Part shown: positions 1 through 64,000 of the stretch, piece by piece
Position numbering within the stretch: the stretch's first letter is position 1
How the letters are laid out: each line of letters starts with the position of its first letter
IMG/VR virus record: IMGVR_UViG_3300042396_000450
Coordinates: 47,624-111,623 of that record
From: a virus
DNA: 64,000 nt
Direction: 5' to 3' (one strand)
Made by a program: the position numbers and the translations under genes
Notes under the pieces: model-generated
Told to the model about the DNA's origin: nothing
What the model saw: only the letters and a program-made list of their open reading frames with translations
Databases searched by the model: none

Positions 1-191
1 AGATCACAGAATCTCACATTTAAATAATCTTCAACTAATCCATAATAACGTACTGTATTATAACCATTAGCTTTTAAATAAATACCAATATTGTGTAGTG
101 TAGCTGTTCTATCAGGTAATCCTTCTAATGGTGGTAATTTACCATTTAAAACATTATTAATAACGTCGCTAACTTGTTGTTTAGTTATCAT
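1..191 (-). CDS. Small hypothetical protein, 3' end beyond window
   Basis: The reading frame opens with ATG at 191-189, overlapping the stop of the upstream gene as ATGA, and stays open to the window edge (63 codons seen). The N-terminus (MITKQQVSDVINNV) resembles the starts of the proteins at 40784-41059 and 41056-41307 (MITKKDIRDWM, MFTKKDVRDWM), so it is probably a paralogue. The function is unknown and the C-terminus is not visible. Confidence 0.6.
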   Translation of the reverse strand, partial: MITKQQVSDVINNVLNGKLPPLEGLPDRTATLHNIGIYLKANGYNTVRYYGLVEDYLNVRFCD

Positions 192-436
192 AGTTTATCT
201 AATATGTCAAGGTAACTAAGTTGTGGTAATTCTTTAACAGCAGATAGATTTATTATTTCTACATTACAAGTTTTCTCTAACCAAGCTATTGTAGTCATAT
301 TAAATGGGTTAGCTATAGCGGACATTTGATTATAAGTACGTCCACTTAATCTAATTGATGTAGGTCTATTACCACTTTCTTTATAAGAACATCGAATTAA
401 ATTGCGGATATATGATTGAGCTTCTTGTAAGTTCAT
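188..436 (-). CDS. Small hypothetical protein with C-terminal SYLDILDKL tag
   Basis: This is an 82-residue protein of unknown function with basic residues in its first half. Its last residues are LSYLDILDKL, nearly identical to the ends of the proteins at 40784-41059 and 41056-41307, although the rest of the sequence differs. It is coupled to the next gene by an ATGA overlap and transcribed away from the tail genes, whose first ATG lies only 36 bases off. What the shared tail does is not known. Confidence 0.7.
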   Translation of the reverse strand: MNLQEAQSYIRNLIRCSYKESGNRPTSIRLSGRTYNQMSAIANPFNMTTIAWLEKTCNVEIINLSAVKELPQLSYLDILDKL

Positions 437-472
437 ATATTATAATTACTCATATACACTATTTTCTTACTC
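437..472. promoter_or_regulatory. Divergent intergenic region with TATAAT and TTTTCTTAC
   Basis: Only 36 bases separate two divergent start codons. On the plus strand TATAAT is at 441-446, a possible -10 box for the tail genes. The recurrent 9-mer TTTTCTTAC (462-470) sits two bases before the ATG at 473, where a Shine-Dalgarno sequence would be expected and is missing. The promoter assignment is an inference. Confidence 0.35.
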
Positions 473-3400
473 ATGACAACAACCTATAGTTCGGGTAAAT
501 TACAACTTACATTTAATTCAGGTAATGTATCTGTAGTTAATGGTTCAGGTAACTTAGGAGTTACAGGAACTTACTATATCTCTATTCAAGGTCGGAATCT
601 AATTGGACTTAATCTGAATAGTACATTAGTTCCAGTTACTTTAACTACAACATCTACATTAACTATAACATTACCATCATTAGCTAGTGGTGAAACTTGG
701 TCTGACATAGTTATATCAGCATCAACTACTAATAACGTATCTGCCTTAACTCAAGTAATGGTAGTTAATAGTGCTGATTTTAATTCGCCAGTTATATTAA
801 CTAGTGTTGAGTTGTTCAAGCTAACTACACTTGCTCGTACTGTAGCTAACTCTGCTGCATTACCAGCAACACCAATTCAGGGACTTATAAGATACATAAC
901 TAACCTCAACTACTACTATGAATACGATGAATACAGTACAGCAACTGTAGATAACTTAACTGTATTAACTGCAACTACTGGTAGATGGCTTAGAGTAGGT
1001 GCAATTAGTACGTATATAACTGATACTACAGCTACAGATGGATGTGATCAAGATGTTCGCACACCTAATCTAATTGTTAATGCACCATCATATACTTGTG
1101 ATGGTAGTAAAGGTGATGGAGTTACCTTCTGGTTACGTAATGAATTTAGCACTATTATTTCAAGTGGAACTAGAATTAGTTGTACTGTGCGATTATTTGA
1201 GGAAGATAAATCTCAATTGTTCGATAGTCTCCTAATACTAGAACTACTTGGTTATGTTAATTTAATAACTGGAGTATTAGATGCTTCAGTTAGTAGTGGT
1301 GAAGTAACTTATCAACCTCGTAGTCAATGGTTAACATTACCAGAGGATCTCGACATTGGTTATGCTGCTGTAGTTAGAGTTAGTCCTAAATTCACCATTA
1401 CTGATTTAGATAACAATGTTCCATATCTAGCTAACTTAACTACATACGTTACATTTGCTCCAACTAGCGGTATCTATACTCCTGGTGTATTCGGCAACTT
1501 AATTTACAACGAATATGATAAGTGGCGCATTTATTCTGATGTTGGACTTAGTGTAATTAAGAGTAAGGGTAGTGGAATAGTTAATAATTATGAACTTAAT
1601 GATATATCCGCCGAAACTATAACAGGGTTAAGTTCTAATACCGCCAACCAGTATATTTTTCTTACTAGTAATGGTACTTCGTTCGCATCAACTACTAGTT
1701 CATTCGTTAGTGCAGTTAAGCGATGTGTAGTTAGTACAGTTAATGGTATAGGAACTCCAGTTAGTTATGGTAGCTTCGCGTTAAATAACACTAAGAAGTT
1801 ATCTGTAACTGTTAATTATCCAACTAGTGTTAGAAGTAATTATCCTGATGCTCTTATTGCAGGTTCTAGTAAAGGTAAGTTTAATGCAACTAATGTTGTT
1901 ATCTATATTAAGAATAGTAGTAATGCCGTATTCGTAACTGAAGTTAACATAACTCCATCTGCTAGTAATGATGTTTATGTACTTAATTATAGTGACTTTA
2001 CTAGTTCTACATTAGCAACACCATCTAGTAATTATGGTTTATATACACCATTAAGTGTAACTACTTCAACTCCATCTAACAGTAGTACATTTCCTACTGG
2101 TAGTTATGAAGTGTTTGTTGCATTTAAATACACTGGAGTTGTTACAGTTATTGATCATAGTGTTAGTGAGTTATATGAGATAACAAGTAACCTGAGTGAG
2201 TTATTCTCAACTAGTGCAACAGTATGGTATAGCGATAATGGTGTTCCTAGTAGTTTAATTGGTGAAGATGGTTCATATTATCTTAATTATGATAATGCTA
2301 ATATTTATAAGAAGGTTAATGATACTTGGAGTTTAGATGGAAATATTAGTGTTATTTCACCTTCATTTACTACTATTGCAGTTAGTGGACAAAGTAATGT
2401 AGTTGCAGATCAAACTAATGATAGTTTAACTCTAGTTGCAGGAACTGGTATTACATTAACTACTAATGCCACAACCGATGCTATTACTATTACTGGAACT
2501 AGCGTCACTAATACATTTAGTACAATAACTGTAGCTGGACAATCTGATATAGTTGCTGATAATGGAACTGATACATTAACTATTGCTGCTGGTAGTGGTA
2601 TTACCTTAACTACAAATTCTGCTACTGATACATTAACTATCGCAGGAACTGCTGTTAGTAATACATTTAGTACAATTGCAGTTAGTGGTCAATCTGATGT
2701 AGTAGCTGATAGTGCCAGTGATACTATTACGTTAGTTGCTGGAACTGGAATGACTATTACAACTAACACCACTACAGATACTATTACTTTTGAAAGTAGT
2801 GGTGTTAATGTTGATGTTACGCGAACTTCTACAATGTCTAATAGTATTGGAACTGGTAGTAAGACGTTTACTTATACTGCTAGTTCTAACTTAGGATGGT
2901 TAGTTAGTACGAGATTGCGTGCTGCGTATGATGTTTCTAACTATATGGAAGGTGTAGTTACTGCTGTTAGTAGTACCTCAGTTACTATTACATCAGATAA
3001 TGCAGTTGGTAGTGGAACTTATACTAGTTGGAACATAACAATAGCTGGAGATAAAGGTTCTACTGGAAGTGCTGGTAGTTTAAATGCCGCATCTGGATTT
3101 ATATTAACTCCTGTTGGAAGTCCCATTACTACATCAACTAACGAAGTTGGTTTCTATGTCGATAGCACTGATAACTTATTTAAAACTAGAGACGTTAATA
3201 ATGGTACAGTTAGAACATTAGCATCATTAAATAGAGTTCAAGCATTTACTCAAACACAATATGCTACACCTGTTATTAATAATTCTGCTACTGGGACAGT
3301 AACTTTAGACGGTAGTGCTAGTAATGTTTTCATACTAACTCTAACTGGAAACCTGACTCTGACCATGAACAACATTCAAGTTGGAGCAACTTATATCATC

Positions 3401-3574
3401 TACTTAATTCAAGATGAAACTGGTAGTAGAACTATTACACTTGATGCTATATTTAAACGATTAACTGGTGATACAACTACAGTTAATACAACAGCTAATA
3501 AAGTTAATATGTTAACTGGAGTAGCTAGATCATCTAGTGCAATTACATTAGCTCCTATATCAGTTGAGGTTTAA
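473..3574 (+). CDS. Tail fibre / receptor-binding structural protein
   Basis: This 1033-residue Ser/Thr/Asn/Val-rich protein has the low-complexity beta-strand make-up of phage fibres. Residues about 630-780 hold three tandem copies of a roughly 50-residue unit (SGQSNVVAD..., AGQSDIVAD..., SGQSDVVAD...). A short collagen-like stretch (GDKGSTGSAGS) follows near residue 860, then a C-terminal beta-rich part. It heads the plus-strand structural run and is followed after 2 bases by a lectin-like gene. No Shine-Dalgarno sequence is visible at the chosen ATG. It is probably a virion adhesin; the exact attachment role is an inference. Confidence 0.7.
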   Translation: MTTTYSSGKLQLTFNSGNVSVVNGSGNLGVTGTYYISIQGRNLIGLNLNSTLVPVTLTTTSTLTITLPSLASGETWSDIVISASTTNNVSALTQVMVVNSADFNSPVILTSVELFKLTTLARTVANSAALPATPIQGLIRYITNLNYYYEYDEYSTATVDNLTVLTATTGRWLRVGAISTYITDTTATDGCDQDVRTPNLIVNAPSYTCDGSKGDGVTFWLRNEFSTIISSGTRISCTVRLFEEDKSQLFDSLLILELLGYVNLITGVLDASVSSGEVTYQPRSQWLTLPEDLDIGYAAVVRVSPKFTITDLDNNVPYLANLTTYVTFAPTSGIYTPGVFGNLIYNEYDKWRIYSDVGLSVIKSKGSGIVNNYELNDISAETITGLSSNTANQYIFLTSNGTSFASTTSSFVSAVKRCVVSTVNGIGTPVSYGSFALNNTKKLSVTVNYPTSVRSNYPDALIAGSSKGKFNATNVVIYIKNSSNAVFVTEVNITPSASNDVYVLNYSDFTSSTLATPSSNYGLYTPLSVTTSTPSNSSTFPTGSYEVFVAFKYTGVVTVIDHSVSELYEITSNLSELFSTSATVWYSDNGVPSSLIGEDGSYYLNYDNANIYKKVNDTWSLDGNISVISPSFTTIAVSGQSNVVADQTNDSLTLVAGTGITLTTNATTDAITITGTSVTNTFSTITVAGQSDIVADNGTDTLTIAAGSGITLTTNSATDTLTIAGTAVSNTFSTIAVSGQSDVVADSASDTITLVAGTGMTITTNTTTDTITFESSGVNVDVTRTSTMSNSIGTGSKTFTYTASSNLGWLVSTRLRAAYDVSNYMEGVVTAVSSTSVTITSDNAVGSGTYTSWNITIAGDKGSTGSAGSLNAASGFILTPVGSPITTSTNEVGFYVDSTDNLFKTRDVNNGTVRTLASLNRVQAFTQTQYATPVINNSATGTVTLDGSASNVFILTLTGNLTLTMNNIQVGATYIIYLIQDETGSRTITLDAIFKRLTGDTTTVNTTANKVNMLTGVARSSSAITLAPISVEV
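2366..2810 (+). repeat. Three tandem ~150-bp repeats inside the fibre gene
   Basis: Units begin near 2366, 2515 and 2665. Each encodes FSTI(A/T)V(S/A)GQS(D/N)(V/I)VAD followed by a Gly-Ile-Thr-Leu-Thr-Thr-rich strand. The unit length and beta pattern are typical of fibre shaft repeats. Confidence 0.75.
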
Positions 3575-3576
3575 TC

Positions 3577-4269
3577 ATGTTTACTTTTCCAGTTGGTTTT
3601 TTTAATCCTATTGTTAGTGGTGGTGTAGATCCTTTTGCCGCAAACGTAGCTCTATTTCTGAAAGGCAATGGATCTAATGGTAGTACAAATATCATTGACA
3701 GTTCACCAAATCCTAAAACAATTTCTGTTTTTGGCACTGCTCAAATTAGTACAGCGCAAAGTAAATATGGTGGGAGTAGTTTGTTTTCGACAGATACAAC
3801 TTTGGGTAGCTTTGTACAAGCAACTACTACAATAAACTTGTCAAACTATACATTTGAAGTCTGGATATACCAGACAGTAGTATCTGATTGGACTTTATTT
3901 GCTGGTAGTATGCTTGGGGACGTTGATTTTAGTATTAATGGAAGTCAAATAAGAATAGGTAGAACAAACGTATCATGGGATATTACAACAAATGTAGCAT
4001 TCACTTACAATACATTTCAACATATTGCTTTTTCTCGTTCTAATTATACTCAAAAAATATTTCTAAACGGATTAGAAGTATTTAGCAGTAATTATGAAAT
4101 CCCACTTACAGCAACAAATCCTAGAGTAATGTGTACCAGAGATAATTATCAGGGGACGTTTGTTAGACAATTGTATGGTGGTTATGTAGATTCAGTTAGG
4201 TTAACTGATTCTGTTGGCAGGTATACTACTACTTTTAACCCTGAAACTGACACTTACTTGAATGTTTAA
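3577..4269 (+). CDS. LamG / concanavalin A-like lectin domain protein
   Basis: This 230-residue protein looks like a laminin-G/pentraxin-type jelly roll. Residues 30-90 have the usual opening (VALFLKGNGSNGS...IDSS...SKYGGSSLF), followed by a strand resembling YTFEVWIYQT and later QHIAFSR and KIFLNGLEVF. Such domains bind carbohydrates and are common on phage tails. It follows the fibre gene by 2 bases. Its base composition is slightly richer than the fibre gene, and it could be a tip module exchanged between phages (inference). Confidence 0.65.
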   Translation: MFTFPVGFFNPIVSGGVDPFAANVALFLKGNGSNGSTNIIDSSPNPKTISVFGTAQISTAQSKYGGSSLFSTDTTLGSFVQATTTINLSNYTFEVWIYQTVVSDWTLFAGSMLGDVDFSINGSQIRIGRTNVSWDITTNVAFTYNTFQHIAFSRSNYTQKIFLNGLEVFSSNYEIPLTATNPRVMCTRDNYQGTFVRQLYGGYVDSVRLTDSVGRYTTTFNPETDTYLNV

Positions 4270-4306
4270 TTATGAAATTTGCTCAACAACTACTATCTAA
4301 CTTATT

Positions 4307-5200
4307 ATGAACGAACGTAAATTAATAGATGAAATTAAACGCTTAGTTAACAATGATGTAATTATTGGTTACTATAATGGAACTACATTTACTGACGATA
4401 ATGGTAAAACATACGCTTCCAGCTATTTAGTAACTAATAATTCTCCTATTGGTAGAGGATTCATAGTTCCATATGAAGGTAAATGGTTAGTTGTAGTAGC
4501 TAATAATAATCAAGAGGTAAGAAAAAATATAATAACTAGTAGAAGGAAGATAAGTATTGAAGATAAACCTAAACTTACTATTGATTATTTACTAGTTAAC
4601 CCATTAATTAAATATGCTGGGACTATCATACCAGTAAATAACACATTTTATACAATTAGAGATAACAAATGGAAAAAGTATGAATTACCAGAAATAAGAG
4701 GATACTTAAATTATTATATTGATAGTAACTATGTTGTTATAAAAGGTGATGAAAAGGATGAGAGATTTAATCAATTAATCGTTTTAAAAGATGACGTATT
4801 TACAACCTATACATATCCAGAAGAACTTCCTGTATTAAAAACATGGCGCAAAGATTTTTTTAATACTTATGATAAGTATAAGGACTTTTATATTTATGGT
4901 AATCCTAGTAGTGGTATTAGTAAGATATTTACAGGGCGACAAAATAGATTATATAAATTATCCGGTATAAATGTAGATTTTTTTTATGGATCTTCACGTT
5001 TAGATGACATTATTGAAGCATTAAGTTTAGAACAATCTATTAATCTAAATATTGTTTCATGTCGTTTTACTGAGGATGACATTACTAATTGTAGGAAAGA
5101 ACCATTTAAAGTGAAAAGTCCTAAATTAGATACTAATATTATTTCTCCTGAAGAAGTAAACAAACAAACTATTGTTAGCACTTATATTAAATTTCAATGA
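4307..5200 (+). CDS. Hypothetical protein in structural run
   Basis: This 297-residue protein is rich in Tyr, Lys and Asn; I do not recognise a domain. The N-terminal 60 residues could be a small beta domain (VIIGYYNGTTFTDDNGKTY). It overlaps the portal ORF by 4 bases (ATGA). A 12-codon ORF (MKFAQQLLSNLL, 4272-4310) just upstream ends in an ATGA overlap with this start, so translation may be coupled. A virion or tail-assembly role is only suggested by position. Confidence 0.55.
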   Translation: MNERKLIDEIKRLVNNDVIIGYYNGTTFTDDNGKTYASSYLVTNNSPIGRGFIVPYEGKWLVVVANNNQEVRKNIITSRRKISIEDKPKLTIDYLLVNPLIKYAGTIIPVNNTFYTIRDNKWKKYELPEIRGYLNYYIDSNYVVIKGDEKDERFNQLIVLKDDVFTTYTYPEELPVLKTWRKDFFNTYDKYKDFYIYGNPSSGISKIFTGRQNRLYKLSGINVDFFYGSSRLDDIIEALSLEQSINLNIVSCRFTEDDITNCRKEPFKVKSPKLDTNIISPEEVNKQTIVSTYIKFQ

Positions 5201-6438
5201 ATAACCATTATCTGTCATCTCAAATAACTGGATTAACTACTAACATTGTTCAAGAGTTAGTAAGTCCACATAAACACACAATCCGCGATTATGAATCCAT
5301 ACTTCGTAATCCCTGGGCTAAGGAATGCTGTAATATTAAATCACTCAGAGCAACTGTAACTATAGGTGATTATCAGAATAAGAATAAAGAACATCAGGAC
5401 TTCATACTTGATGCTATAGCTAATATGGATGGCACATTATCTGACATAGTAGGACGATTATGTAGTGCTATGCCATTTGGACATAGCAGTGCTGAAATAG
5501 CATTTAAACCAATACGTTCATTTGGTAAGACTCGCTACACACTGAAGGGAATTAATCTACTCGATCCTAAGAGAGTGCGTTATGCTGGTGCTGCTGGTAA
5601 ATTAACTCATATTCGATATAACGATGGGATTCGTGCATTATGGATTCCTTATAACAAGTGTCTTCATATTACTAACGGATTAGTTACTAACTATAACGAA
5701 CGTACTGCTTATGGTGATCCAGAGTGCGAAACAGCCTATCCATACGTCAAACTATACGAGATTATATTCAGTGAAATGGCGGTTAGTGCTAAGACACTTG
5801 CGGTAGGTATATTACTAGGTCGTGCTGATACTGAGAATACTGTTTACTTACAAAATAAAGATGGTAGTCAATACATAGACGTTAGAACTGGTAAACCTGT
5901 AGCTATTAGTGCTGTAGCTAACCTAGCTGAACAGTTTCAGAACCTTGAAACTCACAGTCATATAGTTACCGATAAACGTAATGAAGTTAGTGCCTTACAG
6001 ATACCAGCAGGTGAACAGTTCTGGAATCTCGCAGAATCTATGTTGCGTAAGAATATATTTGCTGCATTTGGTGTACCTAGTATGGTGCTTGACGAAGGTA
6101 GTGGCGGTATTGCAACTGCTACACTCAGTGTTAAACATTTGTCAATTCTAGATAGTACAGTTGAAGCAACAGTTAAGAAGATTAGAGATCAACTGATTGA
6201 GAAAGTTATACGTCCACTTATTATATGGAACTATGGTGTTCAAGATGATTATGGTAGCTTCGCAGTTACTAATGTTAATGATCCGACTCAGGAGAGCGCA
6301 CAGATACAAAACTTCATAACTGCATTTACTACACAAGTAATACCCATGACTGATCTAGAAGCAATGAATAAGTTTCGTGAGTTGATGAAATTATCACCAA
6401 CTACAGAAGTTAGTCAGCCGGAGACTCAAAGCTATTAA
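5197..6438 (+). CDS. Portal protein, Mu gp29-like (DUF935) type
   Basis: This 413-residue protein should form the ring at the capsid vertex through which DNA is packaged. Family-type features include the early segment IRDYESILRNPWAKECC, SSAEIAFKP, the stretch LLDPKRVRYAG, a central helix-rich part, and FAAFGVPSMVLDEGSGGIATA before the C-terminal helices. Mu-type portals are about 500 residues, so this one is somewhat short. The terminase and capsid genes expected next to it are not downstream here, so the head genes may lie outside the window. The family call is by motif memory, not by search. Confidence 0.7.
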   Translation: MNNHYLSSQITGLTTNIVQELVSPHKHTIRDYESILRNPWAKECCNIKSLRATVTIGDYQNKNKEHQDFILDAIANMDGTLSDIVGRLCSAMPFGHSSAEIAFKPIRSFGKTRYTLKGINLLDPKRVRYAGAAGKLTHIRYNDGIRALWIPYNKCLHITNGLVTNYNERTAYGDPECETAYPYVKLYEIIFSEMAVSAKTLAVGILLGRADTENTVYLQNKDGSQYIDVRTGKPVAISAVANLAEQFQNLETHSHIVTDKRNEVSALQIPAGEQFWNLAESMLRKNIFAAFGVPSMVLDEGSGGIATATLSVKHLSILDSTVEATVKKIRDQLIEKVIRPLIIWNYGVQDDYGSFAVTNVNDPTQESAQIQNFITAFTTQVIPMTDLEAMNKFRELMKLSPTTEVSQPETQSY

Positions 6439-6610
6439 CTAAACTTTGCTTCTTACTTAATTTATTATTTAATCGCTCATGTAGATCATTTATAGAATCT
6501 TTATAAAATTTAAGTTCGTCCTTAAGTGAATCTACTGTATCCTGGGTATCCTGAATATTATACATACTTATAACCTTGTTTAATTGCATATTGAGCAGTT
6601 GCATAACCAT
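6410..6610 (-). CDS. Small coiled-coil protein
   Basis: This 66-residue protein has residues 20-55 rich in Glu, Lys, Asp, Leu and Asn in a heptad-like pattern (DSLKDELKFYKDSINDLHERL), so it is probably a coiled coil. AAGGA stands shortly before the ATG. Its 3' end overlaps the last 29 bases of the portal gene tail to tail. The function is unknown. Confidence 0.5.
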   Translation of the reverse strand: MVMQLLNMQLNKVISMYNIQDTQDTVDSLKDELKFYKDSINDLHERLNNKLSKKQSLVNSFESPAD

Positions 6611-6623
6611 CTAATTCCTTCTA

Positions 6624-6743
6624 TCATGAGTTCCATCTCCTATCAATATAACTCCTTATTCTTTCAAAACTCTGACCAACGTAGAATCTAAGTGCTTCAC
6701 GTAATTGATCAGGAGTTATATTAGGTATTGTTGATATAACCAC
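6624..6743 (-). CDS. Possible small protein, GTG start
   Basis: A 39-codon frame (VISTIPNITPDQLREALRFY...) fills the gap between the kinase-like gene and the coiled-coil gene. It has no ATG, and a GTG right after the upstream stop is the only plausible start. The amino-acid make-up looks coding (DQLREALRFYVGQSFERIRSY). No function can be given. Confidence 0.35.
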   Translation of the reverse strand: MVISTIPNITPDQLREALRFYVGQSFERIRSYIDRRWNS

Positions 6744-6745
6744 AT

Positions 6746-7546
6746 TTATAAAATACCAAGAGCTACTAGTTCATTGTATAACACTTCTATATTACATTGA
6801 TAATAAGTATAGTGAGAACCACTTCCACCATAATAGTCATCTTCATGAATTTCACCCATTGAGCAGCTAATCGCATATAACTTCTTATAGGTAAGAAAAC
6901 TAATGGTCGGATCTATGCTAGTAATGAGATTATCAAATGCCTCAAAGTTAGCTAATGGTTCATCTCCATCATAGTATGTAATATCGTCATCCCAACAGTT
7001 ACCACTACTACCACCAGTAAACCAACTATCTGATTTAAAATATGGTTGATTAATGGTACAACCTAGATTATATTTATCTGCAAACACTAACCAATCTGGT
7101 TTAACTGCAACTTTATGTAACTTCATCGTTGTATTCTCAAATAGAAATTTAAATTCATCTAAGTTAGGTACATCTAGAGGTAATGTCTTAATACTAAATG
7201 CACTAGAGATATCACGTCTATTAACATCATTAATTAAACACTGATTACGATTCTCTTCCCAGTAATGTATCTCTATCTCAGTTAACTCTTTATTCTTAAC
7301 TAGTGCATTAATAACTAGAGTTAATTGTTCATTAGTGTGAATTAAACCATCAATAATAAATGTATCAGTTATATAACGAATATAGTTATCTAACCTAGTT
7401 AACTTATTAACTGCATTCTTCTTATAACGTTTAAGTAGATCATCAAAATCAATATGTCTAATACGTTTATTATTAGATGATTCTAGTTCCTTCGCAAATG
7501 TAGTTTTCCCACTACTCGGCAATCCCATCAATATTAATACTTTCAT
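6746..7546 (-). CDS. P-loop kinase-like protein
   Basis: This 266-residue protein begins MKVLILMGLPSSGKTTFAKE, a clear Walker A motif (GLPSSGKT) of the AAA_33/polynucleotide-kinase-like P-loop kinases, with a DFDDLLKRY segment after it. The second half (residues 150-266) is acidic and not recognised. The start overlaps the 3' end of the RuvC gene by 35 bases. The substrate is unknown; nucleotide or RNA 5'-end phosphorylation is a guess. Confidence 0.6.
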   Translation of the reverse strand: MKVLILMGLPSSGKTTFAKELESSNNKRIRHIDFDDLLKRYKKNAVNKLTRLDNYIRYITDTFIIDGLIHTNEQLTLVINALVKNKELTEIEIHYWEENRNQCLINDVNRRDISSAFSIKTLPLDVPNLDEFKFLFENTTMKLHKVAVKPDWLVFADKYNLGCTINQPYFKSDSWFTGGSSGNCWDDDITYYDGDEPLANFEAFDNLITSIDPTISFLTYKKLYAISCSMGEIHEDDYYGGSGSHYTYYQCNIEVLYNELVALGIL

Positions 7547-7997
7547 CTTTAATGTATGTAATTACAATAGCTGTTGCATCTGCACTATGAGAACTCGTAA
7601 ACTTAGTAGTAGTTCCTAGATACTCATTAACTGAGTTACTAATCATAGCTTTATCAGCTTTACCAGTTCCAGTTACTACTAACTTAATATGTTTAGGAGT
7701 GTAACTATAAATAGACATGGATTTTAGTCTACTTAATACTTCAAATATACCAATGGCGCGATTTAGGCGTTCTCCATTGTTACCGCGACCTAGAAATACT
7801 GGTGCTTCGTATATCAGAGTATCTGGTGAATGCTCCGTCAATAACTTCTGATATTGGTGATAAATATGAACTAACTTATCGGAATCATCAGGTTGAGTTG
7901 CTGTTATTTCTCCAGTAGAGATAATCTTATTAACATCGGTATCGAATACACAATAACCGATGTTAACAATGCCGGGATCTATGCCAATTAATATCAT
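7512..7997 (-). CDS. ruvC: RuvC-like Holliday junction resolvase
   Basis: This 161-residue RNase H-fold endonuclease resolves four-way DNA junctions during replication and packaging. The first acidic motif is IGIDPGIVNIGY (Asp7), the second LIYEAP (Glu near 64), and the last acidic pair lies in SSHSADATAIVI near the C-terminus. The segment GERLNRAIGIFEVL matches the RuvC central helix. Length and motif order fit bacterial and phage RuvC. Confidence 0.85.
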   Translation of the reverse strand: MILIGIDPGIVNIGYCVFDTDVNKIISTGEITATQPDDSDKLVHIYHQYQKLLTEHSPDTLIYEAPVFLGRGNNGERLNRAIGIFEVLSRLKSMSIYSYTPKHIKLVVTGTGKADKAMISNSVNEYLGTTTKFTSSHSADATAIVITYIKDESINIDGIAE

Positions 7998-8014
7998 GAT
8001 TATAGTTAACTTAA

Positions 8015-8497
8015 CTACATCAATAATAACTCTATATTAACTGGAGTGTAGTTAACGCATTCTACAGATACACATTTAAACAACTTAGAGTCGTGTGTAG
8101 TTATTGAGTTATGAAGATGTCCATGTACATTGATGAAGTTAACTCTACTTACTGGTTTGTGAGTTAGAAGTACATTAGTTAAGTTAACCTCTAGTTCTAA
8201 CTCATTATAGACATCGAGGAAACCAACATTCTTAAACCATGTATTAGTGTGACCTTTATCATGATTGCCACGAATTAGATACTTACTGCCATTTAGTTGA
8301 TCCATTATTAACTTAGTGTCGCGGAATCCAGCAAACGTAACATCACCTAAGTTATATACTATGTCATCATCATTAACTACACTATTCCAATTGCTGATAA
8401 TTACATCGTGCATATCACCAGTAGTTAGAAATGGTCTATTGCAATACTCAATTACCTTATGATGAAATAGATGTAAATCACTAATTACGTAAATCAT
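8015..8497 (-). CDS. Calcineurin-like metallophosphoesterase
   Basis: This 160-residue enzyme carries the five metal-binding blocks: ISDLHLFH (D-x-H), YNLGDVTF (G-D), GNHDKGH (GNHD), THKP, and HGHLHN (G-H-x-H). Phage members hydrolyse phosphodiesters or nucleotides; the substrate here is unknown. I start at the ATG of MIYVISDLH; longer frames only add non-conserved residues. It overlaps the DHFR gene by 17 bases. Confidence 0.8.
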   Translation of the reverse strand: MIYVISDLHLFHHKVIEYCNRPFLTTGDMHDVIISNWNSVVNDDDIVYNLGDVTFAGFRDTKLIMDQLNGSKYLIRGNHDKGHTNTWFKNVGFLDVYNELELEVNLTNVLLTHKPVSRVNFINVHGHLHNSITTHDSKLFKCVSVECVNYTPVNIELLLM

Positions 8498-8954
8498 AAT
8501 CTGCAAACGTTATGTTATCTAATTTAACTTGATTAATTAATGTCCAGTTACTCCAATCCAAATTAAGATATCTATCACCATTAACTACATTATAAGTATG
8601 AGTAATAAATAACTTAGTTACATGAGGTAACAGCGTAGCATAGATACTAGATCCACCTATTATCCAGATAGGTTTGTTATATGATCTAGCTACACTGATT
8701 GCAGTATTAATATCACTGATGAAGAATGTCTCAGATTCGTTAGTAGTCAATCCCTTGTCGCGCGTAATGATGATATTAACGCGGTTAGGAAGCTTCCTAG
8801 AGCGTAGATCACCTCTGAAGGTATTAGCTCCCATTATGACTACTCCACCTGTTGTGAGTGCCTTAAAACGCTGCATATCGGCACAGTCATAATTAACTAA
8901 TTTGCCGCCATTACCAATGCAGTTATTGAGAGATATATTAGCTATTAGATTCAT
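8481..8954 (-). CDS. folA: Dihydrofolate reductase
   Basis: This protein of about 157 residues reduces dihydrofolate made by thymidylate synthase. Family features are NLIANISLNNCIGNGGKL, VVIMGANTFRG, LPNRVNIIITRD, and the NADPH-binding IWIIGGSSIYATLLPHV. The start at MNLIANI has AAGGA upstream and lies just after the RepA-like gene stop. It pairs functionally with ThyA (10748-11722). Confidence 0.88.
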   Translation of the reverse strand: MNLIANISLNNCIGNGGKLVNYDCADMQRFKALTTGGVVIMGANTFRGDLRSRKLPNRVNIIITRDKGLTTNESETFFISDINTAISVARSYNKPIWIIGGSSIYATLLPHVTKLFITHTYNVVNGDRYLNLDWSNWTLINQVKLDNITFADYDLRN

Positions 8955-8956
8955 AA

Positions 8957-9877
8957 TCAATTCCTTTGTCTAGTTATCCACTGTAATATTGTATTAATTT
9001 TAGTATCAGGTTCTACAGCTTTAATTAAATCAGCAATATCTTTATTTGATAAACTTACATTTTCATCATAAATCTGTTTTCTTACCTCTGATTTATTTTT
9101 ATATTCATTAGGATCTACTTGCCATTCAATACTTCCATTTTCTAATTTAAAGATGTAATTTGTTTCATCTATTTGTTCAATGTTATTTTTAATTTGATAT
9201 AAGCGTTTAATTTTCTTATTAGGAGATGGTTGATCTAATGCCCAAATAATTTCAGGATATTGAACTATACCACTAAAACCGCGTACCGATCTAGTAGTGT
9301 ATTTATTATCCTTAATTTCACTCTTGTTAACTAATTGAGTAAATACAACTGCAATATTATATTTAAGAGCGATAGTAGCAAACCATTGTAGACAAGGTAG
9401 AACTTGACACGTATTTTCATCAACAATATTAAATCCAGATAACGAATCAACTATTAATAGTTCAATGTTTTCTGATTCAATAATCTTTTCAATTAATTCA
9501 ATATCATCACTAACGTTATATGTAACTATCTCTAGTGGATTTTTAGGTGTAATGTAGTTGTTTCTACTACCACCTAATAAATCAATACGTTTAACGAATG
9601 ATTTAATACGACCTTCTGTATCAATAATTAATACTCTACCTGTATCTTTAATTTCATAATCTTCTCTAGGTAAAAATGGTATATTACTAGTTATTGATAA
9701 ACTAGCACCAACTAGACACCAACTTTTACCAATACCACCTTCAGCAACTACAGCACTAACACGACCTTTAGGAAATAAACCTCCTATATATTCAACTTCT
9801 ACATTTTCAACTTCAAGATTCATAACAGTGTGTCGTAAACTTGGAATATATAGACTTTCAACAAATACATCATTCAT
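8957..9877 (-). CDS. RepA-like RecA-fold ATPase / helicase
   Basis: This 306-residue protein has Walker A in VVAEGGIGKSWC (about residue 45) and Walker B in IELLIVDSLSGF, followed by a glutamine-bearing TQLVNKS sensor region as in hexameric RepA/DnaB-like ATPases (AAA_25). A similar but longer ATPase lies at 27269-29056. It may act in loading or recombination. It overlaps the DHFR region at its 3' end. Confidence 0.7.
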   Translation of the reverse strand: MNDVFVESLYIPSLRHTVMNLEVENVEVEYIGGLFPKGRVSAVVAEGGIGKSWCLVGASLSITSNIPFLPREDYEIKDTGRVLIIDTEGRIKSFVKRIDLLGGSRNNYITPKNPLEIVTYNVSDDIELIEKIIESENIELLIVDSLSGFNIVDENTCQVLPCLQWFATIALKYNIAVVFTQLVNKSEIKDNKYTTRSVRGFSGIVQYPEIIWALDQPSPNKKIKRLYQIKNNIEQIDETNYIFKLENGSIEWQVDPNEYKNKSEVRKQIYDENVSLSNKDIADLIKAVEPDTKINTILQWITRQRN

Positions 9878-9974
9878 CTTATTAAGGGTTTATATGTTGT
9901 ATATGATTAATTATAAACTACAACATTGTCAGGGGTGGATAGGAAATGTTGTAAATAAAATAATTAAGTATTAT

Positions 9975-10127
9975 TTAAGATTCATAATTCATAATAATAC
10001 AGGTAAGTAAGAAAAAAGGTAGGGCGATTTCAACACTTGTATAATCTGATGCTAAGTATCTATCCGCCACTCCAAACATGAATCCGCCAGTTAGTAATGT
10101 GAAACTAATCCATCTCAGTTGTTTCAT
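9975..10127 (-). CDS. Small membrane protein, two TM segments
   Basis: This 50-residue ORF has two hydrophobic stretches (ISFTLLTGGFMFGVA and EIALPFFLLTCIIM). The second is encoded across a copy of the recurrent 9-mer at 10007-10015. It could be a holin-like or accessory membrane peptide, but nothing proves this. About 100 AT-rich bases follow before the RepA-like gene and may hold its promoter. Confidence 0.5.
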   Translation of the reverse strand: MKQLRWISFTLLTGGFMFGVADRYLASDYTSVEIALPFFLLTCIIMNYES

Positions 10128-10131
10128 CTGA

Positions 10132-10239
10132 TTAATGTATCCAATCTAATAATTCATTACAAGTAATAACACCGTTACATTGATAAACGTAGTTAAGTTA
10201 TCTAAAGTACCACTTAACTTACATCAAGTTATCTATCAT
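10132..10239 (-). pseudogene. Possible degraded small ORF
   Basis: The frame opens at an ATGA overlap with the upstream gene, reads six codons, hits TAA, and then resumes in the same frame after a second stop with a coding-looking end (NYVYQCNGVITCNELLDWIH). It may be a decayed gene filling the gap. The evidence is weak because the surviving segment is only 21 codons. Confidence 0.25.
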
Positions 10240-10646
10240 AGTGCATTTAATATTGATTCATATGTAACAGGTGTATCATCATCATCATCTAATTCATTAT
10301 CACCATCAAAGTCATCTAATATTTTTTCTAATTCAGCATACATATTATGATATTGATCGTAATCTTTATTACGTTTAGCTGCTTTTAGTAAATCATAGAA
10401 ACTAGTGTATTTAGAATTAATAACATAGTCTACATAATCATAAGCCTCACTATCATCATTTAACCATTCTCGTAATTCATCATAACTATAATTATAACTA
10501 CCGCAAGTGTCGTCATTAGCAATAATATCAAGCATTCTATCATCTGAATCATAGAATGATATATTACTACCTAATTGATAATATAACTCTTGTGCTTTAT
10601 CAGTAGATCTACTAGATAAATATGCTGCAAATTCATAAATGTCCAT
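10236..10646 (-). CDS. Acidic hypothetical protein with C-terminal tag-like end
   Basis: This 136-residue protein is strongly acidic, with runs of Asp near residues 115-130 (NELDDDDDTP). It ends PVTYESILNAL, which fits the C-terminal peptide pattern shared by several small proteins here. I do not recognise a domain. Strong negative charge suggests a DNA-mimic or inhibitor type role, but that is speculation. It lies downstream of a terminator that closes the thyA unit. Confidence 0.65.
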   Translation of the reverse strand: MDIYEFAAYLSSRSTDKAQELYYQLGSNISFYDSDDRMLDIIANDDTCGSYNYSYDELREWLNDDSEAYDYVDYVINSKYTSFYDLLKAAKRNKDYDQYHNMYAELEKILDDFDGDNELDDDDDTPVTYESILNAL

Positions 10647-10663
10647 GTTATTACCTCTAATTA

Positions 10664-10693
10664 AAATAACCCTAGTTAATGTTAACTAAGGTT
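10664..10693 (-). terminator. Rho-independent terminator after thyA
   Basis: An inverted repeat (ATAACC-(C/T)TAGTTAA around a 3-4 base loop, about 13 bp) is followed on the minus strand by TTTTAATT. It lies between the thyA stop and the start of the acidic protein gene. Confidence 0.65.
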
Positions 10694-10747
10694 ATATGAT
10701 GTCTATTTAAGTGATGTTATTTAAGTCGTTCTGCTACGCGAAGTTGA

Positions 10748-11722
10748 TTAATATCCTCCTACCACTGTAATATCACCACGTAATGTTGGATGATGTTGAT
10801 AATCATTAATTACAAAGTCATCAATAACGAAGTCTTGCAAATACCGTTGACCTCTATCTCTAATAGTTAAAGTAGGTAACGTATAGGGAACTCTAGTTAA
10901 TTGCTCATTAACTTGTTCAACATGGTCACTATAGATGTGATGATCAGCAGTTGCAATAACTAACTCACCTGGTTCATATCCAGTACATTTAGCATACATA
11001 GATAGAAGTAGTGCATACTGAGCGATGTTATACGCGCCACCGAGGAATAAATCCCAACTGCGTAGGTATAACATTATACTTAACTTACCATTACTTACAT
11101 TGACTGAGTAGTGAGTATGACAAGCTGGAAGTATTACTGATTCATTACCACATTTATAAGCCATTGAATAAACAGTAGTTGGATTCCAATAACTTACAAG
11201 AAAAGACTTACGATCAGGTGTCTTTTTAATTCCATCAATTACAAATCTAGTTTGATCTAGTGTACTATATCTGTACTCAGAATCTATTTGGGTAGACCAA
11301 TAATGTGTATATTCCCAACTTGTACTATTACTATAATGAAGTGGAATAATTTCGCTAGTAATAACACCATCATCAACTAACTGTTGCCATTGTTTGGTTA
11401 ACTCAACTGTATTATCAGCAGTTAACTTAACACCTTTATTACGCCAATACTGTTTAGCACCCCATTCATCCCAGATAGTACACTTAACATTATGTAACTT
11501 AACTACATCATTGCTACCATCTATAAACCACAACATCTCATTGAATGCTGATTTATAAAATGTACGTTTAGTAGTTAATAGTGGAAATCCATCTGATAGA
11601 TTAAATCTAACTAAACCACCAAATCTACTAATAATATATTTGTCATCATGACCATATATATTTTTTCTTACGCCATTATCAATTACATCTTGTAGCAGGT
11701 TCAAAAATTGTTGTTCTGACAT
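10748..11722 (-). CDS. thyA: Thymidylate synthase (folate-dependent, ThyA type)
   Basis: This 324-residue enzyme methylates dUMP to dTMP. The catalytic cysteine is in LPACHTHY. Other signatures are FPLLTTKRTFYKSAFNEMLWFI at the N-terminus, YLRSWDLFLGGAYNIAQYA (dUMP binding) and HIYSDHVEQ near the end. Two insertions around residues 110-190 make it longer than the E. coli enzyme (264 residues). It overlaps the deaminase gene by 22 bases and works with DHFR. Confidence 0.92.
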   Translation of the reverse strand: MSEQQFLNLLQDVIDNGVRKNIYGHDDKYIISRFGGLVRFNLSDGFPLLTTKRTFYKSAFNEMLWFIDGSNDVVKLHNVKCTIWDEWGAKQYWRNKGVKLTADNTVELTKQWQQLVDDGVITSEIIPLHYSNSTSWEYTHYWSTQIDSEYRYSTLDQTRFVIDGIKKTPDRKSFLVSYWNPTTVYSMAYKCGNESVILPACHTHYSVNVSNGKLSIMLYLRSWDLFLGGAYNIAQYALLLSMYAKCTGYEPGELVIATADHHIYSDHVEQVNEQLTRVPYTLPTLTIRDRGQRYLQDFVIDDFVINDYQHHPTLRGDITVVGGY

Positions 11723-12018
11723 AATCCAGCTTTCCTTACTTGAATATTATTGTTAATTAAATACTGTAATCCTTCTAACTTAGAGTGTTCATTGAAGTAA
11801 ACAACTCTTCTAATACCTTTATTTACAATTTCTCTAGCACAGTAAATACATGGAGAATAACTAATAAATAAATCATCTCCTGGTGTAGCTAATTGTAATC
11901 CTATTTCTTCAGCATGATAATATTGACATCCAATAACTTCATTAATTGCTTTCATTAAAAACAACTTATGATTATCATGTAATACATCAAATCCACCACC
12001 TGTTATAAGTGTAACCAT
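11701..12018 (-). CDS. Short dCMP/cytidine deaminase-like protein
   Basis: This 105-residue protein has zinc-deaminase motifs: HAEEIGLQLA (H-A-E) and SYSPCIYCAREI (P-C-x-x-C). It would feed ThyA with dUMP. It is shorter than usual dCMP deaminases (about 130-190 residues). Its first 25 residues (TGGGFDVLHDNHKLFL) look instead like the opening of a cytidylyltransferase-type nucleotidyltransferase, whose HxGH motif would sit at HDNH, so it may be an internally shortened fusion. Confidence 0.75.
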   Translation of the reverse strand: MVTLITGGGFDVLHDNHKLFLMKAINEVIGCQYYHAEEIGLQLATPGDDLFISYSPCIYCAREIVNKGIRRVVYFNEHSKLEGLQYLINNNIQVRKAGLCQNNNF

Positions 12019-12036
12019 ACTAACTCCTAAATAAAA

Positions 12037-12060
12037 GTGTTAGTTAATATTAACTAACAC
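12037..12060 (-). terminator. Perfect 24-base palindrome / terminator
   Basis: GTGTTAGTTAAT and its exact complement form a perfect palindrome in the gap between the CYTH gene and the deaminase gene. On the minus strand it is followed by TTTTATTTA, so termination is likely. A dimeric protein could also bind it. Confidence 0.65.
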
Positions 12061-12068
12061 TAAATATC

Positions 12069-12728
12069 TTATTTAATTAACTCTTGAAAGTCTACACTAT
12101 CCCAGATTAATCTAGTAGTACCATAATAATAATCATAGTTATTACTATAGTAGTTAAACATCTTATTTAATAACTCACTATCTAACTCAGTTAAACCTAA
12201 CTTAGTTAACGTAGAACGACATAACTTAGTTGCTCTAGTTACATCTTTCTGATCATCTACAATTACTTCTACTTCACATAATCCACCGTAACCTGCATTA
12301 ATATCAACACAGATATTAAACTTATCAGTCTTATATTCACGTCTACATCTACTCCATTTAGATTGATATGTTAAACCTAGACTTAATAGTATGTTATCTA
12401 ACTCATGTAATGATTCACCTCTAATTAGTTCTTTCTCTACACGAACTACACCATTATCAGCATCTTCAGTATTGTATTTGAAAATTAATAGTGTACCACC
12501 TTTATCGTCATATCTAGTTCTAATAGCTAACTTAGATGTAGTTAGTAATTCATTCTTAAATGACAGATTTAGTTTATCTGCTAATTTAACAAGACTCTCC
12601 TCTGTGTAAGAAAAATAGTGGTTAAGTTGATTGCTATCTACAATATCTACATTTGGATATAACGTAATGATGCGAGATTTAAGATCATCAACATCACTAA
12701 CTAATGCTTTAACTTCTACTTCAATCAT
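12069..12728 (-). CDS. CYTH / triphosphate tunnel metalloenzyme
   Basis: This 219-residue protein starts MIEVEVKAL, the ExExK signature of CYTH proteins. It then has IRTRYDDKGGTLLIFKYN, GVVRVEKEL and, near residue 165, LCEVEVIVDD, giving the alternating charged strands of the tunnel. Family members are triphosphatases (including RNA triphosphatase and thiamine triphosphatase) or class IV adenylyl cyclases. Which reaction applies cannot be read from sequence alone. With the phage PNK and ligases an RNA 5'-end role is possible (inference). Confidence 0.75.
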   Translation of the reverse strand: MIEVEVKALVSDVDDLKSRIITLYPNVDIVDSNQLNHYFSYTEESLVKLADKLNLSFKNELLTTSKLAIRTRYDDKGGTLLIFKYNTEDADNGVVRVEKELIRGESLHELDNILLSLGLTYQSKWSRCRREYKTDKFNICVDINAGYGGLCEVEVIVDDQKDVTRATKLCRSTLTKLGLTELDSELLNKMFNYYSNNYDYYYGTTRLIWDSVDFQELIK

Positions 12729-12731
12729 TTA

Positions 12732-13259
12732 TCAATTACCTATTACTTGTACTAAACCGCGATAACTTTGACGTGCATCATTAAGTGCATTATGAATTGG
12801 TAACTCATTCTCTAATCGCTCATAATAATCAGGTAAATTACGAGCTAATCTAAATGAAGTTACATCTAATAATGGATATGGTGAAAATTCCATTATTGAG
12901 TCAAATTCAACCCATGTTTCCAGTGCTAATGTAATGAAGTTAGTTTCAACTGGAAATGGAACATCTGCAAATAACTTAATGTTAGGATATCTCTTATTTA
13001 AATCAATCCAATCATAGATAAAATCCCTAGTTAATTCTTCACTATTAGATTCACCTAGATGTGGTGTTACATTAACTTCAATCCAATCTACATCTTTTTT
13101 CTTACCTACACGTTTAGCATACTTATAATTAGCTTCAGAATACTTGTATATTTCCTCAATTACATTACCATTACTATCTCCAATTACAATACCATAACTG
13201 AAGGCATCACCATATAAACCCATTGATTCAACATCTAATACCGCAACAATGTAACTCAT
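12732..13259 (-). CDS. DEDD-family 3'-5' exonuclease
   Basis: This 175-residue RNase H-fold exonuclease has motif I VAVLDVESMGL (D-x-E) and a C-terminal motif HNALNDARQSYRG (H-x(4)-D, DEDDh type). The length suits a stand-alone exonuclease domain. It may act on DNA or RNA ends. It follows the CYTH gene with a 3-base gap and lies in a nucleotide-metabolism operon. Confidence 0.75.
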   Translation of the reverse strand: MSYIVAVLDVESMGLYGDAFSYGIVIGDSNGNVIEEIYKYSEANYKYAKRVGKKKDVDWIEVNVTPHLGESNSEELTRDFIYDWIDLNKRYPNIKLFADVPFPVETNFITLALETWVEFDSIMEFSPYPLLDVTSFRLARNLPDYYERLENELPIHNALNDARQSYRGLVQVIGN

Positions 13260-13261
13260 GT

Positions 13262-13504
13262 TTATTTACCTATGTTAGCTCTTAATTGTTTACATTGCTT
13301 AGTGTAATAGTTATCTGGAAATACACAATCTTCTAATTTAAGATTAACTGTATTAACTCTAACTCGACTAAACGTTAATGTAGTAACTACACCTAATATA
13401 AATAAGATAACTAATAATAAGTTATTAGGTGTAGTAGGTTTATTAATACTAAGCTTCTTAATAAACTTAAATGTAGATTCTAAATCATCATCTATTTTAC
13501 TCAT
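13262..13504 (-). CDS. Small single-pass membrane protein
   Basis: This 80-residue protein has one transmembrane segment at about residues 27-45 (NLLLVILFILGVVTTLTF), an N-terminal charged part and a C-terminal part with two Cys. It overlaps the dNMP kinase gene by 8 bases. The function is unknown. Confidence 0.6.
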   Translation of the reverse strand: MSKIDDDLESTFKFIKKLSINKPTTPNNLLLVILFILGVVTTLTFSRVRVNTVNLKLEDCVFPDNYYTKQCKQLRANIGK

Positions 13505-14060
13505 ACAAGTCCTCCACTATTTTTCTTACCTTATCACGTAATTCCTCTATTGTACCACTATTATCAATATAATATTGAGTTGGTACGAATGACCAATCAT
13601 CTAATTTAATGTCCAGGTCAGTTGATTTAGTTTCACCTCTCCCATCTATGTGAAGTAACACTAACTCATAATCTAGTAACTTCAATAACTCTAACTCCGT
13701 TTGGTTGCGACAATCAACTATAGCTACATTACCTATAATAGAGTTAATGACATTCTTAGTTGCACCAGGAACTAGATAGTTACCACCTGGATAGAGTGAC
13801 TTAAATACATGAAAGAAGTTGTACATTAAATCATTGTAGGTAAATGATTCTAAGTTACCTGTAACTGGATTAACTACAGGTTTAACTCTAAACTCCTTAT
13901 CATCTAAACTACCTCTATCTAAACCTAACCAATCTTCTAATGGTGTTTTAAATGCACGACTAAACTTAACTATAGTTAGAGGAACTAATTCACTCAGTAG
14001 TTCAGCTACTGTATCCTTACCTGCATCAGACTTATCAGACCAAACTATAAATAACTTCAT
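13497..14060 (-). CDS. Deoxynucleoside monophosphate kinase-like P-loop protein
   Basis: This 187-residue protein has Walker A-like SDKSDAGKDTVAELL at residues 8-22, as in T4 gp1-type dNMP kinases, and VAIVDCRNQTELE as a Walker B-like strand. It would phosphorylate dNMPs for phage DNA synthesis. Its ATG (14060-14058) is separated by one base from the opposite-strand ATG at 14062. Confidence 0.7.
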   Translation of the reverse strand: MKLFIVWSDKSDAGKDTVAELLSELVPLTIVKFSRAFKTPLEDWLGLDRGSLDDKEFRVKPVVNPVTGNLESFTYNDLMYNFFHVFKSLYPGGNYLVPGATKNVINSIIGNVAIVDCRNQTELELLKLLDYELVLLHIDGRGETKSTDLDIKLDDWSFVPTQYYIDNSGTIEELRDKVRKIVEDLYE

Positions 14061-14061
14061 T

Positions 14062-15147
14062 ATGCCAACTTTATTAGGACGTATTTTAATTAATCGTCAA
14101 TTACCAAGCAAAGGTCAATTACTACAGGCTACAGCAAACAGAGCTAAATCTTTCATTAAAAATCCAATTAATACATTAAAAGAGGGATTAAATACTCATA
14201 AAACTGCTAATAATATCGCAAATAATCAAAGCACTATTATTGGTAGAACTTTAATCAATCGTCAATTACCCGGTAAACGTGAGATACTTCAATCTGCGGG
14301 TAATGCAATTAAATCCGTTGTTAAAAATCCAATTCAAGCAGTTAAATCTGGATTAGCTAGAGATAAATTAGCTGTTCAAAAATGGGGATATCATACTGGA
14401 CAAACTCGCGGACAAACAGCTATTAACCTTGGTAAACATATAGCTAGTGGAGTTTATAAAGGTGGAGGTAAGGATATGCTAGTTAATACTGGTGGATTAA
14501 TTGGCAGTATTAAGGGTGCAGCAATCGGCGGTAAAATAGGTTCACTAGCTGGAGATTGGGCTGGTGCAGCTACAGCACGTAAAGGGTTAGACGATCTTGA
14601 AGCTACTCGTAACGCATTTAAGATTCGCAATAACCCTAACTTTCAGAAACAACCACTTAACGTTAAAGCTCGCATACTAGCTAAACGCGCATCTGGTTAT
14701 GCTAAGGCGAATAAGAAGGGATTTAATAGCGAACTTAAACAAGATACTATTGGTTGGGGTATTGGTAATAGTACTGCTGGTGCACTAGCTAATGTTGCAC
14801 CAGCAGTACCATTTAAAGGTGCAGCAGTAGCAATGAAAACAACTAAACCTGTATATAAGGGTTTTCGTGTTGCTAAGAGAATAGCTACTACTAATACACC
14901 TAAGATTGGTAGAGTTAAAGCTCTACGTACTGGCATTACTAAGGGTGCTACATCTACTGGTAGAACTCTTCGACGTAATCTAAATCCTGCTAGAGCAGTT
15001 AAAACAGGACTTAATAGAGAGAAGACTATGTATAACAGTGTTAATAATAGTCTATCTAAATTACCTCGTGTTCCAGCAGGAGTTAGTTTCAATAACTCTT
15101 ATTTATTATGTGACTTTAATGTATCTACTATTAAATATAGGAGATAG
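14062..15147 (+). CDS. Basic glycine-zipper repeat protein, possibly virion-internal
   Basis: This 361-residue, very basic protein has a 40-residue repeat at residues 3-42 and 59-98 (GR(I/T)LINRQLP(S/G)K...). A glycine-rich membrane-like stretch follows (GGLIGSIKGAAIGGKIGSLA, about 145-165). Basic Lys/Arg/Pro/Ala-rich sequence ends it. Glycine zippers insert into membranes, and such proteins in phages may be ejected with DNA; this role is inference. It is alone on the plus strand, so its promoter must lie inside the dNMP kinase gene. Confidence 0.6.
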   Translation: MPTLLGRILINRQLPSKGQLLQATANRAKSFIKNPINTLKEGLNTHKTANNIANNQSTIIGRTLINRQLPGKREILQSAGNAIKSVVKNPIQAVKSGLARDKLAVQKWGYHTGQTRGQTAINLGKHIASGVYKGGGKDMLVNTGGLIGSIKGAAIGGKIGSLAGDWAGAATARKGLDDLEATRNAFKIRNNPNFQKQPLNVKARILAKRASGYAKANKKGFNSELKQDTIGWGIGNSTAGALANVAPAVPFKGAAVAMKTTKPVYKGFRVAKRIATTNTPKIGRVKALRTGITKGATSTGRTLRRNLNPARAVKTGLNREKTMYNSVNNSLSKLPRVPAGVSFNNSYLLCDFNVSTIKYRR

Positions 15148-15276
15148 ATGATGATAGGTGCTGCAATTAAAAACGTTAATATTACTGCAACACTATCACT
15201 ACCTGGAATGTCATTAAAAAATAACTCAATTAGTTGTCGTCGCATGGGAACACATCCTTACAATAAGTCCAATTAA
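15148..15276 (+). CDS. Small hypothetical protein downstream of glycine-zipper gene
   Basis: This 42-codon frame (MMIGAAIKNVNITATLSLPG...) begins directly after the upstream TAG, with GGAG about six bases before its ATG. Its 3' end runs 47 bases into the opposite-strand gene 15230-15415. No function is recognised. Confidence 0.45.
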   Translation: MMIGAAIKNVNITATLSLPGMSLKNNSISCRRMGTHPYNKSN

Positions 15277-15415
15277 GTACATTTTGTTCAATAACTTCTA
15301 AATCAGAGTCTATCCATCTGTAATCTATATATTTAGCTAATAGATATATTTTCTTACCGCTTTCATATTCTATTTGAACTAAACATTCATCAGTTGTATC
15401 AGGTAACTTATTCAT
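15230..15415 (-). CDS. Small hypothetical protein
   Basis: This is a 61-residue acidic protein (QIEYESGKKIYLLAKYIDY...). The fold may be a small beta barrel. It overlaps the HD-domain gene start-stop and ends convergently with a small plus-strand ORF. The function is unknown. Confidence 0.55.
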   Translation of the reverse strand: MNKLPDTTDECLVQIEYESGKKIYLLAKYIDYRWIDSDLEVIEQNVLNWTYCKDVFPCDDN

Positions 15416-16001
15416 CTTGCACTAATCCTCTCTTAATTCCTTCAGTAATACAATACTCAGTTATATAGCTGTATTCAGGTAACATCTCATCAATGTACAC
15501 AGCTATCTTATTTCTAATTGATGAAGCACTAACTTGTTTCCACATCGGTGGAGCAGTACCATTAACTAGATGAGAATAGACCAGCATACTACCAGCTAAT
15601 TTATCAATAGCTTTAGCATACTTAGCTTCAATAGTTAACTGGTTCTTAAATTCATACCATAGATTAGAATACTCAGCTATGAGAGATGATTCAAGGTAAG
15701 AAAAAAGGTTGAGTGCCGCCAATTCCTCTTGAGTATCGTGTTCATCAGTATGGTCATCAAAGTTTACATCACCCGCATTTATTTCACCTAGATCGTGTAC
15801 TAGACATAACTTAATGATGTGCAGTAGTTGATCATTAGTTACTCGGTCATCTAGCATAGTTACACACATCATAACCATAGTAAACGTATGTTCAGCTACA
15901 TTCTCACGTCTACTACCAGTTACATTCATTATCTGACGTACTGTATCTACTGATGCGGCGGATTTGAGGATGAAGTCAATTGTCATAAGTTCCTTTAACA
16001 T
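15408..16001 (-). CDS. HD-domain 5'-deoxynucleotidase-like hydrolase (YfbR/HDDC2 type)
   Basis: This 197-residue protein has the HD superfamily metal ligands: ENVAEHTF (His), LCLVHDLGEINAGD (His-Asp) and AKAIDKLAG (Asp). The arrangement matches YfbR/HDDC2 5'-nucleotidases that dephosphorylate dNMPs such as dUMP or dTMP. It may help balance nucleotide pools with ThyA and MazG. A copy of the 9-mer (15696-15704) lies inside the coding region. Confidence 0.78.
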   Translation of the reverse strand: MLKELMTIDFILKSAASVDTVRQIMNVTGSRRENVAEHTFTMVMMCVTMLDDRVTNDQLLHIIKLCLVHDLGEINAGDVNFDDHTDEHDTQEELAALNLFSYLESSLIAEYSNLWYEFKNQLTIEAKYAKAIDKLAGSMLVYSHLVNGTAPPMWKQVSASSIRNKIAVYIDEMLPEYSYITEYCITEGIKRGLVQDE

Positions 16002-16004
16002 TAC

Positions 16005-16061
16005 TTGTTATTTCTAACTATTTATGTTTATAATGAAAAAGACAGCGAGTAAACTGTCTTA
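16005..16061. promoter_or_regulatory. Possible promoter plus hairpin between divergent genes
   Basis: On the plus strand TTGTTA (16005-16010) and TATAAT (16029-16034) are 18 bases apart, a fair promoter for 16088-16939. A hairpin (AAGACAG/CTGTCTT, about 16040-16061) follows. Read on the minus strand it is followed by TTTTTC and would stop antisense transcripts crossing the plus gene. Confidence 0.45.
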
Positions 16062-16087
16062 TCATTTATATATTGAGTTGATTAACT

Positions 16088-16939
16088 ATGGACATTGTAA
16101 CACCTGTTAAGTCTGATAATGGAATTACCTTTTATATTTCCAATGATGGTAAACAAACAGGAATTAGCATATCAGGATTAGAACGGTTACTAGGGTTAAG
16201 TGAAAAGGGGAGTTTATTTTCTGGTAAGAATAAATTAATGGAAGATTGTCAAAATGGGACTCCCCGCGAAACAATACCAGAATCTCTACAACCTATATGG
16301 GGTAAGGTTTTCAACACCTCCGCGCTAGGATCTGATAATGCAATGATTATCACTGAAGAAGCTGCTGTAACAATTATTAGTTATTACGCAATTGAACGTA
16401 AAAATATAACAGCTACTAAGTCATTATTTCTTTTTGCTAAACAAGGTTTTAATTGTTGGGTTAAAGAAATTACACATTTTACAGTAGAAGAACAAGACAA
16501 TGAGATATTGCGTACTTTACGCAAACTAGATCAAAATTTAGAAATAGTTAAAACTAAAGTAGAAAAACTAGAACGTCTTGATGGTATTACTGTAACTTTA
16601 TATCCAGGAGCTAAACATATTAATGATGGATTAGCATCAACTAATCAATTAATGCTAATAGATGATTGTCTTTATTCTGGTAAAGATTGGTTAACATCTA
16701 AAGGTGTTAAATTAACTAGAGGTGGTTATATTAGCTTTGGACATCTAGTAGCTCAAACCTATAAAACATTAACAGGTAAAAATCCTCAAATTAAATATGT
16801 TACTAAACCTCGCAAAAATAAACCTAATAAAACAGTTAAAGTTAAAGAAGGTTGGGGTTATCGTAATATTGACTTCTATATAATGGAAGCAGCTTATGAG
16901 AAGTTTAAAGATAAGATGTTTCCTAATATAGAAGATTAA
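16088..16939 (+). CDS. Regulator-like protein (antirepressor-type), isolated unit
   Basis: This 283-residue protein's N-terminal 100 residues (FYISNDGKQTGISISGLERLLGLSE...) resemble the DNA-binding or decision domains of phage antirepressor-like proteins seen in cyanobacteria and their phages. A possible coiled coil (TLRKLDQNLEIVKTKVEKLE) follows at about 150-170, then a basic C-terminal domain with KPRKNKPNK. It is transcribed alone, against its neighbours, with a promoter and terminator of its own, which suits a regulator. The molecular target is unknown. Confidence 0.55.
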   Translation: MDIVTPVKSDNGITFYISNDGKQTGISISGLERLLGLSEKGSLFSGKNKLMEDCQNGTPRETIPESLQPIWGKVFNTSALGSDNAMIITEEAAVTIISYYAIERKNITATKSLFLFAKQGFNCWVKEITHFTVEEQDNEILRTLRKLDQNLEIVKTKVEKLERLDGITVTLYPGAKHINDGLASTNQLMLIDDCLYSGKDWLTSKGVKLTRGGYISFGHLVAQTYKTLTGKNPQIKYVTKPRKNKPNKTVKVKEGWGYRNIDFYIMEAAYEKFKDKMFPNIED

Positions 16940-16951
16940 ATAACTTATTAA

Positions 16952-16976
16952 GAGGTGTTAATTACACCTCTTTTTT
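16952..16976 (+). terminator. Strong rho-independent terminator
   Basis: GAGGTGT-TAATT-ACACCTC followed by TTTTTT closes the plus-strand regulator gene, just before the end of the convergent minus-strand GlyRS-like gene. Confidence 0.85.
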
Positions 16977-16980
16977 ATTG

Positions 16981-17649
16981 TTAGTTATTAAATAAGTAAA
17001 CACATCTATCAGTACCAATCGCAACTTCTAGAACTTTATTATCTTCATAATCAGTTCTATTAGATATTGAACATATCTCCATGTTAGTTGCCGCATGAAT
17101 TACATCAACTGTTCTAGTTGAATAACTTGGTAATCTATCACTATCTTCAGTTCTAGTTTCACCAAGTAACTTAGTTAATATACGTTGTATTGATGGTATA
17201 ACTAACGTTGAATAATCCATCTTAGTATTAGATGAATAGATAATTTGAAACTCAAGTTGATAGAACTCTTTAAGTCTCATATTACTAACTGTTTTATCTT
17301 GTTCAATTCTAAATGACTTACCATGTTGCCATACAACTAGAGGTAATCTAACCTTACGTTTATTATGTGGATTTAATAAGTGTTCTGCATAGACATAACT
17401 ACCCATTGTAGTTTCTGGACGTAGAGTTAAGTCATCTAATTGAAATACATCATCGCTAGTATAGTTAGCGTTAATTAAATTAGATGGAGTTAATAATGGT
17501 GCTTCAACTTGAATTAACTCAAATGCACTATTGGCGGATTTAAGTGTTGTAGTTAACTCACTTACAATTAGATTTTTAATACTATCGCGTAATAGTATCT
17601 CTTCTTGTGACCAGAACATTAAACCATTGACATTATATAGATTCTGCAT
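16981..17649 (-). CDS. Class II aminoacyl-tRNA synthetase catalytic core, GlyRS-like
   Basis: This 222-residue protein looks like the active-site half of glycyl-tRNA synthetase. It has LTLRPETTMGSYVYAEHLL before motif 2, motif 2 as GKSFRIEQ...MRLKEFYQLEF (F-R-x-E then R-x-x-E-F), MEICSISNRTDY, and motif 3 VLEVAIGTDRCVYLF. GlyRS enzymes are about 450-700 residues; the anticodon-binding domain is absent. It may be a minimal synthetase, or a related protein such as an amino-acid ligase or DNA-polymerase accessory subunit. It is followed by a gene 2 bases upstream in the same operon. Confidence 0.7.
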   Translation of the reverse strand: MQNLYNVNGLMFWSQEEILLRDSIKNLIVSELTTTLKSANSAFELIQVEAPLLTPSNLINANYTSDDVFQLDDLTLRPETTMGSYVYAEHLLNPHNKRKVRLPLVVWQHGKSFRIEQDKTVSNMRLKEFYQLEFQIIYSSNTKMDYSTLVIPSIQRILTKLLGETRTEDSDRLPSYSTRTVDVIHAATNMEICSISNRTDYEDNKVLEVAIGTDRCVYLFNN

Positions 17650-17650
17650 A

Positions 17651-18040
17651 TTAATTCTGTATTAACTCTACTAACTGATGGAAATAACTAACACATTCAT
17701 CTAGTCCCGCACTATGACCTAACTCATAACACTTACCCCACAGTTGACGTGATTTAGTGTCATCTTCTAATCCATATTGAGTTAGTAATTCAATATAAGC
17801 TAACTTTTCTTTATCAATTAATGTAGGTATATTAAGTTCGCGCATTTCAAATACACTAGTTTTTCTTACCTGTTTATCTTTATCAAATAACCATTCAACA
17901 CGAACAAACTCTTTATCTGCTATTAATACATCTGCTTCTACAACATTGTATTTTTCATAGCGAGTAATCTGTTCAGCGTTCAATTCAATTTGATATAGTT
18001 TACCTTCGTATTCAAATGTTAAGTTCATATAATTCTCCAA
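17651..18040 (-). CDS. Hypothetical protein
   Basis: This is a 129-residue acidic protein without a recognised domain. Residues 1-50 look like a small beta sheet (NLTFEYEGKLYQIELN) and the rest is helical. It sits between the GlyRS-like and the adenosyltransferase genes. Confidence 0.55.
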   Translation of the reverse strand: MENYMNLTFEYEGKLYQIELNAEQITRYEKYNVVEADVLIADKEFVRVEWLFDKDKQVRKTSVFEMRELNIPTLIDKEKLAYIELLTQYGLEDDTKSRQLWGKCYELGHSAGLDECVSYFHQLVELIQN

Positions 18041-18086
18041 TTGTGTAAGGTGGCAACAACTATTATGTTATTAACCACCTGATTGT

Positions 18087-18740
18087 TTATTTGACTATTT
18101 GACCTTGCCAGTATTCTTGACTATCGTAATCACCAGATAACAGTGATTCCATTCTAGTAGTTAACCAGATAAATGTAGATAATCTATTAAGGAAACCGCT
18201 GTAAGCGTTAATTGCAATAATAACTTGTTGTGCATGAATTGGATCATCAACTAACAACTCCATTAAATTATTAACTACTAACTCATGATTACGCCACGTA
18301 GTGAATGCACGTTCTACATCACGTATTCTAATTCTAATTGCATCTAACTTAATGTATTTAATCTTATTGTGAATAATGAAATCAGATGCTTCTCCTATTT
18401 GTTTATCTAACTTAAGTTCATTAACTAACGATTCTAATTCATCATTAAATTCAATAGATAAGTTGTGTTTAGTAGAATCACCTTTCATAAAACAGAAACT
18501 ACTAATACTAAAGCTATTAACTTTAAGCCAGTTGAGTTGTTCAAGTAGCTTATTGTATTTAATATCAAAGGTATTTAATACTTCAGTTATTAAATTATTA
18601 AGATGTTCAATTTCACTGTAGATTAAACAACTTGGATCATCTTTACGAACAATATGACCATTCATTAAAGGAGATAAACCACGATCTCCATGTCCGTTTT
18701 TATATGTGGCAGTTATACGTTTATTCATCTTATCGGACAA
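18087..18740 (-). CDS. PduO-type cob(I)alamin adenosyltransferase
   Basis: This 217-residue protein should transfer the adenosyl group of ATP to cob(I)alamin, giving coenzyme B12. The N-terminus has GHGDRGLSPLMNG followed by RKDDPS and EIEHLNNLI, matching the PduO ATP-binding opening (TGDxGxT...KDDxR...DELN). IRIRIRDVERAF fits the family's R-R-x-E helix and FLNRLSTFIWLTTR its NRLSD-type C-terminal helix. It overlaps by 16 bases the 5' side of the AdoCbl-dependent RNR unit, so cofactor and enzyme would be co-expressed. The call is by motif; key residues differ in places. Confidence 0.72.
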   Translation of the reverse strand: MSDKMNKRITATYKNGHGDRGLSPLMNGHIVRKDDPSCLIYSEIEHLNNLITEVLNTFDIKYNKLLEQLNWLKVNSFSISSFCFMKGDSTKHNLSIEFNDELESLVNELKLDKQIGEASDFIIHNKIKYIKLDAIRIRIRDVERAFTTWRNHELVVNNLMELLVDDPIHAQQVIIAINAYSGFLNRLSTFIWLTTRMESLLSGDYDSQEYWQGQIVK

Positions 18741-20929
18741 GCTCCTGTTGAACAGCTACTATCTAACGATTGTTCTTCATACTTATTCTCAATTTTAGCT
18801 AATATTTCGATTAACTCTGTTTCAGTTAACTTAACATTAAATAGATTGTGATATTCGTATTCTGTAATTGGTTCATACGGCATTAATGGATATGATGCTT
18901 TACCATCGCTAATTGGATCAAATCTAGGTAGAAATGAAACACCTATAATGTCATTCCAATTATCATTTATCCAATTTGCGGCAATATCATATTCATCTGG
19001 AGCTAATGTAATAGTAGCTGATATGTTATGACCTCTATCAGCATAATTAACTTGAGCTAACTTATATCGTTCTAATTGATCTATGGCAGATTCATCAATA
19101 GCTCTAATTGTGGTATTAGTTTTAATTGGGAATGTAAAAACCCAAGTAGTACATTCACTGGCAAATAAACTATCACCTTGATTGTTTTCAGGAACTGGAG
19201 TTAATCCTAGATTTAATAATACTCTAGCTAGTGGATCTGTTTTACTAAATCTAACTCGACGTAAGTAATAAGGTGAATATGCTCTATGAATACCCGATGA
19301 AACAGTAGGTAATTGACTAATAGTACCTTCAGGTTTCATTAACGTAACTCTAGTGCTTCTATTAATACCAAGATAATTATGATATTCATTTGCAGCATTA
19401 ATAGCTATTAGTTTAACCCATTTAAAATAGTATTCTTGTTGTTCTGTATCCCATTCTAGTAGATCAAAAGCATCCATTAAACCAGTCATAGATACACCAA
19501 GTAATCTATCTCTCTTCTGAAGTTCATCCCATCTTGGATGCCACTGTGTAGCAGTAGTTTGACGTGAACCAATTCTAGTAATAAGTTCAATTGTTTTCTT
19601 ACCTAATTCCCAATTATATTCCCATTTCTTAGTTTTCTTATTAAAATATACGTGAGCTTTAACGTTCTTAGTTGTGAGATTACATGACTGTCCATCGTCT
19701 AAACCCGCTTCGGCACAAGGATTTGTTCCAGCGATAGGTGATTCTGCTAATAAGTTCGCATTACCTATAATCCAGAATCCAGGTTCTCCATTTGATTTAA
19801 TTGATGTCATTACATCTTTAATTTTATCTAATCCAGGATTCTCGTAAAACAATATAGAGTTGTTTGACATTGATCTAATAGCTCTATACTGAACTTTATC
19901 TGGATCATCATATAGGTTCAACTTAGCTGTAATAAAATTATTATCATTAGCATCACCTAATCCAATTTCAGCAGTTCTACGAACGCCACCTGACACTACG
20001 TTTAATCCAATTGAATTAGCTATATCAAGTACACCAACTGAATCTAATACACCATTACAACGTTTAATAATCATTAATATGTTATTAAACATCTCCAATA
20101 GAGCTTTATGTCCACTAGCTCTACCACCAAATGTTTTAATTAACGTTCCTTCAGGACGAATTAAATTGTAATTAAACGTAATCGTCTTAATATTAGAATA
20201 AGTTAATAAGTGTAAGAAACAACGTAGAGCATTACACCAATCTTCTTTACTATCACCAATAGTTAACTTAGCGTTAGTGTAAGTAGATAAATCTTCATTA
20301 ATAAAGTTATCATCATCATTAATAATAGATTTAGGACTTAAATAAATGTAATTAGGATTAATATCATCTTTAGTTAATACTAAATGACTTCCATCTTCAT
20401 CATCTTTTAAATAAAAGTAATCATCATGTTTAATTGTAATATCAGGATTAAACTTAGGTAATTTACTAATGTATTTATTTTCAACACTAAATCCAGTTCC
20501 TGCTCCAATTAATAACCAATAGAAGATTTCACTAAATGCACTTAAATTATCAATTACTTTAAATGTACAATTCCAACTACTACTAGGATCTTTAGTTGTT
20601 TGAGGTGTTCCCGCAGTCCATAATGATCTACCACTTGGAAACCCTCGCATATTAAACATCATCTCAAATAAAGATTCTGCTTCTTTTTTCTTACTATCAT
20701 CAGATGAAATATTATCTAATGATAATGAGTATTCAATATTACGAAGAATTGTTTCACACCATTTCTCACGTCTATTTAATTCTTTAATAAATCTACTGTA
20801 AGTGCGTAAGAAAACAGGTAATCCTAGTTCACCAAAGGGAGGTTCTAATAAAATGTATTTAGAATAAAAATCCCAAGTAATATATTGGGGCGCAATCAAA
20901 TTGTAGTAGTCTTTGGTATTAATTGTCAT
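18725..20929 (-). CDS. nrdJ: Class II (adenosylcobalamin-dependent) ribonucleotide reductase
   Basis: This 734-residue enzyme reduces ribonucleoside triphosphates using AdoCbl. It resembles the monomeric RTPR type. It has RGFPSGRSLWTAGT, the substrate cysteine in SSSWNCTF, GAGTGFSV, the radical cysteine in GTNPCAEAGLDDGQSCNLT, KPEGTISQLPTVSSGIHRAYS, and the C-terminal redox cysteines in SSCSTGACPIR. The length fits the family (about 700-740). Three copies of the 9-mer lie in or next to the gene. Confidence 0.92.
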   Translation of the reverse strand: MTINTKDYYNLIAPQYITWDFYSKYILLEPPFGELGLPVFLRTYSRFIKELNRREKWCETILRNIEYSLSLDNISSDDSKKKEAESLFEMMFNMRGFPSGRSLWTAGTPQTTKDPSSSWNCTFKVIDNLSAFSEIFYWLLIGAGTGFSVENKYISKLPKFNPDITIKHDDYFYLKDDEDGSHLVLTKDDINPNYIYLSPKSIINDDDNFINEDLSTYTNAKLTIGDSKEDWCNALRCFLHLLTYSNIKTITFNYNLIRPEGTLIKTFGGRASGHKALLEMFNNILMIIKRCNGVLDSVGVLDIANSIGLNVVSGGVRRTAEIGLGDANDNNFITAKLNLYDDPDKVQYRAIRSMSNNSILFYENPGLDKIKDVMTSIKSNGEPGFWIIGNANLLAESPIAGTNPCAEAGLDDGQSCNLTTKNVKAHVYFNKKTKKWEYNWELGKKTIELITRIGSRQTTATQWHPRWDELQKRDRLLGVSMTGLMDAFDLLEWDTEQQEYYFKWVKLIAINAANEYHNYLGINRSTRVTLMKPEGTISQLPTVSSGIHRAYSPYYLRRVRFSKTDPLARVLLNLGLTPVPENNQGDSLFASECTTWVFTFPIKTNTTIRAIDESAIDQLERYKLAQVNYADRGHNISATITLAPDEYDIAANWINDNWNDIIGVSFLPRFDPISDGKASYPLMPYEPITEYEYHNLFNVKLTETELIEILAKIENKYEEQSLDSSCSTGACPIR

Positions 20930-20935
20930 AGTTAT

Positions 20936-21148
20936 TTAATCTTCAGTTGTTTCAATTACAATAGCTTCTTTCAATTTAATTAATTCAGCAATCAATTTAT
21001 CTTGAGATTCACATTCAATAAACTCTTCTTTCCAATTTCTTATACGTTTAATTACGAAGAAATCTTTACTAATAGCAATGATACTTATCCATCCATTAGT
21101 AATTAGTAAGTTAACTTCTTCTAGTAATTCTAATGCTTTATCTAACAT
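20936..21148 (-). CDS. Small hypothetical protein
   Basis: This is a protein of about 70 residues, starting at MLDKALELLEE, with a helix then a short beta pattern (ISIIAISKDFFVIKRI). A longer start overlapping the BRO gene stop is possible. It lies in front of the RNR gene with a 6-base gap. The function is unknown. Confidence 0.5.
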   Translation of the reverse strand: MLDKALELLEEVNLLITNGWISIIAISKDFFVIKRIRNWKEEFIECESQDKLIAELIKLKEAIVIETTED

Positions 21149-21150
21149 GA

Positions 21151-21933
21151 TTAATTCCATCCAAATATGTATTCAATAGCTAACTTAATTAATGGTATGT
21201 GTTTAGCAGTATACAATGAATTACCATTAAGTTTAAATAGTGGTTGTTGTTGTGATAGATTAAGCCACGCTGATACGAGTTGTCCCGCTCTTATACGTTG
21301 ACCTTTATCTAAGTTAATTGCATGATCAAGTAAGTAATCCTTCAATATAAATGATTCTGTAGTTTCCTCAATTAACTGAAACTCTTGTAATGCTTTATCT
21401 AAACCAGGATATAGATTTAATACTTCCTGTAGCGCATTATGTTGATTATTTAATTGAGTTATTTGTTCATCTTTAACTACATTACTTTCAATTAGATATT
21501 TAACTTGATCAGAATAATCAGTTTTAATTTGAGTTACTGATTTAGTTAATTCAGCTATTGCAGATAATAACACATCTTTAGTATCTGAAACATAATACCC
21601 TTGTTTTCTTACACTAGGAAGAATCACCTCAGCTACATAATTTGTAAATGCTTCAGCTTCAGGTTTATTACTACGGAATGCAATTTTATAAACACCAGGT
21701 TCATTTATTAACCAAGTGTTATTAGGTATTTGTACTAGGCCAGAAGTTTCCTGAGATGATACATCATCATACTGAGCCTTCCATACGTCACTAATTTTAT
21801 CTAATGATTGAGAACCTGTCCATGCAATATCTAATGCCTTGAACACATCAGCAGCTACAAACCAGGGATTGCTATCAATCTCAACTACTCTAACTTGATT
21901 ATATTGAAAATTAAACAACTGTAATTCTGACAT
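21151..21933 (-). CDS. BRO-N domain phage antirepressor
   Basis: This 260-residue protein has the BRO family N-terminal DNA-binding domain at residues 1-110: FNFQYNQVRVVEIDSNPWFVAADVFKALDI, then WLINEPGVYKIAFRSNKPEAEAFTNYV and EVILPSVRKQGYYV. A middle helical part and a C-terminal domain rich in Leu and Gln follow. Such proteins modulate repressors or transcription in phages and large DNA viruses. It is one of several antirepressor-like genes in this window. Confidence 0.85.
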   Translation of the reverse strand: MSELQLFNFQYNQVRVVEIDSNPWFVAADVFKALDIAWTGSQSLDKISDVWKAQYDDVSSQETSGLVQIPNNTWLINEPGVYKIAFRSNKPEAEAFTNYVAEVILPSVRKQGYYVSDTKDVLLSAIAELTKSVTQIKTDYSDQVKYLIESNVVKDEQITQLNNQHNALQEVLNLYPGLDKALQEFQLIEETTESFILKDYLLDHAINLDKGQRIRAGQLVSAWLNLSQQQPLFKLNGNSLYTAKHIPLIKLAIEYIFGWN

Positions 21934-22007
21934 AAATAAAATCTCTGTAAGGTAAGAAAAAAAGGATTTAGTATTTAAATTATTATTGATTTCATGTATA
22001 AAACATA

Positions 22008-22289
22008 TTATTCACTTAACTTCTTATCTAATTTATTTAACTTACTATCAATAACTACTTCTAAATCATCATTAGTTATTTCAAGCATCATCATTAACTG
22101 ATTAAGCATTATCATTACATCAGCTAATTCATTTTTAACTTCATAAATGTCAAATTTACCATAACGTAAATGTTGTACTTCTAATGATAACTCAGTTAAC
22201 TCTTCTACTACTTTAATTAACTGTACATCATTACCCCATTTATCTAATGCTTGTTTACATAGAGATAACATTCTTTCTTTAACATCCAT
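22008..22289 (-). CDS. MazG-like nucleotide pyrophosphohydrolase
   Basis: This 93-residue all-alpha protein has the MazG metal motif: KVVEELTELSLEV (E-E-x-x-E) and ELADVMIMLNQLM (E-x-x-D). Phage MazG proteins hydrolyse (d)NTPs or ppGpp to monophosphates. It is single-domain, as in many phages. Confidence 0.85.
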   Translation of the reverse strand: MDVKERMLSLCKQALDKWGNDVQLIKVVEELTELSLEVQHLRYGKFDIYEVKNELADVMIMLNQLMMMLEITNDDLEVVIDSKLNKLDKKLSE

Positions 22290-22316
22290 AATTAATGAAC
22301 TCCAATTAAGGTAATA

Positions 22317-22337
22317 GAGTCAGGATTTAACTGACTC
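22317..22337 (-). terminator. Hairpin upstream of the MazG-like gene
   Basis: GAGTCAG-GATTTAA-CTGACTC forms a 7-bp stem between the interrupted ORF 22348-22644 and the MazG gene. There is no U-tract on either side, so it may be a processing or attenuation hairpin rather than a terminator. Confidence 0.45.
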
Positions 22338-22347
22338 TTAAACTAAG

Positions 22348-22644
22348 TTATTTAAACAACACTAACTTAACTAAACTAAACCAGTTCAAGTAGTATCTAT
22401 ACTTAAACTTAGTATCTGTAGCATTAAGTAACTTAACTAAGTTAAATCCAGTTAAATGAAACTCAATTAACTCACGTCTAGTTAACTCATTAATAAGTAG
22501 ATAACTTAACTTGAAGTTAACTAACTTATGTAATAACTCACTATTATTAGTTAATGAATATCTAACATTCTAATCAACGTTATTACCATCACTATCATAG
22601 AATAGTGTTGTTGAATTAATGGCGGGATTAAGTGTAACTATCAT
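22348..22644 (-). pseudogene. Small ORF interrupted by an in-frame TAG
   Basis: The frame begins at an ATGA overlap with the upstream stop and reads 24 codons (MIVTLNPAINSTTLFYDSDG...). It meets TAG at 22572-22570, then stays open in the same frame for 73 codons (NVRYSLTNNSELLHKLV...) up to TAA. Codon use after the stop (TTA, AGT, GTT, AAG) is like neighbouring genes. It is a recently broken gene or a readthrough case. Confidence 0.6.
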
Positions 22645-22955
22645 ACGCTTGTAATATCTCCAGTTTCTAAATCAATGTAATAAAAGTCATTATTAGTTTG
22701 ATTGTTAATTAAGTATTTGTCTACCGCATCATTAATGTAAACATCATTAACAGTTATACCAACATATTCATCTAAAACTAAGTTATCTGGATTACCCAAA
22801 TACATCCATTTAAGAATCTGATTAAATAGATTAACTGTAAAATCTATGTCGGTTGTACATTTATCATGCCATTGTTTTCTTACATAAATTTCACGTAATA
22901 CATATTTAGGTGTTTCTGGATATATCGTCCTATTAAACTTAAAACCTATTTTCAT
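22641..22955 (-). CDS. Hypothetical protein
   Basis: This 104-residue protein of unknown function ends in YYIDLETGDITSV. It has a basic N-terminus (MKIGFKFNRTIYPETPK), and a 9-mer copy at 22875-22883 is encoded within it. A hairpin separates it from the Rha-like gene upstream, and its stop overlaps the start of the interrupted ORF. Confidence 0.55.
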   Translation of the reverse strand: MKIGFKFNRTIYPETPKYVLREIYVRKQWHDKCTTDIDFTVNLFNQILKWMYLGNPDNLVLDEYVGITVNDVYINDAVDKYLINNQTNNDFYYIDLETGDITSV

Positions 22956-22962
22956 AATAACA

Positions 22963-22983
22963 GAGCTAGGGATTTCCTAGCTC
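22963..22983 (-). terminator. Hairpin terminator after Rha-like gene
   Basis: GAGCTAGG-GATTT-CCTAGCTC is a perfect 8-bp stem between the Rha-like gene and the next gene. The following minus-strand sequence is TGTTATT, a weak U-tract. Confidence 0.55.
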
Positions 22984-22991
22984 ACTAAGTT

Positions 22992-23573
22992 CTACATTAC
23001 TGATTTAATTGCAGCTACAATATAAGCTACATCATTATCAGCATAGCGATATCTTTTATCATAAACCTTATTACCTTTAATGGGTGATCTACCTTTGCTG
23101 ACGCGATACACAGTTGCAGTACGTCTTGTAACTTGATTAACTTGTAATTGAGTTAGCGCGAACCCATTATCACGAATATAGTCTTGTGCAGTTACTGGAT
23201 CATGAGTTATGTTAGCATCAGTTATTTCAGTGATTCCAGGATGCTCATAGCTTGCGCCATCATAACTAGTTAAAGGTAATTCACGTTTAACTCTAAATGA
23301 TTCTACAATTAATGTATTAACTTCATTCTTATTCTGACGTTTAGTTAACCCAGTTAATAGTACAGCTTGTTGTTTATTGAATAAATAGTAGATGTTACCA
23401 CCCTTACCTGTACTCTGTTTAGCTATAGTTACTTTACTTAATTCACCATAGAACTCAAACTTAGTTAAGTTAACTCTAACTAACTTACGAACATGATCAT
23501 GAGTAATATTAAGTGTGTTAGCTAGAACACGACTATCTACAGTTAGAATACCATTGTTATTAACTAGTTGCAT
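22992..23573 (-). CDS. Rha-family phage regulatory protein
   Basis: This 193-residue protein's N-terminal half matches the Rha family: NNGILTVDSRVLANTLNITHDHVRKLVR, then YYLFNKQQAVLLTGLTKR and VNTLIVESFRVKRE. A DNA-binding or replisome-related C-terminal part follows. Rha-like proteins alter phage development in some lambdoid phages. About 100 bases with no gene follow before the next broken ORF upstream. Confidence 0.8.
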   Translation of the reverse strand: MQLVNNNGILTVDSRVLANTLNITHDHVRKLVRVNLTKFEFYGELSKVTIAKQSTGKGGNIYYLFNKQQAVLLTGLTKRQNKNEVNTLIVESFRVKRELPLTSYDGASYEHPGITEITDANITHDPVTAQDYIRDNGFALTQLQVNQVTRRTATVYRVSKGRSPIKGNKVYDKRYRYADNDVAYIVAAIKSVM

Positions 23574-23670
23574 AACTCTAAATTTCTTAAGTGACTTTAA
23601 TTGACGTTAGTTATTGATGTTAGTTAAGTTAGTTTAGTGACATAACTTAGGTCGTGGTAACTAAATACTA

Positions 23671-23895
23671 TTAGTGATCTTTGTTCATCCAATAGTTATC
23701 ATCTTTCTGGATCATAAAGAACTCATTTATAAGTACCATTTTACCGCTACTTACATCGTATACCCTAATGAAATCATAGTCGTCACTATAATTATCTATT
23801 TAATCTTGTATTAAATGAAAGTCATTAGTGATGAACTTTAAACCACTTGTCGCACCAGGAGAATACTGATTGTAAGCAAATAATAAATATTGCAT
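23671..23895 (-). pseudogene. Small ORF interrupted by an in-frame TAA
   Basis: ATG at 23895 opens MQYLLFAYNQYSPGATSGL..., 31 codons long. TAA at 23802-23800 interrupts it and the same frame continues for 42 codons (IDNYSDDYDFIRVYDVSSGK...) to the next TAA. It resembles a widespread phage protein with a YLLFAY opening followed by a short 'what-it-reports' strand. Single-base inactivation is the simplest reading; readthrough is possible. Confidence 0.65.
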
Positions 23896-23923
23896 AATTA
23901 TTTCACCATTTTTCTTACCTTAA

Positions 23924-25360
23924 TTAATCGTTTTCAAATTCAACAGTTAAATTATCTTCATCGTCTATTAAACTATTTAAGTCATCAGCAGCATCTCCAG
24001 TTACTGTACTAACTACAGTACCATCTTCTTCAACAATATTAATAGTTACGTTCATATCGTTAATTAATCCTATCTTAGTTATTTCACGTATTGTTCGATT
24101 GATGTAGTGATCATAATTAATGTTGTGGTCATCAGCATCATAATAATCATTGAACAATGTTACTACATTACCACTAGCATATACAACTTCTTTCTCACCT
24201 TGATACTCGATTGTCTCATATACAGCAGGTATATTAACTCTATCGGATACCTTAGTTGTGAAGTTCTTCATACGACCACTAGCGGGATTAATGCGTCGTT
24301 CTGTCTCATATACAGCAGGAATTATGATGCGTTCACTAACTAATCTCTTCTCCCTCTTAGTACCTATAGTGACCTTCTTGAGTATGATATCGCGTCCAGT
24401 AGGATTACTCACAAAGAATCTGAGTGTCTTCTGTAACTCAGTTCGTTCAGTTACTAATCCATCTTCAATTAGATAGGAGTAATTAGTAAACTGACTACCT
24501 ACTTTCTGACTAATACAGAAGTCATATATGTCCTTGTGACCTCGAATAAAGTCATTTGGATGTATTCCTTCTAAATAATATTTCTGCAAGGCTAGAGCTA
24601 CAATTGGAGCATCAAAGCCCTTAAGAATACCGTTAATTGGAAGATACTTACCATTACTGCTAGGTAAATCGTAAGAAAAAAGAGGTTCAAGTGTTGCTCC
24701 CTGTGGAACGAAACTACCCTTAATCTTAACTGTACCGTCAGTTTTACGCGCTAAATAATTATTGACATCTCGGCGTACATATAAATCATACTCAGCATAT
24801 TTAAAAGTAAACTTAGTTTCAGTTTCCCATTCCTCAATAATTGACTTAACTGAATCTACTTCTAACTTATGGATGTACAACAATATACCATCTGTATTAA
24901 CAGATATGATATTGTGGTTAGCTAAATGTAACCGTTCTATTATCTGTAATAGAAATAGTTGATTGTTAACAGTTGTTTTGTAAGTACATAACAAATCACT
25001 TAAAAGGAAATTAGCGTATCCAAACAAACCAAAACACGAATTGAGCGATATCTTGAGTCCGTACTCTAATGCAGCATATATTACACTTTCTTTCTTACGT
25101 TTATTATATGCCTTACGATCATTAAGTGCATCAAGTAATGTCTCAATAAATAATTCTAAATCTAAGTGTTCTGGTGCAATACCGTAGTTAATAATAGCTG
25201 ATGGGTAAAATGAGAAGATATCCGCATCTAATAATACGTAGTCGTTTTCAGCTTTGAATATCCCTGGTTTATCAACACTATGTAAACCTCCAAGCCCAAG
25301 TTGGATTGTTAAATCACCTATTGTTACGGGTGGTAATTTAAGATCAAAGTTTTTACTCAT
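23924..25360 (-). CDS. Family B DNA polymerase, polymerase half
   Basis: This 478-residue protein has motif A YVLLDADIFSFYPSAI (D-x-x-S-x-Y-P-S), motif B as KISLNSCFGLFGYANF (K-x(3)-N-S-x-x-G), and motif C SVNTDGILLYI (T-D). It lacks an exonuclease domain. The separate exonuclease protein 25357-26151 precedes it with a 4-base ATGA overlap, so the two halves should associate. The C-terminal 150 residues are acidic. It replicates the phage genome. Confidence 0.85.
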   Translation of the reverse strand: MSKNFDLKLPPVTIGDLTIQLGLGGLHSVDKPGIFKAENDYVLLDADIFSFYPSAIINYGIAPEHLDLELFIETLLDALNDRKAYNKRKKESVIYAALEYGLKISLNSCFGLFGYANFLLSDLLCTYKTTVNNQLFLLQIIERLHLANHNIISVNTDGILLYIHKLEVDSVKSIIEEWETETKFTFKYAEYDLYVRRDVNNYLARKTDGTVKIKGSFVPQGATLEPLFSYDLPSSNGKYLPINGILKGFDAPIVALALQKYYLEGIHPNDFIRGHKDIYDFCISQKVGSQFTNYSYLIEDGLVTERTELQKTLRFFVSNPTGRDIILKKVTIGTKREKRLVSERIIIPAVYETERRINPASGRMKNFTTKVSDRVNIPAVYETIEYQGEKEVVYASGNVVTLFNDYYDADDHNINYDHYINRTIREITKIGLINDMNVTINIVEEDGTVVSTVTGDAADDLNSLIDDEDNLTVEFEND

Positions 25361-26151
25361 GTTAGCTTTATCTCTTTTAATTGAGTTAGATATTCCTGAA
25401 GTTGCGGTGTCTTAAATGTAATAGCTGGATTAATTACATCCTTGAAATCAATAGTCTTTCTAACTGTCCTACCATACTTAATCTTCTTAACATCAATATT
25501 AGGATTCTTAGCTTTAACTTTATCAACATATAACTTACGGAATAATTCCTTACCTATTCCAGAATCACTTAAACTATTTAGATTAAGCTTATAACTCTCA
25601 CTTAATAACTCACGCATCTCTAGTCGAGGTTTAAGATACTCAAGTACCTTATAAGTTATATCAAGATCATTCTTGTTGTAATCAATAAGTAAGTTAAGTT
25701 GATCTGGTCTAACTTCATCTAGATAATGTATGGGTAAATCTTGTATTCTATGATGTTTAAGATTAACTCCACACATCTTGAGCGACGTGGTGTTAAATCC
25801 AGCACGTAGAACTTCTAATACATCGTAAGAAACAAAGGGGAGGTCATACCTATATGGATTGCGGTCGCCATTAATTAGAGTTTGTGCAAATTCCCACAAT
25901 TCTAACTTACTGATATTAGGATGACGTAAAAGATGCACTAATACAGCATCGTCAAAGTTCCATCCATTGAAGCTAATTAATATAGAATTAGTTGCAATGA
26001 AGTTAGCTAAATCGCGCCTATCATCAGTATCGTCATACCATAGATAAGTCTTATATTCACTAGTTGCAAGTGAATAAGTAGTTAAGCAAAATAGGTTCTT
26101 GTATATCTCAATATCATATACATAACCATTGTCATATAATTTCTCTAACAT
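25357..26151 (-). CDS. Family B polymerase 3'-5' exonuclease half
   Basis: This 264-residue protein carries the proofreading motifs: Exo I VYDIEIYKNLF (D-x-E), Exo II LISFNGWNFDDAV (N-x(3)-F-D) and Exo III LLIDYNKNDLD (Y-x(3)-D). It would normally be the N-terminal part of a family B polymerase of about 750 residues. The gene is split from the polymerase half at an ATGA overlap. Confidence 0.85.
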   Translation of the reverse strand: MLEKLYDNGYVYDIEIYKNLFCLTTYSLATSEYKTYLWYDDTDDRRDLANFIATNSILISFNGWNFDDAVLVHLLRHPNISKLELWEFAQTLINGDRNPYRYDLPFVSYDVLEVLRAGFNTTSLKMCGVNLKHHRIQDLPIHYLDEVRPDQLNLLIDYNKNDLDITYKVLEYLKPRLEMRELLSESYKLNLNSLSDSGIGKELFRKLYVDKVKAKNPNIDVKKIKYGRTVRKTIDFKDVINPAITFKTPQLQEYLTQLKEIKLT

Positions 26152-26254
26152 ACTAGTCCCATATTATAAAGTTCTTATCTTCGTGATCATAAACCTTACT
26201 AAACAACTTAAATTGCGGCGTATCATTAATTGCGCCATCTAATGAAGTTAAAAC

Positions 26255-26581
26255 TTATGAAGGTTCTACCAACCATATATTATCTACAACTATTGGTGTT
26301 TTTAAATGAATGGGAATGTCATCTTCGTCGTCCCATTCATAGTTAATTAAAGTAATATTGATATTATCATTCTCAATTACTATGTCATAATATCCATCTA
26401 AATCATCATTAATTGAACACGTTAACTTACTATCAATAATGCTGCAACAATTAAGTTTGATAAAACTATCATCATCTAACTGTAGTTTAAATAAATCACA
26501 GTGTAATTCAACTCTATTGATTGATGTAAGAAAAATAAGTAACTTATCAACTACTTCTTTTAATTGTTTAATTATAGACAT
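26255..26581 (-). CDS. Hypothetical protein, possibly truncated by an in-frame TAA
   Basis: This 108-residue protein starts at MSIIKQLKEVVDKLL; a TTG twelve bases earlier is less likely. It is acidic and ends IWLVEPS-TAA at 26257-26255. The same frame then stays open for 33 codons (VLTSLDGAINDTPQF..., ending FIIWD) to TAG at 26155, just before the exonuclease ATG. That exactly fills the gap, so the stop may be a recent mutation or a readthrough site. Confidence 0.6.
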   Translation of the reverse strand: MSIIKQLKEVVDKLLIFLTSINRVELHCDLFKLQLDDDSFIKLNCCSIIDSKLTCSINDDLDGYYDIVIENDNINITLINYEWDDEDDIPIHLKTPIVVDNIWLVEPS

Positions 26582-26730
26582 GGATATTTCCAATTCATGT
26601 ACTTAACGTAATCATCTTTAGTAACTTCAGTTGTTAATACTAAGTCACCTTCTGCAAATTCATTAATGTTATCTCCAGTAATAACACTAATACTATAACT
26701 ACCATCTTCGTAATCGTATCTAACGTACAT
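26572..26730 (-). CDS. Small hypothetical protein
   Basis: This 52-residue ORF (MYVRYDYEDGSYSISVITGD...) has a good coding pattern and overlaps the start of the next gene by 10 bases. A terminator precedes it. It is too short to assign a function. Confidence 0.6.
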   Translation of the reverse strand: MYVRYDYEDGSYSISVITGDNINEFAEGDLVLTTEVTKDDYVKYMNWKYPCL

Positions 26731-26749
26731 AAAGTTTCACCTATGAAAA

Positions 26750-26768
26750 AGCCCGCGATTAACGGGCT
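26750..26768 (-). terminator. Rho-independent terminator
   Basis: AGCCCG-CGATTAA-CGGGCT: the minus strand reads a GC-rich hairpin followed by TTTTTC. It closes the unit of 26794-27312. Confidence 0.8.
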
Positions 26769-26793
26769 AACTAATTTATGTGATTGATGAGAA

Positions 26794-27312
26794 CTACATC
26801 TCTTTTTTCTTACGCAATATAGGTTTTTCAATTAATTGTGTTTCGTAAATTAAGCTACTATCAATAATCTCAAGTCGTTTACCATTAACAGTAGCATTAA
26901 TATCATATAACTTTAATACTGCATTACCATCACTAACACGTCCATTGAGTTTAATAGTTTGATAATTTCTACCATACTGTAATCTAACAATTAGATAGTT
27001 ATGATTGAGATTCTCAAATATTACCCTACCAATAATGTTAACTACATCTAGTTCTACATTAGGTTGATCAATAACTCTACCAATTATAGTGAATGATAGA
27101 TATGGAGTTTGTGTATCACTCTGATTATAGATAGCTACATTATTAGTATTAGGTACTAAAATTAGTTCATTGCTTTCAGCCAAGTCTAGTTCATCATTAT
27201 CTACTAGATATTGTACTTCTTGACTCAGTGTACATGGATAAGTGCTGCCAAATGCAGTTAGTGTACCGTTACAATAAGTCGCTGTCGTGATTACTCGTGC
27301 TTTCTGTTTCAT
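26794..27312 (-). CDS. Hypothetical protein, beta-rich
   Basis: This is a 172-residue protein rich in Val, Ile, Asn and Thr, probably all beta, with a basic end (LIEKPILRKKKEM) encoded across a copy of the 9-mer at 26805-26813. It overlaps the helicase gene by 44 bases. A DNA-binding accessory role is possible but not shown. Confidence 0.55.
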   Translation of the reverse strand: MKQKARVITTATYCNGTLTAFGSTYPCTLSQEVQYLVDNDELDLAESNELILVPNTNNVAIYNQSDTQTPYLSFTIIGRVIDQPNVELDVVNIIGRVIFENLNHNYLIVRLQYGRNYQTIKLNGRVSDGNAVLKLYDINATVNGKRLEIIDSSLIYETQLIEKPILRKKKEM

Positions 27313-29056
27313 ATAGATTCAAGTGTTCCGGTTTAAATGTTCTATCGGGCATATTGTCTAGTGTAATCATGTGATAACTATTCTCCCTATCTACTTTTCT
27401 AAATTCAATGTTGATTACTTTATTTATAATAGCAGGTTCTTCTATAACTTGTACAGTATCTCCTACTTTAAATTCACATGGGTTTAGTAATAACACAAGT
27501 TTATTACGTTCATCATTAGTTAACTTAGCTTGAACGTCTTTACGCTCGGTAATAGTAAGTGATTTAACCAGTTCTTTAACTGCATCAACTCCATCATCAA
27601 TAGCTGCAACTAACTTAACTTTAATTACTTCTAACTCACTTTGATATAACGCTGCTACACGTTCTTTCTCTTCAGCTTTATATTTCTTATCTGCCTCAGC
27701 TTCTAGATATACAGTCATCCATGATTCTCCACTACTATCAATAGCATATATAAATGCTCTGTTATTACCGACATAACGTATGATACCTTCAGTAGATGTC
27801 ATATCGTTGAGTCGCTTAACTACATCATTACGAGATGCGGCAGTTAGTTCGACTATATCATTAAGTGTTAACCCATAGACTTTAACCTCAGTATCCTCTA
27901 CATCAACTTCATCACGCCATTGTTCCCATCGTTCAAATAATAATCGCAGTATTTGATTCTGTAATTCAATATTCTCAATTGATAATACTGATTCCTTAAG
28001 TACCTTAAAGTACCAATAGTTAGCTTCATCTTTCTCGAATAATAAACTTAACTTAATAGGTTCACCATCACGAGGTATGGTGTGAACATTAACAGTACCA
28101 TCATCAGCAGCAAACATACTCCATACACCATCATTAGCGCGAGTTAAGGCACTAGATCCTGCCACACCATTCATCATACCAGTACGATTATTAGCGTTAG
28201 CCATCTTAGTATTATGGTGCAGTAGAAGAATACTGAATCCATGTTCCTGAGCTAATGATTGTAACTTATAGAGCGCACTTGGTACTTCAGGACTATATTC
28301 TGTATAACCTGATACCTTGAGACTAGCCGCTAATGTATCAATAATAATAAGATTGATATTCTTCTCTTTAACTATATCTAGTATCTTAGTTTGATCTAAT
28401 ACAATATCTACATTACGAGTTACTATTAACTTCTCACTATTAATGAGTTCCTTATATAACTCAGGTTCTTCTAACTCAAGTAACTGTAAACCGTGATCAT
28501 AGATACGAGTTATAGTAGTACCATCAATAGGTTCTTCGTTCTCAATAAATAGAACATTGCCCGCAGTAGATTCTCTATTGAGAAATGGTGTACCTCTAGC
28601 TACAGCAACCGCCGCATGAGTAGCTAAATTAGTTTTCCCTACCTTTGGACTAGCAACTACCATTATGAGTTGACCAAATTTAAGTAGTCCCTTAAATATC
28701 CATTGAGTAGCTTTATCTTTACGTAAGTTAAGTAACTCAGCTAACGTATAGAGTTTGATCTCTTGTTGCTCTACGCTATATACTTGAATTAACTGTTCAA
28801 TGTCTTTCTTATCTGTTACAAACTTAGACATCCATTCAGTTAATTGAGCTTTAATTCTCTTCTGTTTAAGTAATGATTCACAACTTGTCATTACAGCAAT
28901 ACGTTTACGAAATTCACTTTCTAATAGTGTATTAAAATCAGTTTCTATTTCATCTGGTGTTTTATCATAATCAGAACAATCTCGATGAATTACCTCGTCT
29001 CTAAGTTGCGGTGTTAGTTCCAACAACATCTGTAAATAAATGTTGTAATCTTGCAT
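27269..29056 (-). CDS. RecA-fold replicative helicase-like ATPase (AAA_25/RepA type)
   Basis: This 595-residue protein has Walker A in MVVASPKVGKTNLATHAA (about residue 131), RESTAGNVLFIENEEP, Walker B in INLIIIDTLAASLKVSG, and a HHNTKM sensor. A coiled, charged C-terminal region follows. The family includes hexameric DNA helicases such as RepA. It overlaps the primase gene by 56 bases, so helicase and primase are coupled. Confidence 0.8.
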   Translation of the reverse strand: MQDYNIYLQMLLELTPQLRDEVIHRDCSDYDKTPDEIETDFNTLLESEFRKRIAVMTSCESLLKQKRIKAQLTEWMSKFVTDKKDIEQLIQVYSVEQQEIKLYTLAELLNLRKDKATQWIFKGLLKFGQLIMVVASPKVGKTNLATHAAVAVARGTPFLNRESTAGNVLFIENEEPIDGTTITRIYDHGLQLLELEEPELYKELINSEKLIVTRNVDIVLDQTKILDIVKEKNINLIIIDTLAASLKVSGYTEYSPEVPSALYKLQSLAQEHGFSILLLHHNTKMANANNRTGMMNGVAGSSALTRANDGVWSMFAADDGTVNVHTIPRDGEPIKLSLLFEKDEANYWYFKVLKESVLSIENIELQNQILRLLFERWEQWRDEVDVEDTEVKVYGLTLNDIVELTAASRNDVVKRLNDMTSTEGIIRYVGNNRAFIYAIDSSGESWMTVYLEAEADKKYKAEEKERVAALYQSELEVIKVKLVAAIDDGVDAVKELVKSLTITERKDVQAKLTNDERNKLVLLLNPCEFKVGDTVQVIEEPAIINKVINIEFRKVDRENSYHMITLDNMPDRTFKPEHLNLYETESTSNHDSDLL

Positions 29057-29834
29057 ATAGAAGTTCCTTTATATTATGTGTACCTACCAAATCAGCTATA
29101 TCACCACCATCATCAGATGTAACATCATCAAGAGGTACAAGATAAAATGGTTTACCAAGTGACCATGCTACATATTTAATTAAGTCAGATTTAACTTTAC
29201 CGATTTTATCATTATCTGGAAGATAAATAATTCCAGTTATATGAGGATTACTTAACTGTGCGAATAGATAATTATTACTCCATCCAAATGAAGGGGGTGA
29301 TAGTGTTAACCATCCAGTAATTGAACTAACTATATCTGCACATTTCTCACCTTCAGCAATTAAAACACTACCATTAGTTATGTATCTTTGATTAAATAGA
29401 CTTGTATTCTTACCTCTACCATATATCCATTGATTACCAACCTTATATTTAGGAAACAATTGCTTACTACCACCACTATCAACTCGTTCAACAATAAATT
29501 CATCAGAGTAAGAAAAATAAGTGATGCGGCGATCTCCTATTTGATATTGTTTAGCTAACTGATAATGGGGCGGACTAACCATGAGTGCATCAAACTTAGT
29601 TATTGTAGGTTGTTTAATAACTAATGTTGATGGCGTAATTATGCCACTAGAACTAGATAAACCAAGAGCTGTTCTAATTTGAGCAGTTGAACAATTCTCA
29701 GTTACACATAAGTATGCCCAATCTAGTTTCTTATACTTTAATTTGCCACCACAACTAGGACACTTATAACATATCTCAGTTGTTAATTCACTTAATATTT
29801 CTAACTTACAATCAGCTAGATTAAATTTAGGCAT
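29001..29834 (-). CDS. DNA primase with zinc ribbon and TOPRIM
   Basis: This 277-residue protein has an N-terminal zinc ribbon (CYKCPSCGGKL, then a second Cys pair near residue 48) and a TOPRIM domain at about residues 155-240: VLIAEGEKCAD (E-G-x-x) and GIIYLPDNDKIGK (D-x-D). It would make RNA primers for the family B polymerase and helicase. Confidence 0.85.
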   Translation of the reverse strand: MPKFNLADCKLEILSELTTEICYKCPSCGGKLKYKKLDWAYLCVTENCSTAQIRTALGLSSSSGIITPSTLVIKQPTITKFDALMVSPPHYQLAKQYQIGDRRITYFSYSDEFIVERVDSGGSKQLFPKYKVGNQWIYGRGKNTSLFNQRYITNGSVLIAEGEKCADIVSSITGWLTLSPPSFGWSNNYLFAQLSNPHITGIIYLPDNDKIGKVKSDLIKYVAWSLGKPFYLVPLDDVTSDDGGDIADLVGTHNIKELLYARLQHLFTDVVGTNTAT

Positions 29835-29835
29835 A

Positions 29836-30036
29836 TTAAATTAAGTCTATTATGTATTGAGTTAAGTTTTCAATAGTAACTTCATCTTTATCACCATCTA
29901 ATAACTGCTGATAACAAACTGAAATTTCAGTTTGTAAGTCTTCTAAGTCGTTAAAAGTTGTATGACTTAATCTTAAATCAGCAAAGCGTAAACAACTTGA
30001 TAATAATACTTCTAATTGATCTTTACTTATGTGCAT
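29836..30036 (-). CDS. Small hypothetical helical protein
   Basis: This 66-residue alpha-helical acidic protein (KDQLEVLLSSCLRFADLRLSH) is directly upstream of the primase in the same operon. The function is unknown. Confidence 0.55.
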   Translation of the reverse strand: MHISKDQLEVLLSSCLRFADLRLSHTTFNDLEDLQTEISVCYQQLLDGDKDEVTIENLTQYIIDLI

Positions 30037-30241
30037 GATGAACTACTCCATGTATTGTTAACCTATGTTCTATATCACCTTTATAATCAATTAGAGTTAC
30101 TAGAACTTCATCTCCTTCAAGTACCATATCTATAATGTAGTTATTATATGATGAACTTAATTGAAATAAGTCATACGTCTTATCTTTAATTAACTTAACT
30201 AACTTATCTAAATGTTCTTCTAATTCAGGTGTTAATTGCAT
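30023..30241 (-). CDS. Small hypothetical protein
   Basis: Start chosen at MQLTPELEEHLDKL (ATG at 30241), inside the 3' end of the Thg1 gene; a longer frame would overlap Thg1 by 100 bases. It is 72 residues, with a helix then strands (DEVLVTLIDYKGD). The end is His-rich (HGVVHHAHK). The function is unknown. Confidence 0.55.
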   Translation of the reverse strand: MQLTPELEEHLDKLVKLIKDKTYDLFQLSSSYNNYIIDMVLEGDEVLVTLIDYKGDIEHRLTIHGVVHHAHK

Positions 30242-30953
30242 AATACTTCTCAATGTAATTTCTATCTTTAGTAAACTCAGGTATTTCATTATCAATAATC
30301 CAACTACTTCTAGTTGTATCACCGACATTATAATAACTTTTAACTACACATCTACCACGTTTATTTGAAGTAGATAAATCATTCCAGTTATAGCCTTGTT
30401 GAAAACATAACTCTTGTACTTCACTTGTTTTCTTACCTTGAAGTTGTTTATGTGGTATTAGAGATTGACCTAGTGTATTAATTGAATTTCTAACTTGATC
30501 TTTCTGTCTCCAGATAAAGTAATTACATACATCAGATTCAGGTATATTAAAACTTCTACTATCAAAATAAGCACGTTTAATATCACCATTCCAAATTAAG
30601 TTACTATTAACTGTAAATTCAACACTTGCAATAGCGGCACTTATTGATTCTATTTTAGATTGATTATAGTTAAACCATGCTTCACTAGTTATCTCTTTAT
30701 AGTCATGTAATAGTAAACTTATTTCATCTGATTGAATATAAGCAACTTGTACATCTTGAATTTCCTCACATAACTTAATAGCTGTTAAATTCATAACATT
30801 AATTAAGTTAGCATCAAACTTATTCTTCAATGGTTTAGTGTATGTATGAAACGCTTTACCATCGAGACGTATGATAACAGGTGTACGTCTAGTTAAATAG
30901 TGAGTACATCTACTCTCGTAATAACCTTTAATTCTATCTCCAAGTGAATCCAT
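30225..30953 (-). CDS. Thg1-like tRNA guanylyltransferase / 3'-5' polymerase
   Basis: This 242-residue protein belongs to the Thg1 family, which adds nucleotides in the 3'-5' direction to the 5' end of tRNA. Signatures are VIIRLDGKAFHTYT (metal Asp), AYIQSDEISLLL (D-E), and FDSRSFNIPESDVCNYFIWRQKD. Thg1-like proteins (TLPs) repair truncated tRNA 5' ends. It lies amid replication genes; no tRNA gene was found nearby. Confidence 0.88.
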   Translation of the reverse strand: MDSLGDRIKGYYESRCTHYLTRRTPVIIRLDGKAFHTYTKPLKNKFDANLINVMNLTAIKLCEEIQDVQVAYIQSDEISLLLHDYKEITSEAWFNYNQSKIESISAAIASVEFTVNSNLIWNGDIKRAYFDSRSFNIPESDVCNYFIWRQKDQVRNSINTLGQSLIPHKQLQGKKTSEVQELCFQQGYNWNDLSTSNKRGRCVVKSYYNVGDTTRSSWIIDNEIPEFTKDRNYIEKYYAINT

Positions 30954-30962
30954 AATAGTACA

Positions 30963-30978
30963 GGGGTTAATTAACCCC
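30963..30978 (-). terminator. Perfect palindrome / terminator
   Basis: GGGGTTAATTAACCCC is a perfect palindrome between the 30991-31419 gene and Thg1. The following minus-strand sequence is TGTACTATTATGG, only weakly U-rich. Confidence 0.5.
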
Positions 30979-30990
30979 TAGTTAAAGTGT

Positions 30991-31419
30991 TTAATTATTA
31001 AGTAACTTAGTTATCTCATCTAACTCTAATTGAGTTTTAAGATCCGCACTCATTAAGTTATTTAGACGTTTCTCTAATGTAGCCAACTCACTCTTCTTCG
31101 TACTGATACTTAATCTACTTAATCTAGTTTTAAGATCAATTGTCCATTCATTTAATGTGTAACCTAGATAAGTAAACTTATTATCTAAACCTAATATTTC
31201 AGTTGCTCTAGTGTGCATAACTTCTTTATTAAGTAAGAAAACAAGTATGTCTAGTATTTGTTGTTCATTTGCAGTTTGAATATTAACAATAGCATTAGCA
31301 TCAACAAACCATTTAAATGCACAATTAGTAACCCAATTAGGTTTAACTTCAAGTGCCGCGATTTCAGCTTTCTTCTTATTTACGATATCGAGTAATTCTT
31401 GAACTTTAATATCAGACAT
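30991..31419 (-). CDS. Hypothetical helical protein
   Basis: This protein of about 142 residues starts at MSDIKVQEL (ATG preferred over a GTG nine bases upstream). It begins and ends with Lys/Glu/Leu-rich segments likely to be coiled coil (LDIVNKKKAEIAALEV; TKKSELATLEKRLNNL). It follows the 336-residue gene upstream. The function is unknown. Confidence 0.55.
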   Translation of the reverse strand: MSDIKVQELLDIVNKKKAEIAALEVKPNWVTNCAFKWFVDANAIVNIQTANEQQILDILVFLLNKEVMHTRATEILGLDNKFTYLGYTLNEWTIDLKTRLSRLSISTKKSELATLEKRLNNLMSADLKTQLELDEITKLLNN

Positions 31420-31427
31420 ATGTTTCA

Positions 31428-32438
31428 CTATCCTTGAATGTATTGTTTACCGTTAACTAAATGAACTACTAAATCAGAATAGTTCATTAATAAATCATCT
31501 TTAGTTACTGTTATGTATTTATCATGACAACTAACTTCATTTGTGTTAACTGCATTGTTACTAACTGTAATTAACTTACAGTAACTTAACACAACGTAAT
31601 CTGAAATTAATGGAAGATAACCCTGTAGATAATAACCATAGATATGACCATTAATCTCTTTATATACATAACGTTTATCATTAGTAGGAGTTAATTGAGT
31701 TAGAGATACATGACTTATAAGAGATATGTTTTTACTACAGTTCATTATCTCTAGTAAGTCAACATAGTTATCTACAGGTAACTCACTTAACCTAACTGAT
31801 AAACTAGTTAATCCAGTTAGAGGAACTAACTTATTATTATCATCAATAAACACATATCTCTTAACTAAGTCATAACTAAAATCACACCAGTTGTAATCAT
31901 ACCAATCATACTTACCAAGATAAGTTAAGTTAACTTGCTTTTTAGTTTGATAGATACATCCAGGTATTAAATCCCGCACACCTATTTTCTTACCTTGAAG
32001 AGATGTGAATTGATTGGCAGCTTTATACTCTTCACAGTTAGCTGGTAGTAATACTAATTCCTTACCATCCCAAGCATAGATAAACTCACCTTCTAACTCT
32101 CGCTTATTGCAGTTAGTATTCATTAATATGAATAGTAGATTAGATGGTGTTATCTCAAATTCAAATCCTCTATCATCGTATACTCGAATCATTGATCTAC
32201 CACTTGAATAGTGTGACCAACTATCTCTAGTTACATCCTTATTTAGAATGAAACCAGATCGAGGAGTATTATCTAACTCTAATGTAGGGATAGTCGTATC
32301 TATCCAACCATTAAATGACTTCTCTTTGCGTAACTTACCAGTAGCATCATAGTAGATGATATAAGCTAATTGCTTAGTGAAACATTCACTTCTAACTTGA
32401 AATCCAACTTTAATCCGCGATGGTATGAATAGCTGCAT
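31428..32438 (-). CDS. Hypothetical protein
   Basis: This is a 336-residue protein rich in Tyr, Leu and Asp; I do not recognise a domain. The second half has several WYDY-like aromatic stretches. It overlaps the next upstream gene by 29 bases. An enzymatic or structural role cannot be assigned. Confidence 0.55.
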   Translation of the reverse strand: MQLFIPSRIKVGFQVRSECFTKQLAYIIYYDATGKLRKEKSFNGWIDTTIPTLELDNTPRSGFILNKDVTRDSWSHYSSGRSMIRVYDDRGFEFEITPSNLLFILMNTNCNKRELEGEFIYAWDGKELVLLPANCEEYKAANQFTSLQGKKIGVRDLIPGCIYQTKKQVNLTYLGKYDWYDYNWCDFSYDLVKRYVFIDDNNKLVPLTGLTSLSVRLSELPVDNYVDLLEIMNCSKNISLISHVSLTQLTPTNDKRYVYKEINGHIYGYYLQGYLPLISDYVVLSYCKLITVSNNAVNTNEVSCHDKYITVTKDDLLMNYSDLVVHLVNGKQYIQG

Positions 32439-33090
32439 TATTAACCTCTAAATAATTAACGGAATCTTTTAGACGTAAGAAAAAAGTAGAGATGTGGTTT
32501 ATTACTTCATCTAAATCGGTAGATACACAACTGTCAATTGTATTTCCTATTTCGTCATCAATATCAGACATTGAATTAATATATAGTATGAATTTACGAT
32601 TATCATGAAAATGATAAATTCGTAAATTTATAGATTTGAATGAAGTTTTAAATTGAATACAATTAAGTTCATTATTTTCAGTAAACCACGTTAAATTAAA
32701 CGCACTATCTAACTTATCTTTAATTACAGTTACTTCATCATCAGTTATTTTATTTAACTTATCTCTAGTTAACTTAACTGTAGTTCTATGTGATTTGATT
32801 ACACTAGCTAAATCATTTAGATATTTATCTACTCCATCTAAATCATGTTGTAGATCGTAATTAACTCGTCTTTCTAATAACTCAAATAAGTTATCACTTT
32901 TAAAGTAAGCTACATTATCTTCATCTACTTCAATACTAGTTGCGGGATTATGTCCTATCTCATTAATCCACATAACACCATTATCTTCAATGGTTAATAT
33001 TACTTTATCTCCAGGATAGAATGAGTAATCTACATCTTCACCTCGACATTCAGGTAAATTACGTAATACTATTGCATTGTAAACTTGCAT
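32410..33090 (-). CDS. Hypothetical protein
   Basis: This 226-residue acidic protein has an N-terminal beta segment (SFYPGDKVILTIEDNGVMW) that suggests an SH3-like fold, then helices. A 9-mer copy is at 32475-32483. The function is unknown. Confidence 0.55.
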   Translation of the reverse strand: MQVYNAIVLRNLPECRGEDVDYSFYPGDKVILTIEDNGVMWINEIGHNPATSIEVDEDNVAYFKSDNLFELLERRVNYDLQHDLDGVDKYLNDLASVIKSHRTTVKLTRDKLNKITDDEVTVIKDKLDSAFNLTWFTENNELNCIQFKTSFKSINLRIYHFHDNRKFILYINSMSDIDDEIGNTIDSCVSTDLDEVINHISTFFLRLKDSVNYLEVNNAAIHTIAD

Positions 33091-33092
33091 AA

Positions 33093-33560
33093 TTAATTTC
33101 CTACAACTACTTCTATTTCATGTAACGTTAAACCACTTAATGTCTCAAATTGCTCACGTTTATCATAAGGTAATTTAATGCGGCAACTCATACTTCTACT
33201 TCTGTCTGCTAACCTATCATCACCCCATACAATATAACTAGTTAATTCTCCGTTACATTTAACTAACGCAATTATAAATCGCGCAGACTTATCCTTAGTT
33301 AGCGCAATTCCATCTAAGTCATGATAACTAGTTCTATCGAAGTTAATATTTTCAAGTCCTTTTGATTTAGCTATCTCATATAACTCAGCTAACTTAACTT
33401 GTACTTCAATATCATCAAACTTAAGTAATGTAAAGTAGAGATTAAATACATAATCTCTAGTTACATCATCTGAATCAATGTAAACGTACTTATCTTGATA
33501 GTAGATATTAATGAATGGATTACCTGGATGATTGTGAATGTATTGGTATGAATATGTCAT
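33093..33560 (-). CDS. Hypothetical protein
   Basis: This is a 155-residue protein with mixed alpha/beta character (YVFNLYFTLLKFDDIEVQVKLAELYE). No motif is recognised. It is separated by 2 bases from the next gene. Confidence 0.5.
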   Translation of the reverse strand: MTYSYQYIHNHPGNPFINIYYQDKYVYIDSDDVTRDYVFNLYFTLLKFDDIEVQVKLAELYEIAKSKGLENINFDRTSYHDLDGIALTKDKSARFIIALVKCNGELTSYIVWGDDRLADRSRSMSCRIKLPYDKREQFETLSGLTLHEIEVVVGN

Positions 33561-33570
33561 GTTACTATTC

Positions 33571-34383
33571 CTATTTAACTAAATCTACTCGTTCTCCTAG
33601 AAACCCATATCGTTCAGCTTCAGTTTCCATTTGTTCCCAATCGAACTTAGCATTATCATAGTAGCAATTAACTAAGTTCTTCATTTTATCCCAATAGAAC
33701 ATTACAGCATCATCATTAAGATAATAGATAAATGGTGATCTGCAAGTTTCAGTAACTCCAATAATATATGCGTTACTTACTTCATGAATGCAATTAGTAC
33801 GTTGATTTATAGCAGCACAATAAGCAGATAATTGTAAGTAGTACCCAATTAGAGGATAATACTTACCACCATCTTTAGTTTGTGCAACTGGATATTTAGC
33901 TCTATTCCAGTTTTTCCAGTCCGCCACTGAATTAGATGAAGTAATAACCCCACTATCTCTACCAATGAACTTAGTGGTATCTACATTGCCGCACATATCG
34001 TATGTACCAGCAAATCCACGTCCAGTAGCTTCATCTACCCAATATGTCTTCTCTTCAACAGCTATGGGAGTTATGAAATCAAGTACAGGTAGAAACTTAT
34101 TGAAGAATACATCATCACTTGTTTGAGTTACGCTTGTTTTCTTACTCTTATAATAATCCTCGATTAATTTATGTACCTCAGTACCACGAGTTGCAGCAGT
34201 CTGTGTTATTTTATTAGCTTCAGCTTCACCTACACTAGCACGCCATTTAAGTAATCCCTCTTTAGGTTTAGCGTAGTTAATTAATGTAGTAACTGATTTA
34301 AATTTCTTAGTTGTTCCATCTAATTGATATGAACGACCTTCTACTTCATCATTTATTTGAGTTAACATATTAGTCTTATACAT
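33571..34383 (-). CDS. RecB/Cas4-like PD-(D/E)XK nuclease
   Basis: This 270-residue protein has the RecB-family order: RGTEVHKLIEDYY (the His-containing motif 1), GRGFAGTYDMCGN (motif with Asp), SVADWKNWNRAKYP (D-W-K, the D-x-K motif), and a Q-containing YLQLSAYCAAI. It lacks the four Cys iron-sulphur ligands typical of Cas4. It is likely a DNA end-processing nuclease acting in recombination. Confidence 0.75.
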   Translation of the reverse strand: MYKTNMLTQINDEVEGRSYQLDGTTKKFKSVTTLINYAKPKEGLLKWRASVGEAEANKITQTAATRGTEVHKLIEDYYKSKKTSVTQTSDDVFFNKFLPVLDFITPIAVEEKTYWVDEATGRGFAGTYDMCGNVDTTKFIGRDSGVITSSNSVADWKNWNRAKYPVAQTKDGGKYYPLIGYYLQLSAYCAAINQRTNCIHEVSNAYIIGVTETCRSPFIYYLNDDAVMFYWDKMKNLVNCYYDNAKFDWEQMETEAERYGFLGERVDLVK

Positions 34384-34409
34384 ATTAAATATAAGACTAA
34401 TATATCACA

Positions 34410-34748
34410 TTACTTGGATTCTAAATGGAAATTATGAAATATACCAAGACGACCTATATCGTAAGAAACAGAGATGGATGACTTAGTTAATAAATCACCA
34501 AATTCACTGTAACTAACTTGATATTCATGTCGTTCATTAGTATCATCAACAACTACAATAGTGTACTTATCTGAACAACTTTCACCTAGATAGTTACCGC
34601 TACCATCGGAGTTAGGTGTACATGATTCCTCATGCCACTTATCAACTAGTACACCATTAATATTAGTGTGAGTTAATTCAGATGCGTCAATTGCAGTACA
34701 ACTAAATACAGTTAATATTACTATTATTAGATTTAGTATTAGTTACAT
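34410..34748 (-). pseudogene. Lipoprotein-like ORF with TAA as its second codon
   Basis: ATG at 34748-34746 overlaps the SSB stop as TAATG and is followed immediately by TAA. The same frame then runs 110 codons without a stop. It begins with a lipoprotein-type signal (LILNLIIVILTVFSC) and continues as a Cys-containing mature region (ESCTPNSDGSGNYLGESC...). An A-to-T change from AAA (Lys) would restore it. Either the gene is recently dead or it starts elsewhere, but no other start codon lies ahead of the signal. Confidence 0.65.
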
Positions 34749-35167
34749 TAATAACCACCACTAACATCTTCTTGTTGTTTAGCTACATTAGGCATTACTT
34801 TAGCTAGATGAAAGAAGTGATTAACCTTAGTATCTTTATATGCTTTACCTTCATATTCGCGTACTCCATTAGTAATCATGCCATGGAATACAACATTATT
34901 ACCCTTCTTGAATACTAACTTCTCAGATGGTGGTTTCTCAATAGCATCTAGAAACTCAGTAGATGCGCCACCGTTATCCCAGATTGTGAGATCATAAAAA
35001 TCTACAATGTTCTCATAATCACCCGCTTCATTTTTCTTACTTCCTGCGTTAGCTGCAATCTTAATCTTTGCAGTACGCTTCTCACCTTTAGGCTCAATAA
35101 CAATATCTGCTACTAAACGTCCAGCAATTGTAGATTCAGTACCAGATAGATAAAATTGATAAGCCAT
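34748..35167 (-). CDS. Single-stranded DNA-binding protein-like (OB fold)
   Basis: This 139-residue protein has the SSB-like course: GRLVADIVIEPKGEKRTAKIKIAANAG, FYDLTIWDNGG and VFKKGNNVVFHGMITNGVREYEGKAYKDTKV, ending with a polar tail (KQQEDVSGGY). AAGGA precedes its ATG. It would coat single-stranded DNA in replication. The tail lacks the DDDIPF end of bacterial SSB. Confidence 0.65.
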   Translation of the reverse strand: MAYQFYLSGTESTIAGRLVADIVIEPKGEKRTAKIKIAANAGSKKNEAGDYENIVDFYDLTIWDNGGASTEFLDAIEKPPSEKLVFKKGNNVVFHGMITNGVREYEGKAYKDTKVNHFFHLAKVMPNVAKQQEDVSGGY

Positions 35168-35258
35168 GATTCTTTGTTCCTTATTTAACTTTGTCGTTTG
35201 TTGTGCTTAGTCACCCCGCACGATGTTACTTCAACTATATTACCACAATAATCTAAAA

Positions 35259-35516
35259 TTACATGGGACTATGACGACTAGGTCGATAATACTTCTTATA
35301 CCAAGTTATTAGTGTTGTTTTAACCCACTCACATTCAGTAGCGTTATTACAGGCAGCTTTACTAGCAGCAAAGTCAATTAACATTGCTTCAGTTATTTCA
35401 TCAGGTACAAAGTAATGATCACATAATACATCAGCAATGTATTTCAATACTGCGGGATTATTATGTTCTGCAACTACACTAAATAGAAAGTATTGAATTG
35501 GTAATGTTATCTTCAT
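35259..35516 (-). CDS. Small hypothetical protein
   Basis: This is an 85-residue protein with Ala, Cys and Trp (FAASKAACNNATECEWVKTTLITWY) and unknown function. After it lie 91 bases without a clear gene; a short frame (VILDYCGNIVEVTSC...) there has no start codon and could be debris. Confidence 0.5.
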   Translation of the reverse strand: MKITLPIQYFLFSVVAEHNNPAVLKYIADVLCDHYFVPDEITEAMLIDFAASKAACNNATECEWVKTTLITWYKKYYRPSRHSPM

Positions 35517-35519
35517 AAT

Positions 35520-36320
35520 TTAAATATCCAATATAGTTCTTAATGCACAATCTAGATAATTAACTTGGTTGCCTGTATAAACGTATTGACATTTACTATT
35601 ACGTGTAGGTTGTCCAAAACTACCACATCTAACAAACTGAGGAGCGCGTTTACTTAATGTAGTGGCATGAGTTAAGCTAACTCCTTTATGATTAAGATAT
35701 TCAACTACCGTAAAACTAACATCATCTGAATAATTATGTTCTAACTCTGCATCAATTACATCTTTAATACCAGGATTATTAATGTGAGCTTCTTCAATAG
35801 CATCTAACTTAGTTGTTCTAGATAATAGTTGTTTATTAGTTTCTTCTTGTTGTGTTAACTTCTCGTTCATTGAGTTAATCATCTTCATCATTTCAAATAA
35901 CATCTGATTCTGATTAATGTTATCTAATGTTTGATTATTATATTCCTCATCTGATTTAATTACGTTAAATGCTGTATCACATAGACGATTAATAGTTTCT
36001 TCTGTACCAGCAGCTAATAACGCTTGAGCTAAGGTATTACCTTTATTAGCCCAATATGTCCAGTAAGAAACAATAAGTTTAATAGGTACAGCGTTAAATT
36101 TAATACCAGGTCTACTGTCAATTTCAACTTCGACAAGGCTGGAATCCTTATGTGGTAAAGCTTCTGAGGATTTACCTGCTAAAAATTCGTTAAGGCTTGC
36201 AGGACGTTTATTTATTGATAATCCAGCTTGAGTTTGACTAAGTTTATACGTACCATCAGAAAGCATAAATACTTCTAAATCAACTGAACCGTATTTAATC
36301 GTAGTTCTTGTAGCTTTCAT
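35520..36320 (-). CDS. Antirepressor-like / phage regulatory protein
   Basis: This 266-residue protein's N-terminal region (VDLEVFMLSDGTYKLSQTQAGLSINKRPASLNEFLAG) matches a domain found in cyanobacterial phage-related regulators. The middle is coiled-coil-like (MLFEMMKMINSMNEKLTQQEETNKQLL). The C-terminal domain resembles an antirepressor DNA-binding unit. The target is unknown. Confidence 0.5.
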   Translation of the reverse strand: MKATRTTIKYGSVDLEVFMLSDGTYKLSQTQAGLSINKRPASLNEFLAGKSSEALPHKDSSLVEVEIDSRPGIKFNAVPIKLIVSYWTYWANKGNTLAQALLAAGTEETINRLCDTAFNVIKSDEEYNNQTLDNINQNQMLFEMMKMINSMNEKLTQQEETNKQLLSRTTKLDAIEEAHINNPGIKDVIDAELEHNYSDDVSFTVVEYLNHKGVSLTHATTLSKRAPQFVRCGSFGQPTRNSKCQYVYTGNQVNYLDCALRTILDI

Positions 36321-36324
36321 TTGT

Positions 36325-36600
36325 TTAATTCCTAATTAATGTAAATGTGAGACTAGTAAGAAAAATAGACTCCTTGGGAATGGCTGAAATGCCTGTGGTT
36401 GTCGCCTCCGCAGAAATGTGGAAGTCTAATTCCTCCACAAAACCACAATTTAGTAATGCTCTTTTACCTGTAGATTTATCATATCATGATAACCATGTCC
36501 AAGCATCTTCAAAATCAATTGGAAATTCTACTTCAGATTCAAGTAACTGTAATGCTAAATCTTGATTAAATTTAATTCTGTTTTCATCATTTACTTGCAT
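36325..36600 (-). pseudogene. Broken antirepressor-like gene with in-frame TGA
   Basis: ATG at 36600 opens MQVNDENRIKFNQDLALQLL..., with FPIDFEDAWTWLS followed by TGA at 36486-36484. The same frame continues as YDKSTGKRALLNCGFVEEL...ISAIPKESIFLT and ends soon after. The pattern WL-x-Y...ALLN-x-F-x-EE-x-DF...AIP-x-E-x-I-x-LT is typical of intact antirepressor domains in cyanobacterial phages, so the TGA replaces a Gly codon and the C-terminus is lost. It begins inside the 3' end of the 36587-36790 gene. Confidence 0.65.
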
Positions 36601-36790
36601 CCCATGTAATATCAGTTGACTTAGCATTACTTATCATTTGATTATGCAATTGGGTTATTTCATCACCTATTTTACATATATCGTATTGAAAATTAGTGTC
36701 TTTTTCACTATTCCAAACAAGATCAGAAATTACACAATTCTGTTTGTCTAATAGTTCAAGTATCTTAATTAATATCTCTTGTGTTTCCAT
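36587..36790 (-). CDS. Small hypothetical protein
   Basis: A protein of about 67 residues from METQEILIKILELLDKQN (ATG preferred over an upstream GTG). It is helical, with heptad-like spacing. The function is unknown. Confidence 0.5.
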   Translation of the reverse strand: METQEILIKILELLDKQNCVISDLVWNSEKDTNFQYDICKIGDEITQLHNQMISNAKSTDITWDASK

Positions 36791-36944
36791 GTGTTTCACC
36801 TATTACACTAGTTAATTCAATAATGTTCGCGCAATTAACTTAGTTCCATAGTTAGGAACTAGATATTTAGTAACGTAGTAATAACCACTGTATTAATACA
36901 ACAGTTATTGCTACGCCGTCATTAATTAGTAACTGATGTTCTAA

Positions 36945-37118
36945 TTAAATATTGTGTTTCTCCATTTCCCAAACACGGTCATATACAGCTTGTAATTCAT
37001 CAGGTACATCATTATTATTATTCATAGCCTGAACCCAATTAGATAATGTATCTAATGCTTCATACATATCAGTTTGTTGCAATTGATTTAATTGCTCTAA
37101 TTGATGATTACTTAACAA
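36945..37118 (-). CDS. Small hypothetical protein, TTG start
   Basis: A 57-codon frame (LSNHQLEQLNQLQQTDMYEALD...) starts with TTG directly after the upstream TAA, in the same frame as the upstream gene. It is Gln/Asn-rich and helical. If the TTG is not used, the ATG of MYEALDTL gives 40 residues. After it, 36800-36944 contains only a small inverted repeat and stop-rich fragments. Confidence 0.5.
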   Translation of the reverse strand: MLSNHQLEQLNQLQQTDMYEALDTLSNWVQAMNNNNDVPDELQAVYDRVWEMEKHNI

Positions 37119-37364
37119 TTAAACAACTCTAACACCTTTTAACTTATCAATTAACTTATTATCTATATCATAATTTAGATAATCAGACACTTGTTCACTT
37201 AATACATCTAATTCTCCAACTAAACTAGCTAAATGAGATAAGTATCTTAACTTATCGTTAGTTGTAGTACCAATTCTATCTACATTAGCTAAGTTAGCAA
37301 TAGATGTAGCAAACTTAGATATTGCATTTAATGTAACTTCAAGTTGATTATCGTTCTCTATCAT
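37119..37364 (-). CDS. Small helical hypothetical protein
   Basis: This is an 81-residue protein of leucine-rich helices (LRYLSHLASLVGELDVLSEQVSDYL). It overlaps the PNK gene stop by one base. The function is unknown. Confidence 0.5.
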   Translation of the reverse strand: MIENDNQLEVTLNAISKFATSIANLANVDRIGTTTNDKLRYLSHLASLVGELDVLSEQVSDYLNYDIDNKLIDKLKGVRVV

Positions 37365-38212
37365 TAGAAATTAACTCCATGTCCTACGTTAATAGTGAAT
37401 AGTCCATTATCCCGCCACATTCTTAATACCTGTGGTCTATCATCAATTACAGCATGAACATTATAAACATTCTTGATATACGCTTCATATATCTCCTGTT
37501 TAACTACACTATCCTTACGTTGATCAAGTTCAGCACGCATATACAACGCATCATATCTAATGTTATGTTTATCTAACCAACTAATAGTCTGATCTTTCCA
37601 AGTATCCTTACGTCCTGATACTAATACTATTTTATTACTTGGATAATACGACTTATATAACTCATAGACTGGTTCATTAAGTAGGTCATCCTCGCACGTA
37701 CTAGCATCATAGGGATTACGACCATTAAGTAGACTTAGAGTACCGTCAAGGTCAATTATGACGCAATCTGGAAGACCTTCTATTCTAGCTGCACTAGGAG
37801 GATCAACATACAGATATTTATCGTACATACCACGAATAACAGCTTCACCTACTGAGTTAGTTCGAGTTAGATCACGTTTAATGCACTCAGATAGAGGAAC
37901 GGTAAGAAAACTATCATTGATGATTAATTCAGCTTTACCTTCAATTAATGCGGCAATTCTAGTCTTATGCTTTGGACAAAGGTGCGTATTATCAAGTATC
38001 ACATTATACCCATTACTAAGTGCCTCTAGTATTAGTAATTCCTCACATTGAATAACAAACTTCTCATTTTTCTTACTGTATACGCCGTTGTCCATCATGG
38101 TGCGAATATCGTCTTTATTAATACGCTTCCATCCAGGTACATCGGTAACTAATTGTATAGCGTATGTAGTTTTACCAGATCCAGGTAAGCCAACTGTCAT
38201 AATTACTTGCAT
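37364..38212 (-). CDS. Polynucleotide kinase 3'-phosphatase (T4 Pnk-like)
   Basis: This 282-residue two-domain RNA-repair enzyme has an N-terminal kinase P-loop MTVGLPGSGKTTYA with R-rich lid segments, and a C-terminal HAD phosphatase with VIIDLDGTLSLLNGRNPYD (D-x-D-G-T) and VLVSGRKDTWKD. It heals broken RNA ends to 5'-phosphate and 3'-OH. It overlaps the RNA ligase gene by 10 bases, as in T4, forming a repair pair. Confidence 0.9.
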   Translation of the reverse strand: MQVIMTVGLPGSGKTTYAIQLVTDVPGWKRINKDDIRTMMDNGVYSKKNEKFVIQCEELLILEALSNGYNVILDNTHLCPKHKTRIAALIEGKAELIINDSFLTVPLSECIKRDLTRTNSVGEAVIRGMYDKYLYVDPPSAARIEGLPDCVIIDLDGTLSLLNGRNPYDASTCEDDLLNEPVYELYKSYYPSNKIVLVSGRKDTWKDQTISWLDKHNIRYDALYMRAELDQRKDSVVKQEIYEAYIKNVYNVHAVIDDRPQVLRMWRDNGLFTINVGHGVNF

Positions 38213-39279
38213 AATTTCATCAACTCCTCAAAATTCTTTAACAACAACTTAGATAGTGCTTCTTTAACTGACTTACTATGACCATCTCTAATTGAGAATA
38301 GGATAACTTTCCATTTGATGTTAGAGATAGCTATTGCAAACTGTTTCTTATCGGTGATTTTAGCGAACTCATTTAAATCATGTTCAATTAACTCACATAA
38401 CTTATTGTATTTAGTTAAGTAGTTATTGTAGATGCTACTAAATTCATGGAAGTAACTGATAAACTCATTACCTTCACCTGTTCTAACTAACTCTAATATG
38501 TCACGTTTGGTAACGCTTGATTTAATCCTATGATATTTAACATAATCATCGTGTTTTAATTTAACTCGTTTCCAAGTACACCATTCTACTATTACATAAC
38601 CTTCATTATGTAATCCATCTAACTTAACTAACTCATCTCTAACTTCATCTATAGTTAAACCATATTCAAGATAGTCAACTAACTTAAACGAAGTGAACTT
38701 AGGTTGTGCTATCGACTCCTCACGTAATGTAGTTCTATTTCTAACTCCAATTAAAGTTAATGAGTTACTACTATGTGATACAACTACTGGATTAAATGGT
38801 GTACATAACTCAAACATATACGTATAGTTAACATCAAAGTCATCTAATTTATATGATTCTTGCATAAATACAGTCCATGCAAGTTCAGCAAATGTAACAC
38901 TATAATCAAGTATAGTTCCACCAGCATCAGGAGATCCAGTAGTTGCAACTAACCATTCATCATTGTAGTAATACATAATGATTAGACTGCCATCTAACTT
39001 CTTATAAGCATAAGAGTTATCGAAGTCTATTTCTGCTGCACATGATTCACCATAGTTATAGAATCTATCAAATGGATATGCTACAACATTCCAATCATTA
39101 GCTTCATCTAATATTAATCCGCGACATTCAGTTACTATTGGATGATAATAGGGTGATGTAACATTCCAATAACATAATCCAACTAGATTAGGATATTTAG
39201 TATGTCGTCTAACTTGTATTCCTAATTCGGCGGTTAAGTCTTTTAATGACTTAGTTCGGAGATATTCTTGTACTAGCAT
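38203..39279 (-). CDS. RNA ligase, T4 Rnl1-like
   Basis: This 358-residue protein has the ligase nucleotidyl motif I AYKKLDGSLIIMYYY (Lys adenylation, K-x-D-G-S), a motif 3-like YMFELC, motif IV NEGYVIVEW and motif V WKRVKLKHDDY. T4 Rnl1 is 374 residues. It would seal RNA, classically tRNA cut by host anticodon nucleases, after PNK action. Confidence 0.88.
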   Translation of the reverse strand: MLVQEYLRTKSLKDLTAELGIQVRRHTKYPNLVGLCYWNVTSPYYHPIVTECRGLILDEANDWNVVAYPFDRFYNYGESCAAEIDFDNSYAYKKLDGSLIIMYYYNDEWLVATTGSPDAGGTILDYSVTFAELAWTVFMQESYKLDDFDVNYTYMFELCTPFNPVVVSHSSNSLTLIGVRNRTTLREESIAQPKFTSFKLVDYLEYGLTIDEVRDELVKLDGLHNEGYVIVEWCTWKRVKLKHDDYVKYHRIKSSVTKRDILELVRTGEGNEFISYFHEFSSIYNNYLTKYNKLCELIEHDLNEFAKITDKKQFAIAISNIKWKVILFSIRDGHSKSVKEALSKLLLKNFEELMKLCK

Positions 39280-39464
39280 ATTGGTTGAATAAAGTTATCC
39301 CAACTACGATTTATTGAATAATTATCAGCTATATGTTTTAATTGTCGCTTAGTTTGTTGTCTGATTCTATGACGAATGTTACAAAGACGAGATTGATTAT
39401 AATATCTATTATCATTTGGACAACTTCCAAACTTAATTAACACGCGTTTATTGTTAATCATCAT
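39273..39464 (-). CDS. Small basic protein
   Basis: This 63-residue protein is rich in Arg, Lys, Asn and Cys (NIRHRIRQQTKRQLKHIADNY). It could bind nucleic acid. It overlaps the RNA ligase gene by 7 bases. Confidence 0.5.
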   Translation of the reverse strand: MMINNKRVLIKFGSCPNDNRYYNQSRLCNIRHRIRQQTKRQLKHIADNYSINRSWDNFIQPIC

Positions 39465-39469
39465 TAAAA

Positions 39470-39493
39470 AGTGCAGCTATTACTAACTGCACT
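39470..39493 (-). terminator. Rho-independent terminator
   Basis: AGTGCAG-CTATTACTAA-CTGCACT forms a 7-bp stem, followed on the minus strand by TTTTTAATG. It is at the end of the unit 39501-40784 and before the small basic protein gene. Confidence 0.75.
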
Positions 39494-39500
39494 AACTAAG

Positions 39501-39743
39501 TTAAATTTCGCTAACTACATCATATCTAGATTTAAAAGAATTGTATCTTCTAGGTTCTAGATGAAATGATGGTAACTCTATTAATCCACGACATTCATGA
39601 TAGACATAATTAGGACTTGATTGGCGAGATTCTACAACATGGATAACCTTAAATCCCGCATCATAAATTAATATAAGTCTATATGGATTGCCGGATCTAT
39701 CGTTATTACGACTAATTACTTGATATGCTACAGCATCGTTCAT
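39501..39743 (-). CDS. Small hypothetical protein
   Basis: This is an 80-residue beta-rich protein with many Arg, Tyr and Ser (YRLILIYDAGFKVIHVVES). It overlaps the Sak4-like gene by 4 bases. The function is unknown. Confidence 0.5.
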   Translation of the reverse strand: MNDAVAYQVISRNNDRSGNPYRLILIYDAGFKVIHVVESRQSSPNYVYHECRGLIELPSFHLEPRRYNSFKSRYDVVSEI

Positions 39744-40570
39744 ACAGGAATCTTCTTAGTTGCAGGTACAACTGGTAATGGATTACTACCTAATGATGTG
39801 AATATCTTATCCCAATGTACAGTTAACTCTTTAGTTGTTGGATCTAATTCACTAATCACAAATTCACTATTACGTAAATGTTCACTTCTAGCACCAGTAG
39901 CAATATTAGATTCATCAGTAAGAAAACTAATTATATTCTGATTCTTATTTTTCTTACTACGATACATATACCCAATAGCATCGGCGTTAGCTACTGTGTA
40001 TAATTTAAGACTTCCTGTTAACTGAATATCCTTCACATCTAACTCTGTTTTCTCATCAGACGTTACTTTAATGTGACCACTGAGAATAAGAGCTTTACCT
40101 GCTAAACCTTTAAATGGTTCAACGATGTCAATAAATGCCCGTCTAAGTAGACCATAACCAGCACCTTTAGGTAACTCAGTTACATCCTTTCCCGTGAAGT
40201 TCTTACCAATAGGCGACTTCTTATACTCGAATGTAGCCTTAGCAAGAGCAAGTGCTTCAATTGCAGTTAATGTATCAAGTGCAATGTAATCATATATGGG
40301 TTTACCAGCTTTAACGTTTTCAGCTTTAATTAACTTAGCTGTTTCTTCTAATAATGAACCTAAACCAGTACCGCTAGTAGCAGCTTCTTTGCGTAAGTTA
40401 AGTTTAGTACCATCATAATATTCACTACCATCTTCTAGGTCAATAAGTAGACTATTAGGTAATTTAAGTAAATTTGACGACTTACCTATTTTGGTATTAC
40501 TTAGTAACACTAAAATACGTGGATCTGTATTAGCTGCAACTGTACTTGTTCTTGGTAATATTAAAGCCAT
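39740..40570 (-). CDS. Sak4-like RecA-fold ATPase / recombinase
   Basis: This 276-residue protein has Walker A in LLSNTKIGKSSNLLKL (residues about 23-35), then LLIDLEDGSEY and YDYIALDTLTAIEALAL (Walker B region). A Lys/Thr-rich core follows. It fits the phage AAA_24/Sak4 recombinase group that promotes single-strand annealing. Two convergent 9-mer copies lie inside at 39918 and 39949. Confidence 0.75.
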   Translation of the reverse strand: MALILPRTSTVAANTDPRILVLLSNTKIGKSSNLLKLPNSLLIDLEDGSEYYDGTKLNLRKEAATSGTGLGSLLEETAKLIKAENVKAGKPIYDYIALDTLTAIEALALAKATFEYKKSPIGKNFTGKDVTELPKGAGYGLLRRAFIDIVEPFKGLAGKALILSGHIKVTSDEKTELDVKDIQLTGSLKLYTVANADAIGYMYRSKKNKNQNIISFLTDESNIATGARSEHLRNSEFVISELDPTTKELTVHWDKIFTSLGSNPLPVVPATKKIPV

Positions 40571-40577
40571 GATAAAT

Positions 40578-40784
40578 CTATCCTAATTGTTCTAAATAAA
40601 CTGGTTCAACTACGTCATTAATCTTAACTAAAGTACATTTAACATTTAGTGCTAATTGTATTTCAGCTACTTCACCATATAATACCACACTTTCAACAGT
40701 AGCTGTAGTATTTAGAAAGTGAACTCTATCGCCTTTAGTTAAGGTTTGACCATATTCACGTAACACGGTTGTCATTATCCACAT
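40578..40784 (-). CDS. Small beta-barrel-like hypothetical protein
   Basis: This 68-residue protein (YGQTLTKGDRVHFLNTTATVES) has alternating strands suggesting an SH3/KOW-like fold. It overlaps the next gene by one base. The function is unknown. Confidence 0.5.
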   Translation of the reverse strand: MWIMTTVLREYGQTLTKGDRVHFLNTTATVESVVLYGEVAEIQLALNVKCTLVKINDVVEPVYLEQLG

Positions 40785-41059
40785 TAGAGTTTCTCCAGTA
40801 TGTCAAGGTAATTTAATTGAGGTTCATTAGTATCAGGTAACTCATTATATATATGCCACTCTACATCTTCAAAATGTCTATCAAAGTCATTTTCTAATTC
40901 ATCCTCATTGTCTTCTAAATCAGAAAAATCAGCAGATATCCTCCTAACACTGTAATGATTTATTTGAGCTTGAGTTAATCTATTATCTATTTCCTCAATA
41001 TTTCCACCATATACATTATGTTCAATCATCCAATCTCTAATATCTTTTTTAGTTATCAT
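40784..41059 (-). CDS. Small protein with C-terminal NYLDILEKL tag
   Basis: This 91-residue paralogue of 41056-41307 has an N-terminal helix (KKDIRDWMIEHNVYGG), an acidic middle and the end QLNYLDILEKL. It overlaps the upstream gene stop by 4 bases. It is part of a family with 1-191 and 188-436. The function is unknown. Confidence 0.65.
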   Translation of the reverse strand: MITKKDIRDWMIEHNVYGGNIEEIDNRLTQAQINHYSVRRISADFSDLEDNEDELENDFDRHFEDVEWHIYNELPDTNEPQLNYLDILEKL

Positions 41060-41307
41060 AATTTATCCAGTATGTCAAGATAGTTAATAGTAGGTTCACC
41101 GTCTGGTAAATTGTTATAAATACTATTTCCGATCTCTCTAAAGTAAGCATCAAACTTAGATTCCCAATTATCATCAAAGTTACATGATATACTTCTAAGT
41201 GTTGTATCACCTTTATCTCTTAGTCGTTTGTCTACTTTTTGAACACAATCAACATTATATACATTGTTATTAATCATCCAGTCTCTAACATCTTTCTTAG
41301 TAAACAT
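41056..41307 (-). CDS. Small protein with C-terminal NYLDILDKL tag
   Basis: This 83-residue paralogue of 40784-41059 has KKDVRDWMINNNVYN, a middle with Cys and Arg, and the end TINYLDILDKL. The two genes are adjacent, overlap at ATGA, and lie directly downstream of ClpS. The function is unknown. Confidence 0.65.
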   Translation of the reverse strand: MFTKKDVRDWMINNNVYNVDCVQKVDKRLRDKGDTTLRSISCNFDDNWESKFDAYFREIGNSIYNNLPDGEPTINYLDILDKL

Positions 41308-41309
41308 AC

Positions 41310-41582
41310 TTATCTCTCAACAGTTACAGTTAAACCTTCAGCTACCAATTGATCTCTACTTAATTCAGCAAACGGTTCGGTATATTCTCCTATTAGAGCT
41401 TTACCATTAAGATGAGCATCCATCATAATTTGATAACTCTTATCATTACTGAATCCCATAACACTACTTAATATCTCTACTACAACTTCAGCAGGAAATA
41501 TGCTGTCATCATGTAGAATCAACTTAACCATTGGAGCATTGTTAACAAATGTAAATGGCTCTCTATCTAATACTGCATTCAT
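41310..41582 (-). CDS. ClpS-like proteolytic adaptor
   Basis: This 90-residue protein matches the ClpS adaptor fold: VKLILHDDSIFPAEVVVEILSSV (the HDD and PxxxV region), GFSNDKSYQIMMDAHLNGKALIGEYTEPFAE, and a C-terminal strand LTVTVE. ClpS delivers N-degron substrates to ClpAP/ClpCP. A phage copy suggests redirection of host proteolysis (inference). The next two downstream genes encode tagged small proteins. Confidence 0.75.
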   Translation of the reverse strand: MNAVLDREPFTFVNNAPMVKLILHDDSIFPAEVVVEILSSVMGFSNDKSYQIMMDAHLNGKALIGEYTEPFAELSRDQLVAEGLTVTVER

Positions 41583-41929
41583 GATAAAGTCTCCTCGTAA
41601 TTGTTTAATGCTACTTGATATACGAATAATGCAGCTATTTGACCACGTAATACTGCATTACGATTAATTATCCATTGTTGATAATCAATTTCAATGTAAT
41701 CTAGAGCAGGATCACTAGATTCTAATCGGAGTTGATGAAGACGATGATCTGCATTACGTTGAGCTATTTGTAATTCAATATCTCGAATTAAATACTCACA
41801 TTTAAGTATGGCAGTTCGGAGTCTACTTAATGTTAGAAATTTAGGAAACTCTGTCCAATTGATAGTTTTAATGTCTAGAAAGCGAGGGATTTTGATGCGT
41901 TGGTCTGTTCCAGTTGTAGTAGTAACCAT
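41579..41929 (-). CDS. Small hypothetical helical protein
   Basis: This is a 116-residue protein with long helices (RLRTAILKCEYLIRDIELQIAQRNADH). It overlaps the NTase/PcfJ gene by 55 bases and the ClpS gene by 4 bases. The function is unknown. Confidence 0.5.
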   Translation of the reverse strand: MVTTTTGTDQRIKIPRFLDIKTINWTEFPKFLTLSRLRTAILKCEYLIRDIELQIAQRNADHRLHQLRLESSDPALDYIEIDYQQWIINRNAVLRGQIAALFVYQVALNNYEETLS

Positions 41930-43335
41930 GATATGACAGCCTCAATTCGTGTTTTAATAGTTGGATATTTGTCAGGTGTCGTGTTGTTGAATGATTTACA
42001 TTGAACTAATCTCCAATCAGTTATATTATCAGTTCTAGAATATTTACCTTGAGTAAATTCACAAGTAAATCTATACTTATCAATCCTAATACTGAAGATG
42101 CGGCGATTCTCATTAAGTGAATTAGAATAACCACCTACACAGTGATTATTGTATCTACCTTCATCTAGTAACTGAAATGACGTAACTAACTCAATTACTT
42201 CACATTCTAGGTAATGTCTATTAATTGGTAATGGAGTTACAAGTACCTTATTTAATCTAGTTTTAGCAGAGTTAATTTTTTCAGTTATCTTTAACTTAAT
42301 TAAATCAATACATAGAGAATCCGAATAAAAGTCATTCTCCAATATACCGATAACCCATTTACCTTCAACAGTAACTAGATTCTCAATGAACTTAAATAAC
42401 TCTAATTGTTTATCTAGATTAAGATACTTAAACCAATTAGTAATTTCATAATGTTCATTAGTAAACTTACCTAATCGCGCCAATTGAGTTTTCCAACCTT
42501 TTGGAAGAGTAAGAAAATAGGTATCATTAGTTATGCAAGCATTACATAACGTGTAGTATTTAAGTAACTCTAACCATTGTTCCTTCTGATGCTTCTTAAC
42601 TCCATTACCATATAGTCGTTGAAATACTATGTTCCAGTGTTTATCATTAAATGCTAATGACTTTAACTCAGGTATTACATAATTAGAAATAACTTCAATT
42701 GGTTTAGTATCAACTAATTTAAAGTAATTAGATATCAAATTCAACTCATCTTCATTAATAAATGATGGTACTTTAATAGCTGTTGGAGCATACCGTGGAT
42801 TAATATGTGCGATATAACCAACTATCTTATCTACATCTAAATAAGCATCGGGATATTGACGTTTCTTCTTCAGTAATCTAAATAAAGTAAATTTAGAGGT
42901 ATTGAAGTTAACTACTTCTATTTGTCGTGTTACTAGAAATGCCGCAAATTCTGGTCTATATATTAATTGTTTAGTAGCTAGATCAATACCAATCATGCAA
43001 CAATTAATATCGAATGTGTCAATGACATTAGTTAGTTTACTATTAATTGAATAAATATCAACATAGTTAATATTATCAACTCTACTAACATTAAAGATTG
43101 TAAAATGCTTATCTTGGTAATATAAGTTTTTAATTTTATGAGTTGTTCGATAATAGTCACAATTTTCTTGTATAACTAATCTAAATACATCTATATCACC
43201 ATACTCTGATTTAAGTCCAGTTACTGCACTATATACAATAGATGCAATTGCTCCACCAGCTACAACACCTTCATTTGGTAGTTCTGGTAATTGAGATAGA
43301 ATAAAGTCACTTGTGATAGTATCTAAAGTCATCAT
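41875..43335 (-). CDS. Nucleotidyltransferase-like / PcfJ-like fusion
   Basis: This 486-residue protein has an N-terminal polymerase-beta-type NTase signature: VVAGGAIASIVYSAV (G-G) and EYGDIDVFRL (D-x-D). The C-terminal part has GRYNNHCVGGYSNSL, typical of PcfJ-like proteins (conserved H-C-V-G-x-Y). The combination is uncommon in my experience. The N-terminal domain could act on RNA 3' ends. A 9-mer copy lies at 42509-42517. Confidence 0.6.
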   Translation of the reverse strand: MMTLDTITSDFILSQLPELPNEGVVAGGAIASIVYSAVTGLKSEYGDIDVFRLVIQENCDYYRTTHKIKNLYYQDKHFTIFNVSRVDNINYVDIYSINSKLTNVIDTFDINCCMIGIDLATKQLIYRPEFAAFLVTRQIEVVNFNTSKFTLFRLLKKKRQYPDAYLDVDKIVGYIAHINPRYAPTAIKVPSFINEDELNLISNYFKLVDTKPIEVISNYVIPELKSLAFNDKHWNIVFQRLYGNGVKKHQKEQWLELLKYYTLCNACITNDTYFLTLPKGWKTQLARLGKFTNEHYEITNWFKYLNLDKQLELFKFIENLVTVEGKWVIGILENDFYSDSLCIDLIKLKITEKINSAKTRLNKVLVTPLPINRHYLECEVIELVTSFQLLDEGRYNNHCVGGYSNSLNENRRIFSIRIDKYRFTCEFTQGKYSRTDNITDWRLVQCKSFNNTTPDKYPTIKTRIEAVISWLLLQLEQTNASKSLAF

Positions 43336-43344
43336 AATTAAAAT

Positions 43345-43363
43345 GGGGTAAATTAATTACCCC
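43345..43363 (-). terminator. Rho-independent terminator
   Basis: GGGGTAA-ATTAA-TTACCCC followed by TTTTAATT on the minus strand. It closes the unit of 43372-43767. Confidence 0.75.
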
Positions 43364-43371
43364 AACTAAGG

Positions 43372-43767
43372 TTACTCTATGTCTAATAAATCATCTACAT
43401 CTTCTACTACATCTTCTGCAACTGGAACATCAGTTAATTGATTTACAACTAATGCAAGTGATTCACCTTTAGTTTTCCAATCAACTAAACTACTAATTAA
43501 CTTCAATAACTCAACATTAGTATAATTAAGTTCCTTAAACTCATCAACTATACGTGTTGAAGCATTCATAACTTCAGGATATAATGTGAGTATTGCTGCT
43601 AGTATTAATTCAAACTTACTCTTAATGTCAGTACCACATGACTCAGCATACTTGAGGATACCTGTTTTACTACGTTTAGGAACACCTGCTATTAAGGCTG
43701 CTATCTTTTTTCTAGTTTCATCATCCAATCCCAACTCAACCAATGAATTTTCTATGTTATTAGCCAC
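43372..43767 (-). CDS. Hypothetical protein, GTG start
   Basis: This protein of about 131 residues begins at GTG (VANNIENSLVELGLDDET); a longer frame would run further into the opposite gene. It is helical and acidic (DVVEDVDDLLDIE at the end). It overlaps the 5' end of the plus-strand gene 43754-44107. The function is unknown. Confidence 0.5.
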   Translation of the reverse strand: MANNIENSLVELGLDDETRKKIAALIAGVPKRSKTGILKYAESCGTDIKSKFELILAAILTLYPEVMNASTRIVDEFKELNYTNVELLKLISSLVDWKTKGESLALVVNQLTDVPVAEDVVEDVDDLLDIE

Positions 43768-44107
43768 GATTGATTTCTCCAAAATTATAAGTGATCTTGC
43801 GCCTATCCTATCTGCTGCTGTTACGGGAATCGGCACTTATTTTCTTACCCGTAACAATAATGGTGATAAACTATCTCAACGTGAATACGACTATATAACT
43901 CAAGAGCGTAATCGTATTCAAGTATTAATAAATGATGAAATAACTCAGATACGTAAAGATAAGGATGAATTACGTACTGAATTGATTGAGATACGTAATA
44001 AGTTAACTGAGTTAGAGAAAGTTGAAGATGAATGTCAACTTAAACTATATCAGGCTCAAGTTATTATTACTCAACTACGGGATCATAACGCATCTAATAT
44101 GTCTTGA
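43754..44107 (+). CDS. Single-TM coiled-coil protein
   Basis: This protein of about 117 residues starts at MLLATIDFSKIISDL. A hydrophobic segment (LAPILSAAVTGIGTYFL) is followed by a long coiled coil (ERNRIQVLINDEITQIRKDKDELRTELIEIRNKL). It is the only plus-strand gene for about 28 kb upstream and 20 kb downstream. A spanin-, holin- or membrane-scaffold-like role is possible (inference). Its start lies inside the minus gene. Confidence 0.55.
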   Translation: MLLATIDFSKIISDLAPILSAAVTGIGTYFLTRNNNGDKLSQREYDYITQERNRIQVLINDEITQIRKDKDELRTELIEIRNKLTELEKVEDECQLKLYQAQVIITQLRDHNASNMS

Positions 44108-44234
44108 TAACTAACATTAGATGATGTAACATTATCATCTAATAAATCAGCGTATGTTAGATGAAGATAATCCCGTAAATCTTCTCTATACTTATACCTA
44201 CTCGTCGAAAATATCCACCTTCAAACTTAGTCAT
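44083..44234 (-). pseudogene. Frameshifted small ORF ending YQDILDAL
   Basis: ATG at 44234 opens MTKFEGGYFRRVG.... After about 14 codons the coding pattern moves by one base to another frame (YKYREDLRDYLHLTYADLL...) that ends SYQDILDAL-TGA. The total length, 152 bases, is not a multiple of three. The end fits the shared C-terminal peptide. A 1-base indel, a sequence error or programmed frameshifting would explain it. Confidence 0.55.
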
Positions 44235-44237
44235 AAG

Positions 44238-44744
44238 TTACCAATCATAAGAATCCTCTGGGTTATTGAAACACCGAAAGATATGATCTTCCTCTGCATC
44301 ATAACCATTTAAATCCTCATGTATTACTTGACATTCACGGTTATTACCTGAATACCACACTTTAACATTTACTACACGTCGCATTTGTAATCGATCATTA
44401 ATCACATAAATAATTTGTCCAATTTTAGGTATCCAGAACTTATCTGATACATTAACCGTTCTACATCTATCTCGCCAACTAACAGCATCAGATTTATTAT
44501 GATATAACTTTCCTTGAAATTTCCAAGCTGGAACTTCTTCAATGTCACCGAGATTATTAGCATAGTAAATATCATTAGTTAGATACTTAGCTATGTTAAC
44601 TAACTCATTATATTCATTGTAGTTAGCTATCTTGAATGTATTAAGTTTATCAGGATCTATCACATCACCTCGTAATAGTCCATTGAATATAATAGCAGCT
44701 AACTCAGTATCAACACAACGATCAATAACAGGTCTATAATCCAT
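44238..44744 (-). CDS. Hypothetical protein
   Basis: This is a 168-residue protein, helical in the first half and beta-rich in the second (KFWIPKIGQIIYVINDRLQMRRV). It overlaps the interrupted ORF at 44734-45041. The function is unknown. Confidence 0.5.
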   Translation of the reverse strand: MDYRPVIDRCVDTELAAIIFNGLLRGDVIDPDKLNTFKIANYNEYNELVNIAKYLTNDIYYANNLGDIEEVPAWKFQGKLYHNKSDAVSWRDRCRTVNVSDKFWIPKIGQIIYVINDRLQMRRVVNVKVWYSGNNRECQVIHEDLNGYDAEEDHIFRCFNNPEDSYDW

Positions 44745-45041
44745 AATACACTCCAGGTTTAGGTAAATCTCTATCAGGTAATCCAGTTATAATTGTAATT
44801 ATCTCTAAATCAATACTAGGTATATAATTACTTAAATACATAGAATTACATGACTTAAATGCTGTAAATAAATCAATTTCTCTATTAAAGAACTTATCAT
44901 CTACAGGTAAGAAACATAGGATTGATAATCATCTTCTTGTTCTAAACATAATGCTAGATGTTTAACACCGTTATAATTAACAATTCCCATCATTAAAAAA
45001 TCATACCATTCAGTATCTAATTGATATAGTAGTTTATTCAT
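44734..45041 (-). pseudogene. Frameshifted ORF, break at the GTAAGAAAC site
   Basis: ATG at 45041 opens MNKLLYQLDTEWYDFLMMG...QSYV. The frame then stops within a few codons, but a one-base shift gives FLPVDDKFFNREIDLFTAF...PKPGVYYGL to TAG at 44734. The shift lies exactly in GTTTCTTACC (44906-44915), a copy of the recurrent 9-mer with one T missing; an extra T would restore both the motif and the frame. Confidence 0.65.
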
Positions 45042-45810
45042 TCCAGTAATCGTACTCATTAATTGCTAATTTAGAAACAGTTTCAACTACAGCCGCCAAA
45101 TCACACTGGTATAAATTGCTACATGATAGGCTGTTCAACTCAAGTACATGATAACTACCATTGGCGAAACATACATCTACTGTATAGATATCATCTGGAC
45201 ACCAAGTTAATTCATTTAATATTGATTGAAGATATTCAATTGCTGCGTTAGATGTTACATTTGTTTCAATTGGCAGATATTGAGATCCTGCAACGATAGT
45301 ATTACCAGTAACTACAAATCTCCACTCCCAATCTACTTTTTTAACTGGTGAACTAATAACTAGTAACTCAGGATGGAGATTCAACTTAATGAACTCATCT
45401 CTAGTATAAGTTCCACCATTAAACTCCTTGAATCCAATATCAGGTCGAACAAATAATCTATCAGCATACCATCGTCTAATTAACTCAGATCCTGACATCA
45501 TGGTGTAATTGGTATTCAACATATACTTACCCCAGTAAGCATAATATGTTGAACAATTAAAGTTATCACGGTTACAATATGTGCCAGGAATCCATAGTGT
45601 GTACTCCACTTCACTACTTACATTAAGTGAACCTCTGAATATAACTGGTTGACTTAGTAGTTTAGTATATCGTTGATTACGTGCTATATCGTCAACGTAG
45701 TAATCATGCTTATAATCAATCTCAATCACATTATGACCTTGTTTTCTTACCTCTTCAATAAGTTGAACTTCGTTATCAAATATACCATGTTCAATAACCC
45801 AAGTGACCAT
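45034..45810 (-). CDS. ATP-grasp enzyme-like protein
   Basis: This 258-residue protein resembles ATP-grasp ligase-like proteins (DUF4343 type). It has VIFRGSLNV near residue 53, FVRPDIGFKEFNGG, a WEWRFVVTGNTIVAGSQY metal/ATP strand pair, and YTVDVCFANGSYHVLELNSLS (E-x-N). The substrate is unknown. Confidence 0.65.
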   Translation of the reverse strand: MVTWVIEHGIFDNEVQLIEEVRKQGHNVIEIDYKHDYYVDDIARNQRYTKLLSQPVIFRGSLNVSSEVEYTLWIPGTYCNRDNFNCSTYYAYWGKYMLNTNYTMMSGSELIRRWYADRLFVRPDIGFKEFNGGTYTRDEFIKLNLHPELLVISSPVKKVDWEWRFVVTGNTIVAGSQYLPIETNVTSNAAIEYLQSILNELTWCPDDIYTVDVCFANGSYHVLELNSLSCSNLYQCDLAAVVETVSKLAINEYDYWNE

Positions 45811-45812
45811 AA

Positions 45813-46004
45813 TTATTCTCCTAATGGATAAATGTCATCTAAAAACACTAACTTAACCCAATACATATCTAATGTAAGATCCTTAGTTATTGATACTACA
45901 TCAGCATAAGTACCCCAGAAATAAACATAACCAGTATCTAATAACCTGAGAGCTTCTGACTCAGTAAGAAAAATAGTTATGGTTCTGATTGATGTAAATA
46001 TCAT
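45813..46004 (-). CDS. Small hypothetical protein
   Basis: This is a 63-residue beta-rich, hydrophobic protein (TESEALRLLDTGYVYFWGTYAD). A 9-mer copy is at 45964-45972. The function is unknown. Confidence 0.5.
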   Translation of the reverse strand: MIFTSIRTITIFLTESEALRLLDTGYVYFWGTYADVVSITKDLTLDMYWVKLVFLDDIYPLGE

Positions 46005-46345
46005 GAGTTTAAGTAATCATATTCTTCCCAATACTTATCTCTGAATTTATAAAGTATCTCTAAATTTTCATTACCGTAATCACCTAATGACAACACTCTA
46101 TTAATAGTATATTGCCAATGATGAGCTTTATCATAATAAGGTGTTATTTTAATGTGACAGTAACATCCATCAACTGCAACATCATATATCTGATTAGCTA
46201 ATATCCAAGTGTCACGATGGGCTAATTTAGCTGCATTATGAGAATCCATACAATCTTGATAGTTTGTATAACTTTCATATTCAACATCATATAACAATCG
46301 TATTATCTCTTGTATCTTATTCCACTTAACATCATTACTTAACAT
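46001..46345 (-). CDS. Hypothetical protein
   Basis: This is a 114-residue aromatic-rich helical protein (IQEIIRLLYDVEYESYTNYQDC). It overlaps the HTH gene by 11 bases. The function is unknown. Confidence 0.5.
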   Translation of the reverse strand: MLSNDVKWNKIQEIIRLLYDVEYESYTNYQDCMDSHNAAKLAHRDTWILANQIYDVAVDGCYCHIKITPYYDKAHHWQYTINRVLSLGDYGNENLEILYKFRDKYWEEYDYLNS

Positions 46346-46748
46346 ATTTAACCTGCTTAATAATGTAAATAACTACACATAGAATCATTATGGCGGGAAT
46401 AATATGGATGGCGCGATCTACACACAACTTATTATGTATGTTGACATACTGCCAAGATAGACTAACAAATAAACTTGGTATGCCTATATCTATTAGTATC
46501 TCAACTATGTGAAGTAGTGATCTGTATAAGCTTGACTTCCGCGAGTTATCGTATTCACGTTGAATCTCTAACCAGTAATGTTCATCATGTCCTAATAGTA
46601 TAGCTAGATGTTTAGCTAGATATTCATTAATTGGTTTAACACCTTCAATAGTAAGTAATATGTCTGATTCACTATATCCAGTTGATTTAGCTATCTGAGA
46701 TATAGTTACATTACTATTTATTATTGTTGTTCCAAGTTTATCGTTCAT
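46335..46748 (-). CDS. XRE/HigA-like HTH domain fused to membrane segments
   Basis: This is a 137-residue protein. Residues 12-60 look like a HigA-type helix-turn-helix (VTISQIAKSTGYSESDIL...AILLGHDEHYWLEIQ). Two hydrophobic segments follow (VEILIDIGIPSLFVSL; HIIPAIMILCVVIYII), so it is predicted to sit at the membrane. A membrane-tethered regulator is unusual; the target is unknown. Confidence 0.6.
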   Translation of the reverse strand: MNDKLGTTIINSNVTISQIAKSTGYSESDILLTIEGVKPINEYLAKHLAILLGHDEHYWLEIQREYDNSRKSSLYRSLLHIVEILIDIGIPSLFVSLSWQYVNIHNKLCVDRAIHIIPAIMILCVVIYIIKQVKYVK

Positions 46749-46956
46749 AATTACTCCCTATACATTCTGTTACCCGTAGAACTATAACCAATTTAAGTGC
46801 ATCTACTATTAAATCAACTAACCATTCATCTACATCAACAACTAGATTGTACCAATTAACATTATCACTTGATGTTTGAACAACCCAATCTTGATATACA
46901 GATGGCTTCCTTGACACATCTATTTTTCTTACGTACTTTATATCTTCTCTATTCAT
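46738..46956 (-). CDS. Small hypothetical protein
   Basis: A protein of about 72 residues starting MNREDIKYVRKIDVSRK (GGAGAAG lies eight bases before this ATG). It has a Trp-rich middle. The 9-mer copy at 46924-46932 encodes its VRK segment. The function is unknown. Confidence 0.5.
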   Translation of the reverse strand: MNREDIKYVRKIDVSRKPSVYQDWVVQTSSDNVNWYNLVVDVDEWLVDLIVDALKLVIVLRVTECIGSNYER

Positions 46957-47101
46957 CAGAATCTTCTCCATTAAGAAATTGAGTTAATGTTGCATTAGGA
47001 TAATGCTTTTTACAATCTTTATAAGCTTGATATTTGCTGTATTTAGCAGGAGAATATTTAACTTCAGATTTATCGTCTATTGCAAATACATATTGAATCA
47101 T
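46949..47101 (-). CDS. Small hypothetical protein
   Basis: A protein of about 50 residues from MIQYVFAIDDKSEVKY. The longer frame is rejected because it would run through the terminator at 47109-47125. The function is unknown. Confidence 0.5.
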   Translation of the reverse strand: MIQYVFAIDDKSEVKYSPAKYSKYQAYKDCKKHYPNATLTQFLNGEDSDE

Positions 47102-47108
47102 ATTATTA

Positions 47109-47125
47109 AGCGGGCTATTAACCCG
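47109..47125 (-). terminator. GC-rich hairpin after AAA ATPase gene
   Basis: GCGGG-CTATTAA-CCCGC forms a 5-bp stem between the AAA gene and the next small gene. The minus-strand tail (TTAATAATATG) has little U content. Confidence 0.5.
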
Positions 47126-47132
47126 CACTACT

Positions 47133-48278
47133 CTAACCTTCTTTAACGAATGGATAATTAAAATCAATACGACCTTCTCTCATAGCTGCAATATCCCATC
47201 GTTCAGTTGTATTGCAAGTGAAGATTGTAATGATTTGAGGTAAACGAGTTTGTTCAAATGGTGTAATAGCTGTATAGACATTACCATCTAACCAAGATAA
47301 CATCTTCTCAGTTGCGCCATCATTATTAGATGTCCGACTTGGAGCTATGTTATCTGCATCATTAACAACTATGGCTATTTTAGATAGGTATGCTGGAGGT
47401 GTAAAACTTCTCATACTAGCACTATCCATGTTGATGATGATGTAACCTAGTTTAGATAACACTTCCTTACAATAGGAGTTACTCCAACTAGTTTTACCAA
47501 CACCGGGTTCTCCAGTTAATATTACATTGAGTTTATTAATCTCACCTAACTCAAGTTGTTTAACTTTATCATTAATAACATTAGTTAATTCAGCATTATT
47601 AACGAAACTACTTAATTCATAGTTAGCATTAGGATAACCAATTTGATAATTATCACTTGTTATATAAGCTGCTAAATTAGATGCAGCTTTATCAATGTAA
47701 CTATGTAATGTAGTTTCATCAGCAAAACTAACTCTAATACGCGGATTGTCCCCATATTGAGTATGGATAATACACGTTGCGTTATCCCATTTAACTTCGA
47801 TAGTTCCAACTAAAGTTAACTTAGCAACATCTACATTAACATCATGTGATAGAAATACTCTACGACTATCATCCCATACGTATTGAATAATACTATTAGG
47901 TAGACCAAGTAAATTAACTATTCGATAGATAATACTTAATTGAAGTAGGTCTAATATGTGAGGTTTATTATTGCTATTATTAACCTTCCCAGTATTACGA
48001 GTTGTATCATCTACACTAATGTAGTAGAACCCACCTTCATCTTCGATATTACACTTACTAGTTTCAACGATGAACGTATCCCAACTATCAGATACAGTTT
48101 CGCTAAATAGAGCAATAATATTAGCTATAGGATGTCTAGTTACATTGAACAATTCATTACTAACTGTAGATATAAACTTACCTGCATTCCAGAGATTAAT
48201 GCGCGATATATCAATCTCAGGAGTGAATATTTCCCAACCTTCAGCTACTAGTTGAGCAATTTCTGTTTGTTTAGACAT
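47133..48278 (-). CDS. AAA+ ATPase
   Basis: This 381-residue protein's AAA core is in the second half: NVILTGEPGVGKTSWSN (Walker A), IAIVVNDADNIAP (Walker B) and IITIFTCNTTERWDIAAMREGRIDF (sensor and arginine finger). The N-terminal 220 residues are specific. It could remodel a protein or DNA complex. It lies next to the two AAA/VWA pairs. Confidence 0.75.
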   Translation of the reverse strand: MSKQTEIAQLVAEGWEIFTPEIDISRINLWNAGKFISTVSNELFNVTRHPIANIIALFSETVSDSWDTFIVETSKCNIEDEGGFYYISVDDTTRNTGKVNNSNNKPHILDLLQLSIIYRIVNLLGLPNSIIQYVWDDSRRVFLSHDVNVDVAKLTLVGTIEVKWDNATCIIHTQYGDNPRIRVSFADETTLHSYIDKAASNLAAYITSDNYQIGYPNANYELSSFVNNAELTNVINDKVKQLELGEINKLNVILTGEPGVGKTSWSNSYCKEVLSKLGYIIINMDSASMRSFTPPAYLSKIAIVVNDADNIAPSRTSNNDGATEKMLSWLDGNVYTAITPFEQTRLPQIITIFTCNTTERWDIAAMREGRIDFNYPFVKEG

Positions 48279-48337
48279 TTTAATTCCTTTTTCTTACGTT
48301 GTTTAAATAGTGACTTGAATTTGCGTCGTCTACTCAT
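48248..48337 (-). CDS. Possible small basic peptide
   Basis: A 29-codon frame (MSRRRKFKSLFKQRKKKELK...) begins at an ATGAG overlap with the upstream gene and runs into the AAA gene start. The 9-mer copy at 48289-48297 encodes the RKK part. It could be a DNA- or RNA-binding peptide or a leader. The evidence is weak. Confidence 0.35.
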   Translation of the reverse strand: MSRRRKFKSLFKQRKKKELKCLNKQKLLN

Positions 48338-48707
48338 TAATCAATGATTCAAGTTTCTGTTTAGCTTCAACAGTTTTCATTAACTCAGTGTTATAAATAT
48401 CCATGATCTTACTTGCCCATTCACCTAGAGATCTTTTACGTATACCATAGTTCATGTGCATATACATAACCTGCTCAACTAATTTCATAGCTAATACTGG
48501 ACTTTTAATTTGATCTGGAACATCGTTGAGAAAATCAAAGAACTGATTATCTTTCATTAACTTATAATCTTTAACTGCCTCCTTACGTGGAAACCAATTA
48601 TAGTTAGCCATAAATCGAAAGTTATGAATCATTGCATCAAGACGTTTAAACATATAACACCTATCTGACTTATATACGTCAATTTTACAATTAAGACAAT
48701 TATACAT
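48330..48707 (-). CDS. Hypothetical protein
   Basis: This 125-residue protein has an N-terminal Cys pair (MYNCLNCKIDVYKSDRCY) that may bind zinc, then a helical body (AMKLVEQVMYMHMNYGIRKRSLGEWASKIMD). It sits between the VWA gene and the AAA gene. The function is unknown. Confidence 0.5.
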   Translation of the reverse strand: MYNCLNCKIDVYKSDRCYMFKRLDAMIHNFRFMANYNWFPRKEAVKDYKLMKDNQFFDFLNDVPDQIKSPVLAMKLVEQVMYMHMNYGIRKRSLGEWASKIMDIYNTELMKTVEAKQKLESLINE

Positions 48708-49976
48708 CTAGATTTTCTCTCTATATGTACCACCACTCTGAAGACTAATGCGACGGAGATCCGCATTCTTACTATCTAATATGAAACTATGCAATTTAGC
48801 TCCTTTAAGCATAGACAATGTTATGTTACCAGCATAATCATCACCATCATTAACCACTACAAGATGTTTGTCCTTAGCACTTATTTGATTAGGATGTTCA
48901 GCAGCTATCTTATCTGCTTGAAGTAATGCCTCAACTATACAATTACCAACTTCAGTACCTCCTTCATTAAAACCCTCATTTTTAATAACTGAATTGAAGA
49001 AACTACTTATATCAGCATAATCAAATGGGAGAAAGTAGAATTTATGACAATGTTCCTCAAAGAAAGAGAAGTTGAGCCAACATTCGCCAGCATAAACACG
49101 TTTAACTAGGTTATATATAATCCCCATAGCTTTATAGTTCTTATTGGCAGAACGCATAGATGCACTATTATCAACTATTAAGTTAACAAATGGAATCTTG
49201 GATTGTTTTTCATACCTTTCATTAACATGACATTCATTCTCAATGATCCGCGAATTAAGTACATTGCGAGGTAGTATTAACTCTCTCGGTGGTATCTTAT
49301 GCAGTTCATCAAATCCAGTTATGGGACGACTACGAACTATATCTCCATTAACTTTACGTATTAATGTAGGAGTTGGTGCAGTAGAAAGCGCAGCTATCTT
49401 ATTCATAACAGCACTAACACGTAGTATCTCAGTCCAGGATTTGTCCAATTTAGCAGCACGATTTACGTCATTTACATCATTATTACCAGTTATCTTCATG
49501 TCAACTGAATCCATTGACTTAGCTGCTTCTAATTTCTTCTTAATACTAACTGCTAATTGTTTAGCTCTTCCTCTACTCATGTCTTGATCTTTATCAAGAA
49601 ACTTTATAGTATTAATAGCTTGTTCGAGGGGACTATCTCCTGGAACATCTACACCCATTATTTCTTTAATAAACTCCTGAGTATCAGTTTGAACCTTTAC
49701 GTCATGTTTATGCCATTCATCTTGAGCCTGACTTAGCTTGGTTACAGTTCCACCGCTAGGTAACTTATATTCACCATTAGACTCAGTATGTAGATTGCGA
49801 TAATTAGTATTACTTCTGATATGTTTAAGAGTAGTTAATTGACCACCACTCCACATATTAGCTAGATCCGTCACTAATTCTTCATCATAATGCGCGACAT
49901 TCATCTCACTTGTCATTTGACGTATTTCCCTTGGAAATACAGTGTAATAACTACTTGCTTCTGTTCTAATTGTCAT
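48708..49976 (-). CDS. VWA-domain protein (CobT-like), pair 1
   Basis: A protein of about 422 residues. The start is set at MTIRTEASSYY because the longer frame would cross a hairpin. A charged N-terminal half precedes a C-terminal von Willebrand A domain with MIDAS FVNLIVDNSASMRSANK (D-x-S-x-S). Partnered AAA/VWA genes act as chelatases (CobS/CobT, BchI/BchD) or MoxR-type chaperones. It is adjacent to 50015-51190. Confidence 0.75.
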   Translation of the reverse strand: MTIRTEASSYYTVFPREIRQMTSEMNVAHYDEELVTDLANMWSGGQLTTLKHIRSNTNYRNLHTESNGEYKLPSGGTVTKLSQAQDEWHKHDVKVQTDTQEFIKEIMGVDVPGDSPLEQAINTIKFLDKDQDMSRGRAKQLAVSIKKKLEAAKSMDSVDMKITGNNDVNDVNRAAKLDKSWTEILRVSAVMNKIAALSTAPTPTLIRKVNGDIVRSRPITGFDELHKIPPRELILPRNVLNSRIIENECHVNERYEKQSKIPFVNLIVDNSASMRSANKNYKAMGIIYNLVKRVYAGECWLNFSFFEEHCHKFYFLPFDYADISSFFNSVIKNEGFNEGGTEVGNCIVEALLQADKIAAEHPNQISAKDKHLVVVNDGDDYAGNITLSMLKGAKLHSFILDSKNADLRRISLQSGGTYREKI

Positions 49977-49983
49977 AGTAATA

Positions 49984-50004
49984 GTGGGGATAATACGTCC
50001 CCAC
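49984..50004 (-). terminator. Hairpin between AAA and VWA genes of pair 1
   Basis: GTGGGGA-TAATACG-TCCCCAC is a 7-bp stem separating 50015-51190 from 48708-49976. No strong U-tract follows, so it may attenuate or process rather than stop transcription. Confidence 0.5.
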
Positions 50005-50014
50005 ATAATGTTAA

Positions 50015-51190
50015 TTACTTAGTTACTGTTGCAGATGCTAATGCAGGAATTTCATTCATAGTTTTTCTAGCTTGATTACCTACCGTGTTAATAAGATCAT
50101 TTCTCTCTTTAACTAAACTATCTGGAATATTACTAACCTTAATAATTTCACCCTCCATAAGTTGAAGTGAATTAACTAGAGCAAATATAGATACAACATC
50201 TTTTTTCGCCTTATATTCATTAATCTTATCAACGGCTCTATCAAAGTGAGTCTTAAATGTATCAAGACTAGATTTAGCATCATTGTAAATCTTCTGTTGT
50301 TGTATTTCTTCTTCTAAGTTAGATAGAAGTGATTGATCCCAACTTGGAAGATAATTGAGTACATTAAGTTGTTCAATAGTAGCAACTGATTTATTACTCA
50401 GTAACGCCTGAGACTTAATCATATTAATAGTCCACATAAACATACGAGGACTAATAATACGACCTTCATTACCAGATTTCTCAGCTAGAGAACACAGAAT
50501 ACCTTGTAACTCGCTATCTAATTTAACTTCTTCACGAGAAATACGAGCTTCATCAATCTGAGCAATAGTTAACTTGCTATCATCATTCTTCTTATTACTA
50601 ATAGCACGAATTAATCTAGAATAATCACTACTATCATGACTATCCCATTCATGACGTACAATAATGAAACGTTGAAGAAACGCATCACATGAATTAACTT
50701 CAGATGGTGGTAATTCTTCTATACGAACATAAGGATTAACGTTAGTTGCTCCAACTAACAACCTATTAATACTCTTAACTACTTCGCCATTAAGTGTTAA
50801 TTGCTTATTAGTAATTATAGCTTTAAGTACGCTAAGTGCTTGAAAACTAGCATCTAACATCTCTTCATAAAAGAAGCTATGATTACGTAATATACTAGCT
50901 CCTACATTATAGTGAGCTAATGTAATGTCTTCCTTATCAGTCTTAGTAGTACGAGCTATTGCACCACCTTTAATTAAACTAGCTGTAGTCTCAGGATCAC
51001 ACTCTAACATTGCAGATGATCCATCAATGTTGTCAAATACAGCTTTAATCATCTCAGTTTTACCGTATCCTCCCTTACCATATAACATAAGAGGAATACC
51101 AGATACAACAGCTAATTCCATAGAGTTAGCAAATGTAGCGGTGTTAATAAATCCAGCGTTAGATAAAACGTTGTTTAAATTGAATGTCAT
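50015..51190 (-). CDS. MoxR/CobS-like AAA ATPase, pair 1
   Basis: This 391-residue AAA ATPase has Walker A LMLYGKGGYGKTEMIKAVF, FFYEEMLDASFQALS (Walker B-like), and ISPRMFMWTINMIKS as a sensor II-like segment. It is followed by a VWA gene, giving a MoxR-VWA or CobS-CobT-like pair. It is similar to 52342-53520, so the pair is duplicated. Confidence 0.78.
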   Translation of the reverse strand: MTFNLNNVLSNAGFINTATFANSMELAVVSGIPLMLYGKGGYGKTEMIKAVFDNIDGSSAMLECDPETTASLIKGGAIARTTKTDKEDITLAHYNVGASILRNHSFFYEEMLDASFQALSVLKAIITNKQLTLNGEVVKSINRLLVGATNVNPYVRIEELPPSEVNSCDAFLQRFIIVRHEWDSHDSSDYSRLIRAISNKKNDDSKLTIAQIDEARISREEVKLDSELQGILCSLAEKSGNEGRIISPRMFMWTINMIKSQALLSNKSVATIEQLNVLNYLPSWDQSLLSNLEEEIQQQKIYNDAKSSLDTFKTHFDRAVDKINEYKAKKDVVSIFALVNSLQLMEGEIIKVSNIPDSLVKERNDLINTVGNQARKTMNEIPALASATVTK

Positions 51191-51199
51191 GTGATTCTC

Positions 51200-52345
51200 C
51201 TAGATATGATTACGATATGTACCACCACTAGCAATAGATAACTTCTGTAAGTTATAATTACTGCTATCTAATATAAAACTATGTAACTTAAATCCATCTA
51301 AATCAGGTAGAGTTAAGTTACATTCATCTTGACCATCATTAATTACAATTAGTTGTTTATTAGTTGATATTACACCTCTAGACTTACTAATAGCCTCTTT
51401 AATACACCTCTGAACATCAGTACCCCCTTTATCAAATGATGTATGATAGATAGCATTCCAGATACTAGTAACATCTGAATCCTTAGTTACGTGATACCAA
51501 TCGAAACAAGTTCTCTCAAAGTAAGAAAAAAGTAGTTCACACTCGCCCGATTGGACACGCTTAATTATGTTGAATATGATACCAAGAGCCTTATTCATCT
51601 TGTTATCACGTTGCATAGAACCACTAACATCACATATTAGCGTTATAAATGAAAGTTTATCCTCCTTCCGATATCGTTCAATAATGTGAGATTCATTATT
51701 AATGATGCGATAACTGAGATAATTAACTGGATTAATCAACTCAATTGGATTGATTAGATTAAGTTCATCAAATCCGCGTATAGGTCTAGTTTCGCAGTAT
51801 TCACCAGTAGAATCGGCGATCATAGTATTACTAGTATCTATGATACCTAACTTATCAAGAGTGTCACTAGCACGTAATACCTCAGCTAATTTATAACTGA
51901 TTTCACCAGATAGAAGTAACTTCTCATCGGCGGATCTACGTCTCAGTGATTTAACAGTTTCCTTAATACTCTTAACCTTTTTTCTTACCTCATGATTATT
52001 ATTGAATATTGGTAATGTTAATTCACTATTACTATTATCATCACCAGTTTCACCATTAGCTAATAACTCAAGTATGTTAAATACTTGTTCTAATGGAGAT
52101 CCCGATAAACTACTAGCTAATGATGGTACTTTCTCTAGGAAAGATTGAACATTGACTTCATAATCAATGTTATCTATACACTGTTGCTGCATATATTCAA
52201 CTGAAGTTAATGTACCTCCAGTTAACATATTAAACATATCAGTAACTAAAGTAGGACAATAGTTATAAATGTCGAATTTAGCAGCAACTACATCCATTTC
52301 ATCAGTAGTTGGAGTAACTGCATCTAGATGTGCGATAGTTCTCAT
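51200..52345 (-). CDS. VWA-domain protein (CobT-like), pair 2
   Basis: This 381-residue protein's C-terminal VWA domain has MIDAS ITLICDVSGSMQRDNKMNK (D-x-S-G-S). A common N-terminal helical part with 48708-49976 (ESHIIERY / ECHVNERY) shows that the two are paralogues. It overlaps its partner gene by 4 bases. Confidence 0.78.
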   Translation of the reverse strand: MRTIAHLDAVTPTTDEMDVVAAKFDIYNYCPTLVTDMFNMLTGGTLTSVEYMQQQCIDNIDYEVNVQSFLEKVPSLASSLSGSPLEQVFNILELLANGETGDDNSNSELTLPIFNNNHEVRKKVKSIKETVKSLRRRSADEKLLLSGEISYKLAEVLRASDTLDKLGIIDTSNTMIADSTGEYCETRPIRGFDELNLINPIELINPVNYLSYRIINNESHIIERYRKEDKLSFITLICDVSGSMQRDNKMNKALGIIFNIIKRVQSGECELLFSYFERTCFDWYHVTKDSDVTSIWNAIYHTSFDKGGTDVQRCIKEAISKSRGVISTNKQLIVINDGQDECNLTLPDLDGFKLHSFILDSSNYNLQKLSIASGGTYRNHI

Positions 52346-53520
52346 AGTTGAATTGGAGTTAATAACTTATCTAGTTTTATTGCAACTTCATTTAACAGAG
52401 ATTTAAACTGCAACTTAACTTCATTGTATTTAACTTCAGTATCATCATCATACGTAACTGTAGTTAGAAACTCATCATATAACTTAGTTATAGATAAATG
52501 AAGTGTTTGTAAATGCCAATATAATTCCAAGTTATTAAAATCAAAATTAGTTGATTCTTCATACATTTTCTTAACTTTAACTAATCTACTACTAAAGTTA
52601 TCTAACTTTTCATTAGATACCTGTCTCAATTCAATCTCCTCAATTGCTTCATCAACTTCATCCCAATCAACGCTCCAGTAACTTAGATAATCAATAACTC
52701 TGAAATCACATCTCTCAACTACATTAGACCCACGCAATAATGCAGCACTTTTAATTAATCGCACTGTCCATTGAAATGCTCTAGGACTAACAGTATTACC
52801 ACTATTAGCACTATCTTCAGCTAACTTAGCTAATAGTCGCCATAAGTCAATATTAAATTCAATTAATTTAACATCATTACGCCATTTATCAATGTCAGTT
52901 AACTCAAATTGAACAACTGGTAATTCGTTAACTGATGGATATAATGCAATATAATCGTCAGCATTATGAGATTTCCAACCATGTTCAACTATCATGAACC
53001 TCTGAAGAAATGCAGCACAACTATTACGTTGATTCTCACGTACTGTAGATGTTACAGATGTGGGATTAATGTTAGTCGCACATACTAGAATCTTACAATT
53101 ATTAATGATCTCATCACCATTAATATGTATTTTCTTACCTGTAATCACAGCCTTCAGGAAACTAAGTGCATTGAAACTCGCATCTAATACTTCTTCTAAC
53201 ATGAAGTAGTCATGCTGTAGTAGCGAATTAGCCACATTGTAATACGCTTCAGTTAAACTACCACCTTCTTGATTAATGGTTCTTGCAATTGCGCCACCTT
53301 TAATAGCAGCACTAGTTGTTTCAGGATCACATTCAAGCATTCCGAAACGTCCATTGAACAGAGATAATGCACTAATTAACATCTCTGATTTACCATATCC
53401 ACCTTCACCATGATAGATGATTGGGATGTCAGCTAATACGCTCAACATAAATGTATCGGCAAACTCATCTACATTAATAAATCCATCATTATTGAGCTTA
53501 TTGATTAAGTTATCTAACAT
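52342..53520 (-). CDS. MoxR/CobS-like AAA ATPase, pair 2
   Basis: This 392-residue protein has Walker A IIYHGEGGYGKSEMLISAL and MLEEVLDASFNALSFLKAVI. It closely parallels 50015-51190 (AKLAEDSANSGNTVSPRAFQWTVRLIKSAAL versus the same region). It is preceded by AATAGGAG before its ATG. A chaperone-like role on a metallo-enzyme or virion complex is inferred. Confidence 0.78.
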   Translation of the reverse strand: MLDNLINKLNNDGFINVDEFADTFMLSVLADIPIIYHGEGGYGKSEMLISALSLFNGRFGMLECDPETTSAAIKGGAIARTINQEGGSLTEAYYNVANSLLQHDYFMLEEVLDASFNALSFLKAVITGKKIHINGDEIINNCKILVCATNINPTSVTSTVRENQRNSCAAFLQRFMIVEHGWKSHNADDYIALYPSVNELPVVQFELTDIDKWRNDVKLIEFNIDLWRLLAKLAEDSANSGNTVSPRAFQWTVRLIKSAALLRGSNVVERCDFRVIDYLSYWSVDWDEVDEAIEEIELRQVSNEKLDNFSSRLVKVKKMYEESTNFDFNNLELYWHLQTLHLSITKLYDEFLTTVTYDDDTEVKYNEVKLQFKSLLNEVAIKLDKLLTPIQL

Positions 53521-53582
53521 GGAAACTCCTATTTATTTAATTCTTTGATGCGACGCATGAATACGGTGTAGTTGCTAAATCT

Positions 53583-54080
53583 TCAAGCCAATCTATAACC
53601 TTGATTATATATTGTCGCATATTTAATCACTCCCATATCAGAAAAGTTGTCTATGAAGCGTTGAATTATCGCAGTATCCTGACTTAGTAAGAAAAAAGAA
53701 GAGTAATGCGCCGGATTACGTCCTGGTTGGAGATAATTGGGGTTACTAACACCATTAACCTCAGTTCTACCATCTATCCAATTAATACGGCTGCGACACT
53801 TAACATGAACATAGGTTTCAAGTTCAGGTACTTGCCAGCATACAGACTCACTGTAACCAGCAAATATGATGTTAACACTCTTATCATTCTCGTATGTCTC
53901 AATTGCTTTAATTGCCGCACGACTAGCAGGAATGGGCGGATTACAATATACATTACCAGTCCAATCTAATTCATAGCCGCCTGTACCATCAGGAGGAAAT
54001 GGATCTAAAGTTACACCTAATGTTGAATTAACTTTATCCCAAATATATGGTGGTGTATACCAACTACTACTATTAGACAT
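53583..54080 (-). CDS. Phage N6-adenine methyltransferase (Dam-type)
   Basis: This 165-residue protein has the phage Dam pattern: WYTPPYIWDKVNSTLG, LDPFPPDGTGG, and VYCNPPIPASRAAIKA (the catalytic N-P-P-x motif). It would methylate adenine in phage DNA, giving protection from restriction. Dam recognises GATC, but the site used here cannot be read from sequence. A 9-mer copy lies inside at 53687-53695. Confidence 0.8.
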   Translation of the reverse strand: MSNSSSWYTPPYIWDKVNSTLGVTLDPFPPDGTGGYELDWTGNVYCNPPIPASRAAIKAIETYENDKSVNIIFAGYSESVCWQVPELETYVHVKCRSRINWIDGRTEVNGVSNPNYLQPGRNPAHYSSFFLLSQDTAIIQRFIDNFSDMGVIKYATIYNQGYRLA

Positions 54081-54504
54081 TAATCAAGTACCTCTTAGCT
54101 ATATGAAACCAGTGTGGACACAAATCACTTAACTTACTCATCAGATACTCAGTTTGTCCAGGTAGGCATGGTTTAACATCGCGTTTATGAATGCGGCGTT
54201 TAACTGTAATTAGTTGTCTTTTTCTAGTTACATAACTGAAATATTTCTTACCTATTGAGTTATAGCAAAATCCAAGAACATCGGGTTTAAGTTTAGTTAC
54301 TGGTATACAAGCTCCCCATTTACCATCTTTAATTAAAATTAAATCACCTCTCTTATTTACACCATCGGATTCTATTAGTATCAGATAATCAGGATTACTA
54401 ATTGCATAATGGAACAACACTGACCAAGTGTAATTCGCAACTAATTTACAGTCAGTACGTTTACTCTCGTTAATTAATTTTATTAGCTGATTCATAAAGT
54501 TCAT
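54073..54504 (-). CDS. Hypothetical basic protein
   Basis: A protein of about 143 residues from MNFMNQLIKLINESKRT (GAGGAG in front of this ATG). It is basic, with a C-terminal KRRIHKRDVKPCLPG. It overlaps the 3' end of the 54470-55633 gene. The function is unknown. Confidence 0.5.
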   Translation of the reverse strand: MNFMNQLIKLINESKRTDCKLVANYTWSVLFHYAISNPDYLILIESDGVNKRGDLILIKDGKWGACIPVTKLKPDVLGFCYNSIGKKYFSYVTRKRQLITVKRRIHKRDVKPCLPGQTEYLMSKLSDLCPHWFHIAKRYLINV

Positions 54505-55633
54505 CAAACTCCTCATTTATGCAATCTAATATATTTTTACTTAATCCTCGATAATACTCTATATCCCATGCTATATAGAAACCACTATGCGTGCTAGTTA
54601 CACGTAAGACATTATCGTAATAACTTATGAGATAATGTCCATCGTAATGTAGACTATAGCTAGTACCACAAAAATATAGTACCGCTTTAACATTATTCTC
54701 GTATCTAAATGTTATGTAGGTAGTGCGATATTTATTATTTTTATCAAACTCACTAGATTTAGGAAATCCAAATAACTCAATTAACATATTAATGTAATGA
54801 CGCGTATCACTATCTATCTTACCTCTCCATGGTTTATCTACTACTTCAGGTAAGATAAATTCACAATTCTGAGGATTGAATTTAACGTCGGCTAGTGGGT
54901 ATTGATATGTCTTAGAACTCTTTGATCTCATCTTGTAGGCTTTAGCTAGTAATGATTCATTCATTACTAGCTGATAATAATAGGTACTAGTTAACGCTGT
55001 ATCTTGATAACCGTTAGCCGCTGACGGAATAAATACTGGAATATTTGATCTATGATTACAATGTTTGTATACTGGTGTAGATTGTTGCATAGTACCATGC
55101 CACCACTCATTTAAGTCATTAAAGTTACTTAATAATATCAGAGCATTACCGTATATATTCTCTAACCATAAACCAAATATCTTAGTATGATCAGGATCAC
55201 TGTACATTATACGTAATTTAGCTCTTGCGGTGAAACCTTTACCATCTACTGACATAGATTCTCCAGCTACCCAGAAAAATAGAGTCTTACCTAGATGCTT
55301 CATATCTCCATCTATTTTATTCATTCTGGAATTAGCATCATGTTTGGCACGATCATCTGTAGCTTGGCATGATGAATAGTAAATCGAATTACCTTGATTG
55401 TAACAGGTATCTTCATCACTTACTATACGTGTAGTAGAATTTGTTACTGTAGCTGATAATAAATCACTTACATTCTTATTATCTAATCCAATTGATAATA
55501 AATGCCTACTTAACTTCTTATTACCTATTCTCTTACTGCGCCATTCTTCAGGTGTTAATCCACGAGCTAATTCTGCTAATTCAGGCTTGTTAAAATTGAT
55601 AGCGGCTAACGTGAGCATATCTTGGTATAGCAT
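54470..55633 (-). CDS. Hypothetical protein
   Basis: A protein of about 387 residues from MLYQDMLTLAAINFNKP, with GAGGA before its ATG. It has Cys, His and aromatic-rich middle parts (YYSSCQATDDRAKHD, VYKHCNHRSNIPVFI). No family is recognised. It might be an RNA- or DNA-interacting protein or an anti-host factor, but that is speculation. Confidence 0.5.
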   Translation of the reverse strand: MLYQDMLTLAAINFNKPELAELARGLTPEEWRSKRIGNKKLSRHLLSIGLDNKNVSDLLSATVTNSTTRIVSDEDTCYNQGNSIYYSSCQATDDRAKHDANSRMNKIDGDMKHLGKTLFFWVAGESMSVDGKGFTARAKLRIMYSDPDHTKIFGLWLENIYGNALILLSNFNDLNEWWHGTMQQSTPVYKHCNHRSNIPVFIPSAANGYQDTALTSTYYYQLVMNESLLAKAYKMRSKSSKTYQYPLADVKFNPQNCEFILPEVVDKPWRGKIDSDTRHYINMLIELFGFPKSSEFDKNNKYRTTYITFRYENNVKAVLYFCGTSYSLHYDGHYLISYYDNVLRVTSTHSGFYIAWDIEYYRGLSKNILDCINEEFDELYESANKIN

Positions 55634-55690
55634 ATTTAGTCCTCTAATAATTATTAATTCAGACTTAGAAAGTTGATAATTGAATATTAA

Positions 55691-55711
55691 TGGGGGAGTA
55701 TAGAACTCCCA
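55691..55711 (-). terminator. Hairpin upstream of 54470-55633
   Basis: TGGGGGAGT-ATAGA-ACTCCCA is a stem with one mismatch between 55633 and the membrane protein gene 55721-55912. The minus-strand tail (CATTAATATT) is AT-rich, so it could be a weak terminator. Confidence 0.45.
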
Positions 55712-55720
55712 CATAACTAT

Positions 55721-55912
55721 CTATTTCTTCGCTGAACTAAATAATCCAACTAGATATGAATTAGTTAGTACACATAACCATAGATCAACTTGAGTTGTGA
55801 TACCAAATGTTAATAACCATTTAGTTATAATAACTTGAAGTAACCATCCTCCTAGTACAAAAACACTAACTGTTAATACTAACGCACCTACAGCTTGTAA
55901 TGTTAATTTCAT
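55721..55912 (-). CDS. Small two-TM membrane protein
   Basis: This 63-residue protein has TM1 LQAVGALVLTVSVFVLGGWLL and TM2 LWLCVLTNSYLVGLF, with a short C-terminal basic tail. The topology suits a pinholin/holin-like or scaffold role. There is no endolysin next to it. Confidence 0.55.
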   Translation of the reverse strand: MKLTLQAVGALVLTVSVFVLGGWLLQVIITKWLLTFGITTQVDLWLCVLTNSYLVGLFSSAKK

Positions 55913-55922
55913 GAGATTCTCC

Positions 55923-56132
55923 TTATTTAACTACTTCAACTAATTGAACTTCAACTAATACTGGTTGGCGCGATTTGTCATTTAGTAATGCTTTTAATAC
56001 ATTACTACTATGATGTTTCATTTTAAAAACACGCGCACTAGATAACTTCTTTGACTACCTACCCCATTGTGTTCCTGACGCTCTAGATTGTCGCCAATAC
56101 TCGCCAGTCAACGAGTCTTTAATTATGTACAT
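55923..56132 (-). pseudogene. Small ORF interrupted by an in-frame TAG
   Basis: ATG at 56132 opens MYIIKDSLTGEYWRQSRASG..., 25 codons. TAG at 56057-56055 follows, and the same frame continues 43 codons (SKKLSSARVFKMKHHSSNVL...VQLVEVVK). The protein resembles small phage proteins with a 'YWR...SKARVF' core, so the TAG is likely a nonsense mutation in one gene. Confidence 0.7.
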
Positions 56133-56140
56133 TCAGTTTA

Positions 56141-56392
56141 CTACCAATCATCCAACCCCGTAATTCCGACTATCAAATCAACTAATTCATCCTCCGACAA
56201 CTGGCAGTTAGTTAGTTCAGATTGTTTCAGAATATCATTATCTACAAACCTATGAAATTTAAAAAGAAGAGTTTCTGCATTTGCAGCACACATTACGTCT
56301 TTAAATTCTGTACCATAGTAAATCTTTCCAGTTAAACTCATATCTGAGTTAATAGTTATATCAGTTAATACGTAACCTTTATATTCGTTCAT
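56141..56392 (-). CDS. Small hypothetical protein
   Basis: A protein of about 83 residues from MNEYKGYVLTDITIN (GGAG eight bases before ATG). It has a beta-rich start and a helical Asp-rich end. The function is unknown. Confidence 0.5.
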   Translation of the reverse strand: MNEYKGYVLTDITINSDMSLTGKIYYGTEFKDVMCAANAETLLFKFHRFVDNDILKQSELTNCQLSEDELVDLIVGITGLDDW

Positions 56393-56420
56393 TTCTAACT
56401 CCAATAACTACAAGTGAACT

Positions 56421-56457
56421 ATTAGTTAATTGAGTTAAGGTACATCAATTAACTAAT
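56421..56457. repeat. 12-bp inverted repeat
   Basis: ATTAGTTAATTG and CAATTAACTAAT are 13 bases apart in the gap between two small genes. There is no U-tract, so the role is unclear; it may be a processing hairpin. Confidence 0.5.
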
Positions 56458-56473
56458 ACATGATCTACATCAA

Positions 56474-56761
56474 CTAAACTAATGTGAACTTAGTAAATGT
56501 AAGTTTACCATCATTTACATTAGGTACGATAACTTCATCACCTTTAACTAAAGATTTAATACCTCGTTTACGCTTACCTATATCAATAGATAACGTATCT
56601 TTAATTAACTTAACTTTGCGAGACTTAGTGTAACTCAAGTTAATAGCATTCTCTAATTGCTCTCTATTAAGAAGTGCATTAAACTCTTGATATCTTAATG
56701 TACAGTTAGCAGGTAGAATGGAAACAATTGCGGCATTTAGATTAAGTGCGAAGTAAATCAT
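56474..56761 (-). CDS. Small hypothetical protein
   Basis: This is a 95-residue basic alpha/beta protein (TKSRKVKLIKDTLSIDIGKRKRG). The function is unknown. Confidence 0.5.
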   Translation of the reverse strand: MIYFALNLNAAIVSILPANCTLRYQEFNALLNREQLENAINLSYTKSRKVKLIKDTLSIDIGKRKRGIKSLVKGDEVIVPNVNDGKLTFTKFTLV

Positions 56762-56858
56762 GTTATCTCCAGTTAGAATGAGTTAATTGAACAGTAGTTA
56801 AATAATGTTAATTAAGTGCATTATAATTGCAACTTAATAAATGAGTTAAAGATGTTAA

Positions 56859-57023
56859 TCATAACAGATTTAGAATGTCTTTGTATGATGTAGGTTGTTT
56901 AACTTGATGTTTGTTTAATTGACGTATAGCAAATCTCCCTAATCTATCAAAAGTGACAAAGGTTAAGTTAGTGTTCTCTAAATCAACATCAGGTAAAGTA
57001 ACTTTAGTAGCCCACTTATTCAT
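56859..57023 (-). CDS. Small protein with C-terminal SYKDILNLL tag
   Basis: A 54-codon ORF (MNKWATKVTLPDVDLE...) overlaps the stop of the upstream gene. It ends TSYKDILNLL, matching the C-terminal peptide shared by several other small proteins. The function is unknown. The 97 bases to the next gene hold no further ORF. Confidence 0.6.
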   Translation of the reverse strand: MNKWATKVTLPDVDLENTNLTFVTFDRLGRFAIRQLNKHQVKQPTSYKDILNLL

Positions 57024-57471
57024 TTAACTTTCTCAATTGTTCCCAAGCTTCAGGTAAATATTTTTGTAATGCTTGCCAGTATTCTACTACTTCTGTGTCG
57101 GGATAGTAAGTACAAACTTCACAAGCATCTTCATAGTTAAGGAATGTAGTAGCGTCATTAGGAGAATTACCCCATTCTAAAGTTCCTCTTTTATAATACT
57201 TATTTGTTTTAGTATTCTTAACTACATACTTTGAATTTTTAGTCATAGCATAACTTCTTTTTACAGTTTTAGTTGATTCAATACTCATGTAGGTTCTCAT
57301 TTGATTACTCTCACTTATTTTCTTACTTAATGCAGTTAACATCATGATGTCATTCCCTAAATCAGAAATTTCATCTTCGTCATCAATTAAACTAGAGCGA
57401 GTTTGATACTTAACTATTAGATTATTAATAGCTAATATTATGAACACTCTATCCTTAAATCCTAATTCCAT
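57016..57471 (-). CDS. Hypothetical protein
   Basis: This is a 151-residue protein. Residues 75-110 form a Lys/Tyr-rich segment (KNTKTNKYYKRGTLEWG) like short 'modified-sheet' modules in other phages. It is helical elsewhere. The function is unknown. Confidence 0.5.
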   Translation of the reverse strand: MELGFKDRVFIILAINNLIVKYQTRSSLIDDEDEISDLGNDIMMLTALSKKISESNQMRTYMSIESTKTVKRSYAMTKNSKYVVKNTKTNKYYKRGTLEWGNSPNDATTFLNYEDACEVCTYYPDTEVVEYWQALQKYLPEAWEQLRKLNE

Positions 57472-57513
57472 AGTAGTTACTTAACTTAGTTACCTCGTTA
57501 AGTTGAATGTTAA

Positions 57514-57717
57514 CTAGTTAGTAACAACTAATTCAGCTAATGTTTTACCATCAACAGTTAATACACCATTCTTAAAGTTAACCTCATCACCCAAATATTC
57601 ATTCTTAACTGTTTCCAACCAAGGACTTCCACAACAACCACAACCTCCAATAGACATATCATATTCAACATACAATGCTTCTAACTTAGAAAGAAATTCA
57701 ATTGTTCGCTGATTCAT
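57514..57717 (-). CDS. Small Cys-rich hypothetical protein
   Basis: A 67-residue protein with SIGGCGCCGSPWLE, a Cys-x-Cys-Cys cluster near residue 28, and otherwise acidic. The cysteines might bind metal. The function is unknown. Confidence 0.5.
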   Translation of the reverse strand: MNQRTIEFLSKLEALYVEYDMSIGGCGCCGSPWLETVKNEYLGDEVNFKNGVLTVDGKTLAELVVTN

Positions 57718-57718
57718 A

Positions 57719-57883
57719 TTACACCTTTACTTTCTTGATTGCACGTTTAATTGGTTTACTTAATTCAACAGCTTCATCATAAGTTAGAAACTGTTTATCT
57801 CCAACTATGAATACTTCACGTAACTCGAATCTATCAACTACAGATGTACCGGGTTTAGCAGGTCTAGCGAATACGTTACTCAT
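57719..57883 (-). CDS. Small hypothetical protein
   Basis: A 54-codon ORF (MSNVFARPAKPGTSVVDRF...) with a basic C-terminus (KRAIKKVKV). It ends one base before the upstream stop codon region of 57514-57717. The function is unknown. Confidence 0.55.
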   Translation of the reverse strand: MSNVFARPAKPGTSVVDRFELREVFIVGDKQFLTYDEAVELSKPIKRAIKKVKV

Positions 57884-57884
57884 G

Positions 57885-57977
57885 TTATTCTCCTAATATT
57901 TTAGAAAGTAAATCAATTACACTGGATAGAAATAATCCAAATAGTGTACCAAGTAAGAAAATAAATAGTATTGGCAT
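57885..57977 (-). CDS. Tiny single-pass membrane peptide
   Basis: A 30-codon ORF, almost all one TM segment (ILFIFLLGTLFGLFLSSVIDLL), with GGAG before its ATG. A 9-mer copy (57953-57961) encodes the FIFL part. It could be a phage membrane effector or antiholin-like peptide (speculative). Confidence 0.5.
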   Translation of the reverse strand: MPILFIFLLGTLFGLFLSSVIDLLSKILGE

Positions 57978-57987
57978 TGTCAATCTC

Positions 57988-58539
57988 CTAATAAACTAAT
58001 AGTTCACTATTAAATCGCACTAACTTAAGTAGAGTTAGCAGTTTCCAATCTACAGGAAATGACTTGAATCGGAGATCTGTGCGTGATTTAATTTCCATCT
58101 GTTTAACCTGTTTCCATTTACGTAACTCCTCAATAACACTATCTTTAATTGGTACATCTAACCATTTAGATAACTCAATTAATAATTTAAGTGATTCCGT
58201 ATCAGATGTACATTGAACTACACCTACACTAGATTTATTTCTATGTTGATAAAACGCATATTCGCTGGACTTAACTTGAAAACCAAGCCATTGATCATTT
58301 CGTTTAACTGCAATGTCTACTTGATATACAGAATCAAGTATGGTGTAATTTTCAACTAGATGCACTTCATCTAATTGAAGTAACTTGAGAATGTTAACTA
58401 GATACAACTCTGTTTTCTTACCTTTGTCAACAGCAGCTTTAGTATTGTAATTTGGTCTAGTAAGTTTAATTTTATCTAGACCATATATCAGATGATCTAG
58501 TGTTAACTCGTATGGTTTGTTGGCGATCTTGAAGCTCAT
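57988..58539 (-). CDS. PD-(D/E)XK nuclease-like protein
   Basis: A protein of about 183 residues from MSFKIANKPYELTL, with GAGGACA in front. It has the nuclease core: GKKTELYLVNIL (Glu), VYQVDIAVKR (Asp) and LGFQVKSSEY (Q-x-K). These form a PD-(D/E)XK-like active site. A restriction- or resolvase-like role is possible; the target is unknown. Confidence 0.6.
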   Translation of the reverse strand: MSFKIANKPYELTLDHLIYGLDKIKLTRPNYNTKAAVDKGKKTELYLVNILKLLQLDEVHLVENYTILDSVYQVDIAVKRNDQWLGFQVKSSEYAFYQHRNKSSVGVVQCTSDTESLKLLIELSKWLDVPIKDSVIEELRKWKQVKQMEIKSRTDLRFKSFPVDWKLLTLLKLVRFNSELLVY

Positions 58540-58574
58540 AACATTGTCCTCTAAATAAATTGACCAACAAAGAA

Positions 58575-58596
58575 AGCGCAACTTAATTGCTGCGCT
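58575..58596 (-). terminator. GC-rich hairpin terminator
   Basis: AGCGCA-ACTTAATTGC-TGCGCT: on the minus strand this is followed by TTCTTTGTT. It closes the small gene at 58620-58790. Confidence 0.65.
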
Positions 58597-58619
58597 ACCT
58601 TAATTGATAATCTATATGG

Positions 58620-58790
58620 TTACTTAAACTTGATATTACTAGTCTCAATCTTCCCCGTATGTTCCTCAACTTCAATCTTAGTTTCAGTTACCTTCTCAGG
58701 TGGAGTATTTTTATCTGCATAACTACTAGTTGTAGTCTTAACTCCATCTTTAATTACAATTTCAATTCCAACTAATCGTTTATCCGACAT
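58620..58790 (-). CDS. Small hypothetical protein
   Basis: A 56-codon ORF (MSDKRLVGIEIVIKDGVK...) rich in Lys, Glu and Thr, overlapping the upstream stop codon. The function is unknown. Confidence 0.55.
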   Translation of the reverse strand: MSDKRLVGIEIVIKDGVKTTTSSYADKNTPPEKVTETKIEVEEHTGKIETSNIKFK

Positions 58791-59115
58791 ACTTATCTCC
58801 TAGATAATGTTTAACTAATGCTAGTGGAACATTACAATAAATATTCTCAGGATTAGTAATTGATCGAATATGCACATCACCTTTTATACCTTCAGATACA
58901 ATTTCCCAATCATGTAATCCTAAATGTGGATGAAAGTAAGAAAAAACAGGTGGTTTGTACAATTCAATATTATTATTATAAACCAGCTTTTCACCCCAAT
59001 CTTCATGTTCAATTACATAATAATAACCATTTCTAGTTATATATGTAACTTCAAACACATGACCTTGTGGTTGATTAAGTAAAACAACTTTATCTCCGAT
59101 ATTGAATTTATTCAT
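58780..59115 (-). CDS. Hypothetical protein, SH3-like
   Basis: A protein of about 111 residues from MNKFNIGDKVVLLNQPQ (AAGGAG nine bases before this ATG). The opening suggests an SH3/KOW-like barrel. It has an acidic partner ORF upstream that overlaps it. The function is unknown. Confidence 0.5.
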   Translation of the reverse strand: MNKFNIGDKVVLLNQPQGHVFEVTYITRNGYYYVIEHEDWGEKLVYNNNIELYKPPVFSYFHPHLGLHDWEIVSEGIKGDVHIRSITNPENIYCNVPLALVKHYLGDKYVG

Positions 59116-59191
59116 CTTCATCTTCTCCTTGTGGTGCTGGTATAGTTGGACTTTCTTCTCCATTACCTCTTTCATCAGGATCTAACTTCAT
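59108..59191 (-). CDS. Tiny acidic protein
   Basis: A 27-codon ORF (MKLDPDERGNGEESPTIP...) overlaps the 3' end of the upstream gene and the 5' end of the next. It is highly acidic. Similar tiny acidic peptides occur in other phages; the role is unknown. Confidence 0.45.
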   Translation of the reverse strand: MKLDPDERGNGEESPTIPAPQGEDEDE

Positions 59192-59489
59192 TACGATTCT
59201 CCATAGCAAATAATTCATCACGAGTTAACTCAACACGATCTAAATCGTTATCATCTACAGTGTCATAGAATAACTTCATAAATTTAGCATTATCAACTTT
59301 TAATTTCTCCAATAGCTTAAGACATTCAATTAAACCTCTAACATAATAGTATTCACCATCAACACGTATTCTGATAGCTATACTTAATATTTTCTTACCA
59401 TCTTGATCTGTTACTACATTAATAATTGGTTTCCATGCTGTGTAACGTTCAAGATTAATACCGCCGCATTCAAGTTCAAAATTCTTCAT
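59175..59489 (-). CDS. Small hypothetical protein
   Basis: A protein of about 104 residues from MKNFELECGGINLERYT (GGAG before ATG). It is alpha/beta and acidic. A 9-mer copy at 59390-59398 falls inside. The function is unknown. Confidence 0.5.
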   Translation of the reverse strand: MKNFELECGGINLERYTAWKPIINVVTDQDGKKILSIAIRIRVDGEYYYVRGLIECLKLLEKLKVDNAKFMKLFYDTVDDNDLDRVELTRDELFAMENRNEVRS

Positions 59490-59558
59490 TATACTCCTAA
59501 TAAGAATCGGTGTGTTCATCAACTTACTCTTTTTCTTACAATTTGAATGTCTTGTGGT

Positions 59559-59903
59559 TCATACGCTAACATTAATCCTACTATCTGGATATATAACACA
59601 AGCACTAAGATAACTACTTACGAACTTTACTAAATCCTCATATTTGCCCCAACCGTTAGCGGGATTTAACTTCCTGTATTTATCAGGATCACTAATTAAT
59701 TCAATCAACCCTTCAGCTAGAGGTTTAATTAACTCACTAGCATTAGTTACTTCTGGATGCCATAAACACTCATACAATCCAGCTAATTCAGCCATTGTAT
59801 TTAGATTGTGAGTTATGTTAGCAGTAAACACTTCAGTAGTAGTTACTTCATCAGATACAACTACAACTGGTTCATCTATCGTTAACCAAACATCTAAACT
59901 CAT
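59559..59903 (-). CDS. Hypothetical protein
   Basis: This is a 114-residue helical protein (LNTMAELAGLYECLWHPEVTNASELIK). It joins the next gene at a one-base overlap. The function is unknown. Confidence 0.5.
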   Translation of the reverse strand: MSLDVWLTIDEPVVVVSDEVTTTEVFTANITHNLNTMAELAGLYECLWHPEVTNASELIKPLAEGLIELISDPDKYRKLNPANGWGKYEDLVKFVSSYLSACVIYPDSRINVSV

Positions 59904-60145
59904 TATTCTGCGTATATAACAGTAGTTACATCAACAATTACACCATTACGTGCGAGTATTATAAGTTGATCATCAAGCTTAACATAATAATAATGAGATT
60001 CAAGTGGAATATCAGTTAATGCAGATTTAAGTTCACTTGTTAAAGAACTAAGTTCAGCTTCTTTCTTTTCTCTAGTTACGTCTAACTCTTTAACTTCAGC
60101 TTTAGTTTCTAAAATGTTTACGATGATTTGTCCTAATTTACTCAT
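59903..60145 (-). CDS. Small coiled-coil hypothetical protein
   Basis: This 80-residue protein has a Lys/Glu-rich coiled coil at residues 12-40 (VKELDVTREKKEAELSSLTSE) and a beta C-terminus. The function is unknown. Confidence 0.5.
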   Translation of the reverse strand: MSKLGQIIVNILETKAEVKELDVTREKKEAELSSLTSELKSALTDIPLESHYYYVKLDDQLIILARNGVIVDVTTVIYAE

Positions 60146-60264
60146 TCTAATTCCTCCATAATTACATCATCGTCATCATCACATGAGAAGAGAAACTCAT
60201 CATATGATTCCTTGTTAAGTTTAGTTAGAAGAAGACGTGCATCCTCATTGTGTAGTGTGTACAT
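60142..60264 (-). CDS. Tiny acidic protein
   Basis: A 40-codon ORF (MYTLHNEDARLLLTKLNK...) with an Asp run (CDDDDDVIMEELE). It overlaps the coiled-coil gene by 4 bases. The function is unknown. Confidence 0.5.
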   Translation of the reverse strand: MYTLHNEDARLLLTKLNKESYDEFLFSCDDDDDVIMEELE

Positions 60265-60275
60265 AAACTTAGTTG

Positions 60276-60304
60276 AACTGTAGTTAAATTACTTAACTAC
60301 AGTT
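60276..60304. terminator. 12-bp hairpin without U-tract
   Basis: AACTGTAGTTAA and TTAACTACAGTT with a 5-base loop lie just upstream of the tiny acidic gene and downstream of 60312-60710. It may be a terminator or RNA processing site. Confidence 0.5.
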
Positions 60305-60311
60305 AGTTATC

Positions 60312-60710
60312 CTATCCTAGTTGTTCCAGCATTTTAATCTTCTCTTCCTTACTTAATTCTTTAAGTTGTTTAAGGTCATCTTCATGTATTGCTTCTAATA
60401 ACTGTCGCTTCAGTTGAACCTTATTAGCTAATTTAACTCTAGTTGTTTCACGTTCAACAGCTTCAAATGTGAGAGTAGCGTAAACATACTTAATTACTTC
60501 ACGACGTAATTCAAGTTGTTCAGTTAACTGAGATTTAACATCACTTAAACCATCTTCAACTTGTTCGCGCAATTGACGATTAAGTTCCTTATAAGCTACA
60601 TCTAAGTCAGGTAACTTACAGTTATATAAGTCTTCAGTAGATATTAATTTACCGTTAACAGAGTAACGTAATGCTAAACGAACAGACTTTTCGATTAATG
60701 TTGCAGTCAT
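60312..60710 (-). CDS. Helical hypothetical protein
   Basis: This is a 132-residue, almost entirely helical protein (LDVAYKELNRQLREQVEDGLSDVKSQL...), likely coiled coil. It follows the large DUF2135-like gene by 60 bases. The function is unknown. Confidence 0.55.
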   Translation of the reverse strand: MTATLIEKSVRLALRYSVNGKLISTEDLYNCKLPDLDVAYKELNRQLREQVEDGLSDVKSQLTEQLELRREVIKYVYATLTFEAVERETTRVKLANKVQLKRQLLEAIHEDDLKQLKELSKEEKIKMLEQLG

Positions 60711-60772
60711 GAGATTCTCCTAATTGATTGATTAATACACTTTTACTGGATGAGTGTGAACCACAGGAACTG

Positions 60773-62755
60773 TTATACCTTAACTCTCATAGTTCTATTA
60801 CCATTAACTCTAACTACAAAGTTATTACGTAATGTTGAATTAAATCCAACTCCAGATAATTGGTTACTGCAAGATGGTGTCTTTAACTTATCACCAAGTA
60901 CATCAAATACCTTACGACTATGCTGAACTAATTCAGACTTAAGATACTCATTAAAGATAGATCGAGGATTATCTGAATTAACACATCCTTCTAACATAAA
61001 GAGATAGTGTTTTTCACCGATAGCAGTTGTCCAATGATTAGGAGATAAACTAACTAGATTGACCTTATGGAATAAATTAGTCTTAATACCCCATATCTCC
61101 TTAGATGACACACTAGAACCGCTACTATCAAGTGATTTAACAATAGTAAATCCTTTTAATTTGTCGAATTTAACAGTAACTACAGGTATTGTCTCTCCAC
61201 CTCGAAGATTCTTATTATATGCGTAAGAAAAAAGAGTACCATCTATTTCTAATTCAGCAGTAAATCCGCCATTAGATGTACGAGATGAATAGTTATGAAC
61301 AAAGTATGTGTATTCACCATCCAGCATTCGGCGGCGATCTATGTGAACTATGTTCTCTACTGCAACTCCTCTAGGAACGCGTATATCAACGTCCAACGAG
61401 CCACCAGTATTTCTACTAACTTTATTATTGTATGCAATCTCACAATAAAGAGGTTCTCTACAATGAGCATCGAAATCAATAATGTTATTATCATTATCAT
61501 TCCATTGAATACTAAACCTACTAACTACATTATCTACACGTCCACCTGCTGCTTTAACTCTCTCACGCATACTATCAGCATTACCGCCATTGTAAACCCA
61601 GCTAAATGAGTTATCCCACTTAAATAATGTAGGTGCTGCACTATCTACAGCAGTTACTAAACTAACTAAATTACCACTATGGCGCGATTCAAGTAGTAAC
61701 TCAACATTAGTAGCACCAGGTAACACATCATTAATAAACTCATCTATGTTAACTTCATCTAACTTAACTAATGACTTAGGATTAACAGGAACTTCATCTA
61801 ATATGCTATCAAATACATTAGTATTGAGTTTCTGAGAGCGATTAATAAACAGAGCATCATTAACGTTAATATCAGCTTCATTTGCAAATCTCCTATTTAA
61901 TGCAGATTCTAAACCTAGTTCAATTACAAGTTGATTAGCTTCCTCTACTTGTTTCTTAGTAGAGATAACTTGATTAGTTCTCATGTAGTTAGATGGAGCT
62001 ACCATAGCTTCATATTTTCTAACTGCAACATTAATATCAACACTATTAGATAAATCAATTAATAAACTACCTATTGAAGTGTTTCTAATACCTGCAATAA
62101 ACGAACTAGAGTTAATCCAACAATAGTTATCCTTATTAATAGTATCCTTGTATTCTTGTTGATGTTTAAGTAATTCAATTAAACTAGTTTTATTTGATTC
62201 ACCTCTATATAACTGATTTTGTGCAATTAACTCAAGCACTGTTTCAGTTGAATCAATTGATAGTTCATTTAATGCTCGTTTAAATGTTTCCTTCTTACTA
62301 CGTTTATCAGACATCAAGGTATTTTCAGTTAAAAAAGATTGAGTTACTAATGTACTAGGTAACTCATAATAGAGATGTTGCCATTCTACATCAATAGTTA
62401 AACTACGATCTGTACCTAACTTAGATTGTTTAGTTATGAATACATTAGTTATGTTAGATTCACTAACTAACTTATCTAATGCAGCTATAACTCCTGCATA
62501 CATAACGTCATCTACAGTGAAATCCCACATTGACTTAACTTCACCATCTTTAATGGCAACTACATTACCATACTGTTTAATAAACTGTCTACAACAGTTA
62601 CAGTTAAATCCTTGACGTTCATCATCAGGAAACGCATTTAAATAAGCATCCCATAACTCATTCTTATTAACATCAGTTACATATAACCGAACTTGTCCTT
62701 CAATGAGTTTATTGAAGTTACTTTGAAACAATACTTTAAATTCATTAAATTGCAT
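60773..62755 (-). CDS. Large conserved phage protein with YfaP/DUF2135-like domain
   Basis: This is a 660-residue protein. Residues 40-60 hold GFNCNCCRQFIK, a metal-binding Cys cluster. Around residues 430-520 there is a DUF2135/YfaP-like beta domain: IDFDAHCREP, then TGGSLDVDIRVPRG, VENIVHIDRRRMLDGEYTYFVHNYSSR and GGFTAELEIDGTLF. Similar proteins occur in large phages. The role is unknown; the Cys-rich head suggests a regulated protein. Confidence 0.6.
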   Translation of the reverse strand: MQFNEFKVLFQSNFNKLIEGQVRLYVTDVNKNELWDAYLNAFPDDERQGFNCNCCRQFIKQYGNVVAIKDGEVKSMWDFTVDDVMYAGVIAALDKLVSESNITNVFITKQSKLGTDRSLTIDVEWQHLYYELPSTLVTQSFLTENTLMSDKRSKKETFKRALNELSIDSTETVLELIAQNQLYRGESNKTSLIELLKHQQEYKDTINKDNYCWINSSSFIAGIRNTSIGSLLIDLSNSVDINVAVRKYEAMVAPSNYMRTNQVISTKKQVEEANQLVIELGLESALNRRFANEADINVNDALFINRSQKLNTNVFDSILDEVPVNPKSLVKLDEVNIDEFINDVLPGATNVELLLESRHSGNLVSLVTAVDSAAPTLFKWDNSFSWVYNGGNADSMRERVKAAGGRVDNVVSRFSIQWNDNDNNIIDFDAHCREPLYCEIAYNNKVSRNTGGSLDVDIRVPRGVAVENIVHIDRRRMLDGEYTYFVHNYSSRTSNGGFTAELEIDGTLFSYAYNKNLRGGETIPVVTVKFDKLKGFTIVKSLDSSGSSVSSKEIWGIKTNLFHKVNLVSLSPNHWTTAIGEKHYLFMLEGCVNSDNPRSIFNEYLKSELVQHSRKVFDVLGDKLKTPSCSNQLSGVGFNSTLRNNFVVRVNGNRTMRVKV

Positions 62756-63368
62756 AACTCTAAGTCTCCTAATTGTGTTAACTCTAAACTAACTTAATTA
62801 ACAATGAATAGTTATCACTAAATCCTGCAAACTTAAATGACTTATAATGGACAAGTTACAGGAACTAAAGCAACTATTAATTGAGCTAGTTGTTTCTTAC
62901 TTAACTAAATATCTCTCTAATTAAGATACTTAGTATACTAAGATACTTCACTAACTCGCCCCTTACACTGTTCTAGGAAATTTAGATAGATCTATCCTAA
63001 ATACCTAACATTACTACTACTAGTAGTCTTTTTAACGTTGCGACTTGTTGTTAACTCAGTGCAACTAATTACTTACCATTGATCCTAACTATTGCTAGGT
63101 GGTGTCACTTGACTTGTCGGGACATTACCTGGTATCTCTAGATGTCCGAACATTGTGCAACCGTGATAGTGACCTTCTTTATGTTTTAGCTCTAGAGCCA
63201 GGACTTTCACCCTGATCACGGTGTAGACTACTGGTGTTCTGAGGTGTCTTGATAAGACCCAGTGCCTACGGAATGAGTAAACCCCTTAAACTCATACTCC
63301 GCATACCAGCCAATACCGTAAACTACGTGACGCAGTATCAAGGGATCTTTCGATATTAGCTAGTAATA
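62756..63368 (-). ncRNA. Gene-free, hairpin-rich stretch; possible structured RNA
   Basis: No ORF with coding character was found over about 600 bases. The centre (63070-63350) is richer in G+C than the window. On the minus strand it can form many helices: ACCGTGAT with ATCACGGT (8 bp, 63162-63223), TGCGGA/ATGAGT with ACTCAT/TCCGTA (63266-63304), GTCTT-AAGAC, GCTCTAGAGC, TCGGACAT with ATGTCC(C)GA, GTCACT with AGTGAC, and a 14-base palindrome CTTAGTATACTAAG. It does not match RNase P, tmRNA or a group II domain V to me. Strand and function are uncertain. Confidence 0.5.
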
Positions 63369-63584
63369 TCATAACTTAGTTTTTAATAAATTTACAACTA
63401 AATTATTCAAACAACTTAATACTGAAGGTTTTTGTTCTAGTAACATTTCCTCATATAATTCGACAGCAATATCATATACCGCGCTACGTCGTTGATCTAT
63501 TAACTTATTTTCATGAGCTTGACATTCTTCAGGAGTGTCAAATAACTTACCATCTCTGGATTGATACTTAGTTACTTTTTTCAT
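63369..63584 (-). CDS. Small hypothetical protein
   Basis: A 71-residue protein with YQSRDGKLFDTPEECQAHE near the N-terminus, a pattern common in small phage proteins with a 'DGK-x-FDT-x-EEC-x-AHE' core, then a helical part. It lies between the structured stretch and the DGR target gene. It is not an Avd-type accessory protein by sequence. Confidence 0.65.
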   Translation of the reverse strand: MKKVTKYQSRDGKLFDTPEECQAHENKLIDQRRSAVYDIAVELYEEMLLEQKPSVLSCLNNLVVNLLKTKL

Positions 63585-63635
63585 TATCTTAATTCCTGTG
63601 ATGTTTAACTTATTTTCTTACCATGTCAAGATAAA

Positions 63636-64000
63636 TTATTTCAATTTACTGCACATAGCACTACATACAACCCGAAAACCGAAGTTGCCGATGCGGTAGT
63701 CGAGATCGTTGTCGTAGCGAAAAGCAGAACGGCAATTAGCAGGATAGTTGAACCACGAACCACCGCGCAGCAGCTTTCTATTACTACTCTCTTCATTATC
63801 TAGCCATGCGCTACCATCTGTTGGCGCACCTTTATAGTTACTATGCCAACTATCTTGACACCACTCCCATACATTGCCGTGCATATCATATAAACCAAAG
63901 GCGTTGGGCTGAAAAGTTCCTACTGGAGTTGTTCTTCCTCGATATTCTCCCTTGGGGGCATTACCATAGGTGTAGTTACCATCATAGTTTACCTCATTTG
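63636..64000 (-). CDS. DGR variable protein, FGE/C-type-lectin fold, N-terminus beyond window
   Basis: The 3' 120 codons of a formylglycine-generating-enzyme-like protein are visible: [39 protein letters not shown], then [19 protein letters not shown] and [10 protein letters not shown] before the stop. [16 protein letters not shown] and the GGSW...FGFRVV end are diagnostic of this domain as used in diversity-generating retroelement targets. The codons are more GC-rich than the neighbours. The likely role is a variable binding surface, possibly on the virion or host contact. The start is outside the window. Confidence 0.85.
63667..63764 (-). other. DGR variable region (VR)
   Basis: Coding from GGTGGTTCGTGG to the conserved GGTTTTCGGGTTGT end, the segment is GC-rich relative to the window. 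It holds many Asn/Asp/Tyr/Ile/Phe-coding positions ([16 protein letters not shown]) that fit adenine-templated AAC/AAT codons of a typical template repeat. No template repeat or RT gene is visible in these 64 kb. Confidence 0.75.

Follow-up and report, generated by a model that had tools for sequence, protein, structure and literature searches.

At least seven small proteins of a freshwater virus with a likely cyanobacterial host end in the same 10-residue tail, although they comprise about five types of protein body. The tail has the consensus [ILVT]-[NST]-Y-x-[DS]-I-L-[DEN]-x-L and is found at the extreme C terminus. It is conserved as a peptide while its codons drift, and at one locus the body above it has been exchanged in a relative.

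Genome and Tagged Genes

The stretch of DNA that was analyzed (the window, 64,000 nt) corresponds to positions 47624–111623 of a 111,623-bp viral record. On the + strand lie the genes for terminase, major capsid, tape measure, and further structural proteins. Most of the − strand within the window encodes replication and nucleotide metabolism proteins together with many small unknowns. By capsid protein, the closest named relatives are the Pseudanabaena phages Pam2 and PA-SR01 (∼26% identity), and the gene layout resembles theirs; from these two features the host is likely to be cyanobacterial. One relative at the level of the genus, L140, covers the tagged loci (queried with Sak4, capsid, MoxR, F, and A/B). 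Its Sak4-like protein is 89% identical to that of the window.

Six tagged C termini had been listed in a preliminary description, and upon re-reading of the gene ends all were found where it had placed them, on the − strand. A seventh tagged gene, C, begins inside the window, and its 3′ end falls shortly beyond the window boundary; its start overlaps the end of D (ATGA). The tagged proteins have no Pfam, PHROGs, or NCBIfam match at the usual cut-offs, nor any similarity to a known adaptor family in these collections.

Table 1. Tagged genes and associated features. Positions are those of the window unless marked as record.
Feature	Position	Strand	Length	Description
A	41056..41307	−	83 aa	Ends INYLDILDKL; L140 ortholog retains NYLDILDRL
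B	40784..41059	−	91 aa	Ends LNYLDILEKL; paralog of A
C	record 47563-47814 (= L009:8563-8814); 5′ part = window 1..191	−	83 aa	Ends VSYLDILNAL
D	188..436	−	82 aa	Ends LSYLDILDKL; body unrelated to others
E	44083..44234	−		Decayed tagged gene, ends VSYQDILDAL
F	10236..10646	−	136 aa	Very acidic, DDDDD linker, ends VTYESILNAL; body unrelated to others
G	56859..57023	−	54 aa	Ends TSYKDILNLL; short unrelated body
ClpS adaptor homolog, phage-encoded	41310..41582	−		Directly upstream of the A-B pair
Structural proteins sharing an N-terminal peptide	record 12441-12872, 15958-16587, 16587-16868, 22409-23681, 23842-24195, 29217-29486, 38752-39477 (L007-L009)			

Two further features of the window were recorded. 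At 48708–53520, a MoxR-like ATPase paired with a probable VWA protein is encoded twice in tandem, and this duplicated MoxR-VWA module had no match in PADLOC. At the end of the record, an FGE-sulfatase domain (Pfam PF03781) is represented by its C-terminal part (63636–63884), the sequence of which resembles the variable ends of targets of diversity-generating retroelements.

Statistics and Distribution of the Tail

For counting, the strict motif [NST]Yx[DES]IL[DEN]xL was used. Among the 161 called genes of the record it occurs in six intact genes, in each case at distance 0 from the stop codon, as well as in one frameshifted copy, and it is absent from the interior of all proteins. The chance expectation, for a motif that was chosen after the data had been seen, is ∼4e-5 at the 161 called C termini and 0.009 anywhere. 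Because of this choice, a comparison without a motif was added. Among 11,628 pairs of C-terminal 10-mers, a BLOSUM62 score of ≥25 was reached by 12, of which 10 are tag pairs; interior offsets of 20–40 residues from the end, taken as a control, gave 0–1 such pairs. This motif-free comparison, which took in every C terminus of the record, singles out the tail and little else, and a control with the reversed pattern gave 0 matches. A chance origin of the shared tail is ruled out by the end-to-end comparison and the reversed and interior controls.

The C-terminal pattern, strongly enriched in this phage, has no match in the more distant phages of the PA-SR01 kind (PA-SR01 itself and four records of 142–148 kb with related capsid genes). 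Two codon-limited scans of 2.9 million viral contigs in IMG/VR found no tag outside this phage lineage. In cellular genomes, a pattern that fixes Ile as ATA, and would miss hosts with other codon use, gave three isolated single matches (Veillonella, Bhargavaea, and Sulfurimonas), about the number estimated for chance. As far as codon-limited patterns tell, the tag appears to be lineage specific.

Other shared terminal peptides were noted. In PA-SR01, about 8–10 proteins start with M[KQE]HF[AV]xF or nearly so (L231-L233; e.g., 4111, 4481, 24377, 46923, 49207, and 103596), and a similar HF.NF is seen at C termini (19531 and 55817); this related phage thus has a shared terminal tag of its own, distinct from the one described here. 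In the present record, proteins of the structural module have in common an N-terminal peptide of the kind M-x-[IL]-L-x-D...FAR..G.KDKK.RK. Glycine-rich hydrophobic stretches often come after this peptide, which is possibly a virion-targeting signal of ejection-type proteins.

Relatedness and Turnover of the Bodies

The bodies were compared with the last 12 residues cut off. Those of A and B are 40% identical. The protein that is swapped in at the B locus of L140, here called X, has relatives in C (z = 9.6) and in the E of L140 (z = 9.1); the similarity of A/B to C is weak (p ∼0.02). A MxTK start is common to A, B, C, E, and X, and LPD precedes the linker in A, B, C, and X. By these features, A, B, C, and E resemble diverged paralogs, and the four may have had one ancestor. 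No body similarity to the rest of the set, or to each other, was detectable for D, F, and G. The word "unrelated" in the preliminary description, which had set apart the A/B pair, fits these three genes and overstates the case for the A/B paralogs and for C and E, which are linked via X. Grouped in this manner, the body types would be A/B, C/E, D, F, and G, and by sequence comparison the tag extends beyond any single detectable family. Most of the bodies are acidic (pI 4–6); D and G are basic, and the remainder are acidic or near neutral.

All three of the tagged loci that are present in L140 keep the tail, and at no intact orthologous locus compared does a homolog have another end. The B locus of L140 has the same flanks, a MITK start, and the end LNYLDILEKL around a different body, which is closer to C and E. 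Within the species, B bodies differ by up to ∼14% and their tails are invariant, and the Sak4-like protein near B is essentially identical; L018 is without B. Gene E is intact in L010 and L013 (93 aa) and in L140 (196 aa, ending VSYQSILDAL). It has a stop codon in L012, and in the present record, as in several others from the species, a deletion has left only a remnant of it. The frameshifted tagged protein of the preliminary description does have the tail end, and is better described as a gene decayed here, with the same remnant or a stop codon elsewhere in the species. Judging from this decay, the function of E is dispensable. A convergent ORF on the + strand (43586–44107), conserved in L140 and with a coiled-coil-like C-terminal half, overlaps the E tag with its last codons, and the overlap may constrain the codons of this tag for another reason. 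Taken together, the sequences present the pattern of accessory genes in which the body can be exchanged and the end is kept.

The codons of the tag vary considerably. Leucine is encoded in the tag copies by CTG, CTT, TTA, CTA, CTC, or TTG, tyrosine by TAC or TAT, and aspartate by GAC or GAT, with the residues kept. The A tag differs from that of L140 by three synonymous changes (TAT/TAC, GAC/GAT, and CTG/TTG) and one change from K to R, and the tag of X differs from that of B by CTT/TTA and GAC/GAT with no change in residue. Such comparisons of codons demonstrate conservation of the tail, and selection on it, at the level of the protein.

Structure of the Tail

In sequence, the tail looks like a short amphipathic helix that caps itself and follows a mostly polar linker. 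This reading rests on established helix-capping rules. The N, S, or T would be the N-cap, and the D or S three residues on would complete a capping box; the hydrophobic residue before the cap, together with the Ile at N4, would form a hydrophobic staple, and the Y, I, L, and L would lie along one face of the helix. In both AlphaFold models, residues 76–82, exactly the tag, form a separate helix after a coil, at low confidence and from shallow alignments. The mean pLDDT of 48 and 57 lends weak support to helix and linker, and the amphipathic (hydrophobic) moment of the tag is only moderately high (rank 12–47 of 161 C termini); both count against a docking function.

Discussion

The preliminary description had proposed a docking, targeting, or degradation signal. 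That the shared C terminus is a functional peptide signal is supported by its conservation as protein with synonymous drift, the exchange of a body, the presence of several body types, and the strict C-terminal position. On balance, with a probability slightly better than even, the tail serves as a modular docking peptide, kept by selection and acting in trans, and its carriers are small accessory proteins that change fast. These proteins, encoded on the − strand among genes for replication and nucleotide metabolism, would each consist of a variable body, a short and mostly polar linker, and a C-terminal helix. Selection acts on the tail as protein, and the tail is portable between bodies, as observed at one locus and as D, F, and G imply. 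It would then form a helix, and one shared partner would bind the Y/I/L/L face, bringing each body to the same machine, in the manner of other terminal recruitment tags, and new bodies would be recruited by duplication and exchange beneath a constant tail. The docking reading is weakened by the dispensability of E, by a genus-level comparison that rests on one relative, and by the possible descent of A, B, C, and E from one ancestor, which could account for much of the sharing of the tag.

Common ancestry is also the core of a possible, but not probable, alternative, in which all of the tagged proteins belong to a single family that is old and diverges fast, and the tail, as a structural helix of their shared fold, packs within the protein or a dimer. 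Indeed, A-B and C-E-X are detectably related, the MxTK start is shared by A, B, C, E, and X, most of which also have LPD before the linker, and a weak similarity connects A/B to C. Such a family would have to include D, F, and G, whose bodies have no detectable similarity. Moreover, the segments before the tail are mostly polar (DDDDDTP, TNEPQ, and DEASST), unlike a packed core, and the C-terminal 10-mers are far more alike than the remaining protein.

If the tail is a docking peptide, the leading guess for its partner, held with little confidence, is the host Clp protease with the phage ClpS, in an adaptor-like use. Clp is a candidate because A and B follow clpS. The preliminary observation that the tagged pair sits right after ClpS was correct, and the order clpS, A, B recurs in L140, but of the seven genes only two are adjacent to it. 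Phages seldom encode ClpS, with two weak matches among 50,697 phage records; among solved structures, the phage protein is closest to plastid ClpS1. The docking tail of SspB is likewise C-terminal. Analogous to the scheme proposed here, Clp adaptors (SspB by its tail, and cyanobacterial NblA and ClpS) are small and deliver clients to an AAA+ protease, although no sequence relation between them and the tagged proteins was found. Small Clp adaptors, NblA and ClpS among them, operate in cyanobacteria (PMC7966870), which makes docking on Clp a plausible idea. A bolder form of the docking reading, which we regard as rather unlikely, would have one C-terminal helical plug carried by a rapidly exchanged set of small early proteins. 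Each body would seize a different host or defense protein, and all would dock on a single machine, which could be the host Clp protease with the phage ClpS as its helper.

An unlikely alternative, slightly more so than the last, is that the tail is a C-terminal capsid-targeting sequence. It would bind the prohead scaffold, and its carriers would be packaged and then injected in the way of the T4 internal proteins. Those proteins share a conserved targeting sequence of 10 residues, and apart from it their bodies are diverse (PMC3012670, PMC9026906). As in the present set, the T4 sequence (on IPI, IPII, IPIII, and Alt) is a conserved terminal peptide of about 10 residues on small, diverse, non-essential proteins, and it has a Y-x-[DE]-[FI]-[IL] core after Thr or Ser. 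The T4 tag MKTYQEFIAEA aligns, as TYQEFIAEA, with SYQDILDAL, and targeting in T4 depends mainly on residues 4 and 7, equivalent to the Y and I here. A candidate scaffold gene, proposed from its position and composition, lies shortly before the major capsid gene. However, a likeness over nine residues is too short for significance. The T4 tag is N-terminal and is cleaved by gp21 from basic virion proteins, whereas the tail described here is C-terminal and is found on mostly acidic bodies, far from the pI of ∼9.6 of IPII and IPIII; no cleavage site was found. Furthermore, no protein of the structural module carries the tag, and the peptides shared in that module are different and N-terminal. The encapsulation peptides of bacterial microcompartments (PduP and CcmN) differ in being ∼18 residues long, of another sequence, and directed to cellular organelles.

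It is quite improbable that the tail is a C-terminal degradation signal, which would give the tagged early proteins a short life via host Clp proteases. The free C terminus with its hydrophobic last residue, the small, early-type proteins, and the clpS gene adjoining two tagged genes are consistent with such a signal. Known C-terminal degrons of the ssrA kind are simpler than this pattern, which spans eight positions and holds Y, I, L, and L constant; in addition, ClpS reads N termini, and five of the seven tagged genes are not near clpS. Finally, it is barely conceivable that the tail is a DNA- or RNA-level element (a recombination joint, translational coupling, or a promoter) read as protein, despite the exchange of a body between conserved ends, the overlapping ATG that often follows the tag, and the TTGACA in several tags, since synonymous codons differ at most positions with the residues constant, which rejects a promoter or recombination element, E, F, and G are without TTGACA, and the ATGA overlap is automatic when a codon ending in A precedes TGA.

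Terminal tags that gather diverse proteins are a known kind of signal. No description of this tag was found in the literature searched, in which its sequence, its C-terminal site on phage accessory proteins, and the exchange of bodies beneath it are undescribed. Shared terminal tags show which of the unknown small proteins of a phage act together, and a single peptide offers a handle on their common partner. With the tag as a simple criterion, additional members can be recognized in related genomes. If it recruits its carriers to a protease or a replication machine, phages would have a previously unseen means of directing effectors whose set can change.

Follow-up and report, generated by a model that had tools for sequence, protein, structure and literature searches.

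The large noncoding RNAs of phages to which a long structured gap is most readily compared are ROOL and GOLLD, both of which are often found near tRNA islands, GOLLD often exceeding 800 nt in length (PMC12286853). The original prediction likened to them, in size and style, a gap of about 600 bases in the genome of a phage. We analysed this gap in its window, i.e., the whole 64,000-nt stretch of DNA under study, which makes up the final 64 kb of a viral contig of 111,623 bp. The portal protein of the phage is similar to that of Pseudanabaena phages (23%), and its FGE protein is similar to those of Microcystis phages and of plasmid pANA02 of Anabaena sp. 90, which together point to a phage of freshwater cyanobacteria. 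The right and left ends of the contig are linked by two other contigs (G026 and G021), which span the roughly 9.6-9.7 kb missing between them, so that the genome would measure about 121 kb.

The region at 62756-63368 spans 613 nt without any open reading frame (ORF) of at least 60 aa in the ORF listing. It runs from the stop of a 71-aa ORF to the start of a 660-aa gene (Table 1) and, in line with the claim of a long gene-free stretch, it is the longest ORF-free stretch of the contig (the runner-up has 430 nt). The GC-rich centre described for it is also real: the middle of the gap has a GC content of 0.45-0.47 against 0.32 for the genome, and its best windows of 200 and 300 nt reach 0.47 and 0.453, values equalled by only 0.4-0.5% of the contig. 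Only two or three other places of the contig have a peak as high (two for the 300-nt peak). The other gaps of at least 250 nt have GC contents of 0.26-0.38, most of them 0.26-0.30, and the one that is the site of a group I intron (contig positions 19876-20241) has 0.38. In AT-rich genomes, structured RNA is usually marked by raised GC.

Table 1. Features of the gap and its surroundings (positions in the window).
Feature	Position	Strand	Basis or remark
660-aa phage protein, phrog_1735 (unknown function)	60773..62755	-	downstream of candidate
Remnant 3' end of small gene, ending in FSDNYSLLIKLV and a stop	62784..62822	-	tblastn, 12/12 residues identical; alignment
Candidate ncRNA, predicted transcript of ~464 nt	62898..63361	-	both ends inferred: start from promoter-like hexamers, 3' end from last hairpin
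Predicted 3' hairpin CTAAGTATCT/AGATATTTAG	62905..62933	-	
Possible domain	63019..63235	-	closing 11-nt arms 63225-63235/63019-63029, 10/11 paired; inverted-repeat search
Further hairpins inside domain	63120-63147, 63084-63099	-	
8-bp stem inside domain	63215-63222/63160-63167	-	
GAAA-capped hairpin inside domain	63199-63214	-	
Predicted hairpin GCGGA...UCCGU, purine-rich loop	63267..63303	-	local folds
Predicted 5' helix, 15 bp including GU pairs, enclosing inner hairpin	63304..63365	-	local minimum-free-energy folds
Promoter-like hexamers TTGTAA-18-TATGAT, just upstream of candidate	63368..63397	-	consensus scan, 9/12 matches, weak
71-aa ORF, upstream of candidate	63369..63584	-	absent from contigs L004-L006
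FGE-sulfatase-like gene, 3' part, runs off contig	63636..64000	-	Pfam PF03781, E 1e-28
DGR-type variable region of FGE gene	about 63682-63768	-	comparison with host template

The gap folds more stably on the minus strand, with a z-score of -4.0 for the 613 nt (20 shuffles) and of -3.5 for a 478-nt core (100 shuffles; -3.2 on a re-run with 15), than on the plus strand, where the corresponding values are -1.7 and -2.3. Of 131 stretches of 478 nt drawn at random from this contig, seven had a z-score of -3.4 or lower. The fold stability of the gap is within the top 5-7% of the random stretches of the phage and not beyond, it is not clearly higher than this genome background, and the gap folds no better than ordinary genes of the same phage. 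The most stable 160-nt fold in a sample of the contig lies elsewhere (z-score -7.2; contig 95201-95360, window 47578-47737, minus strand), inside the ORF at 47133-48278.

The centre had also been described as packed with helices. The 8-bp stem, the GAAA hairpin and the palindromes do exist, but their counts equal those of shuffled or simulated sequences. The gap holds two exact inverted repeats of at least 8 bp (shuffle mean 1.5) and five of at least 7 bp (shuffle mean 5.5), and overall its inverted repeats of 7-9 bp do not exceed those of shuffles in number. Three palindromes of 12-14 bp lie within about 100 bp (62929-63026), and three palindromes of 12 bp or more fell within 110 bp in 6 of 60 simulations (about 10%). 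A 10-bp direct repeat is also present in the region. The fold of 63010-63240 has a z-score of -2.7, equalled by 2 of 200 shuffles. Because repeat counts match those of shuffles, some 10% of simulations yield such a palindrome cluster and the z-scores are ordinary, the structural claim is unsupported beyond the genome background.

The limits of the candidate are narrower than those of the gap. In a related contig (L005:4871-5107), an intact 79-aa ORF lies between the candidate and the 660-aa gene, and the window keeps only its 3' end; this decayed end of a small gene falls within the last ~75 bases of the gap. Since 62784-62822 is the tail of that ORF, we narrowed the candidate to about 62898-63361, and the remainder (62756-62897) is mostly decayed coding sequence together with the leader of the 660-aa gene. 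On the other side, 232 bp that include most of the 71-aa ORF (63408-63639) are missing in L004-L006, and this absence is bordered by near-repeats of 12-13 nt, TTGAAATAATTTA and TTGAATAATTTA. The edge of the 71-aa ORF was rejected as an RNA boundary because the absence falls between these near-identical repeats.

The predicted parts of the candidate vary in how well they stand out. Matches to promoter-like hexamers number three, against 4.8 expected in shuffles, and a Gibbs search for a promoter common to the phage gave nothing convincing. When the 478-nt core is folded as a whole, the segment of the 5' helix pairs differently from the local folds, and the arms closing the possible domain are repeats of a size expected by chance. 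At the 3' hairpin, L005 differs at five sites, four in the loop and one in the stem, where a G-U pair becomes G-C. These changes suggest that pairing may be selected, which is the sole hint of this kind and a small one.

The gap region was found in only six other contigs, all near-identical. Across the seven contigs, the core of about 450 nt shows one shared change (63254) and six changes in L005 near its 3' end. In these contigs the genes on either side differ just as little (0.1-0.5%, with a local background of about 0.2%), and conservation was rejected as a sign of selection because the entire neighbourhood is equally conserved. A blastn search against phage and plasmid records returned no diverged homologue of the core, exact patterns searched in viral contigs gave no true new homologue (the matches in L054 and L055 fall within coding sequence and were rejected as chance), and a single pattern searched in bacterial genomes gave no match. 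We also built two covariance models, R1 (63055-63235, with an imperfect structure) and R2 (63226-63375). Together they found nothing below an E-value of 1 except the locus itself, either in 680 kb of DNA of this and related phages or in 706 kb surrounding the homologues of the 660-aa gene; R1 alone gave the same outcome in 715 kb of DNA from pattern matches. The noncoding GC-rich gap is absent from the searched databases outside one phage group.

Our preferred reading, to which we give a probability of roughly 0.4, is that the ~464 nt at 62898-63361 on the minus strand may be a lineage-specific phage RNA transcribed leftwards. Transcription of this stretch, the predicted fold and its importance are all points we infer, and at present the gap is a candidate RNA only. 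The reading is favoured by the length of the gap, its raised GC and the advantage of the minus-strand fold over that of the plus strand, and also by the placement of the hexamers, the changes in the L005 hairpin and the retention of the core amid exchange of its flanks. It is weakened by a fold that lies within the background, by counts of helices, promoters and palindromes that equal chance, and by homologues that are all near-identical and no more conserved than their neighbourhood. Its promoter would lie just within the 71-aa ORF, at the end of that ORF, and the transcript would stop close to the hairpin at 62905-62933, its product acting as a trans-acting or leader-type RNA, not via a protein; its role, at a guess, might be to help regulate or pack the products of phage genes in the course of infection. 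A more ambitious version seems to us rather doubtful: the locus would then stand for a family not seen before among the large structured phage RNAs, about 460 nt long and transcribed from its own promoter, with a domain formed by interacting hairpins and a long-range stem that closes it, and retained amid the exchange of its flanks.

We hold the RNA reading with low confidence, and decayed DNA and a long mRNA leader are close rivals of it. According to the first, which we judge somewhat unlikely, the gap consists of decayed or foreign DNA, i.e., the remains of lost genes at a gene-swapping spot, functionless as RNA and with a GC content derived from the host. The 3' end of the gap does hold what is left of a gene that L005 keeps intact, whereas the core, inspected by eye in six frames, contains no coding remnant. 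Genes on either side are replaced or deleted between relatives, as expected of such a spot, yet the core between them is intact in all seven contigs. A foreign origin would be consistent with the adjoining FGE gene, which likewise reaches a GC content of 0.45 and closely resembles a gene on a cyanobacterial plasmid, but the core has no match in plasmid or phage records (the host chromosome was searched by one pattern only). The ordinary structure of the gap, for this genome, also fits decay.

It is unlikely that the gap instead serves the 660-aa gene and those that follow it as an extended 5' leader, with control resembling that of an attenuator or a riboswitch, or that it is a spacer processed out of a longer transcript running leftwards. 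Although the gap shares the strand of this gene, lies directly upstream of it and ends at its start, annotated phages with a homologue of the 660-aa protein show tight upstream spacing and no large gap, and none of 75 related loci has a copy of the candidate upstream that is detectable with R1 and R2. The small ORF that separates the candidate from the 660-aa gene in L005 argues in the same direction, as does the lack of a terminator-like site in a scan of the minus strand of the gap. Finally, the palindromes could be protein-binding sites in a DNA-level element for replication, packaging or regulator binding, a reading that the direct repeat would also favour, but this is highly improbable given how often simulations produce such a palindrome cluster and given that the gap lies inside a leftward gene cluster; contig G026 places the point where transcription diverges roughly 10 kb away.

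The gap had been placed next to a DGR gene. Its neighbour is indeed a target of the DGR type, but RVT_1 searches of the contig and of the contigs that bridge its ends detected no phage reverse transcriptase. The last 365 nt of the gene in the window are identical to contig L003 (FGE gene at L003:3906-5120) except for 39 changes, all within 87 nt. In L003, L005, L006 and L008, the variable region has a single skeleton, with 31 of 107 sites variable; between the window and these contigs together with L004, two different template skeletons are seen. The variable region of the window aligns to a template on the Anabaena sp. 90 plasmid pANA02 (L291:8907-9021) that adjoins RT and avd, and 16 of the 18 differences between them fall on the 33 adenines of the template. 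The conserved sequence at the 3' end of the variable region occurs once per contig tested, with no second copy. Remote DGR targets are a known possibility (PMC8144416). The natural reading is that a host DGR possibly diversifies the phage FGE gene in trans, the alternative being a recent transfer of the host gene to the phage. About 10-15 kb from the FGE gene, the minus strand at 48708-53520 carries two gene pairs that, by eye, encode a MoxR-like ATPase and a VWA protein; DGR targets of Nostoc occur with MoxR and VWA genes (PMC12691664). The DGR-type finding in the FGE gene is more solid than the RNA candidate, and a phage variable region that fits a cyanobacterial DGR template, with no phage reverse transcriptase found, may merit more attention than the RNA.

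How, then, does the candidate compare with known systems? A scan of 62756-63368 with the 4227 families of Rfam, using Infernal, gave no match at the gathering level, in agreement with the original prediction, which had matched it to no family; no GOLLD, ROOL, group I or group II intron, or riboswitch is thus detectable in the gap. The sole match at an E-value of at most 10 was to RAGATH-17 (RF03095), where 53 nt around the GAAA hairpin align with 23 bits (E 1.4-4), far under the gathering score of 102 bits, and this identity was rejected as chance-level. An intron or a DGR template, either of which would have explained the gap otherwise, was looked for and neither was found. The group I (RF00028) and group II (RF01998) models have no match in the gap; the phage does carry a group I intron outside the window (RF00028, 80 bits; G000:C1:19842-20062, L083), but the candidate, unlike an intron, has no interrupted gene around it. 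It resembles a DGR template RNA in having a DGR target a few hundred bases upstream, but differs in that it holds no near copy of the variable region and the phage no reverse transcriptase that we could find; the candidate does not match the DGR locus of Anabaena sp. 90, and template identity was excluded because the region contains no template-like sequence. A distantly related phage contig has an ORF-free stretch of 1 kb (L073:13947-14974, i.e., G020:93947-94974) with a GC content of 0.41 against 0.34, and no Rfam match within it.

The likeness to GOLLD and ROOL did not hold at the level of models, neither of which matches the gap. A search of the contig with the ROOL model (RF03087) gave no match at an E-value of at most 10, in a run whose own controls gave no signal. 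The candidate also differs from ROOL in having no tRNA nearby: none was found in the window or in related contigs, the one tRNA-Pro being far off in the contig. It differs from GOLLD in its ~464 nt and in the absence of a match in the scan of all Rfam. If it is a true RNA, it would be one more orphan among the few large phage ncRNAs and a system for their study in Nostocales-type cyanophages, sharing with GOLLD the nature of a large phage RNA of unknown function and with ROOL its size class (574 model positions in RF03087), its phage origin and its intergenic site.
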